DNA from: Halichondria panicea
Taxonomy: Eukaryota > Porifera > Demospongiae > Suberitida > Halichondriidae
NCBI RefSeq assembly: GCF_963675165.1
Contig: NC_087377.1
Span: forward strand, 14,318,198-14,382,197
Direction: 5' to 3'
DNA: 64,000 bases
Part shown: positions 1 to 64,000 of the stretch, piece by piece
How the letters are laid out: each line of letters starts with the position of its first letter
Position numbering within the stretch: position 1 is the first letter of the stretch
The notes under the pieces: generated by a model
Told to the model about the DNA's origin: nothing
The model's input: only the letters and a program-made list of their open reading frames with translations
The model's database searches: none
Program-made: the position numbers and the translations under genes

Positions 1-60
1 AAAAAAGAACATAATGTAGTTTTCCAGGGTCGATTGTTCAATATTATTTTATCGTTTTAG

Positions 61-2193
61 AGTAACCGACCTGACGAGGAGAATGGTCAAACAGAACTTG
101 TGAAGCCACAAACTGACGAAGCAACCTACAACAGTTCTGAAACCAGCAATGCACCACCATTCTCCGAGGCAATGCAAGATAAAGACGCAAAGCAGGAACC
201 CAAGTACAGATTCTCTTTGGGGCCTCTCAAGTTTGGAAGGAGTGAAGATACTACTCCTATTAATTGTGCTCCTGTGACCTCACCGGTAGTTACCCTTGGA
301 CAGACGGACCTGCCAGCTGGGGTAAGTAACCAATATTTTGCGATTGGTAAATTATTATTGTTTCAGAATTCTATTAACCGACCTGACGAGAAGAATGGTC
401 AAACAGAAGTTGTGAAGCCACAAACTGACGAAACAACCTACAACAGTTCTGAAACCGGCAATGCACCACCATTCTCCGAGGCAGTGCAAGATAAAGACGC
501 AAAGCAGGAACCCAAGTACAGATTCTCTTTGGGGCCTCTCAAGTTTGGAAGGAGTGAAGATACTACTCCTATTGGTTGTGCTCCTGTGACCTCACCGGTA
601 GTTACCCCTGGACAGACGGACCTGCCAGCTGGGGTAAGTAACCAATATTTTGCGATTGGTAAATTATTATTGTTTCAGAATTCTATTAACCGACCTGACG
701 AGAAGAATGGTCAAACAGAAGTTGTGAAGCCACAAACTGACGAAGCAACCTACAACAGTTCTGAAACCAGCAATGCACCACCATTCTCCGAGGCAGTGCA
801 AGATAAAGACTCAAAGCAGGAACCCAAGTACAGATTCTCTTTGGGGCCTCTCAAGTTTGGAAGGAGTGAAGATACTACTCCTATTGGTTGTGCTCCTGTG
901 ACCTCACCGGTAGTTACCCCTGGACAGACGGACCTGCCAGCTGGGGTAAGTAACCAATATTTTGCGATTGGTAAATTATTATTGTTTCAGAATTCTATTA
1001 ACCGACCTGACGAGAAGAATGGTCAAACAGAAGTTGTGAAGCCACAAACTGACGAAGCAACCTACAACAGTTCTGAAACCAGCAATGCACCACCATTCTC
1101 CGAGGCAGTGCAAGATAAAGACTCAAAGCAGGAACCCAAGTACAGATTCTCTTTGGGGCCTCTCAAGTTTGGAAGGAGTGAAGATACTACTCCTATTGAT
1201 TGTGCTCCTGTGACCTCACCGGTAGTTACCCTTGGACAGACGGACCTGCCAGCTGGGGTAAGTAACCAATATTTTGCGATTGGTAAATTATTATTGTTTC
1301 AGAATTCTATTAACCGACCTGACGAGAAGAATGGTCAAACAGAAGTTGTGAAGCCACAAACTGACGAAGCAACCTACAACAGTTCTGAAACCGGCAATGC
1401 ACCACCATTCTCCGAGGCAGTGCAAGATAAAGATGCAAAGCAGGAACCCAAGTACAGATTCTCTTTGGGGCCTCTCAAGTTTGGAAGGAGTGAAGATACT
1501 ACTCCTATTGGTTGTGCTCCTGTGACCTCACCGGTAGTTACCCCTGGACAGACGGACCTGCCAGCTGGGGTAAGTAACCAATATTTTGCGATTGGTAAAT
1601 TATTATTGTTTCAGAATTCTATTAACCGACCTGACGAGAAGAATCGTCAAACAGAAGTTGTGAAGCCACAAACTGACGAAGCAACCTACAGCAGTTCTGA
1701 AACCGGCAATGCACCACCATTCTCCGAGGCAATGCAAGATAAAGACGCAAAGCAGGAACCCAAGTACAGATTCTCTTTGGGGCCTCTCAAGTTTGGAAGG
1801 AGTGAAGATACTACTCCTATTGATTGTGCTCCTGTGACCTCACCGGTAGTTACCCTTGGACAGACGGACCTGCCAGCTGGGGTAAGTAACCAATATTTTG
1901 CGATTGGTAAATTATTATTGTTTCAGAATTCTATTAACCGACCTGACGAGAAGAATGGTCAAACAGAAGTTGTGAAGCCACAAACTGACGAAGCAACCTA
2001 CAACAGTTCTGAAACCAGCAATGCACCACCATTCTCCGAGGCAGTGCAAGATAAAGACGCAAAGCAGGAACCCAAGTACAGATTCTCTTTGGGGCCTCTT
2101 AAGTTTGGAAGGAGTGAAGATACTACTCCAATTGGTTGTGCTCCTGTGACCTCACCAGTAGTTACCCCTGGACAGACAGACCTATCAGCTGGG
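61..2193 (+). repeat. 312-bp tandem exon+intron array, seven copies
   Basis: Donor sites recur at 322, 634, 946, 1258, 1570, 1882 and 2194, exactly 312 bp apart. Each unit is a 267-nt exon plus a 45-nt intron that starts GTAAGTAACC and ends TTGTTTCAG. Exons differ at only a few codons (for example the N, G or D after TTPI, and VTL/VTP), and the intron copies look identical. The last donor has decayed to GTAAAT. The homogeneity points to recent unequal crossing-over or gene conversion. Confidence 0.95.
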
Positions 2194-4862
2194 GTAAATC
2201 GCAGCATATTTATAATAAATTTTATTTAGAGCATAATAATGTAATTATGAAGGGTCATTATGCTGGCTAATTGTGGATTAAAATTGAAATTGCGACCTTG
2301 GTTAGTGCTGTTTCTGATTACAGAACTTCTTTTAATTAACTTCTTCCCTTACTTTCTGTTACAATACGAAATAATACTGTGAAAAAATATATCAATGTGA
2401 GGCATAATGCCTGGGTTAATTCTTTTGACTAGCATAATTATAATAGGCTAAATTGAGGCAGTATATACTCAAAACCATAATTGGAAGAAAAAAGAGCACA
2501 TAAACGATTGATCAATATTACTACAGAGTTCTGCTAACCGACCTAAAGAGGAGAATGTTCACACAGAATTTGTGAAGCCACAAACTACCTACAACACTTC
2601 GGATGCTACACCACTGTCCGTGGCAGTAATGCAAGATAAAGACGCAAAGCAGGAACCCAAGTACAGATACTCTTTGGGGCCTCTCAAGTTTGGAAGGAGC
2701 AAAGATACTACTCCAATTGGTTGTGCTCCTGTGACCTCACCGGTGGTTCCCCCTGGACAGACGGACCTGCCAGCTGGGGTAAGTGGCCAATATGGTATAT
2801 CCTGGCAAATGATGCCAGCATAATTTATGCCATAATAGGATGGCCTGTCACTATTTACTGGCATGATTGGGTTAAAATTGCGACTTTGGTCAGTTTGGTG
2901 CTATTCTCTGCTGCTTCTAACGTTTACTTCTTCTCTTACATTTAGAACACATCATTACATGCAATACTAAAGTTATATATATTTATGACGTTGCATAATG
3001 AGTTCTTTTGACAAGCATAATTTTATAATAGGCTGAATTTAGGGCAGTGTTTAAATTAAAGCAGATACCGAGATAATGCATACGTCCAAAATTACGCCTA
3101 CCCCCACTTTTGAGTGAAAGTTCCTGCATAGGCTAATTTGCCTCGAGAATACACCCACCACGAAGTGATGCATTTGTCAGTGAGCAGTTGTCAAGAAAAG
3201 GTTTAGCAGCTTCTTGTGTACGCTGGTTAGCTCTGAACATAGCTAGATAGAGCTACATGTAGATCCACCTGTTTGCAAGTATATTTACAAGAGAAATTAA
3301 GGACAATCTTCTCTGAATCTCTATATATATTGAAGACTCTGACAGTGACAAGAACAGCCTTCTGATGCAGAATAATTTATTTACTTGTACACTTTTCTTT
3401 ATACCTAGCTACTTTACCCATGCATTACCATTATTGTATCGATGTATCATTATAGCTGACAGTCCTCAGACGCAGACAGAAAATACTTCTTTTTCTTAAT
3501 GAGTGCGAGGGTGTAAAACTACACCCTTGGTAACATGCAATTAGAATGGGCGTAATCTCGGTAGAATACAGTAATAAGAAGAAAAAGGAGCGTATCATTT
3601 TCCGGAGTTGATCAATAATTATATTATTGTTATTATTAGAGTTCTGCTAACCGACTTGACGAGGAGAATGGTCAAACAGAACTTGTGAAGCTACAAACTG
3701 ACGAAGCAACGTGCACTACTCCAGTAAGTGGTGCTCCTGTGACCTCACCGATAGTTCCCCCTGGACAGACCGACCTGCCAGCTGACGTGAGTTATTAGTT
3801 GCCTTGAAATAATAATAGGACTATATACTCACTATAGAAGCGGTACTTCGTTACTGTAGAAATGTTCGTGTTTTTCATAGCAGTAATAAAATTATGTTGC
3901 AATACAGTACAACCTCGATTATCCGGACACCTTGGTTCCAGAGGCAGGCCAGATAAGTGAATATGCCGGATAATCGAATAGATAAACCACACCTTGATCC
4001 ACCCACTTTATTGATAAACAGCAGTGCCACATGGTTGTCTGTGCATGCGCAGAAGATATGCAGGCCAGTCTCCATAGTAACAGCTGTAACGCGCATGTGC
4101 ATGGGACACACCCATTTTCTAAAAGAAATTGCCAAGCCGGATAATCGAGGTTCCAGATAATGGAGGGACAGATAATCACTATAATTATATAGTGACTATT
4201 GCACAAAATAATTTTTGGTCTACCGTAGAAACATACGCTCATGGGGTCATAGCAGAGTTGTATACGCTTATATTCGAGAATGCGCCATCATTTTCGAGCC
4301 CCCACTTAGTAACCGGATGTCTCTGTGACAGAGATATAGCTAGCTTAGGATTAAGACGCCATTTAGATTGCAATAACATCTGCAATGACTAATACTAGAC
4401 TGACTGGACTTCCAAATGCACTGTGACATCCCCATTGATGTAGAAGCAGCAATTGACCAGTTTGCTAGGATGTACCCGAGATCCTACAGATCACTGTATC
4501 AAGACATAATTATTAGCTATAGCTAATAATTATGTCTTGATACTCTTACTAACACGCTATGCATGTAAAAGACACGCCATAATAAATGCGTGGGCGTAAA
4601 ATTGCGACCTCCTTTTTTCTCTGCTCTTGAGAACCCCCCTGCTTCAATCTCTAGAAACGCCCCGAATTGGAACAAAAAGGGTCCAAGTCCACCTCATCTA
4701 TGTCTCACATTCTTTCAGCATGATCAGACAATTAAGGTAACAGCGTGCCCATCAGAGGAGAATGGACACGATCACGTGCAACAAGATTTTGCTGAGCTGG
4801 CTCACATTCTTGACAATGATCTCAATGTACAGCTTGTTTTGTTAGCGTATATCAGAGACTGA
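61..4862 (+). CDS. Repeated-exon gene, 3' part (5' end outside the window)
   Basis: I read ten exons, all phase 0: 61-321, 367-633, 679-945, 991-1257, 1303-1569, 1615-1881, 1927-2193, 2527-2778, 3640-3786 and 4719-4862 (stop TGA). Together they give about 801 residues. Seven exons encode near-identical 87-89-residue repeats containing the motifs KPQTDEATYNSSET, PKYRFSLGPLKFGR and CAPVTSPVV. The next two exons are diverged and shortened (84 and 49 codons). The terminal exon encodes an unrelated acidic end containing FAELAHILDNDLNVQLVLL. No signal peptide, membrane segment or known domain is visible and I do not recognise the family. The repeats are hydrophilic, with regularly spaced Tyr and Pro, so an intracellular scaffold or receptor tail is possible. 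The reading frame also runs unbroken through the six short introns, so part of the array could be translated with introns retained. The exon model rests on splice consensus and matching phase. Confidence 0.7.
3066..3563. mobile_element. MITE-like element in an intron
   Basis: The segment begins TACCGAGAT, followed after a short gap by TTACGCC, and ends GGGCGTAATCTCGGTA. The ends are inverted copies of each other and could have a TA target duplication. It lies in the intron between the 2527-2778 and 3640-3786 exons. No coding capacity is seen. The left arm is interrupted, so the boundaries are approximate. Confidence 0.5.
3905..4180. mobile_element. Tigger/pogo-like MITE, decayed right end
   Basis: It begins CAGTACAACCTCGATTATCC and contains internal blocks also found at 17,178-17,486, including CCGGATAATCGAGGTTCC near the right side. 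The right terminal repeat is degenerate. Terminal motifs of the CCTCGATTATCCGG kind with TA duplications are known from pogo/Tigger-type elements. It lies in the last intron of the repeated-exon gene. Confidence 0.7.
4497..4542. repeat. 46-bp perfect palindrome
   Basis: Two 23-nt arms (left arm TATCAAGAC...TTAGCTA) meet with no spacer between 4519 and 4520. It lies in the last intron of the repeated-exon gene. It could be a remnant of a foldback element or extrude as a cruciform; no flanking duplication is evident. Confidence 0.9.
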
Positions 4863-5146
4863 GAGCTGACTATTTTGGACTTCCTTTAAGCTACCCCGAC
4901 ATGCAACTATTCCCATGCATCTCCATTCTGACGAGTTATCAGTGTTTAAAATTACTAGTCTAAGATTCCTGCAAATTTACAATGGTATCAGCACAATTTC
5001 TTAGAAATGTTGATACATTTAAGTATACATGCAACTACTCACCCTATTACTTACTCTCTAGGCTGTATAGGCACTGGATTTTCAAGGTTGCTGCTCCTGA
5101 GCTGGGATAGCAGCTCAAAAATACTGGCTTGAAAGCTTAAATCATA

Positions 5147-5152
5147 AATAAA
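5147..5152 (+). promoter_or_regulatory. Possible polyadenylation signal AATAAA
   Basis: A canonical AATAAA lies 285 bp after the stop codon of the repeated-exon gene. Position and match fit a 3'-end signal, but such hexamers are common in AT-rich DNA. Confidence 0.35.
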
Positions 5153-6467
5153 AGTCACTATGCGTCTGTCTTATCACTTAGCCTCGATCCCAGGCCGAGT
5201 TGTTCGCTTTTATACAGTTAGGCAAACAACTAGGCCTGGTATACTAGTTGTCTGCGCGTGCGTTGTCAATTTTTGTCGGCAAAATATTTATAATTGACAT
5301 AGAAAATTCACACAGTGAGTATACAAAAGATGCACATAGGGAGCTGCTTCACAAGGGGAGTTGCCATGCAGTTGTGCTGCAGCATGATTATAGTGACCCA
5401 GGGAAACTTAAGGATGATTAAATGCCTCAAATTATTTTTCAAGAAGGTTTAGCAGGCTTCTGGACCTCTCTGATTCTAGGCCCCTATTCGTTACTCAGAT
5501 AAATCTTGTTTGAGAAACGTATATCAGAGGGTTTAAACTCTTACCTCACACTGTCCAGTCTCGAAGTTAGTTTAGCCAAGGATACTAGGTCCCATGTGAA
5601 CAGTTTGTGTAAAAACAACCTCTCAACAAAGGCCACCTCTGTATAAAGGCCAAAACATTGTTCCCCAAAGGTGTCCATTATAGAGGGGTTCCACTTTAGT
5701 TTTAGCTTTGGACTAGAAAGCTATAGCTGGAAAGAACGTACTAAAGCTACACTGTTCCCATTAATTTTAAACTTTGAACTCCTGGTGTCCTTTTTAGCAA
5801 CAATCAACGTCAATCATTTCCCATTCCTATAGCGTTTCCCGTGCTGCATGCAGCAAATCATTTGTAAAAACAGGTATTGGGTGTGGCTGGATTGGGTTAC
5901 TACAATGGGGAAAAGGGAGGTCAGTGGGTGACAGCTTGTTTAGAAATCTGCACGTGTGATTGCAAAAATCATTCGGCAGGTAAATGGTTATTAAGTATAT
6001 GTACACCTGCAGAGGCATCAGCACCCGCTGCATGTGCTGCTTTCATTAATTCATACCAAATTTAACTGCTATTCGTCTGTTATATAGGTGAATGATGACA
6101 GTTTTGAAATTATTACTCTGCCTGGAACAGTTCAAGATCTTGTGATGGATTTACATAATTAGTTGTATAGTTATACCTGTTTATGAATGTTGTACAACAG
6201 TAGCTGTAATAATTAGTTTGGTGAATGTCACAATACTGATAATTTTGAATGTCTATCTCTATACTATTAAAAATTCCAGATGCTTTACCAGAGATAAGAG
6301 TTAAAGGGATTCGAAACAAAGATATACCCTCGAGAAAAATCCGCATTACATTGCAGTTTGCAATATATACACACATGCAGTGCAGAACAAACTACAATCA
6401 ACCTGTGCTGGCATAATTTTGAGCATAAAATTAATAGGCACATTTTTTTGGGAGCATAATCATTAAC

Positions 6468-6588
6468 CCGAGGCGCGTGGGCGGCCACGGGTTATAGTAG
6501 TCGTTTGGTTTGTTACCCGAGGCGTGCGTGGGCAGCCACGGGTATAGTAGTCGTTTGGTTTGTCTGTTTGTTTGTTTGTTTGTTTGTG
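6468..6588. repeat. Two-copy 50-bp tandem repeat plus TTTG microsatellite
   Basis: A unit containing ACCCGAGGCG, GCCACGGGT and TATAGTAGTCGTTTGGTTTG occurs twice in a row and runs into a (TTTG)n tract at about 6,553-6,588. The GC-rich part stands out against the AT-rich surroundings. Confidence 0.8.
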
Positions 6589-6605
6589 ACAGGTGAATCT
6601 ACTCA

Positions 6606-7015
6606 CCTGGATGCCACAGCACTGCGTTTACAGCATGGATAGCCTTCATACAACAAGTTATTAATTTTAATAGTGGCAGAATTTCATGTTAAACCTTCGT
6701 TGTCAAATAAAAACGAGCAAAAGCTAAGAAGCTTGTGACTGGGTCTGCTTACCTGGATGCTCTAGCACTGCGTTTACAGCATGGGTAGCCTCCACACAAT
6801 AAGTCAGTACTTCTAATAGTGGCAGCTTTCGGTGTTAAAGCTTCGTTGTCTAATAAAAGCGAGCAAAATGTAGCTTGAACAGAACTTGCACATGCGTTAC
6901 TTATAACTGAAGTGATCCTGTACCAGGTCCAGAAACAATGGAACAGGGTCACTAAAGTAGAAAGCTGTATATACCAGGAACAATATTGGAACAGGGTCAC
7001 TAAAGCAGAAAGCTT
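6606..7015. repeat. Diverged duplicate of a non-coding segment
   Basis: The blocks ACCTGGATGC and AGCACTGCGTTTACAGCATG occur near 6,606 and again near 6,751 with further flanking similarity. GGAACAGGGTCACTAAAG is also repeated at about 6,938 and 6,980. Related sequence (GCTTCTTAGCTTTTGCTCG) occurs in inverse orientation near 26,540, so this is probably a dispersed repeat. Confidence 0.65.
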
Positions 7016-8185
7016 GCTTTAGCTGACTGGGATCCATGCAGGACCTGGAGCCATACTTCTCTGAGACTCCATGCTTCTTTGCTGTGATCCTAATCCACAG
7101 TGCATATATTTATAGTACTACTACCTGTTCTCAAATGTTTCAGCATGCCTCCAGTCTGGTTTAGTTTTATTGCTCCTGAGTTGCTGTGCAAGTCTTGCAT
7201 GATGATGATAACAACATCACTATATGCACTGCATTATATCAGTCTTCTGGTTTCTTTATAATCATGTCACCAGCCGAGGGTTTGCACTTTAGTGCTCTAG
7301 TTACCTTAGTTGCCTTTTGACCTCTGAGATCAAAGAAATAGCAGTACCAATAATTATAATTATGGCACATTGCACTGTGGTCATGCAGTTCTGTATATGG
7401 CATACAGAAATTAAGTTGACCTTCCACCTCCCACCCAATCTGTCAAATTATTGTGACACACTCATGAGACATTTATGGGAAATTCACATATGCATGGTTG
7501 ATGCAGTTACTCATAATTATACTATTTCAATATTGTAATTCCAGCCACCAAAACATAACAACAATTTTGTTCATATCTACGCTGCATGCAAGTGGTCTCT
7601 ATGCTGGTTTCTATATCGTGCAGCAAAATATGGTTTTCATGGCAACAAATTAGTTATTACATGGGCATTCGGCCAATAAACTGCTTGTTGCACGAATATA
7701 GCCATGTAATAATACACATTATTATAGGCAGGGTTTGGAAGTAGTCATGCAGTATACGAATCATATAATGACTGTATAGGCTAGCGTCGAATCCAGGCAG
7801 ATTCAAATACCTTTGTTGCCCAGTGAGTGCATGGGCAGATCAAAGCATTCCAGTGCTCTGTATAATGGCTATAGGGCTTAGAAAATTATGCTAGCATAAT
7901 TTTTGAAATGATAGGGAGACTTTGCAACAAGCATATATGTAACGATTATTTATTTTTGTGACAGTGTGTCATGTGATGTGATATATAGAGGTCTTGATAT
8001 GAATAGTGAAAGTGAGCATGAAGCAAGCTGCTTTTATCTAGTTGCATCGCCTGCTATAAATAGTGTTAGTGGCCGTAGACGTCACACATATAATATATAT
8101 ATAAGGCACTTAATTGACCCTCATGCAGAGTCCGTATAGGCGGTAGACCTAATTTCATCACATCTTATAATGTAGCTAGATAGTC

Positions 8186-8250
8186 GCCTGCTTAGTGGCT
8201 AGTGCTTAGTACAGATCTATTGTTAAGCATGCACTAGCCACTAAGCAGGC
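8186..8250. repeat. 20-bp inverted repeat, 25-nt loop
   Basis: GCCTGCTTAGTGGCTAGTGC at 8186-8205 is exactly inverted at 8231-8250. It could be a short MITE or a hairpin; nothing else marks it as an RNA gene. Confidence 0.85.
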
Positions 8251-8939
8251 ATGGAGGAATATTTTCTCTTTCGGCATAGAGTTCACTTTCTGTAATGTCT
8301 ACCTCTCAGGTATGCATGGCCTGGTCCGGGCCGATTTTTTTGAAGTTGAAAAATACTAGCTAGAGACACCTCATAAATTATAATGCTATATCTACAATAA
8401 TTTTATTATGTGTTTAATTCCCACCCAATAACTCATTTGATCCCTTTTATATAGGCTACTATACCTTTCCACTATAATTATAGTTGTAGGAAGAAAACCT
8501 AGGAATTTGGAATTCACTAAAATTCCACAATTTAAAAAGGAAAAACTTGGCCAATCAGAAGAGTTTGACGTCATTGGGCAACAAGTTAGTTATTGCAGGC
8601 TCTCGTGCAACATGCCATAATTATATTGCACTGGACAGCGTAATTATGTTGCAATTAGGCATGTGCCAAATATTCAAATTTGTTCACCTATTCTTCTTCG
8701 CACTTGATCAGCTTAAATGAACTGTGTTACACCTATTATTCAACATACACAGCATGCAGCGAAATAAAACACTTATAAATTATAATTACAGTTCGGGATT
8801 AATTAATCTCGCTGTTAACTTGAGCATAAAAGAATAGCATAATCTATCAACCCCGGCTATCAATTAACTGTGCTCAGTCCAATCCATGCATGCAACTCAC
8901 TTATATAGTATAATATATATACCTATTGTACACTCTAAA

Positions 8940-9650
8940 AACAGCGGTGTGCAATGCACACCAAATATCTGGCACACCACACAATTTGGTGTGACGTGCA
9001 CCTTTGGTAGGGTGTGCCAACTTTTTGGTGTGCTACAAACACCGGCCCATGCATGTCGAATTAGATGTGTGATTTTGGTGTGGTAATTAAAAAATGGTGT
9101 GTGACTTTGGTGTGCAAAAAAATGGTGTGTGGATACACACCAACTGACAAAATGGTGTGTCAATTTAGTGTCAGTGGCGGATCCAGAGGGGGTTCTTTGG
9201 GTTCAATTGAACCCCCCTTTGAGAAAGAAGTGAGTGGGAGGCTCAAGCAACTAATTAGCAAGTTGTTCCTTTCTTACTAGCTTTCACATGCACTTCTCAC
9301 TTATCTTTAGTCCTTGTTAGTCCTGCGAAGCTTTGTCTGTGTAGTTTCAGTGACTATGAAGGCTAAAAACTCTCCAGCTTAGTGCATGCAGACTGCCTAT
9401 GAAAGTGACGACCATTTTTTAGGAAAATATTCGGTGTGTTTAATGCGCATGCTCACTGTTTCAAAGAAGTGACGACCTTTTTTTTAGGTAAAATATCACT
9501 TATCCATGTTTTTTGACCCGCTCAGAGCCCTGGAACCCCCCTTTCAAGAATCCTATAGATCCGCCACTGAGTGTGCTGGATTCACACCACTTAAATGGTG
9601 TGTGAAATATTGGTGTGCCCCACTGAAATGGTGTGATACACATGTATTTT
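8940..9650. repeat. Degenerate GGTGTG-rich minisatellite
   Basis: Irregular repeats of GGTGTG, often preceded by AAAAT or TTT and with the inverse CACACC at the left side, run from about 8,940 to 9,170 and resume at about 9,575-9,650. The gap is filled by the inverted-repeat element at 9,172-9,569. Open frames here only read the repeat and are not genes. Confidence 0.75.
9172..9569. mobile_element. Non-autonomous element with CAGTGGCGGATC ends
   Basis: The left end is CAGTGGCGGATCCAGAGGGG and the right end is the inverse, ending ATCCGCCACTG. Inner arms rich in CCCCCCTTT also pair. It sits inside the GGTGTG minisatellite, flanked by TTAGTGT on the left and AGTGTG on the right, so a short AGTGT duplication is possible. 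Ends beginning CAGTGGCG are typical of hAT-type elements, but the expected 8-bp duplication is not clear. A partial copy lies near 23,610. Confidence 0.7.
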
Positions 9651-9667
9651 TAATACACACATCTGGT

Positions 9668-9798
9668 ACCCCAGCGACGAAGTCGACCGACCAAGGCCAG
9701 TGTAACTGACAACAGGGGTACACAGACACACACCCTAGCGACGAAGTCGACCGGCCTAGGCCATGCAGTGTAACTGACAACGGGGGACACAAACACGG
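9668..9798. repeat. Two-copy 64-bp tandem repeat
   Basis: The unit contains AGCGACGAAGTCGACCG, then AGTGTAACTGACAAC, and occurs twice with small differences. The core ACGAAGTCGACCGACC is CpG-rich compared with the surroundings. Function is unknown. Confidence 0.8.
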
Positions 9799-9821
9799 AC
9801 ACACGAAAACTTTTTGACAAC

Positions 9822-9931
9822 AGGTAAAGGTATAAGCAAGGTCGCTTCATTCGTGGGTAAAATATTCGTGGTCAGGCCTTCAACCACGAAAACACGAATA
9901 TTTTTCCCCACGAAAATTACCCTCTATACGG
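9822..9931. mobile_element. Half copy of the CCGTATAGCG MITE family
   Basis: The right half of the 207-bp family (full copies at 24,726, 35,006 and 38,120) is present. It includes AAGGTCGCTTCATTCGTGGG and the right end CTATACGG followed by TA. The left half is missing. Confidence 0.8.
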
Positions 9932-10614
9932 TACTTAAACGTGGAACTAGGTATAGGCGTCTTATTGCTGAAAGAGATGATGTCTTGAGGAAACACAACT
10001 TTCTTATCTTGAGCGAGTTACCCAGAAAAAATTGTCTCGCCTATATATAAGGCATTGCACGGATAGTTTTTGAGGCTCCACAGCTGCAGAGGAGGGCGGC
10101 CTAATCAAGATATGTGTAAGTTTTAGCGGGCGGCTGGCTCATATATGGAATCCCGTAGATTACGTCCATTACGGTGATTACTAGCTTCGATAGCGGTGAA
10201 TCCTGATTACATTGCACCCATTACAATGATTCCATTACAGTGATCAGTGTATTCCAATGGTGATTATACCCATTACGGTGATTACGCTATTACACCCATT
10301 ACTCCCTCTATTGGCGCAGCCAGTCAGTTTATAATAGCAGTGGTAGCAACAGAATTGATAAAGTCTTTAGCAATAGATCAACAGCTCAGTTATTATATAA
10401 ATGGAGACCAAAGCACATGGCACAAAACATAATTATGTATATACATCGAAATAATTGCAATGTGAAACGCTAAGATTGCCAGGAAACGCACGAAAAAGCG
10501 TATAGAAGCAAGAAATTCGGTGAGTATACATAACTCCAATCCGTTACAACGTCATTCACATGACGGAAACGTCAACGAACCTGACCCCAGACTTGCATGC
10601 ATATGAGAGCGCGA

Positions 10615-10800
10615 GTCAGGGGAGGTTGGACACGATTACGTGCAACAAATTTTGCTGAGCTGGCTCATATATGCTTGACTATGACTTTAATGTAAAGTTC
10701 TAGCTTGTTTTGCTATCGTATCAGAGATTGAGAGCTGACTATTTTGGATTTCCTGGCTCCTTGGGGTGTATAGCTACCCCCGACACCCAATTATCCCCAA
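10615..10800 (+). pseudogene. Decayed copy of the terminal exon of the repeated-exon gene
   Basis: It matches 4,755-4,915 over the coding end and the 3' UTR (shared blocks GTGCAACAA, TTTTGCTGAGCTGGCTCA and GAGAGCTGACTATTTTGGA). The frame is broken by a TGA after the leucine-rich part and by small indels. No upstream exons are found near it, so it is an isolated relic of a former duplicate. Confidence 0.75.
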
Positions 10801-10847
10801 ATATCCTCTTCATATAATATTATAAGTGCCATGTATGCTGTTGTTGC

Positions 10848-10926
10848 AACCTTTAGAGAAATGACCCTACAACCCCAGCGAACCTCTGCTACAACCCTAC
10901 ACTGTCAGACACATGACTACAGCCTA
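10848..10926 (-). repeat. Inverted single copy of a repeat found at 14.0-14.43 kb
   Basis: Reading the minus strand gives GTAGTCATGTGTCTGACAGT followed by GTAGGGTTGTAGCAGAGG, the same unit that is in tandem at 14.0-14.43 kb. This copy lacks the MITE found in one of those units. Confidence 0.8.
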
Positions 10927-11119
10927 AGTGCAGAGGGCTGCTATAGCTTGCTCCAGTATATAAGTTGGCTTGGTAGCTTCAACGTATGGTTTCGAGCTGC
11001 CACCAGAACCTTTGTCCATTCAGCTTATAGACCTCGGTAATGTCCAGCAACTGCATGCATGCCCACCTATGCACTCACCACACCGGTGATCCTTCATTGA
11101 TCGTTCTGCTAGACTATTT

Positions 11120-11300
11120 GTTGGTAGGACAAGTGCATGGCAGTGTGCCGAGGTGGTTAACCTAATCTTAAGGGCAAGTCTTGGGGTAGAGTAAGGCCTG
11201 AGAATGATTGTAGCACTATAAGGAGCCAGAAGGCTGAGCTAGGTTACTTATCTACGTCCTCTAATACCCTTCAACATTATAATAATTATTGTTGGAGTAT
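11120..11300 (+). repeat. Possible tRNA-derived SINE
   Basis: The head GTGCCGAGGTGGTTAA resembles the A box region of tRNA-Ser/Leu (GGCCGAGTGGTTAA). Related sequence, rearranged, occurs at 35,870-36,110, including GGCTGAGCTAGG and CTAATACCCTTC. I see no B box, clear cloverleaf or target duplication, so a functional tRNA is unlikely. Confidence 0.35.
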
Positions 11301-11645
11301 AAATTCGATATTAACCGTTAACTGATCACCTCTCATGTGATGTATGTCATGTCTGTTCCACTTACGTTTGTCATGTGCTCTATATGTATCAGTGGAATGT
11401 TCTAAACTCTCCATGTCTATATATCTTTGTCTCCTCCTGTTCTTTTTTTAGTGTTTGTTTTTTTGTTGGTCTCTGCACCACATTGTTTAATCTTTATGAA
11501 TCTGATCAGGAGTACATGAATAGGAGTAAGCAACTACTATGTACACCATATAAATTCGTTATTATCTCACTACGTCACAAATACATGTAGTAGTGTAAAC
11601 TGTGGTTACTTTGTGTACACATGACTATGTATGGCTGCATGGTAG

Positions 11646-12689
11646 CCGGTGTCATAAAATTTTAGGCCCCCCATGAGATTGGGCCCCCCCGGCCTAGAAT
11701 TTTAACATTTTAGGCCCCCCATTAACAGCGCAACAGCGGTAACATTATGTGACAGTGCATTCTCAAAATACACCAATACAGTCTTCTATGGTCTTCACAG
11801 TCTATGCAGTGCCAGTTACTGAATGCAGCTCTCCTCACACACACACATTTCATGCATGTACAGTAGTATACCACTGGTCTCACAGCCATCACACTGCACC
11901 ATGTCATTCTATGAATCAGGCCTCATGCAGCACAAAGCACATAGGTGCCAACTGTCCCGAATTGGTCAGGACTGTCCAAGATTACCTTTGTCCCGAAAGG
12001 AAACTGCTATTGTGATTCCATCATGATACAACAGTTTCTCTCTTGACTTCTATCTGTGATTCCACATTACTTGAGAGCTGAGCCAGTGATGCTATTGGAG
12101 CATCCCCACAACAATTTACATCTTCTATGTATAGGAAAACATGGAGGAAGATATGAATTGTTGTCTTTGCATTGAAATTGTGTGCTTTATACTTTTTTAT
12201 CCTGAAATTTGGCTGAGAAAGTAAGCACGAAGTTGCAAATATGGTGATAGCTATGCAACAACATCAATTGTCTTACAGGCAGATCCAACATTGCAGAGCT
12301 GCATCAAAGCATTTAACTCTTATAGGTAAAGCATGAGTAACTTGAAAGGTAAATCTTCCTTCACTTTGAATTCCATGATAGAATAATAATGCAAACACTT
12401 TTGCTACTTTGATACAGAGTCTTTGCATGCATGCAGTCTCTTTGATGCTTTGTCAACTAATAGAGCTAACCTTACCATATTATTATATCTCTTTGACTTC
12501 GTTCTATCGTGCAGAAAAGGATAGCAGAAGAGGGGGGCCTAATATCACAGTGGGGGGCCTAGAATGTTAACAGTATGGACCCCTGGGGGGCCTAAACTGT
12601 TAACATTCTAGGCCCGGGGGGTCCAAAATTTTAAAATTCTAGGCCCGGGGGGCCTAAACATGGGGGGGCCCAAAATTTTATGACACCGG
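11646..12689. mobile_element. GGGCC-rich foldback element, about 1.04 kb
   Basis: The left end is CCGGTGTCATAAAATTTTAG followed by several GGCCCCCC runs. The right end is the inverse, with GGGGGGCC runs and TTTTATGACACCGG. Inner copies of the GGGGGGCCTA block are repeated on both arms. The centre (about 11,730-12,520) has no recognisable coding sequence. No unambiguous target duplication is seen. Confidence 0.8.
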
Positions 12690-13999
12690 GCTCACTTAGA
12701 AATTGTCAACAAGAGTGCAAGTGCATGTGCAGGCTAGGCTAGGCTGAAACTATATACAAGACTTTGCTGTTCACCATGAAATTGGTAACTAATCTTTGCT
12801 AAATAACATGTTTGATGCAATGCAAAGCAGTTAACATTGTGTGTTGTGCCAGGTTACCGTTTATAGAGAGAACTAAACTAGAGGTGTGACAAGCTACTAA
12901 AGTTGCTCATCTCTTACTTGCAATGTCATGGAATATTGCAAGTTGTGTGTCTGAGGAAACAACGTCAACCTTGAAAGACACAGCAGTAACAAGGGATGCC
13001 CATGCACTAAAAGTAGGAGTTTCTTCATAGTCTGAGTCGATTACTTGTGAGTCTTTTGAGAGCTTTTATTTCTACCCCAGATGCAATGCAACATAGGAAA
13101 TCGTACCCACTGAATTTGAAAATTTAAGTATGCATCTTTGCCTTTACACTTGATGTAAAATTGTTTGTATTGATTGCACAGGCAGTCTGCAAGCTTCACC
13201 AAGCCATCATCCTGTTCCTTAGAGATTAATATATTAAAAACCTGTTTTCTCTCAGGGTACATCTCTAGCTTCTCTACTTCTTCAGTTAATTTTCTCACCA
13301 ATGCTAGATTATTTTATTCAGTAGCAAGCTTTTGGAAACTTCTATCACAGTTGCTTTGCTGTGTTCATGTTTCTTTGCTTTTCTTCATTTTGTGCAAGAG
13401 CTAGCCACCTGGACGGCCTAGTGTGCTTGCATAATTAACCACACTGTTTTGATTGTGGTTGTATGCCACTTGAGATGTGGGCGTTTTACACATATAGTAT
13501 GATGTGTGGCATGACACAGTGAGATAACAACACGTTTGTATGGGCTGTATAGTAGTTTCTTACTCCTATATTCATGTACTCTTGATCTGATCTATGTGCC
13601 TATTAGCTTATAGGCACTACAGGGTAGGGGCGTAAAACTAGAAAATTTATGGGAAGGAGGCAACACCCCCGCAAAATGTTCACCGAAAACCACACCTACC
13701 AATTATCGCCTAGAAGTGCATGCAAATGGCAGTAAACTGCTATTTACCTGCTCTAAGCTAGTTATCCAGAAGTTAGCTAGCCATGCAGAGCTATTAAAAG
13801 CTAGTGAGGTGAGTCACATTACACTTGAAGTTCAAAAGTACAGGAGGCAAGGGCCTCACGCCTCAGCCTCATTGCTAGTTACGCCACTGCTGACTAGGTT
13901 ACATTAACTGCCTAGGCTATTGGCTAGCTAGAACTGTCTATCTGAGAAAAAGAATTCAACAATTGAAGCTCTGTAACCAAGCCTCGGGCTGTAGTCATA
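12690..13999. other. No gene recognised
   Basis: Short open frames exist on both strands (an 86-codon minus frame at 13,041-13,301 is the longest), but none shows splice context, domain signals or repetition elsewhere. I see nothing here that supports a gene. Confidence 0.5.
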
Positions 14000-14091
14000 T
14001 GTCTGACAGTGTAGGGTTGTATCAGAGGTTCTCTGGGGTTGTAGGGTCATTTCTCTGTAGTCATGTGTCTGACAGTGTTGTAGGGTTGTAG

Positions 14092-14376
14092 TAGTTGGGC
14101 GTGGCCCGACCGTCTCCCTGACGGGAGGTCGGGTTGCAAGCCTATCTGGGATTTGTTTCAGATTGCAGCATTTTTCACGTGCTTGGTTACACTTCCATTT
14201 GCATCTAGTTGCGAAACCGCATGCAGTATGCTGTGGTTTATCACGTCATCATATCGGTTAACACCCACTTGAGAAGAAGAATATTCATGGCAGTGTTACA
14301 TAATGCTGCAAAACAAATCCCAGATAGGCTTGCAACTCGACCTCCCGTCAGGAGACGGTCGAGCCACGCCCAACTA
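14092..14376. mobile_element. MITE with long inverted ends and a 9-bp target duplication
   Basis: The ends TAGTTGGGCGTGGC and GCCACGCCCAACTA extend to arms of about 60 bp (including CCTGACGGGAGGTCG and AAGCCTATCTGGGATTTGTT). GGGTTGTAG is present immediately before (14,083-14,091) and after (14,377-14,385). A neighbouring tandem unit near 14,010 and the inverted copy at 10,848-10,926 show the uninterrupted site. A 9-bp duplication with long arms fits a Mutator-like element. Confidence 0.85.
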
Positions 14377-14939
14377 GGGTTGTAGCAGAGGTTCTCTGGG
14401 GTTGTAGGGTCATTTCTCTGCAGAGAGGTGGGGCTGCTTAGTACTTAATAGGCTATTAATAGCACACTGAGCATGCGCAAAAACACGAGAATCTACCCCG
14501 GGATGGATTTACCCCTACGTAAATTTATCATTCACCCCGGGGTAACGGTTTGGTAATTATACATCCTACCTTGTCGTACCCTATCATACATTCTCTACGA
14601 AGAAGGTTGTAGTATAGGATGCCATGGGGTAGGATGGATGAACAATCCAGTGTATAGGACTACAGATTTTCTGACATTCAGCTCTCATAGGAATTAAACT
14701 GTTCTCTGTGATTCCTCTCAGTATTCCAATTTGCATGCATGTCGTGACGAGTATAGGCCTTGGCAAATTATTTTGCATAGCTATTATTCTTTTTGACTAT
14801 TCTCAAAAATTGAGCCTATTATTCCAGTTTGGTGTACCAGGAGACAAGGCGTTTAACGAGTTAAACGCAGAAGTGAATAAGGTGGCACCTGGTATTCGAA
14901 GAGGTGGATTCCCATGGCACCGAAGAAATTCACTGAAAC

Positions 14940-16900
14940 TTGCTTAATTAATTTGTTGTGGAAAGATGGGACACAGACAAGAAGATTGTAGACACAAGAA
15001 TGTAGTGTGTCATACGTATCAGAAGAGAGGTCACTTGAAGAAGTTCTGCAAGAGAACCACGTAGCTGCACCGCCACAAGAATGTACTGAAGCTTGAGGAT
15101 ACTTTTTACCAAGCAAGATATAGTTCGGGAGAGGAGTCTGGGCAATTAATTCCTCTAAAAACCGTATACAACAAAAGTGGAAGTGCAAGGAATGCCTATA
15201 TATTTCAATGGAAATCGACACTATGGAGCCTCACCAACACTTGTATCGGAACAGACGTACCACAACCATGCACTGGGGAGACAGACCCTTGGAAGAGTCG
15301 AAGATCACGCTGCACTCATACTCTGGTGAGTTAATACCGGTAATTAGCGTGCTTGTGAAGTACGGTGGCCAAGAAGCTGTACTGCCCTTGCTGGTGGTCG
15401 AAGGAGACGGTTCAAGCCTATTAAGTCATATTATTAATTGGTTGGCACAGGTTGAAGATTTTTTAGGTTCACAATGCTACTCTGCATGAACGAACTGCTA
15501 GAAAAGCGTGTTTGGTACAGATCTAGGAAGGGTTTTAAAACCAAAATTATGGTTGAGCCCAACACCCCCCCCCCCCCAAATTTCTCAGGGGACATAGTAT
15601 CCCATATATACTTCTATCGCGAAAAGGTAGAAAGTCAGCTTGGCAGACCCTAGCTCTCGTACATCAGTATAAAGCTCAGGCTTCAGTTAGGATCCGTCGA
15701 TAGTTACTGATATTGTCAGCATACGAATACTTGATTACATTTCGGGAGCATGGGAATGCAGATGCATGCACTGAGCAGGTTGCTTCTACAGAAAACTAAC
15801 TGTGACTCCCATCAACCCTCGCAACTGCATGGTCTTATTTATGGAGCACTTAAGAGAATCGCCCTTCGTGTGTGGACCAGATGTGACCCTGTCCTCTCTA
15901 AAGTGAAAAAATAGAACGAGGGTGGCCAAACGAAGGGACAAAGAAATACCGCTTGAAACAAACTGAACTATCTGTATCAATTGTGTCTTGTCGGGAGCAA
16001 GAGTAGTTGTCCCTCCTCAAGGGCGAAACTGCACGAGAGTCATCCTGGTATGATGCGAGTCAAATCCTATATAATTGGCCAGAATATGTATGTTTGGTGG
16101 CAAGGTTTGGAAGTTGACATTGAAGAATCAGTACGTAAATGTGATACATGCCAACAGCAGCAGCCATGGAAATGGCCGTGTTCGCTTATATATGAATTTT
16201 GCAGGACCCTTTCAAGGGAAGATGATTTGGTAGTTGACTCCCATTCCATGGATTGAGGCCTTCCCTACCAGTTCTGCCACAGTCATTCAACTATCCAGAA
16301 CTCTGTTTGCTCAATTTGGGTTGCCCGAAATGATTGTGACCGACAGGACGTGTTTTGTCAGTAAAAAGTTTGAAATGTTCGTACTGAAGAATGGATCCAA
16401 TCAAGCACCTAACATTTTCTCCGTTTGGCAGAAAGAGCGGTGCAAATTGTGAAAACTGTTGGCAAGAAAGGGTTTCCAAAGCTTACAAAACTCCTCCTCA
16501 GAGCACAACGGACGTGTCACCTGCCGAGCTACTTCCAGGCAGACGTATCAGATCGAACTGGAGACTAGACATTATGAAGCCGTGCCTGACCGATCATGTC
16601 GAACTGAAACAGTCCCAACGGAAACATTCAAACCGCCCCATGCACCGTACATTCTAACAGGACAGGAGTTAGGTGGTCACCCGCAATAATTACAGGACCT
16701 GTCTCCTATTTGATCAGACTAGAGGACAATCGGCTAGTGAGACACCATCAAAATCATTTGAGAAAGCGGAAGGTTGGAAATTTAAGCCTCCTGTAAAAAC
16801 AGAAGGAACGGTCAGTGTTATTGATGCTTTTGCATTCGAAAGAACATACTTGAAGTTCTCCTTGACCCCATCGAACAGACATGCCCAACTCTCCTCTGCG
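14940..16900 (+). mobile_element. Decayed, internally deleted Ty3/gypsy retrotransposon
   Basis: Pieces lie in gag-pol order in shifting + frames. A gag-type zinc-knuckle pair lies at about 14,953-15,063 (CCGKMGHRQEDC, then a second knuckle whose second Cys is replaced). A protease C-terminal piece with LPLLVVEGDG lies near 15,370. A short RNase H end lies near 15,750. The integrase zinc-binding part (HESHPGMMR...CDTCQ) spans about 16,030-16,150 and the integrase core about 16,200-16,700. The reverse transcriptase is absent between protease and RNase H. Stops and frameshifts occur in every part, and the TDNG motif of the core reads TDRT. No LTRs were recognised. The element is dead. Confidence 0.85.
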
Positions 16901-17177
16901 TAGGCCTACAGAAAACGTGAATGCATCAGGAATTCAGAAATCGAACAGAATCGAAAACATGAACAATTTCACTAACACTTGGGCCAAGCCAACTGAATTA
17001 CACGCTTCACGGATGCAAGGGGGGTCTCTTTTGTAAAAAAACCCACAACCACCCACTCCATACCCTTATAAGGCTTAATATTTGTGACCACAAGTTACAC
17101 CAGTGTGGTTTGAGAAGCCTAAAAATTCTCTAACAGTCTAAAAAACACCCACTCTCCCTTCATTTTTCATACATATA

Positions 17178-17486
17178 CAGTAGAACCTCGATTATCCGGA
17201 CACCTTGGTTCCAGAAGCAGGCCGGATAAGTGAATATGCCGGATAATTGAATAGATAAACCACGCCTTGATCCACCCACTTTATTGATAAACAGCAGTGC
17301 CACATGGTTGTCTGCGCATGCGCAGAAGATAAGCAGGCATGTCTCCATGGTAACAGCTGCAACGCACATGCGCATTTGAGGGACACGCCCATTTTCTGAT
17401 CTTGTTATCAGTGATAACAAGAAAACTGCCAAGCCGGATAATCGAGGTTCCGGATAATGGAGGGCCGGATAATCGAGGTTCTACTG
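17178..17486. mobile_element. Tigger/pogo-like MITE, complete
   Basis: The left end CAGTAGAACCTCGATTATCC is exactly inverted at the right end (GATAATCGAGGTTCTACTG). TA flanks both sides (17,176-17,177 and 17,487-17,488). Its 309 bp contain subterminal CCGGATAA repeats and no coding sequence. It is the same family as 3,905-4,180. Ends and TA duplication fit pogo/Tigger-derived elements. Confidence 0.9.
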
Positions 17487-17910
17487 TATGGTATATATAT
17501 TTTTTTACAGGCCTGGTTGGTCTGTAAAAATTGCTAATTAATCTACAGTACACCAAGTATGCAAGCCATGCACTAGATATACCATTACTCAGACAGCTAT
17601 AATCAAGCACGAGGTGTATAGAGATAGTTGCACGTGCGCGTAGATGCTGGGCAGTATACATAATGCAGTATAGGCGGGGCAAGCGGAGTACCTTGTTTAA
17701 TCATAGAATCTATGGTTTAACTACCCTAAACATCATTGAAAGTCGTGAAACATGTTATTAAGTTGGCTTGGCCTCAATGGGAGGAAATTAAATCCAACAG
17801 GAAGCATGTTTATTATGTTGTTAACCACATGCATGAAATAAGCACATAATAATATTATTGATAATGTTGTCGAAGTAGATGCTCTGCAGCACTATTATAT
17901 CAGCCTGAGG

Positions 17911-20900
17911 ATGATTGAAAGATGCTTTGTAATCTGTCTGCTAACCTGGTTACATTACTGCCAAGGTATGTAATTATTTTATGTACATCACTAAAATAAC
18001 AATTTAAAATTATATAGGTATGTCAGTAAGTGTATTTACAGAGGCCGGAAAAGAAACACTTTCTGGTTTGCACTGTCGTACTACTGTTAAACTTTTCTGC
18101 AATGCTACGAATCTTCTTCATTTTCGATGGACATACAATGCCAGCAAAATAGAAATTGTTAATTTTCAACCTGATGGTATACTAACTTTGAACCAGATGA
18201 CTACTACTTATTCAGCATTTCCCTTTGTCCAGCTAACACAGTTCAATGCATACAAAAACCAGCAAAATCAGTCACGGATTAACGCTTCAACAATTCTTAC
18301 TGTTGATCTCTCAGAGCTCTACAAGCAAAACATTGAAATCATTTCTTGTGGTTCTACTAGCCCAAAGGATACAGCCACATTGCCAGTGAATATCAGCATC
18401 TTACTGCCATTTTTTCCTTCTGTTACTCCCGACGTTTATGTAAGTGTGACCATACGCTATGAGTCTGGAGTATTGTCTAGTGTGGATGTATCATGGAGAA
18501 AATTTCGGGTAAGTATGAATTTAAATAGAGTCTTGGATACACTTGCATTGACTTGTATATATAGCAACCGGATTGTCCTGAATATGACAATTCACAAGAA
18601 TACCTCATCAATGTCACTGGATGTGGGTGGATGTGGATCAACCATAGCACCTGTGAAGATAATATTTGCTCGTCTCTGTTCAGTAATTGCACAGACAATG
18701 TTAGAGAAATTAATCTACAAGCCAAGATTTTTAACATTGAGAGTGAACAAGTACTTTATCCTACGTCTGTAGGTGAGAGCTATACTTACATTATGATGCA
18801 TTGATTGCCAACTTTTTTTACAGATTACGATAATCTCTATTTCAAACCTGTTGTTAACTGGTCGTCAATATGTCAAAATCATGTTCAATGTTTACCCATT
18901 CAAGGAGATAATAGTGAGCATCGAATGTGTACCATTCGCTACACTTTGAACCCGGAATATCGAAATCTATCAAATCCTATCAAAACTCTAGTCGGCGCAG
19001 CACCTGTCTTGCTTTCACATATCACTCCTAGTAATATGTACTACTTTGAGTTCTCCGTGTTGATGAATGAGACCCTGTTAATTGTGGAAAGAATGGAATA
19101 CATGATTACAGAAACAGGAGGTATAAAATGTATATTTTTAATTCAATATTTAGAGCACAATTTTAACTATTGCGTTTCCACGGAATTAAGGCACACCAAC
19201 AGAATTATTCCAGCTGAATGCAGGAAAAAATATCATCATTGCCACTATAATGCTTTTCTTTGGATGCTTTACTGTGCACACTACAGCGATATTGTGCCTC
19301 CTAAAATATCGGGATGCTAAAAGTAAGATTGTCGTTTCAATAATGGACATGTTATTTGTCATCATGCTTATATATACAGTCTCCAGATTGAATATGTTCA
19401 TTACTAAAAAACACGTTCAAATCTCAATCACACTGATCCTCCTGATGCTGTTTATTCTGTGTGCCACTCTGTTGACAACCTTTGCGATTATTTCAAATGG
19501 TATACGTAGATCTATAGCCATTAGGACTAGTGCTAGTCTCCTTTCATTGTTTGTTCGTTTTTCATAGAATCTGATGTGTGTTTCACAAACCAACAAGTTC
19601 CCAACAGTTTGCTTGATGCAATGTTAGTAATTTCATGCCTTGGGATAGCATTCATTCTCACTTATTGGGTCTCAGTGGGATACAAAGTTTATAAACAGAG
19701 TACAAAAGGTAAGATAAACATTAAACTTTATTGTTGCATGTAGCTACTTCATTCTACTTTCATAGAAATCAAAACCAAGCCTGAAAACCGCACAACGTAT
19801 GTTCTTCATAGTAAAGTTTTCTGTTTATCTATTATATATTTTAGGTCTCATTGCAATGGCAATCTTCATCAAAACGGCAAATCACATGTACAAATAGCTA
19901 AATCATTATGTAATCTACAGGAGCCAGTTGAGGTAATTTCTAATTGTATGTTAAACATGCAGAACGGATACACACTTCAACAGAGATGCAAGCTGTTATA
20001 TATTTCGTATTTTAGGAACATTATAATACTCTGGAACACGCCCTGAGTTCCAGACCATCAAACAGATATGACACACAGGACGAAATATATGGAAAAATTG
20101 AAGAGGTAGAACAACATATTTTTGTTGCATTTTGAGTGGGCAGATCAAAGGAAACACTGTGCCAATATCTGCCATATGGCACAGGTCAAAATAATGGTGA
20201 ACTGTGCCACTATCTAGATACTGGCATAGTATGGCTGAAGTTACCTAAAGCCCATCCTCCACCCAGTAACCTGAAACGGTCCCTTGTATAGTATAACACT
20301 GTTAACTATGGGGTGCCATTTGTATCAAAATTAATACAAATTGCCCGTACATCATAAATGAATACGTATATAAATGCAGGTGCCCCATATGTAAATGCAG
20401 CATGTGCATATAGCAAATGCAGCACGTACATTTGTATATGTACCTGATATATATAAATGCAGCAGCCTCATATAATAAATGCAGCAGTCCCATATAATAA
20501 ATGCAGCAGCCTCATATAATAAATGCAGCAGTCCCATAAAATAAATGCAACAGTCCCATAAAATATATGTAGCAGTCGCATATAATAAATGCAGCAGCGT
20601 CATATAATAAATGCAGCAGTCCCATATAATAAATGCAGCAGTCCCATATAATATATGTAGCAGTCGCATATAATAAATGCAGCAGCGTCATATAATAAAT
20701 GCAGCAGTCCCATATAATAAATGCAGCAGTCCCATATAATAAATGCAGCAGTCCCATATAATATATGTAGCAGTCGCATGTAATAAATGCAGCAGCATCA
20801 TATAATACACAGGGAAAATATTGAAATTTCCTGCTACAGTGCTGCTACAGTGCAGCCCTTAAGATCTGCGCATATCCTGAAAAATGGCAGGTGTCCTGCA

Positions 20901-23125
20901 AGTGTCCTGCAACCTACTTACAAAGGATAGTGCAACGTTTCCTGTATAGTTTCCTTTACTATTCCTAAAGAAGTTCAGGACATGTGTACGATTCATATAG
21001 GAAAGTCTACAGGAAATTTTGTACTATCCTGAAAGTATAGGAAATTTACTGTGATAAATGCAGCAGTCCCATATAATAAATGCAGCAGTCCCATATAATA
21101 TATGTAGCAGTCCCATATAATAAATGCAGCAGTCCCATATAATATATGTAGTAGTCGCACATAATAAATGCAGCAGTCCCATATAATATATGCAGCAGTC
21201 CCAATAATAAATGCAACGAGTGGGTAATGATCGTCCATGATATGATTGTTAGGATCGATGCCAAAGTCCATGCAAGTCTAAAATGAATGGCTATAGAGCC
21301 TAATTGCAGCAGAGCTCTCTTCTCACTCTTGCAGCTATCAATAGATATTATATATATAGCGTTCTAGTGCAGAGCTAACTATTATAAGTATAGAGTAGCA
21401 ACACTCAGTCACCATGGACAAGTTTTTATACGCACTCTTCTCAAAAGGCTACAATGTCATTGCAAGTAAGCAACACTTAGCATAACTCAAGAACGAATTG
21501 CAAATACACCAAGAAAATATGACTAGAAGGCCTATAGAAACTCTTACTTGCACTTCATTGATCCTTGAGCAGCTGTAGCAGCTATATATATATAGTCTAC
21601 ACACAAGACGCATAAACACACTACCGTTAATACCTCGCTTGCATGCGCATGCGCACCAAGACATAATTATTATATGCGATTGCATTTATTATATGTGACT
21701 GCTGCATATATTATATATGGGACTGCTGCATTTATTATATGAGGCTGCTGCATTTATTATATGCGACTGCTGCATATAATTATTATATGCAACTGCTGCA
21801 TTTATTATATGCGACTGCTACATATATTATATAAGGCTGCTGCATTTATTATATGAGGCTGCTGCATTTATTATATGCGACTGCTACATATATTATATGA
21901 CGCTGCTGCATTTATTATATGGGACTGCTGCATATATTATATGACGCTGCTGCATTTATATATATCAGGTACATATACAAATGTATACGTGCTGCATTTG
22001 TATATGCAACCACTTAATTTGCTATATGCACATGCTGCATTTACATATGGGGCACCTGCATTTATATATATGTATTCATTTATGATGTACGTGCAATTTG
22101 TATTAATTTTGACACAAATGGCACCCCATAATTTTCCCCCTATAATTAGACATTCGAGTATCTCCCTACGGACGTTGGTGTGTATGAGCCACTGAGGGCT
22201 ACAGAAAAATCGAAACCTGTTCCTAACCTGGCTGATGCCAATTACTCTCATCTTGGAGAAACACAACCAGAGTCTGCTATTTCTGACATTATTTGCAGCA
22301 TACGGATTCGGGTATGTGAATGTCAAGTCCTTGACTAAAATATATATCAGTTAATAAACTTGCACTTCAGGATGACTATGACGTTCTGGATAGAAATGAG
22401 ACTTCCTTGTGTACCAGTGTTGATATTCATGATCCATGTAAATTGGTGTATGGTAATCTTGAAGAGGTAAGCAAATCTTATTCGGGCATCGCCGCCCTCA
22501 CCGTTGCACACGGAAGGGAGGTCGGGAATCAACTATCCACAGTTTTGTTCTGGCCTGTTACGCAATAATAATATTATCATGACTTTAACTCATTCTAAGT
22601 GGGTGCTAGCCAATAGCGATGAATATCATTTATTAAAGTGGGTGTTGGCCACGCCTCTCAATAAATTCACACGTGATAAAGTTTGTGATAAAGTTGAGTG
22701 GGTGTGATCAGTCCACTTGAGATACTGTAATCTGATTGGAGCTGGTGGAATTCCACCAGCAAAAGAAATTAAACCGTGGATAGGCTTGATTCCCGACCTA
22801 GCTCCTTCCGTGCAACGGTCGAGGGCGACGGTGCCCGACTAAGCAAAGCTTATATTAGCTTATAAAAACTCAAACTACGAGCACACATTTTAGACTATAA
22901 TCAGTAACACTAATTTTATTTGTGTATACGCATAACATTGATTTGTAAATATACTAGGCCTCTATTGAACCCAATGGTGATGTCTATAATCAGCTAAGGC
23001 CAGAGGAGAAGTCAAGGCCAGTACCAAACATGACTGATTCCAACTACTCTCACATAGATGAAGAACAGAGTCTTCAGCGACAACTGAAGATCAGGCATTT
23101 CAAGAAGACAAAGTCTGGCAAATGA
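17911..23125 (+). CDS. Receptor A1: Ig/FN3-type ectodomain, three membrane helices, YxxL/I-rich tail
   Basis: Thirteen exons keep frame throughout and give 688 residues: 17911-17965, 18018-18508, 18565-18772, 18824-19120, 19203-19322, 19380-19499, 19568-19708, 19766-19796, 19845-19932, 20016-20105, 22150-22311, 22371-22466 and 22958-23125. Exon 1 is a signal peptide (MIERCFVICLLTWLHYCQ). Exon 2 is Ig-like (VKLFCNATN, RWTYN, IISCGS). Exons 3-4 carry Cys-rich and FN3-like sequence with many NxS/T sites. Exons 5, 6 and 7 each encode one hydrophobic helix. Loop charge predicts ectodomain outside and tail inside. The tail has YNTL, YGKI, YEPL, YDVL and YNQL, a pair of NYSH[LI] motifs and ITIM-like LVYGNL and SNYSHI. 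Its Ig exon is almost identical to A2 but its tail is not. Two transposons lie in its introns. Ligand and function are unknown; a recognition receptor is inferred. Confidence 0.85.
20309..22128. mobile_element. 1.8-kb foldback element carrying a 22-bp satellite, in A1 intron 10
   Basis: The ends TGGGGTGCCATTTGT and the inverse ACAAATGGCACCCCA are each flanked by TA. Arms of about 150 bp pair (20,309-20,480 with 21,940-22,128). Between them a 22-bp unit (ATAATAAATGCAGCAGTCCC plus AT) is repeated in one orientation at about 20,450-20,810 and 21,058-21,220, and in the opposite orientation at 21,675-21,965. A TTTCCT/AGGAAA-rich segment lies at 20,812-21,057. Long open frames here are repeat artefacts. 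The right end is only about 20 bp from the next exon's acceptor. Confidence 0.85.
22480..22840. mobile_element. MITE in A1 intron 12, about 11-bp target duplication
   Basis: The ends ATTCGGGCATCGCCGCCCTC and the inverse at 22,790-22,840 share arms of about 60 bp with small differences (including GTCGGGAATCAA). AAGCAAATCTT lies before it and AAGCAAAGCTT after it, an 11-bp duplication with one mismatch. The left duplication overlaps the splice donor of the exon ending at 22,466. Mutator-like elements make 9-11-bp duplications. Confidence 0.8.
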
Positions 23126-24723
23126 TGCAACTTTAAGCTGTACGCAACACTTATAATTATTTGAGGCATTGCTGCTACAGTTTTACCTTTTGATCTATAC
23201 CTGATAGCTGTACACTGCATGTGCGTGCATCTCACGTCACCTTTTAAATGAATATGTCCCGCCCTCCAATATAATTAAAGCCATGCACGTGCGTGGACTT
23301 CCGTTTCCAATCCCCCTCTTCCTTAATCTCTGGCCTGACCAGGCATGCACTCTGAGAGGTCACGTGCCTCGCGACAATCGCATATCTGAGAAAAATGCTA
23401 GCTATAGGTTAGATAATATAAATTATGGTTGTCATCATCGAAAATTGCATCATATACGTAACTTATTTGCATGTTGGTTTCCTTGTAATTATCGTCAATA
23501 TTGCATCGATTAATTATAATGAGTTGCCTTGACTCGATCAAATGTTTAATTTGCCTGACCACTCTAACTGTTTTGGAACCTCCCTCTCAACATTCCTGGA
23601 TCCGCGCCACTGTATATAGCTTGAATGACAGAAACTGATAACACACGCTATCCAGAGGGCTCTCTAGTGGCATCAATAGATCATTACATATACTCTAGTT
23701 ATTCCGTAATAAAAATAGTCCACTACATGATTCGTAAGTTAGCAATGAAAGTCATCGGCACATTTATTTCACAGGCGGCCGGTCGCTTCGGGTCCGAGTG
23801 AACCCTATTGGGAGGTGATATACTTATCCTGCATGCTTGGTCAATTCGGGGGTCCCTGTCCCATCAGGGGGGGGGGGGAGATGACTTCCGTTCCCTCAGA
23901 CAATAAAGGTTGCTCGCTCTATTCATCTTAAAACAATGATTTAACTTGCCTTTCCTGTGACAAGAACCCCTTTCATTCAGATGAAATATCAGACACACTA
24001 TAACCTGAAGAGGCAGAGCTACCAGATTTAATGCTTTTGGTAGCTATAGTTTAATTAGTCTAATTACCACAAAATAAAAAGCTATATCAATCCAGCAGCA
24101 GTTTATAGATCTACAAAACAACTAGCTAGTACGTGCACTGTCACTGGAAAAATCGTCCTGAAAAAAATTGTCCAGGGACAGAAAAAATAGTAAAAAGACG
24201 TCTCTGCACCAGGAGCTTATGAAAGCCAACCTAGGGTCCTCTCCACATCATATAGATACGCATATGCATGCATGCAGGCAGTCACATAATATTCAAGAAC
24301 TGTATAGACTATAGCTTGTCAGTGTGTTATGTGGCTTCCAGTTACAAAAGAGGGCAGCTGATTCATGAGACTACACAATTTTAAGGATCAGTTCATCATA
24401 AATTTCAACTGTTTCAAAATAAAGATTGATTGACAGTTTTACAGCTTGATAAGTATTACTAGGTATAATGTGCCGAAGTTCTGTCTGGAATAGATACATA
24501 ACGATTAATAATCAGACAGCACGTGACTGTGTTCATAGTTCATGGAAGGTTGACAGTTACACCTTAGTCAAGACTAGTTTAGCAGACACTAGTTTCGCAG
24601 ACACTGCATACAGTGCCAAATGGCTGATTTTGTGGAGAAGCGGCAGGAACGTTTACATGCACATGCAGGTGTCGTAATGATACCACTCCTTGCATTTGCT
24701 GCATTCCACCCAGTTTTCCATAA
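23126..24723. other. No gene recognised between A1 and the next MITE
   Basis: It contains a dispersed block CTTCCGTTTCCAATCCCCC near 23,297 that recurs near 26,250 (inverse) and 27,685, a partial CAGTGGCG-type end near 23,610 and a G-run near 23,865. No exon chain is visible. Confidence 0.5.
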
Positions 24724-24725
24724 TA

Positions 24726-24933
24726 CCGTATAGCGGGTAATTTTTGGGGGTCAAAATATTCGTGGTTCAGCAATATTGAGACATTTCGTGGGTAATATTT
24801 TCGTGGTTGGAGCTTGCACTGCAGGTAAAGAGGTAGGCAAGGTCGCTTCATTCGTGGGTAAAATATTCGTGGTCAGATCTCCAACCACGAAAAACACGAA
24901 TATTTTGCCCCACAAAAATTACACGCTATACGG
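24726..24933. mobile_element. CCGTATAGCG MITE, complete 208-bp copy
   Basis: It starts CCGTATAGCGGGTAATTTTT and ends CACGCTATACGG, flanked by TA on both sides. Internal blocks such as TTCGTGGGTAAAATATTCGTGG and AACCACGAA occur in both orientations. Full-length relatives lie at 35,006 and 38,120 and a half copy at 9,822. No coding capacity. Confidence 0.9.
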
Positions 24934-25049
24934 TAGTCACCATGCATCTCTGGCATTCTGCATATGGGATATGTATCGATTGACACAATTGAATCAGGAG
25001 CACGACAATACTTCTTGGAAAAGGTAGTATATATATTTGTTGCTTTTGA

Positions 25050-26164
25050 AAGCAAGGAAACAAGTACTGCCTCATTTTATGTTGATTGTCTGGAAGCTTT
25101 CAGGTGAGTGGCCAAAGACAAGAGCTGTTGCATTAGCTATAGCAAACAAGCCACAGCCACATCCTCCTGCCTGAATATGTATGTTCATGAAGTTAAGAGT
25201 GATTTCTTTGGTCTCCGTATGCAACAAAGTTGCAATCTGAGCTTTGACTCCAGTACTAACAGATCGATACATACTGTCATACATGTTAACCAATGGGTGA
25301 AGAGTTCCGATATAGTAGAGCCAATTTGCCATCGTGATTGTTTACAACCTATACAAACTCTCCACTTTCAATCTCGTATATAATTATGAGAAAACAATAC
25401 CTTTGATAACATATCCTGCAAGCCGCAAACTGCTGGAAAAGCTCTTTTGAGAAGCGCATTTATCAGCTTGTCTGTCAACCATCCAAGTGGATTTAGTAGA
25501 AAACTTCCCTGTCATAGACAGTTAGACAAAGCTCAGGTATCCAATACAGGATTTTAGTGGCTTTTCGTGTACAAGTGTTGACATCAATGACGTTCTTCCT
25601 TGATCGCTCAATGACAGCTTGAGGTCGTTTGGCCTGCCTACGATTAAACATCCTCTGAGTTACGTTTTGATGGGTCGGCTTGAAGGAGGATGACACAAAA
25701 AGTCTTATTTGATTTCAGGGGTGCGACATGAGGGGTCTCACTACTCGATTTCAGGGGAGGGGTCTCAATCAATTTAAAGCGTGGGATCTTAATCGATTTC
25801 AGGGATGCGAGGCAGACCCATTCTCATAAATACCTGAGAAGGAAAAATGTGTGAAGATCATTATTTACTGCCCATGCATGCAGTGAATGCATTGTGCATG
25901 TGTGTGGCATTCACACATAATAATACTATTTCATGGCTACGCACTCTTGTCAGGTGTTGGAATAGCTTCTACCCACTTGGTAAAGTAATCGCTCATGGTT
26001 AAGATGTAGCGGGAATCATCGTTAGCAGTTGGAGAGAGAGGACCAACAAAATCAATTCCTAGTATATATATACCAAGGAAACTGCACACGGATGGGTTGA
26101 ATTTCGGGCCTGCCAGTGATTAGCTTCCAATTAACTCGCTGGCAAATATCACAAGTATAGACAC
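25050..26164 (-). mobile_element. Decayed transposon gene: integrase core then C48-type peptidase
   Basis: On the minus strand the first recognisable exon ends upstream at 26,164, with acceptor TTATAG before GTGTC. It encodes an integrase core (CDICQRVNWK, GIDFVGPL, YFTKWVEAIPTP) down to about 25,940. Further along, 25,690-25,500 encodes RMFNRRQAKRPQ and ILYWIPELCLTVYD. At 25,330-25,090 comes a Ulp1/C48-like peptidase end (VYDS-like, then QAGGCGCGLFAIANATAL with the likely nucleophile Cys). Frameshifts and stops separate the parts. Integrase plus C48 peptidase recalls Ginger-type DNA transposons or gypsy-derived integrase genes; the exact class is uncertain. Confidence 0.7.
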
Positions 26165-26404
26165 CTATAACAATAACTAATAATGTTTGTAAGTTTGTAT
26201 ATACTGTAGGTGTAGCTAACCAGAGATGGAAGAAAGAGAGGGATTGGAAACGGAAGTGGTGCACGTGACCATTTAGCACGGAGGATCCGCTTTTTGTCCT
26301 ACTTTTTGCTTGGTAACTCGCTTGAAAGTTAACAGTAAAAGGAGACATGAAAGTAAAGTTATATATATATATTTGATAGCCTACACAGGCACTCTTCTTT
26401 ATCA

Positions 26405-28796
26405 CAATCGTTCAGTAAGATAAAATACCGTTCAAACGGTATTAACTGGAGCACTAAAGTACAAACCCTCGCGTTAATTTGAGGTTCAGAGCCTCGAGTC
26501 AAAGCTGCGTGTGCATCTAGGCCAAGGGGGCATGCAGGTTTAGCTTCTTAGCTTTTGCTCGCTTTTATTCAACAATGAAGCTTTAAAAAGTTTTCAAGCA
26601 GTTTATACAAGCTAGCTATAGCTATATACCTGTTTAGATTCTATATATACCATACAGAATATCTTTCTTCTAATAGATTAGTGATCATTATCATCTAGCT
26701 ATACTGCCACCAGAGCTGGCCACGCTGGTTCTGACTTGCAGTAGCTTAGTACCTAGCTGGGCGTGGCCCGGCACCCGTTTTGACGGGTGGGCAGGGGACG
26801 GGGGACACGCTTATAATTATAGGATTTATACTGCTGCACCAATTGAGGAGTGCAGCCCAATCAGATTGCTATTTCTAAGATAACGATAAGATATTCATGA
26901 CTAAAGTATTGATATTCATATCCTTTATAATTTTATTTGTGCTTACACAGCAGTGTTGCAACACAGCAGTACAAATCCTATACAAGTATGTTCGATCCCC
27001 CGGCCACCCGTCAGAACTGAATGCGGAGAATACCTTATGTCACGATTGTGGGCTATATATAGCTCACGTTCATAAAAATCCTTGTGGATCACACAATTTC
27101 CCGCCAAACCAGGCCTTACTTTTTCTGAACTATACGCCAATGCCTCATCTTTTTTCGCTACCTTCTATTTATATGCATGAACAATTACAACAGCAAAAAA
27201 GGAAGGTGTAGTTAAAGAGAGACTAGTGGGGACTATTATAGAGACTGTCAGGGACCATGCAGTGGGGACTATACTAGGGACTAGCGGCAGACACATGTAC
27301 AATTCATGCTAAAAACTAAAGATTACTATGCTAATGCTCTGTCTTTAAGCTCATGTCTGGGAACGAGCCTAGGTATTTGATTGCTATAATTTATATGAAC
27401 AATGACAACAGCAAGAAAAAGGAACGCCTGCATGGGAACGAGCCTAGGTATTTTTGGTTATAACTCTGTAGATCTTTAAAGAGAAGTGAGTTGCACAGCA
27501 TAAGCACATCTGCTGTAGTGGTTTATTCTCCAGTGTGTATAGAAATAGGCATTGGCTTGGCTACCTCCCAAGCCATGCCCCTTACAGATAAGGGTTGCTA
27601 AAGACCAGGCAGGCTAAAGACAGCCTAAGGCCTTTGACAATGATTGAACCGCGGAGAAGAGCGAATGTTCATTCGAGGGTACTTCCGTTTCCAATCCCTC
27701 TCTTTCCTTTATTGGTGTAACATAACAATACTGACATGCAGAACCAAGTTGACATCCCGGCTAACATAATGAAAGCACCGCACGGGCAGGTGCTGATGCC
27801 TCAGTGGAGGTGTCAACTAGCTATTATAGCAATAGCTTATAAAATTATCATGATGAACATTTTGCATAAATTTTGCTGCATGCAGGCAGAATCCAGAGCA
27901 GAATCCAGAGAAAAACTCAATGAGTGGGTAATGATCGACCATGGTTAATTGTTGTTAAAAACGATAGTCAGACATCCGCGAACACAACAACCAATCTGCA
28001 ATAGCCTCACGAATTAGCCGCCCTTGCGGTCTGGAATAGAAGCTAGATACATGCATGAAGCTTGAGCCTGAGTTTTGGAGGTTATATTATGTTGTTTATG
28101 ACTATCGGGTGAAAAATCGCACATCCGTTCCCATCTGCAATGCATTCATTAATTTTACATTATTTTACTATAGCATCATTAATTTTTTAGCATCGATCAT
28201 TTCGCACTCTTCGAGTTTCCCTACATGCTGATGTATTAGCAACAGCAGGAGTGCATGAATATTCGTGCACTCCTAACAGCTATAATTATAGTATAAGTAA
28301 TATCAAGAGTATATAGATAAGAGTAAGAGTGTTGAACTGCTAGTAACAGCATTTGCCTGCTCCTACGTCATCACTTGATAGTAATCAGTACTGATTTGTT
28401 ATGTTAGCAACACTTCCAGAAACCGCACATGCTGTGATTGCTCACAATGCGCAGTTCAGTGCTACAAACCACATGCAGACCACAGTTTACTTAACAGCAC
28501 TCAAATAGTGACGACAGTGATGACGCATGTTAAGGCAAATGCGGTTCCTCCACGATTACTACAGCAGTTCAACACTTATCTACTCTTGGTAATATATAGC
28601 TTTATGTTAATATGTATATATATAGCTTTGACAATTTATTATTCGTCGAGGCATCAGCACCGCAGTGCTTTCATTCTAAACTTGAGAGGAAATTAAATCA
28701 ACAGGAAGCATGTTTATTTTGTTAACCACATAAAAGCACATAATGCATGCATGCATGCATGTTGTTTTTGCATAAGTAGGTGCTCTTCATATCACG
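26405..28796. other. Gene-poor spacer upstream of A2
   Basis: It holds dispersed repeat pieces (near 26,540 inverse to 6.7 kb; near 27,685 shared with 23.3 kb; GGAACGAGCCTAGGTATTT twice near 27,360 and 27,437). The last 120 bp before A2 resemble the sequence just before A1 (GGAAATTAAAT and ACAGGAAGCATGTTTATT), so the promoter region was duplicated with the gene. The small open frames at 26,897-27,211 and 27,736-27,948 have no support. Confidence 0.5.
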
Positions 28797-31358
28797 ATGG
28801 TTAAATATGAAAGATGCTTTGTAATCTGTCTGCTAACCTGGTTACATTACTGCCAAGGTATGTCAGTAAGTGTATTTACAGAGGCCGGAAAAGAAGCACT
28901 TTCTGGTTTGTACTGTCGTACTACTGTTAAACTTATCTGCAATGTTACGAGTCTTCATTTTTTTCGATGGACATACAATGCCAGCAAAATAGAAATTGTT
29001 AATTTTCAACCTGATGATATACTAACTTTGAACCAGATGACTACTACTTATTCAGCATTTCCCTTTGTCCAGCTAACACAGTTCAATGCATACAAAAACC
29101 AGCAAAATCAGTCACGGATTAACGTTTCAACAATTCTTACTGTTGATCTCTCAGAGCTCTACAAGCAAAACATTGAAATTATTTCTTGTGGTTCTATTAG
29201 CCCAAAGAATACAGCCACATTGCCAGTGAATATCAGCATCTTACTGCCATCTTTTCCTTCTGTTACTCCTGACGTTTATGTAAGTGTGACCATACGCTAT
29301 GAGTCTGGAGTATTGTCTAGTGTGGATGTATCATGGAGGAAATTTCGGGTAAGTATGAATTTAAATAGAGTCTTGGATACACTTGCATTGACTTGTATAT
29401 ATAGCAACCGGATTGTCCTGAATATGACAATTCACAAGAATACCTCATCAATGTCACTGGATGTGGGTGGATGTGGATCAACCATAGCACCTGTGAAGAT
29501 AATATTTGCTCGTCTCTGTTCAGTAATTGCACAGACAATGTTAGAGAAATTAATCTACAAGCCAAGATTTTTGACATTGAGAGTGAATTACAAGTACTTT
29601 ATCCTACGTCTGTAGGTGAGAGCTATACTTACGTTATGATGCATTGATTGCCAATTTTTTTTTACAGATTACGATAATGTCTATTTCAAACCTGTTGTTA
29701 ACCAGTCGTCTTACTCTAGATGCCAAATTTATGTCCAGTGTTTACCCATTCAAGGAGATGTTAGTGAAGATCAAATGTGTACCATTAGATACACTACAGA
29801 TCCGGAATATGGAAATCTATCAAATCCTATCACAACTCTAGTTGGCATAACACCTGTTTCACTTTCACTTACTACTCCTGGTAATATGTACTATTATGAG
29901 TTCTCCTTGTTGGTGAATGAGACCTTGTTGATTGTGGAAAGAATGGAGTACATGACTACAGAATCAGGAGGTAAATAAATGTAAAGTAACAACCGTCACA
30001 GCTTTAGTGACTGAGCAATCGTCTTATTGTATTGATTGATTACTTTTGAGAACTCTCCCCCTACAGAATTATTCCAGCTGGGTGTAAGAGAGGGTGCTAT
30101 CTTTACTATTGTATCATCATTCTTAGGATGCTTTATTGTCCACATTACAATGATATTGTGCCTTTTAATAGCTCGGAAAGGTAAGCATAAATTTCACTGT
30201 CACTATACATGAAGCAAAGGCCACCCCACGCACCTCATGTTTATACAGTATCCAGATTGAATGTGTCCATTACCAACAAAGTTCTTCAAATCTTGATAAC
30301 ACTTATTTGTTTCATGTTCTTTATTGCTTGTGGCACTCTGTTGACAAACTTTGCGATTATTTTAAATGGTACGTATTGGAATGGTGCCAACTCTCATTTG
30401 CAATACTTTCTGTATTTGTTTCATTACAGATGTGTGTTTCACAAACCAACAAGTTCCCAACAGTTTGCTTGATGCAATGTTAGTAATTTCATGTGTTGGG
30501 ATAGGAATCCTTCTCCTCTATTGGGTGTTTATAACATACAAAGTATATAAACAGCGAACTAAAGGTAATTTAAAGTGTAACCATTCAAAGTTGTATCTTT
30601 TTCATATCATAATCCTGTATATAGGAACCAACAGCATGCCTGAAAACACAACGTATGTTCTTTCTATAATTATTATGTATCTGTACAGTTTTAACTATTT
30701 ATTATAGGTCACATCACGACAAGCCTCTACCTCAGAACATTAATTCACAAACAGCTCAATGTAATATTCAAGAGTCATCTGAGGTAATAAATCACAGTTT
30801 CAGTTTTAATATCTATATACATTTGCTTTTCAGAAGCCACCCGATTCTCGAGAGTGCCAGCATATGCAAACCAAAAGTGTTAATGAAAATATGGTTCCAA
30901 TGCAAAATGTAATAATTCAAAAGACGCTATCCAATAGCAGCCAGCTAGTTACGTCACCTAGCAGAAAAAATCCACCCTCCACAAAATCAAGTCAGCATTT
31001 CAACAATGTTTTGTATGATGAGGTTGGAAATGTCTCGGATATGACAGAAGTCGAGTTGAAAGCTAACGAGTCTTACAGGCACACAGATAAGATGTTTTTA
31101 ACTGCAAAGAGTAATGTGGCTGCTTGCCCATTATGTTCGACACCAGCCAGCAAAATCCAGCAAGGTTTGTCATTAAGTCATCAGTACAGCGAGATCAAAG
31201 GGAAACCAAAGAGTGAGCATCCTGAGCTAAATGCTATGGAGCAGGAGAAGATAGAGTTGAAGTCTAATCAGTCGTATTGTCAGCTAACAAGTACTGTGGG
31301 TCAGATAGGGGGATGTGAACCACTGCACGAGTACGACTATATATACGTGGACACCTAG
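28797..31358 (+). CDS. Receptor A2: Ig/FN3-type ectodomain, three membrane helices, ITIM-bearing tail
   Basis: Nine exons keep frame and give 687 residues: 28797-29348, 29405-29615, 29668-29970, 30067-30180, 30249-30368, 30430-30564, 30625-30652, 30708-30783 and 30834-31358. Unlike A1, A3 and A4, the signal peptide (MVKYERCFVICLLTWLHYCQ) and Ig-like domain share one exon, so intron 1 is missing. The Ig exon and the following intron are nearly identical to A1. Three single-helix exons follow. The long last exon is the tail: VLYDEV fits the ITIM consensus, and it also has VELKANESY, HQYSEI, IELKSNQSYCQL and a terminal EYDYIYVD. A CPLC pair sits mid-tail. This tail matches A3, not A1. A decayed kinase copy follows downstream. 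Function is inferred only from architecture. Confidence 0.85.
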
Positions 31359-31719
31359 TAACGAGGGATAAGAACCACTGCACGAGCATAATTATATAAT
31401 TATGGCTATATACATAATTATACGTGAACACCTAGTAACTATATAGTTCATCACATCACAAGCCAATTTCCTAAAGAACTGCAATATAGCAACTGTATGA
31501 GTATCATCGTATAACATCTGAGTATATTGCGTATTATCCTTATTGTATATGCCATGTGCCGATCATGTTTATTGGTACAAATTTTCTATTATTATGATAA
31601 GCCGATTAAGTATATAATCCCCTAGAATTGACTGATATACAGTACAGTATATACAGTACTTGTATATAATTATATAGCCTTTACCATTGCATTGTTGCAC
31701 ACCCTCACCTACGTTACCA

Positions 31720-32840
31720 TGCACACATGCACAAACACCATAACATGCACACACACCCTCACATGTCTAATTGGGTTGACGCAAGGAAACTGTTGTTTTC
31801 TAAGGCACCAAAATCCTGTGAAAGAAACATCAAACACATGCAGAGAAATGTCACGACCCACCCGTTTCTAGTGGGACTACATACTTCTACTATACTAGCT
31901 ACTTTCAAACGAGCACTAAGCTGTATTTTGTATTTTGTGCTGGACTATATGTGAATGGTGGAAAGCTATTCTTTCATAACGAGAGAGAAGGTTTTACGAG
32001 CTCAGACCAGATGAGTATAAGTCAGTCTAGCTCGGTTTAATTTAATCGTTAAGTAATCCTTCATCTGTGCATGCAATGCAAATACAACATATAATAATTA
32101 TGCCATTGACCCACTGTGTATATGCCTTGGTTAAGTGTGAACTACCATATATATCTATGGAACTACATATTTATACAGAGAAAGATCTGTATAGAGATAA
32201 TTATAGTTGAGCACCTTAAGCAATATTCATTAAGTATCTGTAAATACGGTCAGTGACAAAGCATGTACGGGCCCTGTAATTTTTTTTATATACTTTTATA
32301 TTTTGCTGAGATCACTTCTGCCCTCAGATATGTGCAGGTGCAATATGGTCTCAACGCTGAAAACATGCTACTGGACACGTATACTAAAGGACGACACATC
32401 ACACAAACGAGCTTTGGACTTCGCAAAGAAAACCTCAGAGACACGACTGCAACATTTTGCGGCACCCTACGTTTACCTGCCTCAAAAAGACACAAGACAA
32501 GCATGGCTGCAGTATCTACTGGTGGTGTCTGGGCGTGGTCACCTACCAGATTATATGGGCTCAGTACCACCGTACTTTTATGACTTGAGATCTTGCTCTA
32601 ATTTACGTGTTCATCAACATCAATTCAACAACATCAGTTCAACATCAGTTCAACAACATCAATTGCATGCAGTGCTGGATACCTATTCAACAATTTAGCA
32701 CATCTGTATAATTATAGGGTCAGGAACTGGTAATATTGAAGACATTAAAGTGCACTGAGTATAACAACTGTGATAACTAAATTGCATGTGCCTCTCCTCC
32801 ATTCAACCGCCTGGTAAAAGATTCCCTCCATCATTCATTA
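31720..32840 (+). pseudogene. SGK-like kinase pseudogene 1
   Basis: It aligns with both exons of the kinase at 59,225-61,329. The N-lobe part at 31,760-31,990 has RNVTTHPFLVGLH and a broken LDY.VNGGKL. The C-lobe part at 32,300-32,580 has EITSALRY, ENMLLD, FGLRKEN and TATFCGT. A final GTGNIEDIKVH piece lies near 32,720. Stops, frameshifts and a missing catalytic segment make it non-functional. It keeps the canonical T-loop TFCGT that the intact gene has lost. It is followed by a receptor remnant. Confidence 0.85.
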
Positions 32841-32914
32841 CCAAGAGATTGACTCGAATTTCATCGGCAAGGCTATTTCTGACACTCTCCCTTTGAAATG
32901 TACGAGACAGTAGT

Positions 32915-33500
32915 GGGCATGTCTGTGAGCGTTACAGACCACACTTTTGCTGGTTCAGTTAATCAGTCTGATAATTACTTTATATCACAATAATGAATAG
33001 TAAGTATAATATACATTAGTTCTGTCACTCAGATCAGTATATATATTGGCGATGGCACCATAATAATTATTACAGGTGGTGAGCATACTGCATGTTTATT
33101 ACTAAGAAACGTATTCAAATCTCAATCATCACACTGATTCTCCTGCATGGTCATGTTTATGGGATGTGGCACTCTGTTGACAACCTTTGTGTATAATTGT
33201 AGTTGAATTGGTACCAACTTATAATTATGTCATAATAATTATATTATAGATATGTGTTTCACAAACCAACAAGTTCCCAACAGATTAATGCAAACTTCGT
33301 AGCATCTCTCGGTGGGATACAAAATTTATAAAAACAGCTAGATTAAACAAAAGGTAAGTAAACCATTTGCATGCAGTTGTATGTTACAGTACTTTATGTT
33401 TATATTAATTGTGTGACATGCAATAGGTCTGGTTGCGATATAACAATCGTCAGAACAGTAAATCACAGAAATGTAATATCCAAAAATCGTCAGAGGTTTT
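32915..33500 (+). pseudogene. Type-A receptor remnant after kinase pseudogene 1
   Basis: It starts with a GMSVSVTD-like exon-2 start near 32,917. The second-helix exon follows at about 33,095-33,205 (TTACTAAGAAACG..., CTCTGTTGACAACCTTTG). Then comes part of the third-helix exon with FTNQQVPN (33,250-33,285) and the small tail exon ending TCGTCAGAGG near 33,495. The Ig, FN3 and first-helix parts are deleted. Confidence 0.8.
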
Positions 33501-34526
33501 TACCTTAGTCATAAAGATTGTGTTTACAGTGTCGAACATACAAAGAAATGCATTAATGTGTATACCTGCAATTTAATTATATCACTCTGGAGCACACTTC
33601 TCACTTTAACCATTAATTTTACCAGCTGAAGAATGATTGTAGAAAAAATTCAATCTCTGCATGCTATCTCGTCCGATTCATGTGTAGATTTCTACAACAA
33701 GCTGTCACTAGCTATATAGGCCCTGATAAATTACGCTTTTTTTCTCCCATTACCTATTGGCTCAGTAGTGACTTAGGCCCGAGGGCCGCAGGCCTCAAGG
33801 GCGAAGGCATTCTATATCTATCCGACTAGAAAAACATTTGGAATGTTAAAATTGCTAGGATTGGCCGGAGGAACCACCAAAAAGCGTGGAAACAAGAAAT
33901 TCGACGCTATTATTCTCGGCATAAAAAATCGGCATAAAAAAATCTGAAAATGTGCAATCATAGACAAAATTAAGACATAAACACAGCACTAACACACGAC
34001 ATGATTTTCTCAGTGTTATAATTATCTTGCTGACTTGTAATTCACCTTTTTTGCCATGAAAACGTCGTTATAGCATGTAATGATCTTTACAAAAAATGGA
34101 CATAATAATTCCTTAGACACCTATAATTATATTATGCGAATAATTTGTCAAGGCCTTAGCTGTCACCCACTGACCTCAATTTTCAGTCCTATTGGTAACT
34201 CAATCCAGCCACACCCAACACCCTAATGGCCGGAATGTACAGGGGATTTTTGATGTTTTCAGCGGCCTCAAAGTATTCTTGAACTGCAGGACGACATGCA
34301 CCTATATCAGGACATGCGCCCTCTTAAAATTCCTCCATACACGTTTGGGCAAGAGGACGCACCAAAACGCGGGAGAATAATTACACTTCACTACATGCAT
34401 GTGGTTATTTTAGCAACTTTGTGCGCTGTGCCACATCTGATGGACGCAGTGCAGGCCAAGCGTTTTTGGCTCATTGAGTCATGCAATGGGGTTAATTAAG
34501 GCCATCAAACAGACGTGGCACACAGG

Positions 34527-34910
34527 TAGGCCTGTGCCAAATATTCAAAGTTTTTCACCTATTATTTATTCGCATTGGATCCGCCTATTATTCAACTTCA
34601 TCAGCCTATTAATGACACCTATTATTCAAATCATTCAACCAACATACACAGCAGTGAAATAATAAATTATATAGCACCATAAAATGGGATTAAGTCATTA
34701 CTTTTTAATTTCAGCAGCGAAATAACAAACTCTAGCACACAAAATGTGGTTTCAACATTGATTGGACTAACATTAGATTTACTGTCATGTAAAATGTGGG
34801 CGTGTTCTGAGCTACTGCGCATGTGCAACTAGTTTAATGAATATCATTAAACTATTTTCACAAGTGCCTATTATTCAAAAAATTATTCCGAAATATTTGG
34901 CACAGGCCTA
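34527..34910. mobile_element. hAT-like MITE with an 8-bp target duplication
   Basis: The ends TAGGCCTGTGCCAAATATT and the inverse AATATTTGGCACAGGCCTA flank 384 bp rich in CCTATTATTCAA. The flanks are CACACAGG (34,519-34,526) and CACAAAGG (34,911-34,918). The duplicated blocks at about 42,443 and 54,982 have the empty site, CACACAGG followed directly by ATGAC. Related fragments lie near 8,655 and 45,000. Confidence 0.9.
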
Positions 34911-35005
34911 CACAAAGGATGACTTTATGGGAAACTTAAAGAGGTAATACTATAATTATTATATCACGTACACACCAGAACTCTGTCAATTTCCATTCAA
35001 GAGTA

Positions 35006-35212
35006 CCATATAGCGTGTAATTTTCGTGGGGCAAAATATTCGTGGTTTTCGTGGTTGGAGGTCTAACCACGAATATTTTACCCACGAATGAAGCGACCTT
35101 GCCTACCTTTACCTGCAAGTGCAAGCTCCAACCATGAAAATATTACCCACGAAATGTCTCAATATTGCTGAACCACGAATATTTTGCCCCCCGAAAATTA
35201 CCCGCTATACGG
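35006..35212. mobile_element. CCGTATAGCG MITE, complete 207-bp copy with empty site
   Basis: It starts CCATATAGCGTGTAATTTTC and ends CCCGCTATACGG, with TA on both sides (35,004-35,005 and 35,213-35,214). The duplicated block near 42,521 reads CAAGAGTATAAAGC without the element, which defines insertion into a TA. Confidence 0.92.
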
Positions 35213-35869
35213 TATAAAGCTGGAAAATGTTGAGTTGTATGTATTCACATTGATAGAAACATTGCAGCTATAACGGCGTACTGATTGTAAATTCAGTATA
35301 CTTGTGACACAATGTATATACTGTTAGTAGCAGACGTGGGAGGACAAGTCTGCTCGCGAGACTGTGTGCATGTGTTGTCACTTCACTATAATTAGTGCAT
35401 GTTTGTCATAATTGGAACACATATCTCTACACCTTGCTATTGAGACTATAGCAATCTATAATGATCAACTACGTTTTATCGTAATGACCCTATAACATTG
35501 GGAAAACAGCTCGATCATTTTTGTGTCCACATATACAATTCAACAATCACTCTACCCCTGCTGCGCTCGTATAAGTGTAACAAAATTACTAAACTATTAT
35601 CCCAGGGTGACGAGCACGCTTATGCCAAGGTAAGAAACCTTATCCTATAGGGTCAGCTTGCCCCGGGGTGATGGGTAGCTTTATGTAGGGGTGAAGAATC
35701 TACCCCGGGGTAAGCTTTTACGTGTTTTAGCATGCTAAGTGTGTCATGATGCTCTTCCATATGTACTGAGTTAGAGCTCACCCTAGGATAATGTTTTTTA
35801 CCCTGGTTATTACACATTACAATTCACTATTGATAACTCGTGAAATGTGGAATTAAGATGTGCATGCAA

Positions 35870-36110
35870 ACCGGGAGGCTGAGCTAGGCCACTCATCTAT
35901 ATACATCCCCTAATACCCTTCGGTATTTTCTAGATAGTAAATAATTTACTATCATGCATGCCTTAAGCGTTAGCATTACAATTATGCCAGGCCTTACCCT
36001 TAAGGGTTAACCACTTTGGCACACTGGCATGCACTCGTCCTATACCAAGCATTATAGCCTCCTAGCAGAACGATCGATGCATGATGAAGGGTTACCGATG
36101 GACTCACTGT
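35870..36110. repeat. Rearranged relative of the 11.1-kb SINE-like repeat
   Basis: It contains GGCTGAGCTAGG and CTAATACCCTTC on the + strand, as at 11.23 kb, and the tRNA-like head on the - strand (GTGCCAAAGTGGTTAACCC when read inversely, near 36,020). The inverted order suggests a composite or internally inverted copy. Confidence 0.4.
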
Positions 36111-36239
36111 CCTCTCACTCAACAAGGCCATAAGCGTCGATATTCTCATTGTCTAGCTGCTCTATAGAACCTCACTGAGGTGGTACTATATATATACATC
36201 TTGATGCATTATCAAATGGTCACTTTTCTTTCGATATTA

Positions 36240-36410
36240 CTGCACGAAGTGTACCTTGGACATTTTGGCTTCGAGCTTAATGCCGTGGCTATTTCTGGCG
36301 CACAGAAACACGGGACAGAGGGTGTTCCATATGTGTGAACATTGCTGACGACACTTTTAGACTATAATTATAGTTTAATTACCAAAGGAATTGTGTGTTC
36401 TATATCGACT
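36240..36410 (+). pseudogene. SGK-like kinase 3'-end remnant upstream of A3
   Basis: It matches the last 90 codons and 3' flank of the kinase ending at 61,329. Shared blocks are FGFELNAVAISGAQ-like coding sequence, GCTGACGACACTTTTA and GACTGTGTATCAT. An in-frame stop follows PYV. Receptor A3 starts about 235 bp further on, the same kinase-then-receptor order as at 59-62 kb. Confidence 0.85.
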
Positions 36411-36644
36411 GTGTATCATTAGTCTGTGATGCGTAAACGTTTACAAGTTTTAGTCATTGTTCATGTAGTGTTATTGGGTACAAATGTGCTCTAAATTTAC
36501 CTGTATAAAAGTAAACTGAAACATAGAAAAACAATCAATCCGCTATAATTATCACAGGAAGCACAAAACATGTTAATATAAAAGAGCTTAATTGTTGCAA
36601 GCAGAAGATTAGTTTATGATGTTGGTGAAACTTTACTGTACAAG

Positions 36645-39626
36645 ATGCTTTGTAATCTGTTTTCTAAACTGGCTATACTATACTGCCAAGGTATGTACAA
36701 TGAGTCCTTAAAAATAACTTGGCATTTGTGGATTCTCAATAGGAAAGTCAGTACATTTAATTATGGATGATGGAAAAAATACACTTTCTGGTTCGTACTG
36801 TCCAACAACTGTTAAACTTATCTGCAATGTTACGAATGTTCCTAATTTGCTATGGACGTACAATAATGGCAGTAAAATAAACATGATTATTTCTGATTTT
36901 CAAACTGATCATGCAATAACTTTCGACCCGATCACAACTGATTTTTCAGCATTTCCATTTGTCCAGTTAACGCAGTTCAATGTATATAAAAACCAAAACA
37001 ATCAGTCACGGATTAATGCTTCAACAATTCTCACTGCTGATCTCACAAAGCTCTACAACCAGAATATTAGATTACTTTCTTGTGGTTCTGTTAGTGTGAA
37101 TAAGACAGTGCCAGTGAATATCAGCATCTTACAGCCATATTTTCCTGCTATTTCTCACGTTTATACAAGTGTGGTTGTACGCTATGAGTCTGGACTTGTA
37201 TCAAATGTAGATGTATCATGGAGAAAATTTCAGGTACGTATATATAGTATACTTCTTGATAATAATGCTTGTAAATTGATTGGAAACATCAATATTCAAT
37301 TGCATGCACATGGCATCGCTTGTAGCAACTAGATTGTCCTGAATATGAAAATTCACAAGAATACCTCATCAATGTTACTGGATGTGGGTGGATGTGGATC
37401 AACCATAACACCTGTCAAGATATCACTTGCTCGTCAGTTTTCAGCAATTGCACAGAGTATGTGAGAAAAATTACACTACAAGCCAAAATCGCTGACATTG
37501 AGAGTGAACAAGTAGTCTATCCCACATCTTTAGGTAAGAGCTTTAACTTTATATTGGTATGGTATTATATTTATCGACCGTTTTTACAGATTACTATAAT
37601 CAATATTTCCGACCTGCTGTTAATCAGTCGTCGAGGTGCCAAATTCGTGTTCAGTGCTTACCTATTCATAGATATTTTAGAGGGAATCAAACGTGTACCA
37701 TTCGATACACTACAGATCCAGAGTATGGAAATCTATCAAATCCTATTATGAATCCTGTTGGCAAAACACCTGTCTTACTTTCACATGTCACATCTGGTTC
37801 TATGTACTACTTTGAGTTCTCAGTGTTGGTGAATGATACCTTACTGATCGCAGAGAGAATTGAGTACGTTACAGAATCAGGAGGTACGGGAAGGAATTTT
37901 TCTTGAGATAATAGTTTAGAGCCACTTCAATTGGCAAGATCTTGTCTCATAGACATGTGCATGCTCATTTTCTACGATACATACTGCACACACCTACAGA
38001 ATTGTTCCAGTTGGGTGCAAGAGAAGGCGTCATTATTGCCATTACATCAGTTTTCTTAGGATGCTTTACTGTACACACTATGATCGTAATGTGCCAATTA
38101 AAATTGAATAGTAAGTATACCGTATAGCGTGTAATTTTCGTGGGGCAAAATATTCGTGGTTTTCGTGGTTGGAGGTCTGACCACGAATATTTTACCCACG
38201 AATGAAGCGACCTTACCTACCTTTACCTGCAGTGCAAGCAGCAACCACGAAAATATTACCCACGAAATGTCTCAATATTGCTGAACCACGAATATTTTGT
38301 CCTCCGAAAATTACCCGCTATACGGTATACATGTATACGTTAATTTTTGTCACTCAATTATATCAATATTCGGTATCTATGGTTATAGTGTCCCTCATCC
38401 CTCAGGCAAAGCCCTCGTGATATGGGACACTATAACACATAGATACCTCATGCCCATGTACTATCTATATAACATAGTATTATGATAATTATTGCAGAGG
38501 GTCATCCTACAGTTTCCAGGTTCATTTCTAACAAACACATTCAATTCTCGATAACACTGATCCTCTTCATGTTCTTTATTGTGTGTGGAACTCTGTTGAC
38601 AACTTTTGTGATTGTTTCAAATGGTACGTATTGGACTGGTGCCAACTCTCGTTTGCAATACTTTGTGTGACATTGTTTTTAATACAGATATGTGTTTATT
38701 AAATGAAGAAGTTCCCAACAGTTTGCTTGATGCAATGTTAGTACTTTCATGTGTTGGGATAGGAATCCTTCTCCTCTATTGGGTCTTCATACAATATAAA
38801 ATATACAAGCAGCATACTAAAGGTAACTTAGAGAGAGTAATTAATATTGTATTATACATCTTTTCATGCATCTTATTTTGTGTATATAGGAACCAAAAAC
38901 AAGCCTGAAAATACGACGTATGTTCTTCCTTTAACATGCAGTACAGTTAATTATTTAATATAGGTCTCATTGCGACTATGCTCTTCGTTCGAACATCTCT
39001 TCACAAAGAGCTCAATATAACGCTCAAGAGTCACCTGAGGTAATTAAATTGTGTTTCAAATTAAGACAATTTATTTTGCTATTCAGAAGACACCTGATTC
39101 TCAGGAGTGCCAACAATTGCATCCCGAAGGCGTTAACGAAATGGTTCCAATGCAGAAGAAGCCTTTGAATGGCAGCCAGCTAATGACGACACCTAGTAGG
39201 AAATGTCCACCCTCTACACTTCCCAAACAAAGAAAATCAGGTCAACATTCTAACAGTGTTTTCTACGATGAGGTTGGTTTAGCAAAAGTGAAAGGCAATG
39301 TCTCGGATATGACAGAAGTTGAGTTGAAAGCTAACGAGTCTTACGGGCACACAGACAAGAGGTTTTCAACTGCCAAGAGCAACGTGACTGCTTGTCCATT
39401 ATGTTCAACACCAGCCAGCAAAATCCAGCAAGATTTGTCATTACGTCATCAGTACAGTGAGATCAAAGCGAAACCGAAGAGTGAGCATCCTAAGCTGAAT
39501 GCTATTGAGCAGGAGCAGATAGAGTTGAAATCTAATCAGTCGTATTGTCAGCTAACAAGTGCTGTGGGTCAGATAGGAGGATGTGAACCACTGCACGAGT
39601 ACGACTATATATACGTGGACTCCTAA
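36645..39626 (+). CDS. Receptor A3: Ig/FN3-type ectodomain, three membrane helices, ITIM-bearing tail
   Basis: Ten exons keep frame and give 679 residues: 36645-36690, 36743-37233, 37326-37533, 37590-37883, 38000-38110, 38513-38623 (or from 38498), 38688-38822, 38890-38917, 38964-39039 and 39087-39626. The start is unusual. The ATG homologous to A4's start leads out of frame because of a 2-nt insertion (TA) near the end of exon 1. An ATG at 36,645 restores the frame and gives MLCNLFSKLAILYCQ, still hydrophobic. The Ig-like exon has VKLICNVTN, LLWTYN and LLSCGS. Three single-helix exons follow. The tail has VFYDEV (ITIM-like), VELKANESYGH, HQYSEI, IELKSNQSYCQL and EYDYIYVD. Exons 3-9 are almost identical to A4 while the Ig exon differs. 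A MITE lies in intron 5. Confidence 0.85.
38120..38325. mobile_element. CCGTATAGCG MITE in A3 intron 5
   Basis: It starts CCGTATAGCGTGTAATTTTC, ends CCCGCTATACGG and is flanked by TA. The equivalent A4 intron (from 63,316) lacks it, reading GTAAGTATAATTATTATAT, so it inserted after A3 and A4 diverged. Confidence 0.92.
38372..38448. repeat. 77-bp hairpin in A3 intron 5, absent from A4
   Basis: GGTATCTATGGTTATAGTGT is inverted as ACACTATAACACATAGATACC with one mismatch-size difference, around a short loop. The A4 intron lacks it, so it is probably a very small MITE. Confidence 0.75.
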
Positions 39627-39979
39627 TAACGAGGGATAAGAACCACTGCACAAGCATATAGCTATATACATAATTATACGGACGGCACCTATATATAGTA
39701 ACTAGTTCATCACACACAATTTCATAAAGAATTGCAATTAATGTATAGCAAACTGAGTATAATTCTGTCATCGTAACATCTGAGTGTATTGCATGCGTGT
39801 TATCATAATTATATTTGTTGGGAATAATTAAGCTGCTTAAAATAGTCCCCTAGAATTCTTTAGATGCACAATACAGTACTATGTTTAGCCAGCATTGTTT
39901 GTCCATTGCAAACACTCTCACACACGTACACACACCCTCACACCTCGTCATACGTTCACCACACACACATGAACACGAT

Positions 39980-40700
39980 AACATGCATGCACACATGTCT
40001 AAATTGGGTTGGACGCAAGGAAACTGAGGCACCAACGTCCTGCAAAACAAAGATGAAACATATCATGCCCAAGAGAAATGTCATGACTCACCCATTTCTA
40101 GTAGGACTAAAATTAATATATTTTTTCAAACGAGCACTATAAGCTGTACTTTGTGCTGGACTATGTGCATGCATGGGTTCTTCAGAGAAGGCTTTACCCA
40201 CTTCCCTGAGTGAAGTGCGGCCTGGGATCGAGGCTAATCACATTATGGCTATAATACCATTGACTCACTGTGTATATTCTTGGTTAAATATCTGTAGAGC
40301 TGGACTCTCAGTACTATATACATAATTTATAAGAGAGATATTCGAGTGCAAGTTGAGACCTGGCCTTTCATAAGTATCAGTCAGTCCACTCACTGACAAT
40401 GCATGTATAAAGGGTCCTGCTATTTTGAGGTCATTTCTGCCCTTAGGTATATATGCACACGTACTAGGACACATGAGCTTGCATGCTTGAGACCTGTTCA
40501 TAATGCAAGGACGTTTGGAATGGACTCAGGAACTGGTGATGTTGAAAACATCAAAGTGCACCAGTTTTTTAGTTTATCACCTGCAATGACTCAATTGCAT
40601 GTTATATATAAGAGCCTCCCTCATTTAACTTCCTGGTAAAGATTCCCTCCATTACCGAGAGATTGACTCAGATCTCATCGGCAAGGCTATTTCTAACACC
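39980..40700 (+). pseudogene. SGK-like kinase pseudogene 2
   Basis: The N-lobe piece at about 40,000-40,190 has KRNVMTHPFLVGL, then broken LCAGLC/VLDY-like sequence. A helix piece follows near 40,425 (EVISALRY), and a C-lobe piece with GTGDVENIKVHQFF lies near 40,530. The central catalytic region is deleted. It is highly similar to pseudogene 1, again directly after a type-A receptor and before a receptor remnant. Confidence 0.8.
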
Positions 40701-40734
40701 CCTTCCCTTTGAAATACGAGACAGTGGGCATGTC

Positions 40735-41410
40735 TGCATGTGAGCGTTACAGACCACACTTTACTTAAGGTTAATAAGATTATTTTATATCCAAGTATCC
40801 ATGACGTGTATTGTCACTCCCACACACCTACAGAATTGTTACACTTGAGAAGGTGTCATCCTTGCCATTAATATTATCTTAGGATACTTTACTGTCCACA
40901 CTATAATTATACGATGATAATGTACCAATTAAGTTCTGTCACTCAGATCAATGTTGGCGATGGCACCATAAAGATGGTGAGCATACTGTGTTCTAACTTC
41001 ATGTTCATTATAAGAAACACATTCAAATCTCAATCATCACACTGATTCTCCTGCATGGTCCTGTTTATTGGATATGGCACTCTGTTGACAACCTTTGTGT
41101 ATAATGGTATGTTGAATTGGTATACCAACTTACATGTTTTCTTTTCATATAGATGTGTGTTTCACAAACTAACAAGTTCCCAACAGCTTGATGCACTGTT
41201 ATTAACTTCGTATAGCATCTTAATGAGTCTCAGTGGGATACAAAGTTTATAAAACAGCTAGAGTAAACAAAAGGTAAGTAAACCATTTACAGTTGTATGT
41301 AACAGTATTTATCTGTTAATTGTGTGACATGCAATAGGTCTGGTTGCGATATAACAATTGTCAGAGCAGCAAATTACAGAAATGTAATATCCAAGAATCG
41401 TCAGAGGTAT
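40735..41410 (+). pseudogene. Type-A receptor remnant after kinase pseudogene 2
   Basis: It has the exon-2 start GCATGTCTG...GTGAGCGTTACAGACC near 40,735, the first-helix exon at about 40,835-40,935 with frame breaks, the second-helix exon at 41,000-41,105, part of the third-helix exon at 41,155-41,190 and a small tail exon ending TCGTCAGAGG near 41,407. It parallels 32,915-33,500 but keeps the first-helix exon. Confidence 0.8.
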
Positions 41411-42924
41411 TAGCATGAAGATTGTTTACAGTGTCGAAGATACAAAGAAATGCATTAATGTGTACGTGCAATTTAATTATAGCACTCTGGAGCACACTTC
41501 TCATTAATTTTACTAGCTGAATGATTGTGACAAAAATTTCAATCTCGGCATGCTACCTCGTCCGTTTCATGTGCAGATTTCTACAACAAGCAGCCCCCTG
41601 ATAAATTATGCTATCTTCTCCCATTATTCTATTCTTGAAAATGTGCCTCTTATTCTCAGAATAAAAAATCCGCATAAAAAATCTGTGTGACATAATAATT
41701 ATAGATAAAATTAAGACCAAGACATAAACACAGCACACAACTGACACATGCACGACATAATTTTCTCAGTATTATAATTATGTTTGCTGACTTGTAATTC
41801 ACCTTTTTGCAATGAAAACGTCGTTATACATGCAATGATCTTTACCAAAAGTGGACATTATAATTTATAGACACATAATTATTCCGATCATAATTTGTCA
41901 GGGCCTAGCTGTCACCCACTGACCTCAATTTTCAGGTCCCTTTTTCCTATTGGTAACCCAATCCCACCACATGTCATCCAACATGCACCCTAGTAAAATC
42001 CCTCCCCTTTTCATAATGGCCGGAATGTGCAGGGATTCTTGATATTCTCGGCAGCCTCAAAGTATTCTTGAAGCAGCTGCATGATGACACGTATGTAACA
42101 GGACATGATGAGGTTGGTACCAGACTCTATAGCGTACACCCTCAGCTAGCTGCCAAATGATGTCTCGGGAGTTCTGAAACCTTAAAAGTATGGAACCAAG
42201 GAGATCGAACCCCGGTTAAGGAGGGCTTTTGCGCCCTCTTAAAATTCCTCCATACATGTTTGGGCAAGAGGATGTGCCAAAACACGGGAGAATAATTTCA
42301 CTTCACTACACGTGGTGATTTTAGCAATTAACTTTGTGCACTCTCTGCATGTGCCATATCTGGTGGACGCAGTGCAGACCACGCGTTTTTGGCTCATCGA
42401 GTCATGCAATGGGGTTAATTAAGGCCATCAAACAGACGTGGCACACAGGATGACTTAATGGGAAACTTGAAGAGGTTATATCATGTACACACCAGAACTC
42501 CGTCAATTTCCATTCAAGAGTATAAAGCTGGATAATGTTGAGTTGTATAATTATGTATTCGCATTGATAGAAACATTGCAGCTATAACGGTGTACTGATT
42601 GTAAATTCGGTACTTGTGACACAATGTGCTGTGTGTATGTACGTGATGCCACTTCACTATTATTAGTGCGTGTTTGTCCATAATAATTATATCTCAACTT
42701 CTTATCTACACTTTGCTATTGAGACTAGCGATCAATTTAAAAGTACGCATGCAGTAATTATGATAATCAATTACGTTACATTGATTGTATGCATGAGTGC
42801 AAGAAGGGTTGTATAATTGGAAGTGTGATATACACATACTGTTACAAAATATCCGATAAGGTACAACGTTGTGATACTGCACTAAACTGACATGCTTGCA
42901 TGTGCTAGATCTAAATGGGAGACT
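41411..42924. other. Non-coding part of duplicated blocks
   Basis: It matches 33,640-35,480 and, from about 42,150, also 54,705 onward. It holds the empty sites for the MITEs at 34,527 and 35,006. A piece ACCGGGGTT-like (GAACCCCGGTTAAGGAGGGC) lies near 42,211 and 54,752. No gene is recognised. Confidence 0.6.
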
Positions 42925-44457
42925 CTATTTGCAAGATTGAAACAGTTCATTGTCAACGTAATCGTACTCCACTTTATTCTCTGGGTCAGTGCATACTCTT
43001 GCCAAACCATACGACTGATTCGCTTCCATGTTCATCTTGCCTCTTCTAGCTCCACTTCTTTTCAAAATTCCCACTTTATCGTAAGATAGGTTAGCTTTTA
43101 ATCTCATTTCTTCATCTGGTCGGGAACGTTCCTTCTTTGGCTTTCCATAAGACTCGTTAGGAATTGGTTCCTTTGAACTTACACTCGACTTTGTATAAAC
43201 ACTACTGCCTATTATTGGATCATCGGCTTCACAATAAGAGTGAGTCAGGTCTTCATTTTGCTGTGCTGTTTCTGGATTCGAATAGACAACCTCCCGATCA
43301 ATTTCCCTTGATTCTTGTATTCGTATTTCCGGTGCATTCTCTCTCGGTTGCACTCTAGTTTCTGTTTCTCTTTTCAATTTTAATTTTTTTAGCACAATAT
43401 AGTATGTACCAACTCCCGTGACGAAACCGAGTACCAAAGAGAATATGAATACACCAACAGTAGTTGCTACGATCACTCTGACAGATATACCATTGGAACT
43501 GCTCCCCGTCACTGAAATTATACAGCTGATGTTAAAGGCTTATGCATTAATAGAAGTCACCTATAAAAATATTATGTAGGACAGGATCACTTCTCCCCAC
43601 GTTGTTGATAGCTTGGAGCTCCAACACGTAGTTACCATCTCTGGAAAGCGGGACAGTGAATGTGACGCTGCACACCATTGTACAGGTACCACTATTAGTA
43701 GTTGAGATGTGATGATAATCATTCCCAGTTAGGGTGGCCTCATAGCGTATTTGTCGTCTAGAAGCAGGGCATGCCACAACCTGTGATTGACAATCATGCA
43801 TGGATCAGATAAGGTATAAATATATAGCCCCTCGGCCAGTATTGCATGGTAAAAATGGTATGGCTTACTGGTGGTTCCCATGAAACGGTCAGCATAACAG
43901 AAGCAGAAGATTTAAAGGATTTGACAATATTGATTTGTTGAGGGTCTTCTGATAATGCCTGTTGCCTTACCTGAACATCAATTGTGATTGTCTGGTGCGT
44001 TACCGGATCGCCGCATCTGATTTCATTAATGTGCTGCTCCTCAAGCTCTGAGATGTCGAGGGTAAGAGTTGAAGAAAAGTTTCCGAAATTCCGTTTATCA
44101 CTCTGCAAAACTGAGCTCAACTCAACAGAAATAAAGGCTGGATTTGGTACAGTTTGAGTAGAAATCATACTGTCAGGATAGAATGAATGAATTTCTTCCT
44201 TAGTGACATTGTAACTCCAACGCAAACTAGTGAGGTCCACTCCCTCACAAAACAGTCTGACAGTTCCAGGACAGTGTTCACCAACCAGACTCACTCCTCC
44301 TTCGACAGTCAGAGAAACACCTGCAACATGACATGCACTCAATGTTGCATAGCAAATTAAATCATTGAAAACATGCTGGGATCTTACTAATTGCTCCGAT
44401 TTGTCCAACAGTGAAACACAGTAAGACAATACTCATTACCAAGTGAAATACTGCCAT
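42925..44457 (-). CDS. Receptor B1: single-pass Ig/FN3 receptor with tyrosine-rich tail
   Basis: Four exons on the minus strand keep frame and give 442 residues: 44457-44388, 44320-43869, 43780-43561 and 43511-42925. Exon 1 is a signal peptide (MAVFHLVMSIVLLCFTVG). Exon 2 has an Ig-like domain (VRLFCEGVD, LRWSYN, NEIRCGD) and the start of an FN3-like strand ending VSWEPP. Exon 3 completes the FN3-like domain (YVLELQAINNVGRSDP). Exon 4 has one membrane helix (FIFSLVLGFVTGVGTYYIV) and a long tail with VVYSNPE, HSYCEAD, SVYTKS, ESYGKP, LSYDKV (fits ITIM), ANQSYGLA and VEYDYVD. Tail motifs resemble A2/A3 although ectodomain and topology differ. It is transcribed against its neighbours. A broken duplicate lies at 55,470-56,998. 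Confidence 0.87.
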
Positions 44458-45239
44458 CCTAATAGCTACTTGAGACAGAACAATAATGGCTATTACTATG
44501 ATTCTCCCAAATTATTTTACTAAAAACAAATATACAGTCATGTAGCTATCTCGTAGTTCACGTGCAGTCTCTCATACTTCAATTCACATGTTGATGTGGA
44601 TTAGATCTATATTTGAAGACAAGGTTATCAGTTGCAAAACATTGCTTTCTATGTACCTGGTTATAGTGTTCAGTTAACTTCATATTTCATAATCAGGATC
44701 ACCTGGAGAGTATAGGTCTTACGTTAGCTTGCCCTTCAGATTCCAGTAGACAAAGTATAAGCCCTGATAAATAATTATTATGCTCGGAATAATCTGGAAT
44801 GTAATAGCATAAACAGTATAAATTTGTCCTCTTTCTTCCTACAGTGGATTGCAACCTTTCTCTTGTGAGATTTGATGCTTGAGGCAAGGCTTGCATGAGC
44901 ATGAGGAGCTTTGAACACTTCGATCAAATTAGATGATCTTGCTGTTATAGTATTTAGAGCATTCTGCACATGTGCAATAGTGTTTTGCGGTTAATTTTGC
45001 CTATTATTCAAGATGCTGCCTATTATTCAAAATATTATTCAAGTGTATAATTAGCTCAGGCCTAGCATTGAGCGTGAACAAAAACTTAGCCAACAAGTTC
45101 GCTTGAAATCCATCGCTAAACGAAAAGGGCTCGAAAAGGCACCCAAAAAACCTGATAATCGAGTAGTAATCACTGCATGTGTGTACTTATGTAAACTATA
45201 AGAACTCATGCATATATAATTATAATAGCTAAACTATTC

Positions 45240-45540
45240 AGGAATGTTGTGCAGACCTTAGCGGACAACAATTGGTCTTTTCCATTTTGCTAAGAGATTG
45301 TCCACTATATAGAAAAATCCGTTGCTGTTTTATAATTAACCACCATATATACCCACCACCTTTGGTTACCATGGAAATCTTTTTTGGATCGTTCTCTACT
45401 TACACAATGGTATCAGTAGTATTACTTAGAAATTATTTTGTGATTGTAGCTAATAATTAATTATATATACCAATACTGAGGAGCAAATATTGCGTTTTTT
45501 TACTCTCTAGACTAAAGGTACTGTAATTATCAGTGGAAAT
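45240..45540. repeat. Dispersed repeat (also about 57,775-58,070 and 60,000-60,260)
   Basis: All three copies contain ATTGGTCTTTTCCAT, ACCACCTTTGG-like sequence, ACACAATGGTATCAG and TTTTTTACTCTCTAGA in order. A shorter relative lies at about 4,980-5,090. Two copies are explained by the segmental duplication; the one in the kinase intron is independent, so this is a mobile or formerly mobile family of unknown type. Confidence 0.7.
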
Positions 45541-46154
45541 GGGTGGCTTGGTCGACCTCGCCCACAGACAAAAAGACGTTATATGATTATCGGGATGTTT
45601 GCAGGGACATTTTATACTGGGACAAACACCAGGGGAAAAAGCTGGGAATCTAACTCTTCCATAAACTCTGCTGTACTGGGTATGACCAAGAGCACTCCTG
45701 GTATATGACTATGTTAGAAATTTTGTGAACCTTTTTATAGACAAACTATTGTGAAAAATAAAAAAGGTGATGACACTGCAAATAGTTGTGGCTCAGGTGC
45801 TGTTGCAGGAAAGTGACCGCCTAATACTAGTTGGGCGGAAGTCCTGTCACGGCAAAATCTGTCCCCCCCTAAAATTAGTCCAGGGGGACCGATTTTGGCA
45901 GCAAAAGTGGTCCCCCCGGACTGGTCTTGATTGGATTGCCATAATTGGTCCTATACCCTGCCTGAATGCTGTGAGGATGCAATCTTCTGAGCCTCCTTCT
46001 TTTGGACTGTAGATAGTGTCTCAACTGTTTATTTCAATTTTCATCAACAACACATCGCGAGCCATCAGCAATATTAAAATCAGGCTAGTGTATACTCACA
46101 ATAAAGTAGATGAATGCATCAGTTACATCTATGCAGTATAAATGAGGGCTTAGC

Positions 46155-46780
46155 CAACTGTAAATTACTTTTTGCAGTTTCTACAGTACCAGCGTTTATT
46201 GGTGTTTAGTACTTCTTCATCGATTTTCTCGCAAGTGTCGTGATACCACTGCACCATACCACCCTGTCAGACGCATGCAGCTCCTGAATCTGTCAAACGA
46301 CAGTGAAAACATACATTGAACGACTCTGTTTTGCTGGGGCGACTAATAGCTCTTCTTGAGCGATTAATTGGAAAGTGGTCTAGTTGCCCGCTCTCAAGAC
46401 ACTGGATCAAGTGGTTTCTCATCTGTATCTGCATGGTTATAAACCATACTAGTAGGATTGATTGCGAGACATATAAGGAAGTTGCAAAAGCCAAAGCAAA
46501 CAGACCATGCACAATCTGAAGCACCGATTTGATGCTGTACGTTCATAATTATACTGAATCGTTATGGTATCTTTGCTTGTGTGAAGTAGAGCAGCAATTT
46601 CTTCTTTGTTTCGACTTGTTGTGTATCTGCCACCACTATCATACACTTTCACGAATCCAGGAAGACAATTAATGGTAGAAATCAGAATCCAGTGGCTATC
46701 GGCAACATTAAGAACCTGCACAAACTCTGCAGTTTCTATATCAATAGAGAGGGTACAAGTTTATCAAACATCCTGTAAAC
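46155..46780 (-). pseudogene. C48 peptidase plus PHD finger pseudogene 1
   Basis: On the minus strand 46,721-46,450 reads DSHWILISTINCLPG and VKVYDSGG, typical of the Ulp1/C48 His/Asp region, then EEIAALLHTSKDTI. The expected Cys block is garbled before LFALAFATSLY. Further down come MRNHLIQCLESGQLDHFP and a zinc-finger end (CHCRL, WYHDTCEKID, RWYCRNCKK) resembling a PHD finger. In-frame stops and frameshifts break the chain. C48 peptidases fused to PHD fingers occur in transposon-associated genes; that origin is my inference. Confidence 0.75.
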
Positions 46781-47295
46781 CTGAGACTAGATGACCAAAC
46801 TGAGAATGTAGTAGATGTTGCCCGACATCAATCAAATTATCAGTGAGCCATGCATTGATGTGGATGTTCTAAGATGTCTTTGTCGGCCTTGAATATTTAG
46901 CTTCAGTGATGGAGACCAAACTGAGAGGCCTTGACTCAGAGTTGTCTTCGCTCTTGTCATCTTGCATTGCTTTTCATCTCTTTAAAGCATTCCTTTTCTG
47001 TCGTTGTTTTGAATCTCTAGCAAAGCTTGTTCATTTCGAGATTTCTTGCATGGGGGAAGAACAGCAGGTGTTTCCTTTGTCATAATTATTATGTCTTCGT
47101 TTTAAATGTAGTGTGCAATTTTTTGAGAGCTTGACAATATTGGAAAAATGGGTATTGCTTGCTTGTATACTTGATAATAAGTTCAAAACAGGTGCTGGAG
47201 CCGTTAAGATAAAAATATCTTCATCAAGAAAACTTAAGTTTGGCTCTGGAACAATCTCAGTGTTTGCAATGATGGGGAAATATACGATAGCTCCA

Positions 47296-47467
47296 GTGGC
47301 GGGGAGGTAGGTGGGTTGGGAGGAGATGAGCTGTGGGGCAGGGAGGTAGGTGGGTTGGGAGGAGGAGATGAGCTGTGGGGCGGGGAGGTAGGTGGGTTGG
47401 GAGGAGGAGATGAGCTGTGGGGCGGGGAGGTATAGATGAGCTGGGAGGAGGAGATGAGCTGTGGGGC
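47296..47467. repeat. G-rich 42-bp minisatellite, about four units
   Basis: Units containing GGGGAGGTAGGTGGGTTGGG and ending GATGAGCTGTGGGGC repeat every 42 bp, the last one 44. The + strand has many GGG runs and could form G-quadruplexes. A related C-rich single unit in opposite orientation lies at about 50,745-50,825. The minus-strand frame through it is a repeat artefact. Confidence 0.9.
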
Positions 47468-47799
47468 TACTAAGTATACATCCAGACCTCAAAAGACTGC
47501 ACTATATACATACAATCAAGTTCAAGACTGTTATATATCTGTGAGAGACCTGTTACAAGTGATAGTTTTTTTTGCTATAGCTGTTCCTTAATTAACTATC
47601 GTACTTAGTCAAACACTCTGTTAACATTTTCACATCCACTGTAAAGCAATATAATTTTGAAACAACAACATCCATCACAATAATTATTACAGTGCACGAA
47701 AAACAAAAACAATACAGTGCAAATAATTATTATGAAAAACAAAAACAGCAGTGGAAGATAACGAAAGCAGCCTAGATTCAATTTAGATCTACAACTAGC

Positions 47800-48250
47800 T
47801 ATAGCTATATATTCTGCAAGTGGAGATACTTTAATACGTATAATGATACCATGCACAAGTTGCACGTATCACACTGTATCATTTCATCGTAAGAGTCTGG
47901 GTGGAGACAATGGCAGTATAATTATAGTATTCACAATGCTGGAAAATCTCTTGTGCATGGCTACTCAGTTCTTTTGACTTCAAAAATCTTCTTCATCAAA
48001 ACAACGTACAAGGTGGTGCCTCATTTTGGGATGATGTCATCCAAATAATTGTCTCCTTGCAATTCGTGGTATGCAGTAGCCTCCTTCACTGGCCTTCATT
48101 CCACTTCCCTGAGTGAAGTGCGGGATCGAGGCTAGGTATGCAGCGGCAATAGCAAATAAACTACAGTTGTTGCTGCCACTGTTCTGCTGCTGAATAAAGC
48201 CCACAGACAGTCACAGTAACAACCCATTGTGTGCTTCTACATTTGGGCGA
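47800..48250 (-). pseudogene. C48 peptidase plus PHD finger pseudogene 2
   Basis: On the minus strand QQNSGSNNCSLFAIAAA (about 48,190-48,140) matches the C48 nucleophile block. The frame is interrupted by a dispersed repeat insertion with CCTCGATCCCGCACTTC. Downstream TTLYVVLMKK and a PHD-like CHCLHPDSYDEMIQCDTC lie near 47,900. Same family and orientation as pseudogene 1, independent copy. Confidence 0.7.
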
Positions 48251-48369
48251 GATTTCAGCTCAGTACTTGGCTCCAGTTTATTAACCTTGCCACCTTGATT
48301 AGTTGATAATGATTTGAGGAGTTAGTTAAGATTGGTGTCAGCAATTGTCAGGTCTATCGTTGCTGCGAG

Positions 48370-49740
48370 CTGGCTGTTGAAGCTCTTTGCGGATGACCTT
48401 GCTCACATGATGCATGATCTCAATAGGGAGAAGGAGATACGGCATCTCAGCCAGCGCATCGTGGGGCCATAGGGTTGTTTCCACTTTTCTGATAATTGGG
48501 AGGCAAGTCTTTTAATAGAAAGTGGTTGCGATTGGGGCCAGTCCTCTGGTCAACGAAAACACGAGGGGGGAGAATGAGGAGTGTTCTATCTCACGGACTT
48601 TTTGTTCGTATTGCCTTTTCTTTTCTTTTTCGTGGCTCCTGTATGTGGCGGACATGGAGCGCTTTTGGTTAGAGGGGGGGCAGGGGGTTGAATACCCTCA
48701 CATCTAGGTACGTTCTCAAGTTTCAAAGGTACTTCCCCAGAATCCGTCCACCACCACGTCAAGGCGGGCACCATCCTGTTTATTTGTTGAGGCGCCTTCA
48801 AAGGTTTCACTTGTCACTGGTTGTAGGGTGGGTTCTGTTGCGACATCGTGGCAGGTTTCTTTCAGCAGAGAGGCAGTGATATCTCTCAGTTCATTGTGCC
48901 TTATACTGGGGTAGCCTCCTCTGGGGCATGAGAGAGCGTGTTGAATGGAGAACGTCTGTCCACAAACACAGTGGGATGGTGTGTTTGCTGGGGGCCAACC
49001 ATACCTCAGGGCTATTGCGTCACGAAAGGCAGTTTTGTGTATAGGGTAAATTTGTGCTCTTCCAATGGTAAAGCAGATAGCCAGCTTGAGGCACCTTTCT
49101 CGCTCCCAAGGTCCATCGCTAGTTGTTGAGGTTGAGGCAGGGAATCTCTAACCATAATTGCAGATTGTTTTGCATGTTCACCTCTTTTCTCTCTGACAAT
49201 TATTTTTTCCTCCATTTGTTCCACAAGAGTGTCGTACGGGTACGTGATGTTCTTTGCTACTATAAGATCCACAAGGGGTTTTGTAATTGACTTAGACATA
49301 ATAAACTGTTCTCCGGCTGTTGCGGCAGGGTCAGGGAGGTTTAACCCACCAAGTCTTGTTAGTAATGCGAACAATTGTCTTTCTGTGTCGTTGGGGGCTT
49401 CTCTTCCAGTGAGTTTTGGGATTAGGTGACACCTGACGGTTTGCTCTAGGGGGTTTAAAAGCATGATATGTTTGGAGTTGTTCTAGTGAGGTACGCCCAT
49501 TTGCTGGTGAATCCATGTGTCATTGAGCATGTGGTTGGCTATCGGCAATTTCTGAAAGCTTCACAATTTCTTCACACCATACCTTCGCTTTTTTATTCAC
49601 AAAGTTTACGATAAATTCTGGTTTTCCAATGGGGGAGCCAAGCACTGTTGGACTGTCACGACAAAATCGGTCCGCTGCCAAATTTAGTTCACATGCACCA
49701 AAGATGGTCCGGCCGCCACGCTTGATTTGTGTAGCCAAAG
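48370..49740 (-). mobile_element. Retrotransposon fragment, region C-terminal to the reverse transcriptase
   Basis: Minus-strand frames carry blocks common in a family of invertebrate retroelement proteins: VLGSPIGKPEF and WCEEIVKLSEIADSQPHA (49,690-49,520), PNDTERQLFALLTRLGGLNLPDP (split here, near 49,400), LGSEKGASSWLSALPLEEH (near 49,090), GARLDVVVDGFWGS (near 48,745), and KRLASQLSEKWKQPYGPTMR-like sequence (about 48,510-48,440). Frameshifts and stops separate them. The reverse transcriptase part would lie beyond 49,740 and is absent. I cannot assign the clade; a LINE-like element is most likely. Confidence 0.75.
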
Positions 49741-49814
49741 AGATGAAGATAATGCAGCTGCAGAGTGCTAGCTATATACAGTCAGAATAAGAAGCACAGA
49801 TTGACAGAGTAAGA

Positions 49815-50580
49815 TTGCTGAAGCCCATTGGACCAAGATGGAAGATATTGCAGCTGCAGAGTGTTCAGAATCATGTAGAAGCACAGAGTATGAGTGCTGA
49901 AGACAACCTGCTTGATGCAGTATATAATTACATAAATGAAGTCAGGTATCCAGTGGAAGCAAGTGCAGACAAGAAGAGATCAGTTAGAAGAAAGGCCAAG
50001 AAATTTGCTGTAGAGAATGGAAAGCTATTCTAATTGAAGAAAGGAAATTAGAATGTTTCAATGCACGTGTATCTACTTTATGCACAGAGTACAGTTGAGG
50101 TGAGATATATAAGAGTACAGTTGAGGTGAGATATATAAGAGATCGGAGTGAACAACTAAGAATTTTTCGAGCATCACATATCGAACCAACATGCAGTTGG
50201 TCACATGGGAATCAAAAGAACCTGTATCGTATCAATGAGAGGTTCGTATGGCATGGACTCATCCAAGGATGTAGAGGAAATCATATGGTGTGTGTTATAC
50301 TTATTACTGTTATCATAATGTTTATTGAGTAATACTTCAAAGGTGTCTGGATGTGACATTTGTCAACGGGTCAAGCAAAAGATGACAACCACGTCACCTG
50401 AACTGCACCCTGTTCGTGCATGTGAAAAGCCCTTTCTACCACATTAGCATAGATTTTGTTGGACCTATCACCCCGATCTCTGAGGATGGCTCTAGATATA
50501 ATTATACTGACCATTAGTGATTATTTTACAAAATGGGTTGAGGCAATCCCCACTCCTACGAACTGTGCAAGCTCTCCTAT
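49815..50580 (+). mobile_element. Decayed integrase gene (same family as 25,050-26,164)
   Basis: The first part reads LLDAVYNYINEVRYPVEAS and KKFAVENGKLF, then a zinc-binding HH-CC part (SHIEP, GHMGIKR-like, RINERFVWHG). A likely intron starts GTGTGTG near 50,288 and ends TTCAAAG before GTGTCTGG at about 50,341. The next exon has CDICQRVKQK and, in shifted frames, IDFVGPITP and SDYFTKWVEAIPTP, ending near 50,560. The intron lies at the same place as in the 26,164 copy. Frameshifts make it dead. Confidence 0.75.
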
Positions 50581-50594
50581 TTAATGCCAATGGA

Positions 50595-50720
50595 CATTAA
50601 AGCTCTCCTATATACCTGGGGAAATTGTTTAATGCACATGCATTATAAAAATGCCTCATAGTATATAGGAGAGATATAGTGCCGACGAGCATTAAAGCTC
50701 TCCTATATACTTGGGGCACT
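50595..50720. repeat. Short repeat with inverted and direct copies
   Basis: ATTAAAGCTCTCCTATATAC occurs at about 50,597 and 50,693 in direct orientation. GTATATAGGAGAG near 50,660 is the inverse of the core. It looks like a small foldback piece. Confidence 0.6.
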
Positions 50721-51016
50721 TTTTTCATTTAGTGACATTCTGTACGGAACCCCCACCTATACCTCCCCACCCCACAGCTCATCTTCTCCTCCCAGCTCAC
50801 GACCTCCCCGCCCTCGACCTCCGCTGAAATCTCTCAAAGTTAAATTTAGGGGGGGAGTCATTCGTGACTAGGAGTCAATGACAGGGGGAGTCATTTATTC
50901 CTAGGCATGAGTGACCGGGGGTCACTGGTAACTATAGGTATATAGGAGTGACCGGGAGTCATTATTTGGGGGAGTCATTCGCGCCTATATGACAACGGTA
51001 TACCATTGCTGTATTC

Positions 51017-51193
51017 TAGCCTCCTTCGCAGCCTCTCCTTTTTCTGTTCTTTGTCACAGAGGAGGAACAAAGAAAGAAAGAAGGAAACTTTGTCTCTTCC
51101 TTCTTTCTTTCTTTGTTCCTCCAATTAGTCCCATATTTTATCTTATTGAACTATGACAAAGAACAGAAAAAGGAGAGGCTGCGAAGGAGGCTA
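51017..51193. repeat. Nested double inverted repeat
   Basis: Outer arms of 40 bp at 51,017-51,056 and 51,154-51,193 are exact inverse copies (TAGCCTCCTTCGCAGCCTCT...). Inside the left half, a second inverted pair of 25 bp lies at 51,061-51,085 and 51,098-51,122 (GGAGGAACAAAG...). This would fold into a hairpin within a hairpin. No coding sequence. Confidence 0.92.
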
Positions 51194-51895
51194 GCAATTT
51201 AAGCTGTATTCACAACTATGTTGATAATAATTATCTCAGCAAGTTTGGACTAGATATCTAGTGTGAACAGCTTGCGTAAAAATTCAAAGGTAGCTCATTC
51301 TGAATAGTCTCTGTGGTTGGTGGAACTCATGGCTGCATATCTCCAGATGTGAAAGGAACCAGTGACTGCCTAAAGTATCAACTAGTGTATCTGATGCATG
51401 TGCATGCTTAGCAGCAAGCTAGAAGGCTTGAAGTCATTCATGATGTTTTCTATGCTATTGCCAAGTTGTGTATTTATGTCAAAGTTTGTGTAACTGCTTT
51501 GCAAATACCATTCATTTTTATGGCATTTACCTTGAATATGTTGTTATTCAGATTAATTGTTCACCAATTTTTAGCTTGCTACGTCGATGGTGAACAGCTT
51601 GCTCAAAAATTCGCAATCATTTAACACAACTATGCTTGTTTGACCCAAATTCATAATTTAAAGTGTTTATCGTATGTTAAACTGTCTTCTTATTACACAT
51701 TTCAACTTCTAGCTCTAAAAATCTTTATTTTTATCAGAAACAAAGTAAAACTGTTAAATTCTCCTTAATATATTCATGAGGCAACTTGTAGCACTTCCTG
51801 TCTTACAACATTTGGGGTCTTAGGGCAGACTGTTTATTATAAATGAATTTTTACCAATCAAGGAAGAAAGGAGGACTGAGTCTGAAAAGAACATT

Positions 51896-52928
51896 ATGCC
51901 CATTGCATCCAAAATATTTATGCTTGCTGCTTTGCTCTGTTGCGCAGGTATGATAACTAAATGTGTATGCATGCTTGCATTTGTAGATTGGTTTTAATTT
52001 GTTCTCAGGCTCATCCACTGATGAAACTTTCAGGCCTATATTGACTAGTCGCTTAAACAACTCATCTCTCACATTGAATTGTTCAGTGAACTGTTCCTAC
52101 GCAAAAATTATTTGGAATATAGGAAATTCTAGATCTAATCGTAACAATATCTACAATATCAATGGAATTCAAAATTTTATTCAAACAAATACTACTAATC
52201 GGCGTTGCACCATGGATAATACAACACCACAAATATTTGAGCTAATAATTGACATTTCGATTCCAAACATAAGTTCAATTTTGCCAAGTATCACTTGTGT
52301 AGGTGTGCTAGGAAGGGACGACAATTTTGTCTTCAGTGCAAATACTGTTAATCTAGCGATATTACTCACTGAAAAAACAAGTAAGTGGTCAATTGTAAAT
52401 TAAATATCATTCCTAATACGATTGATTGTTGTTCTCCCCTATTTAGGTGTGAACCAAAGTGAAACATCTTGGCCTATATTGACGTTGTGTTTTTCACAAG
52501 TTTCAGGAAGAGGAGAGTGGGTGCCTAATCCTGCTGACCTACTTTGTGAAGAAGGTGTCTTATACAAGATAGCTTCTGACATGACATTATATAATAATTG
52601 TCTCCATGTACAAGCACCCATTACTAACGAATCAGTTCATATCAATACCTCTTGTGTATCAGAGAAAGATGGCGACTCTTTATCAATTGCTGAGATTACA
52701 GGAGTGAGTACAAGCATAACGTTCTTAATGGCAACACTCCTTGGATTCCTCGCTGGACTCGTTATGATGCACCTTTGCTCTCATAAGAAGGCAGTGTACT
52801 CCCCAGCAGTTGAAGGACAAGCTAACATAGAACCTATTGCACCAGCTAGTCCTGTTTATGAGGAGGTGTTACCTAAAGAAGAGATTGAACTCAATACTAA
52901 CCAGGCTTATGGACCAGTAAGAGTGTGA
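51896..52928 (+). CDS. Receptor C: small single-pass Ig-like receptor
   Basis: Three exons keep frame and give 301 residues: 51896-51947, 52009-52380 and 52447-52928. Exon 1 is a signal peptide (MPIASKIFMLAALLCCAG). Exon 2 is Ig-like (LTLNCSVNC, KIIWNIGN, PSITCVGVLG) with several NxS/T sites. Exon 3 has a second Cys-containing extracellular region (EWVPNPADLLCEEG...NCLHV) and one membrane helix (ITFLMATLLGFLAGLVMMHL) with GxxxG spacing followed by Cys-Ser-His-Lys-Lys. The short tail has PVYEEV and EIELNTNQAYGPV, the latter matching the tail motif of A2, A3 and B1. It lies between the retroelement-rich stretch and the duplicated block. No duplicate was found in the window. Confidence 0.87.
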
Positions 52929-53470
52929 AAAACATGACTGTGTTAGTGTTCATGTTAAATTCCAATGTTATTTTTTTGATGAGCCAGATAGTATTCCATC
53001 CACTAGCTGGTGTGATCTGAATTGACTATTATCTCAATCACCTGTTTACAGTGCAATCATATACACTAAAACTTAATTGTTGCCACCAATTACATAAATT
53101 GTCATCAACTTTCAATAGCCAGAGATATCCCAATAGAAAACATGCATTGCTATGAGAGGGCTGGCTTTACATGTGATGCAGTTTTAGGATGATTTTTAAA
53201 CTAACATAGCATACTCACTCAATTGATGAATAACCAGATTTGACTATGCGAATCTTTGTTGCCAAAAAACTGTGTGCACTTTACTAACATTGATAAGCTA
53301 CTCAGGTTGCATATATATAGAAAAAAATGTATGAGATGATGAGCACTGTACATTTGAGAATTTACTTCGTTCTTCACAAATACTGGTAATTAAGGCAGTG
53401 TATACTGTTATAGTTATATTTTTATACTGTCAGTTATAGCCTATAAGCTGACAAAATTCTTAGGGCTAGT
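52929..53470. other. No gene recognised downstream of receptor C
   Basis: AT-rich sequence without repeats known from elsewhere in the window and without coding signals. Confidence 0.5.
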
Positions 53471-53477
53471 GTATACA

Positions 53478-53570
53478 AGTGTTTCTCTGACTGTTGAGGG
53501 AGGAGTGAGTCTGGTTGGTGAACACTGTCCTGAAACTGTCAGACTGTTGTCACGGAGTGGACCTCACCAT
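53478..53570 (+). pseudogene. Fragment of a type-B Ig exon
   Basis: It matches the first 90 bp of B1 exon 2 (GTTTCTCTGACTGT..., GAACACTGTCC), on the + strand, opposite to B1 and B2. It breaks off after the first Cys region. It shows a third type-B copy once existed in inverted orientation. Confidence 0.8.
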
Positions 53571-53989
53571 TTTGACATGGTTATGCCGAACAGGGCCGTA
53601 GCCACCAGTCCGGTTAGTCAGGTTTCAACCTAGCCTCGAGACCAGGCCGATTAAAATACGGTCTATTGCATGGGTTATAGTGCACATGTGCCAACTGAGG
53701 AAAACATTGAGAGGATGGGCACTAAGAATTAACTTAGTTATTCTTCTAATTTGTCAAATACTGGTAAGATTATTAACTAAGGTATTGAGAGGTTTGAAAG
53801 CATCATTTCTCAAGAGCGATAGACTATAATTATATGAATCTCCAATTATACATACGTGAGATATTTGAGCGTAAGTTCAAATGACCCTTCCCAACTACAA
53901 TCAGCTACAGTAGAGACTTTGAACACATTGGTGGTTTGTAAACCGTTCATTCAGTGGATCCTGTAGATCACTAAAAATACCGATCCCAA

Positions 53990-54400
53990 AATTTCTGATG
54001 AGATCACCTCTGCCCTAGGGTACCTAAATAGGCTCAATAATTTCTATTGGGATTTCAAACCTAAAAAAATTACTAGACACAAGGGTCACATCATACTAAC
54101 GTGCTTTGGATTTCGCAAAGAAACCTTGGGGACGCAACCACCTCAACTTTTTGTGGCACCCCCAAACATAACATTTTATCCCAAAGCAAAAGAGAGGCTG
54201 CAATGTCAACGGGTGGTACGTGGACTGGTCACCTATACCTAATGATGCACGAGCTGCCACCGTTTTATGCTTGAGATGTTGTTCTACTTTTAAGAATCAA
54301 TGTACTACAACTGCAGCCTTTAGTTCTTGGAGTTTATCAATTGTACCTTTTCGCCTTTTTTGCTGGTAATTTTTCACGCTATTTGGTGGTTTATCCGGCC
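53990..54400 (+). pseudogene. SGK-like kinase pseudogene 3
   Basis: It covers the C-lobe start: DEITSALGYLNRL, then FYWDFKPKKI, GHIILT, FGFRKET and a frameshifted TFCGTP region near 54,150. It shares the Tyr-Trp-Asp form of the catalytic loop with the intact gene. Stops and frameshifts abound. No N-lobe piece is seen. A receptor remnant follows. Confidence 0.8.
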
Positions 54401-54534
54401 AATCCTAGCATTTTACTGGTAGGGTGATGATTTGCTACAACAAATTCCCTATCATTCATCACTGAGAAATTAACTCTGAGGTTATCGCTATAGCTAACCC
54501 TAGCTGACATCTATAGCTACCAATTGAAACACGG

Positions 54535-54720
54535 GACAATGACAATTTCTATGAGCACTACAATAGCTTTGCTGGTTTCTCATGAGTACGTTATAGAATC
54601 AGGAGGTATACGGGAATAAGATAATAGCCACTTCAATCGGCAAGATCTTAATGCGTGTGTATGCTCGTTTTCTACGATATTATACTGCACACACAAACAG
54701 AATTGTTCCAGGGAGTCCGG
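54535..54720 (+). pseudogene. Type-A receptor remnant after kinase pseudogene 3
   Basis: The end of the FN3-like exon (GAGTACGTTATAGAATCAGG, near 54,583), the following intron and the start of the first-helix exon (AATTGTTCCAG near 54,699) match A3 and A4. The sequence then jumps into the segmental duplication. Confidence 0.8.
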
Positions 54721-55469
54721 AAACCTTAAAAGTGTGGAACCAAGGAAACCGAACCCCGGTTAAGGGGGGCTTTGCGCCCTCTTAAAATTCCTCCATACAC
54801 ATTTGGGCGAAGGGGCGCGCCAAACGGTGGGAGAAAAATTACTTTACTATACATGTGATGATTTAGCAACTTTGTGAGCTCTCGATCTGCATATGCCACA
54901 TCTAATGGATGCAGTGCAGGTCACGCATGTTTGACTATCGAGTCAATGGGGTTAGTTAAGGCCATCAAACAGACGTAGCACACAGGATGACTTTATGGGA
55001 AACTTGAAGAGGTAATACTATATATCACGTACACACCAGAACTCTGTTAATTTCCATTCAAGAGTATAAAGTTGAGTTGTATGTATTCGCATTGATAGAA
55101 ACATATATAATAATATTGCAGCTATAATAATACTTATTTTAAATTCTGTACTTGTGACACAATGTACTGTTTGCATGTGATGTCACTTCACTATAATTAG
55201 TGCATGTTTATCATAATTGGAACACTATAATTATATACACACACCTTGCTATTGAGACTATAATAGTATGCAGTATAATTATGATAATCAACTACGTTAC
55301 ATTGATTGTATGAGTGCATGAAGGATTGTATAATTGGAAGTGTGAGATATACACAATACTGTTACAAAATATCCGATAAGGTTCAACGTTGTGATACTGC
55401 ACTGAACTGACAAACTTGCATGTGCTAGATCTATACAATTATAAACGGGAGACTCTATATTTGCAAGAT

Positions 55470-56998
55470 TAAAGCAGTTAATGAACGTAATCGTACTCCA
55501 CTTTATTCTCTGGGTCAGTGGATACTCTTGCCAAACCATACGACTGATTCACTTCCATGTTCATCTTGCCTCTTCTATATAGCTCCACTTCTTTTCAAAA
55601 TTCCCACTTTATCGTAAGATAGGTTAGCTTTTAATCTCATTTCCTCATCTGGTCGAGAACGTTCCTTCTTTGGCTTTCCATAAGACTCGTTAGGAATTGA
55701 ACTTACACTCGACTTTGTATAAACACTACTGCCTATTATTGGATCATCGGCTTCACAATAAAAGTGAGTCAGGTCTTCATTTTGATGTGCTGCTTCTGGA
55801 TTCGATTAGACAACCTCCCGATCAATTTCCCTTGATTCTTGTATTCGTATTTCCGGTGCATCCACTCTCGGTTGCACTCTAGTCTCCGTTTCTCTTTTTA
55901 ATTTTATGATTAGTAATTTTTTCAGCACAATATAGAATGTACCAACTCCCGTGACGAAACCGAGTACCAAAGAGAATATGAATATATACAACAACAGTAG
56001 TTGCTACGGTCACTCCGATAGATACACCATTGGAACTGCTGTCTGTCACTGAAATTACAGCTGCTGATGTAAAGCTCATGCATTCATAGAACTCACCTAT
56101 AAAAAATATTATGTAGGACAGGATCACTTCTCCCCACGTTGTTAATAGCTTGGAGCTCCAACACGTAGTTACCATCTCCAGAAAGCGGGACAGTGAATGT
56201 GACGCTACACACCATTGTACATGCAGGTACCACTATTAGTAGTTGAGATGTGATGATAATCATTCCCAGTTAGGATGGCCTCATAGCGTATTTGTCGTCT
56301 AGAAACAGGGCACGCCACAACCCACGATAGACAATCATGCATGGATCAGATACGGTATAAATGTATAGCCCCTGGGCCAGTATTGCATGGTAAAAATGGT
56401 ATGGCTTACTGGTGGTTCCCATGAAACGGTCAGCATAACAGAAGCAGAAGATTTAAAGGATTTGGCAATATTGATTTGTTGAGGGTCTTCTGATAATGCA
56501 TGCATGTTGCCTTACCTGAACATCAATTGTGATTGTCTGGTGCGTTACCGGATCGCCGCATCTGATTTCATTAATGTGCTGCTCCTCAAGCTCTGAGATG
56601 TCGAGGGTAAGAGTTGAAGAAAAGTTTCCAAAATTCCGTTGATCACTCTGCAGAACTGAGCTCAACTCAACAGAAATAAAGGCTGGATTTGGTACAGTTT
56701 GAGTAGAAATCATACTGTCAGGATAGAATGAATGAATTTCTTCCTTAGTGACATTGTAACTCCAACGCAAACTAGTGAGGTCCACTCCCTCACAAAACAG
56801 TCTGACAGTTCCAGGACAGTGTTCACCAACCAGATCACTCCTCCCTCGACAGTCAGAGAAACACCTGCAACATGATTACATGCACTCAATGTTGCATAGC
56901 AAATCATGAAAACATGCAGGGATCTTACTAATTGCTCCGATTTGTCCAACAGTGAAACACAGTAAGACAATACTCATTACCAAGTGAAATACTGCCAT
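55470..56998 (-). pseudogene. Receptor B2: disabled duplicate of B1
   Basis: All four B1 exons are recognisable (exon 1 56998-56929, exon 2 from 56,864, exon 3 near 56,320-56,100, exon 4 near 56,060-55,470). Three lesions are clear. A 1-nt deletion near 56,834 shifts frame early in the Ig domain. The acceptor of exon 3 has lost its AG (GATAGACAAT side near 56,325). In exon 4 the Tyr codon of the first tail motif became TAA near 55,806. Further indels affect the helix and tail, including a 9-bp loss near 55,700. B1 is therefore the only intact type-B gene here. Confidence 0.88.
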
Positions 56999-58689
56999 CC
57001 TATTAATATATATAATAGCTACTTGCAATTGAGGCAGAACAATAATGGCTATTACTATGATTCTTTTACTAAAAACAAATATACATCACTATAGCTATCT
57101 CGTAGTTCACGTGCAGTCTCTCATACTTCAATTCACATGTTGATGTGGATTAGATCTATTTGAAGACAAGGTTAATATCAGTTGCAAAACATTGCTTTCT
57201 ATGTACCTGGTTATAGTGTTCAGTTATAACTTCATATTATTTTCATAATCTGGATCACCTGGAGAGTATATAGGTCTTACGTTAGCTGCCCTTCAGATTT
57301 CAGTAGACAAAGTATAAGCCCTGATAAATAATGCTCGGAATAATCTGGAATGTAATAGCATGAACAGTATAAATTTGTCTTCTTTCTTCCTACAGTGGAT
57401 TGCAACCTTTCTCTTGTGAGATTTGATGCTTGAGGCAAGGCTTGCATGAGCATGAGGAACTTTGAAGACTTCAAATTAGATGATCTTGCTGTTATAAATA
57501 TTTGTATTTAGAGCCATTCTGCGCATGCTCAATAGTGTTTAAATGTGCGGTTAATTTTGCCTATTATTCAAGATGCTGCCTATCAAGTGCATGTATTAAT
57601 TAGCTCAGGCCTAGCATTGAGCGTGAACAAAAACTTAGCCAACAAGTTCGCTTGAATTCCATCGCTGAACGAAAAGGCACCCAAAAAACCTGATAATCGA
57701 GTAGTAATCACTGCATGTGTATACTTATGTAAATATAAGAAATCATGCATAAATTATATATAATAGTAGCTAAACTATTCAGGAATGTTGTGCAGACCTT
57801 ATAGCCGACAACGATTGGTCTTTTCCATTTTGCTAAGAGATTGTCCACTATATAGAAAAATCCGTTGCTGTTTTATAATTAACCACCACATATATACCCA
57901 CCACCTTTGGTTACCATGGAAATCTTTTTTTGGATCGTTCTCTACTTACACAATGGTATCAGCAGTATTACTTAGAAATTATTTTGTGATTGTAGCTATT
58001 ATGTATACCAATACTGAGGAGCAAATATTGCGTTTTTTACTCTCTAGACTAAAGGCACTGTAATTATCAGTGGAAATGGATGGCTTGGTCGACCTTGCCC
58101 ACAGAAAAAAAGGCGTTATATGATTATCGGGATGTTTGCAGGGACATTTTATACTGGGACAAAAAACCAGGGGAAAAAGCTGGGAATCTAATACTCTTCC
58201 ATAAACTCTGCTGTACTGGGTATGACCAGGAGCACTCCTGGTATATGACTATGTTAGAAATGTTGTGAACCTTTTTATAGACAAACTATTGTGAAAAGGT
58301 GATGACACTGCAAATAGTTGTGGCTCAGGTGCTGTTGCAGGAAAGTGACCGCCTAATACTAGTTGGGCGGAAGTCCTGCCACGGCAAAATCTGTCCCCCC
58401 TAAAATTAGTCTAGGGGGACCAATTTTGGCAGCAAAAGTGGTCCCCCTGGACTGGTCTTGATTGGATTGCCATAATTGGTCCTACCCTGCCTGAATGCTG
58501 TGAGGATGCAATCCTCTGAGCCTCCTTCTTTTGGACTGTAGATAGTGTCTCAACTGTCTATTTCAATTTTCATCAACAACACATGCATCGCGAGCCATCA
58601 GTAATATTAAAATCAGGCTAGTGTATACTCACAATAAAGTAGATGAATGTATCAGTTAGATCTATGCAGTAAATGAGGGCTTAGCCAAC

Positions 58690-59035
58690 TGTAAATTACT
58701 TTTTGCAGTTTCTACAGTACCAGCGTTTATTGGTGTTTAGTACTTCTTCATCGATTTTCTCGCAAGTGTCGTGATACCACTGCACCATACCACCCTGTCA
58801 GACGCAGCTCCTGAATCTGTCAAACGACAGTGACAACATACATCGAACGACTCTGTTTTGCTGGGGCGACTAATAGCTCTTCTTGAGCGATTAATTGGAA
58901 AGTGGTCTAGTTGCCCGCTCTCAAGACACTGGATCAAGTGGTTTCTTATCTGTATCTGCATGGTTATAAACCACACTAGTAGGATTGATTGCGAGACATA
59001 AGGAAGTTGCAAAAGCCAAAGCAAACAGACATTAC
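58690..59035 (-). pseudogene. C48/PHD pseudogene 1, duplicate 3' part
   Basis: It is the counterpart of 46,155-46,515 in the segmental duplication: LFALAFATS-like remnant, RNHLIQCLESGQLDHFP, CHCRLTDSG, VVWCS, then a frameshift before WYHDTCEKID. It is truncated at about 59,030, where similarity to the first copy ends. A 4-nt difference in the zinc-finger part shows the two copies decayed separately. Confidence 0.8.
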
Positions 59036-59224
59036 TTATTCAACAATCGTTTCATCTTCTGGAGGGATGCTTGGAGTTGTTAAAGTATCACTTCGTTTGA
59101 TGTGATATTGAACTTTGACCAGGATATAATAAGGAATGTGGGTCTTTAAGACTCGTGGATATAGTACCTCCTCTGCTCTACACATTCATAACCACACATA
59201 CCCTCCCCATGCATGCTTTCACAG

Positions 59225-61329
59225 GTCTTCTTTGGTCGACACAAGGAAAATGGTGCTTTCTATGCCATAAAAGTCCTACAAAAGAAAGCAATCATCAAAC
59301 ACAGCGAGGTTGAACGCATATTAGCCAAGAGAAGCGTCGCGATCCACCCATTTCTAGTGAAGCTACATTACTCCTTTCAGACAAAGAAAAAGCTGTATTT
59401 TTTGTTGGACTATGTGAATGGTGGAAAGCTGTCCTCTTATCTGCGAAGACAGAAAAATAATGTGTTTGATGAGCACAGTGCAAGGTGAGTATATATAGTT
59501 AGACGCCAGTATACATTATGCTTAAGCGGCTTATTTATAGGTAGCTTCTATAAACTGCCGAGCTATATAGTGCTTGCAGCCTAGAGAGTAAAATACCACA
59601 ATAGGGTCAGTATAGTTGTACCCTTAAATGTATCTCAAGATTGGCTAAGGAATTGTGCTGATAACATTTTATAGGGGAATGAATAAGCTACAACATTATT
59701 TTTAAAATATTTCCCCAAAAGTTGTTGTAGTGGAAAATCATTTTAAGTGAAAATGGATGATCGTAAAAAAATATGTGTAACATAAAAATTTAATATCTAA
59801 CTTTGTATCAAAAGATAGAGAATTTATTAACTATTAATGCGCAAAAACAATTAGACCTTAGCCGATAAATTTGCTTGAGTTCCATTGCTAAGCAAAAAGG
59901 CACCCAATAATTGAGTTAGTAATCAGTTTGTGTACATAATGTAAACTTTACGAAACCATGCATAATGTTAGAATAAACTATTCATGAATGTTGTGCCAGA
60001 GTTCCCTTACCTTAGCCGACAATGATTGGTCTTTTCCATCGCTAAGCAATTGTCTACTATAGAACATTTTTGCTCTTATATAAACCACCACATAAACATC
60101 ACCTTTGGAAACAATTTTGACCATATTTTAGAGTATTCTTTTATATACACAATGGTATCAGCAAAATTTCTTAGAAATGTTCCCATCACAAGATATTCAC
60201 ATTTATGTACCAATACCAGCAAATTTGCGTTTTTTTACTCTCTAGATCGCATGCAAGTACTGTATATGCATAATTATATAGACATGAGTACGTGCATGCC
60301 TTACAGTGTGTTGAGGGTATATCTATAATTATAGGTGTAGGTATGTAGAGAGAGAGAGAGAGAGAGAGAGATTTTTGCTTTCATATTATATGTGAATGAG
60401 CATGTTCTTAAGTTTTCAAGATGGCCTTATCAACTCAAAACACACATACAATTGAGACTTCAAGTCTCTCAAAATAGGATTAACCGTACTAGCGGATGGT
60501 TTTGCAAATGAGCAGAAAATTGACCCTTTGCGATCCAACCATTGCGTTCTGGCAAGGATCGTGTGTATTTATACTAGTACTTATTTAGGTTTTGCATGCG
60601 ATGCATGCAACCCTCGCAAAGTTTGCATATGTTTGATGCGAAACGTTCTAGTAATACGTCATAAATTATATATTTATTGCTCAACAATATTTTCCTTACA
60701 GATTCTATGCTGCTGAGATCACCTCTGCCCTCGAGTACCTACACGGTCTCAGTATTATCTATTGGGATCTCAATCTTGAAAACATCCTACTGGATGCTAA
60801 CGGTCACATCATACTAACAGACCTTGGACTCCGCAAAGAAGAGGTCACATTTCGAGAGACAGTAACAACTTCTGGCATCCCCAAATGCCCAGCCCCTGAG
60901 GTGCTCAGAAATGAAGAATACGATTTCAGCGTCGACTGGTGGTGTCTAGGCGTGGTAACCTATGAAATGATGTGTGGGCAGGCACCAGTAAATTTTTATT
61001 CTGAAGATGGTTCTCAAAAGCACAAGAATATTATTCAGATGCCACTACATATAAATTCCCGTGCACAAGACCTGCTCGAAAAATTGCTACAAGACAAAAA
61101 TAATCGATTAGGTGATGCTAAAGACATTAAGGCTCACATGTTTTTCAATTCCATCAACTGGGATTACCTGTTTGATAAGCGATTGAAGCCTCCGTTCAAC
61201 CCTCCTCCGGTAAAGGATACCCTCAAACTTGGAGATTTTGGGTCTGAGCTTACTGCCGTGGCTATTTCTGGCGCACAGGGTGTGCCATGTGTGAGCATTG
61301 CTGACGACACTTTTAATGTAATGAACTAG
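59225..61329 (+). CDS. SGK-like AGC kinase, probable pseudokinase, N-terminus not found
   Basis: Two exons, 59225-59484 and 60702-61329 (stop TAG), give 295 residues. Exon 1 starts in phase 0 after the glycine loop (VFFGRHKENGAFYAIKVLQKK, with the ATP-binding Lys) and runs through HPFLVKLHYSFQTKKKLYF. Exon 2 has RFYAAEITSALEYLH, the catalytic loop as YWDLNLEN (canonical YRDLKPEN in SGK), DLG for DFG, GIPKCPAPEVL for GTPEYLAPEVL, and DWWCLGVVTYEM. The C-tail has FFNSINWDYL and PPFNPP but no FxGFSY hydrophobic motif. An upstream exon with the glycine loop is not visible; the preceding DNA belongs to the duplication junction. The ORF is intact, yet the loss of the catalytic Arg and Lys equivalents and of the DFG Phe argues against normal catalysis. 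It lies 540 bp upstream of A4. Confidence 0.75.
60347..60371. repeat. (GA)n microsatellite in the kinase intron
   Basis: An uninterrupted run of about 12 AG units, the only long dinucleotide tract in the window. Confidence 0.95.
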
Positions 61330-61865
61330 TTACCAAAGTATGTGTGTGTTCTTAACGACTGTGTATCATCAGTCTGTGAAGCTTTATAATAATATTATTT
61401 CAATTTTTTGTTAGATCTATAGTTGAATGTGATTGTTTTGCGGTCTACCTGCTATGATTGATTATTGCAACAGGGAAGCAAAAAATTAAGGGAGTTAACT
61501 CTCTGGTAAAACATTCTGGGACAGTGAGTATGCCCTACAATAGCCTCAATCCCAGGCCGATTCGTCTCCAATTGAACGCTAGGTCGCCTCCTCGAGGCTA
61601 GTCCTACAATTGATTGCATGTGATTTACGAGATTTTTATGTGTATCATAATAATTATTTTATGTTTACCACTTGTACAATTCTCACTGTTATATAGTGTT
61701 TATGAGATTGTGCCTTTATACAATCATGTATTGACATGAATTCCTGATATTAATTGACAATACTGCAACAGGAAGCAGATAAAGACTTTAAACAGTCATG
61801 ATTTATACACAGTTATATTGCTAAGTTACTCACTTACTCAGAAGCTAAGGCTATACCCAATTACT
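61330..61865. other. Spacer between kinase and receptor A4
   Basis: It contains a dispersed motif (GCCTCAATCCCAGGCCGATT and CCTCGAGGCTA near 61,546-61,605). Similarity to the A3 upstream region is confined to the first and last parts. Any A4 promoter would lie here; I cannot point to specific sites. Confidence 0.5.
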
Positions 61866-64000
61866 ATGCTGAAATATTATACAAGATGCTTTGTAATCTT
61901 TCTGCTAAGCTGGTTATACTACTGTCAAGGTAAGTGAAACAATTTTATTCTAGAGACTCTTTATTGACTTAATTGTGGACAATAATTATATAGGAATGTC
62001 AGTAAGTGTAATTACGGATGATGGAAAAGATACACTTTCTGGTTTGTACTGTTCTACTACTGTTAAACTTATCTGCAATGTTACAAATCTTCCTTTTGTG
62101 CAATGGACATACAATACCAGCAAACAAGTAATTGTTAGTTTTCAACCTGATAGTGTAGTACGTAATCTCGACCCAATCGTAGCATTTCCATTTTACCAGT
62201 TAACACAGTTCAATGCATACAAAAACCAAATGAATCAGTCACGAATTAACGCTTCAACAATTCTCACTGTTGATCTCTCAGAGCTCTACAACCAGAATAT
62301 TAAAACTATTTCTTGTGGTTCTTTTGTTTTAAACAAGACAGTGCCAGTGAATATCAGCATCTTGCAGCCATCCTTTCCTTCTGTTAGTCCTCAAGTTTAT
62401 ACAGCTGTGATCGTACGCTATAACTTCGGACTTATATTTAGTGTAGATGTATCATGGAGGAAATTTCAGGTAAGTATAGTGCTTAAGACATAAAGATTTG
62501 AATGCGCACTGCACGGCTGCTATAGCAACCAGATTGTCCTGAATACGAAAATTTCCAAGAATACCTCATCAATGTCACTGGATGTGGGTGGACGTGGATC
62601 AACCCAAGCACCTGTCAAGATAATATTTGCTCGTCAGTTTTCAGTAATTGTACAGATAATATGAGTGAAATTACCCTACAAGCCAAGATTGCTGACACTG
62701 AGAGTGAACCAGTAGTTTACCCCACATCTATTGGTGAGAGCTTTAACTTGGTAGTATTACATTTATTGATCGTTTTTATTTATTTACAGATTACTATAAT
62801 CAATATTTCCGACCTGCTGTTAATCAGTCGTCGAAATGCCAAGTTCATGTTCAGTGCTTACCTATTCATAGATATGTTAGAGGAAATCAAACGTGTACCA
62901 TTCGATACACTACAGATCCCAAATATGGAAATCTATCAAATCCTATCATGAATCCTGTTGGCACAACACCTGTCTTACTTTCACACATCACACCTGGTTC
63001 TATGTACTACTTTGAGTTCTCAGTGTTGGTGAATGATACCTTACTGATCGCAGAGAGAATTGAGTACGTTACAGAATCAGGAGGTACGGGAAGGAATTTT
63101 TCTTGAGATAATAATTTAGAGCCACTTCAATTGGCAAGATCTTGTCTCATAACATGTGTGCATGCATGCTCATTTTCTACAATATATACTGCACACACCT
63201 ACAGAATCGTTCCAGTTGGGTGGAAGAGAAGGCGTCATCATTGCCATTACATCAGGTTTCTTAGGATGCTCTACTGTACACACTATAATCGTAATGTGCC
63301 AATTAAAATTGAATAGTAAGTATAATTATTATATATATACGTTAATTTTTGTCACTCATATCAGTATTGGTATAATAATAATTATAGTATTATGATAATT
63401 ATTGCAGAGGGTCATCCTACAGTTTCCAGGTTCATTTCTAACAAACACATTCAAATCTTGATGGCACTGATCCTCTTCATGTTCTTTATTGCGTGTGGAA
63501 CTCTGTTGACAACCTTTGCGATTATTTCAAATGGTGCGTATTGCCAACTCTCATTTGCAATACTTTGTGTGACATTGTTTTTAATACAGATGTGTGTTTA
63601 TTGAATCAAGAAGTTCCCAACAGTTTGCTTGATGCAATGTTAGTAATTTCATGTGTTGGGATAGGAATCCTTCTCCTCTATTGGGTCTTCAGACGATATA
63701 AAATATATAAGCAGCCCACTAAAGGTAACTTGGAGAGAGTAATTAATGTTGTATACATCTTTTCATACATCTTATTTTGTGTATAGGAACCCAAAACAAG
63801 CCTGAAAACATGACGTATGTTCTTCCTTTATCATGCAGTACAGTTAATTATGTAATATAGGTCTCATTGCGACTATGCTCTTCGTTCGAACATCTCTTCA
63901 CAAAGAGCTCAATATAACACTCAAGAGTCACCTGAGGTAATTAAATTGTGTTTCAAATTAAGACAATTTATTTTGCTATTCAGAAGACACCTGATTCTCA
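61866..64000 (+). CDS. Receptor A4: Ig/FN3-type ectodomain with three membrane helices (3' end outside the window)
   Basis: Exons keep frame: 61866-61929, 61994-62469, 62526-62733, 62790-63083, 63205-63315, 63423-63533 (or from 63408), 63590-63724, 63787-63814, 63861-63936 and 63984 to the window end. Exon 1 is a signal peptide (MLKYYTRCFVIFLLSWLYYC). Exon 2 is Ig-like (VKLICNVTN, VQWTYN, TISCGS) and five codons shorter than in A3. The Cys-rich exon has CPEYENFQEY and CGWTWINPSTC, the FN3-like exon CTIRYTTDP, and three single-helix exons follow. The visible tail start (TSHCDYALRSN) matches A3, so an ITIM-bearing tail is expected beyond the edge. It follows the intact kinase in the same orientation. 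Confidence 0.85.

Follow-up and report, generated by a model that had tools for sequence, protein, structure and literature searches.

A linked, recombining cluster of probable surface recognition receptors in the sponge Halichondria panicea, with a predicted three-helix membrane anchor in three subfamilies

To our knowledge, recognition loci are hardly known beyond vertebrates and a few model invertebrates. The Alr proteins of Hydractinia are single-pass type I proteins with tandem V-set-like Ig-like domains, heads that are poorly detected by sequence, and tails with Tyr motifs of the ITIM or ITAM type. The vertebrate KIR, LILR, and SIRP genes form tandem clusters of paired or inhibitory receptors, also single-pass, in which shared backs with Tyr tails carry variable fronts, while CD47 has neither an FN3 stalk nor a long Tyr tail. 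Hydractinia Alr is described as a sizeable group of linked surface-receptor genes that have diverged from one another and include possible pseudogenes (PMC11876637), and an inter-domain disulfide of CD47 (C15-C245), which joins the head to extracellular loop 2, is reported as necessary for full SIRPalpha binding and signaling (PMC8410850). Within the excerpts of open-licence literature searched, neither a three-pass Ig/FN3 receptor family nor a sponge receptor complex is described.

The window analyzed here, a stretch of 64,000 nucleotides, had been proposed in a preliminary description to hold a cluster of Ig/FN3 receptors with three membrane helices and tyrosine tails, and a duplicating receptor family is supported. 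The cluster is in fact bigger than stated: all 72 head-exon matches in the assembly fall on a single contig, with 65 of them packed into 653 kb. Among these are 17 A-like loci, 10 of which are open from the head to TM3 with fitting splice sites (the start of exon 4 is uncertain in one, L008). Several family copies are broken, such as L014 and L017, which are disrupted inside the exon of the second FN3 domain (FN3 no. 2); inside the window, the broken copies are B2 and one F-type copy. Outside the receptor family, five of six cathepsin-L-like loci read keep the catalytic Cys and the sixth (L062) has SSWAF, with no clear silicatein among them; two innexin hits are weak, and models of Cys-loop and ionotropic glutamate receptors gave no match in searches whose controls were equally silent. 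The features of the window are as follows.

17911..19708, plus strand: A1, exons 1-7 with GT/AG splice sites and phases 1,0,1,1,1,1,1; signal 17911-17965, head 18018-18508, second part of FN3 no. 1 18565-18772, FN3 no. 2 18824-19120, TM1 19203-19322, TM2 19380-19499, TM3 19568-19708
20016..23095, plus strand: A1 tail, type T2, Tyr-rich; tblastn matches to L004 tail peptides at 20016-20105, 22150-22308, 22368-22475, and 22961-23095, exon limits approximate
28797..31358, plus strand: A2, with GT/AG splice sites in the front; signal and head 28797-29348, then 29405-29615 and 29668-29970, TM1 30067-30180, TM2 30249-30368, TM3 30430-30564, tail 30625-30652, 30708-30783, and 30834-31358 (T1 Tyr tail)
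31841..32591, plus strand: decayed AGC-kinase fragments downstream of A2 (tblastn, E 5e-4 and 1e-10)
36645..39626, plus strand: A3; signal 36645-36690, head 36743-37233, then 37326-37533 and 37590-37883, TM1 38000-38110, TM2 38498-38623, TM3 38688-38822, tail 38890-38917, 38964-39039, and 39087-39626 (T1)
42925..44457, minus strand: B1, read by eye with the head aligned; signal 44388-44457, head 43869-44320, second part of FN3 43561-43780, one TM and Tyr tail 42925-43511
51896..52928, plus strand: C, limits by eye; a different head at ~52009-52381, Sushi remnant 52497-52556, one TM and a tail ending in NTNQAYGPV
53478..53580, plus strand: F-type head remnant (tblastn)
54000..54122, plus strand: AGC-kinase fragment (tblastn)
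55484..56845, minus strand: B2, a broken B1 copy with frame breaks
59225..61272, plus strand: SGK3-like AGC kinase, two open exons, 59225-59485 and 60700-61272 (Pfam Pkinase, E 5.2e-12 and 6.3e-29)
61866..63724, plus strand: A4; signal 61866-61929, head 61994-62469, then 62526-62733 and 62790-63083, TM1 63205-63315, TM2 63408-63533, TM3 63590-63724, bulk of the tail outside the window (L065)

We consider it probable that these genes belong to a tandem, recombining cluster of surface recognition receptors built from exchangeable parts, with a three-helix anchor in subfamilies A, D, and F and swapped outputs. For A1-A4, the expected series of head, FN3, and three helix exons is borne out in all four genes, with GT/AG splice sites and consistent phase; each helix exon is in phase 1-1 and encodes one hydrophobic helix. 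The proposed signal peptide (read by eye) and FN3 also stand; the Ig-like nature of the head is not confirmed, and the Cys-rich exon is probably no separate unit. The head exon already closes on an FN3-type VSW strand, and we join its end to the supposed Cys-rich exon as what would be a single FN3 domain (FN3 no. 1). The Tyr-rich tail expected on all four genes is present in A2 and A3, but the tail of A1 is of a different type, in several pieces reaching ~23,095, and that of A4 lies mostly outside the window. In A2, one uninterrupted exon encodes both signal peptide and head, unlike the two-exon starts of A1, A3, and A4.

The identity of the head was approached with 41 of 57 segments, the remaining 16 being broken, partial, or near-duplicate. 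In Pfam, none of the 41 heads matched a eukaryotic Ig model at E <= 1, nor did the three window head exons of A2, A3, and B1. A bacterial Ig-like model, Big_4, matched 2 of the 41 (best E 7.7e-4) and was not accepted as the head identity. PDB profile searches returned no useful match, and HERC2 (E 0.068) was taken as chance, as were reverse transcriptases, LINE-1 ORF2 included (E 1.1-2.9). The only invariant residues in the 41 heads are Cys, Trp, Leu, Leu, and Cys, and the head may be termed Ig only by this Cys-Trp-Leu-Cys pattern. An AF2 model of the A2 head, made from an alignment of five window sequences, was too poor to use (pLDDT 39.7). With hhalign, neither the head nor either FN3 gave a significant score against typed Ig and FN3 domains, and the folds were not separated; the best of eight typed Ig-type domains was CD47, at 9.8% probability. 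Exon 4, which encodes FN3 no. 2, looks like a whole FN3 in its best model of five (pLDDT 72.9, with 33-53 for the other four), which has seven strands. FN3 chains dominate its top Foldseek matches, one of them at E <= 0.001 (best 4.7e-4), and its neighbors include FN3s from neogenin/DCC, NCAM, and cytokine receptors, as for FN3s generally.

The three-helix module is also found in subfamilies D and F, whose heads are ~30% identical to those of A. Exons for TM1 and TM2, flanked by splice sites, occur in 9/9 D loci and, by an automatic rule, in 5/6 (TM1) and 4/6 (TM2) F loci, whereas B, C, and other members have a single helix in the stretches read. As hydrophobic open frames are present in wrong frames of this DNA too, hydropathy alone is no proof of helix exons; what sets the module apart from chance is that its splice sites are shared, that it is under purifying selection, and how its loops are charged. 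In the 10 A loci, TM1 and TM2 together have a pN/pS of 0.57 (codon bootstrap 0.42-0.79, from pooled pairs with shared ancestry ignored), and these extra exons are under purifying selection. Loop 1 carries a mean charge of +3.0 in A (n=10), +5.0 in D (four of nine loci), and +2.0 in F (three of six), and that of loop 2 is -1.9, +0.5, and -1.0 in the same sets, with values of +1 and +2 in two of the four D genes, against the expected acidity. The segment before TM1 in F is also basic (mean +1.3), which leaves the charge pattern of F weak. The loop charges fit an outside-in three-pass topology, in F weakly, and the three-pass N-out/C-in arrangement put forward earlier gains support from these charges, the kept helix exons, and the splice sites.

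As all three helix exons are symmetrical (phase 1-1), they could be skipped without loss of frame. This property, together with the phase and Cys that the single-pass subfamilies H and I share with the start of the TM3 exon, would favor a reading in which the helix exons are optional cassettes, the mature proteins being mostly single-pass with TM3 only and the three-pass or other forms being variants. We regard this as distinctly unlikely, given the purifying selection on TM1 and TM2 in A and the presence of these exons in A, D, and F. Furthermore, the basic flank of TM2 in A and D lies on its N-terminal side, which fits the second helix of a pair rather than a lone type I anchor. In the three-pass design that we favor, a TM1-TM2 hairpin would precede TM3 in A, D, and F, so that three helices hold the stalk, and the even number of added helices would leave the stalk outside and the tail inside. 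This is a testable membrane design in which receptor topology would survive the addition.

At its start, the TM3 exon is similar to the exon that encodes the helix in certain single-pass members, with H and I matching in phase and Cys. This loop or juxtamembrane Cys and the first Cys of FN3 no. 2 occur together in A (10/10), F (6/6), H (2/2), I (3/3), and D (7/8), while G is the sole group in which both are missing (2/2). Two cases are off-pattern: J (L036 and L041) has a Cys in the last FN3 and none at the helix exon start, and L021 has the loop Cys without a D-type FN3. Since the loop Cys mostly co-occurs with the FN3 Cys, the pattern suggests that a two-helix hairpin was inserted ahead of the original helix and became tethered to the stalk. 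The predicted tether is a disulfide between the TM2-TM3 loop Cys and FN3 no. 2, which would clamp the stalk to the membrane module. The tree of the 41 heads has no resolution along its backbone and needs two changes in helix number, one sufficing in 3% of 200 bootstrap trees; here, the F head L031 is counted as three-helix on the assumption that it forms one gene with the F helix exons of L032, ~8 kb further on.

Behind the membrane, the outputs vary. Among four tails scanned, ITIM-type motifs number one in T1 (A3), two in B1, three in T2 (from the L004 pieces), and zero in C, and none of the four contains an ITAM. The Tyr-motif tails of A, D, and B would be read by SH2 proteins. The phase run 1-2-0 after TM3 is common to Tyr-tail genes (A2, A3) and PX genes (FK1, FK2). 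A PX domain is found in L025 (Pfam E 6.2e-10), PX and kinase matches lie behind two F receptors (tblastn), and F receptors appear to end in a PX-AGC kinase, which would serve as their fused output. The window kinase (59225-61272) has altered motifs (HRD to YWD, DFG to DLG), and no PX was seen at this copy by tblastn. Judged by eye and by the PX domain of its relatives, the kinase family is probably SGK3-like, and its members are candidate kinases or pseudokinases. L051 carries a Death domain as its output module, through which it may signal.

These parts are exchanged among loci. The back of L014 is mostly 98-100% identical to that of L016, 1.95 Mb away, yet its front is only 44-59% identical to L016 and 89% to L020. 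Between five A and five D genes, the tails have a dS of 0.44 versus a saturated head, and the C front sits on two different backs, making C chimaeric relative to L021 and L053. By these comparisons, fronts, helix modules, and tails recombine, and duplication with front/back exchange yields new combinations of head and output. The members are likely recognition receptors, in which the variable head and FN3 stalk would bind a ligand displayed by another cell or by a microbe. As a special case, the heads may sense microbes innately by binding bacterial or symbiont surfaces, with diversity held between loci rather than alleles; the diversity among paralogues and the Death-domain, kinase, and Sushi modules in the family are consistent with this tentative possibility.

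Selection on the heads bears on the remaining alternatives. Across six subfamilies, head pN/pS is 0.38-0.59, and exon-wide values in A are 0.30-0.61; purifying selection thus acts on most of the head. In A, pN/pS rises above 1 in two loop regions, at 2.40 (permutation P 0.029) and 1.20 (P 0.010), as it does for B in its BC loop (1.07, P 0.26, three sequences), and the only other head cells above 1 are two four-codon cells without any synonymous change. With HI (pN/pS 0.57, P 0.045), three of 36 region-by-subfamily tests for positive selection reach P < 0.05, none after correction, and positive selection is at most hinted. Constraint of this kind, and the FN3 neighbors noted above, would also suit duplicated adhesion or guidance receptors without a recognition role, their divergence reflecting relaxed constraint and turnover. 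We find this unlikely, as a cluster this large, with outputs exchanged and backs in common, would be unlike single-copy adhesion genes. Overall head pN/pS below 1 also speaks against allorecognition, a further special case of the recognition-receptor reading in which receptor alleles decide fusion or rejection of neighbors, as in Hydractinia Alr. A single large linked complex with numerous paralogues and broken copies, Tyr tails, and front/back exchange speak for it, and on balance we hold it to be doubtful. The fullest version of recognition, an animal self/non-self complex in which Ig/FN3 ectodomains are disulfide-clamped to a three-helix module, fronts are recombined onto common backs, and signals leave by Tyr tail, PX-AGC kinase, or Death domain, seems to us quite unlikely; we know of no such chassis elsewhere.

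A linked, recombining complex with a kept three-pass anchor provides defined genes that grafts, crosses, and population surveys could examine. When compared, as an analogy, to Hydractinia Alr, the cluster likewise brings numerous related surface-receptor genes together in one linked complex, and it differs in having three helices in A, D, and F (one in B, C, and others), one head with FN3 or Sushi in place of tandem Ig-like domains, and kinase and Death outputs. The KIR, LILR, and SIRP clusters are similar in layout, again as an analogy alone, whereas the domains differ and three-pass members occur here. CD47 likewise places a head on a multi-helix bundle, although as an IgV domain on five helices versus three, and the comparable bond predicted here would link loop 2 to FN3 no. 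2 rather than to the head. Finally, the F genes seemingly place a kinase behind a membrane receptor, as do TGF-beta receptors and RTKs, but theirs is of the AGC/SGK3-like kind, accompanied by a PX domain, not TKL or TK, and has altered motifs. We know of no earlier receptor with a PX-AGC kinase output, and, if true, this would add a further category to the receptor kinases or pseudokinases.

Spliced models of the four type-A receptor genes (A1-A4) were derived from the genomic sequence of the window, whose place on its contig (C1, 18.1 Mb; genome 131 Mb, 39 contigs) is:

C1:14,318,198-14,382,197, the window

All modelled junctions in A1-A4 are GT/AG, and from exon 4 onward the exons, including the three that encode one helix each (TM1-TM3), are symmetrical in phase 1. 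These models bear out the three one-helix exons noted in the preliminary description. A2 (window 28797-29348) has no intron separating the signal peptide from the variable first ectodomain (the head), unlike A1, A3 and A4. After TM3, A2 and A3 have two small exons and then a single large Tyr-rich tail exon, and A4 has a tail of matching type, most of it immediately beyond the window end. A1, like L004 and L006 outside the window, carries another type of Tyr-rich tail (T2), which is split into several pieces; the D-subfamily gene L020 also has a T2-like tail, to which L019 and L021 show a short match.

Genome-wide, the A3 head has 72 exon matches (E <= 0.001), which are exon pieces rather than genes, some with stops. 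All 72 lie on C1, 65 of them within 13,881,961-14,535,424 and the other seven at 11.46-13.74 Mb. Our census of 55 fetched stretches, a subset of these matches, yields together with the window 57 head segments spanning at least about 90 profile positions. Ten of the 17 A-like loci (4 in the window, 13 fetched) are open from head through TM3 and seven are partial or broken. The start of exon 4 is uncertain in L008, and the L002 tail has one stop and one frame break. Elsewhere, window 61-2229 holds a 722-aa open frame with repeats of roughly 100 aa (NRPDEKNGQTEVVKPQTDEATY...), which pieces in L032 and L038 resemble by eye. Open frames at window 48716-49771 (-) resemble mobile-element remnants by eye; a Pfam scan of 48716-49147 gave no useful match. 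Two tandem weak innexin matches (27 bits; cut-off 25 bits) were seen at G000 C13:1,375,884-1,380,471.

The F subfamily and a kinase in the window point to a different kind of receptor back:

C1 14.01, 14.22, 14.40 and 14.47 Mb, F-type three-helix receptors with PX exons behind TM3 (L024-L027, L063, L064)
Window 59225-61272, SGK3-like kinase in two open exons, with YWD for HRD and DLG for DFG

In FK1 (L025+L063) and FK2 (L026+L064), two small exons behind TM3 are followed by PX exons; A2 and A3 have the same phase run after TM3 (1, 2, 0) but continue with the Tyr-tail exon. The PX strand FTVYK has no upstream in-frame Met in its exon at three of four loci (FK1, L024, L027) and one in FK2, and the L027 PX is broken shortly after this strand. 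AGC kinase exons come next in FK1 and FK2, and by eye their splice sites are compatible. On the phase run, the Met-less PX exons and these splice sites, F looks like a single receptor-kinase (or pseudokinase) gene, reading in phase from TM3 through PX to the AGC kinase in L025 and L026, the two loci followed furthest. Because HRD is replaced by YWD in the FK1 and FK2 copies, as in the window, and the Gly-rich loop is altered (VIWKG / VIRKG in FK1, FK2), the F kinases may be inactive; a relative at C1:17.68 Mb has YRD in place of HRD. The window copy is likely a pseudokinase or the relic of a broken F gene, and kinase relics are also found behind A2 and at other window sites.

Exon 4 probably encodes an FN3 domain (FN3 no. 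2), a call that uses the best of five models only, and the head as an Ig domain is unproven. Sushi domains are found by Pfam in the relatives L042 and L051. Downstream of the head/FN3/Sushi/single-helix receptor in L051 is a Death domain (L051:598-933 (-), Pfam E 2.4e-5), which we assume to belong to the same gene.

Fronts and backs appear to have been exchanged. L014 and L016, about 1.95 Mb apart, share 44-59% identity over the first 650 bases (the 5' part and head start), 76-90% over the next 600, and 98-100% further on, save two windows at 93-94%; this high identity sets in near the FN3 no. 2 exon. Over 1.6 kb the front of L014 matches that of L020 at 89%, and its back is almost identical to L016. 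L014, which may be a pseudogene, therefore combines parts resembling these two genes, as recent gene conversion or exchange would leave them. In L021, a C-type front that is 94% identical to window C over 723 bases precedes a three-helix back of D type, itself 93% identical to L019. Window C (51896-52928) carries that front on a single-pass back with 86% identity to L053, and one C-type front is thus found with two different backs, of three helices and of one. Between A and D, identity (five genes each) is 31% in the head, 19% in TM1, 24% in TM2, 43% in TM3 and 76% in the tail, and dS is 0.44 in the tails, 1.1 in TM3, 2.4 in TM2 and saturated in the head and TM1.

Head pN/pS is 0.59 in A, 0.55 in D, 0.38 in F, 0.58 in S, 0.41 in HI and 0.55 in B (three sequences). 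Two A regions, under names that presuppose an Ig fold, exceed 1 (BC-loop, 2.40; C'-D-loop, 1.20), which among 36 tests amounts to a hint of positive selection. Taken together, the clustering, the duplication, the broken copies, the shared backs under changing fronts and the range of signalling outputs suggest receptors for recognition; these may serve allorecognition of the Alr type or the sensing of microbes, or the genes may simply mediate adhesion.

The three helix exons occur in the same order in D (L014-L021, L055) and F (L024-L027, L032, L037). TM1 and TM2 are bounded by splice sites in 9/9 D loci and, by an automatic rule, in 5/6 and 4/6 F loci, respectively. In A, both exons seem to be in use, given a pN/pS of 0.57 for TM1+TM2 (codon bootstrap 0.42-0.79) and, singly, 0.60 (0.38-0.96) for TM1 and 0.53 (0.33-0.84) for TM2, the bootstrap being of pooled pairs with shared ancestry outside its model. 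The charge pattern proposed earlier was surveyed in 10 A genes, 4 of 9 D genes and 3 of 6 F genes. All 17 have a basic TM1-TM2 loop (+1 to +5), the TM2-TM3 loop ranges from -3 to +2, and a basic stretch follows TM3 in 15 (L004 and L006 are neutral there). In F, the stretch ahead of TM1 is also mildly basic, which makes its pattern weak evidence for topology.

In A, D and F the TM3 exon, entered in phase 1, opens with D or G, followed within three residues by a Cys (ESDVC in A1). The lone helix exon of H (L028, L038) and of I (L029, L030, L039) opens in the same way. This Cys occurs together with Cys 1 of FN3 no. 2 in A (10/10), F (6/6), H (2/2), I (3/3) and D (7/8), and G (2/2), a single lineage, has neither. 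The frame of L017 is broken at the FN3 no. 2 exon, and L014 has a stop inside it. Two cases speak against pairing: in J (L036, L041) the FN3 Cys is there, along with another Cys late in the FN3, but the helix exon does not open with one, and the chimaera L021 keeps the loop Cys although it lacks a D-type FN3. We infer that TM3 is the helix common to three-pass and single-helix members, with TM1-TM2 as a hairpin; a tree of 41 heads gave no decision on whether this was gained once, gained twice or lost. The TM2-TM3 loop is predicted to lie outside, disulfide-bonded to the stalk. CD47 is reported to have a disulfide between head and loop [PMC8410850], to which the loop-stalk bond predicted here is comparable.
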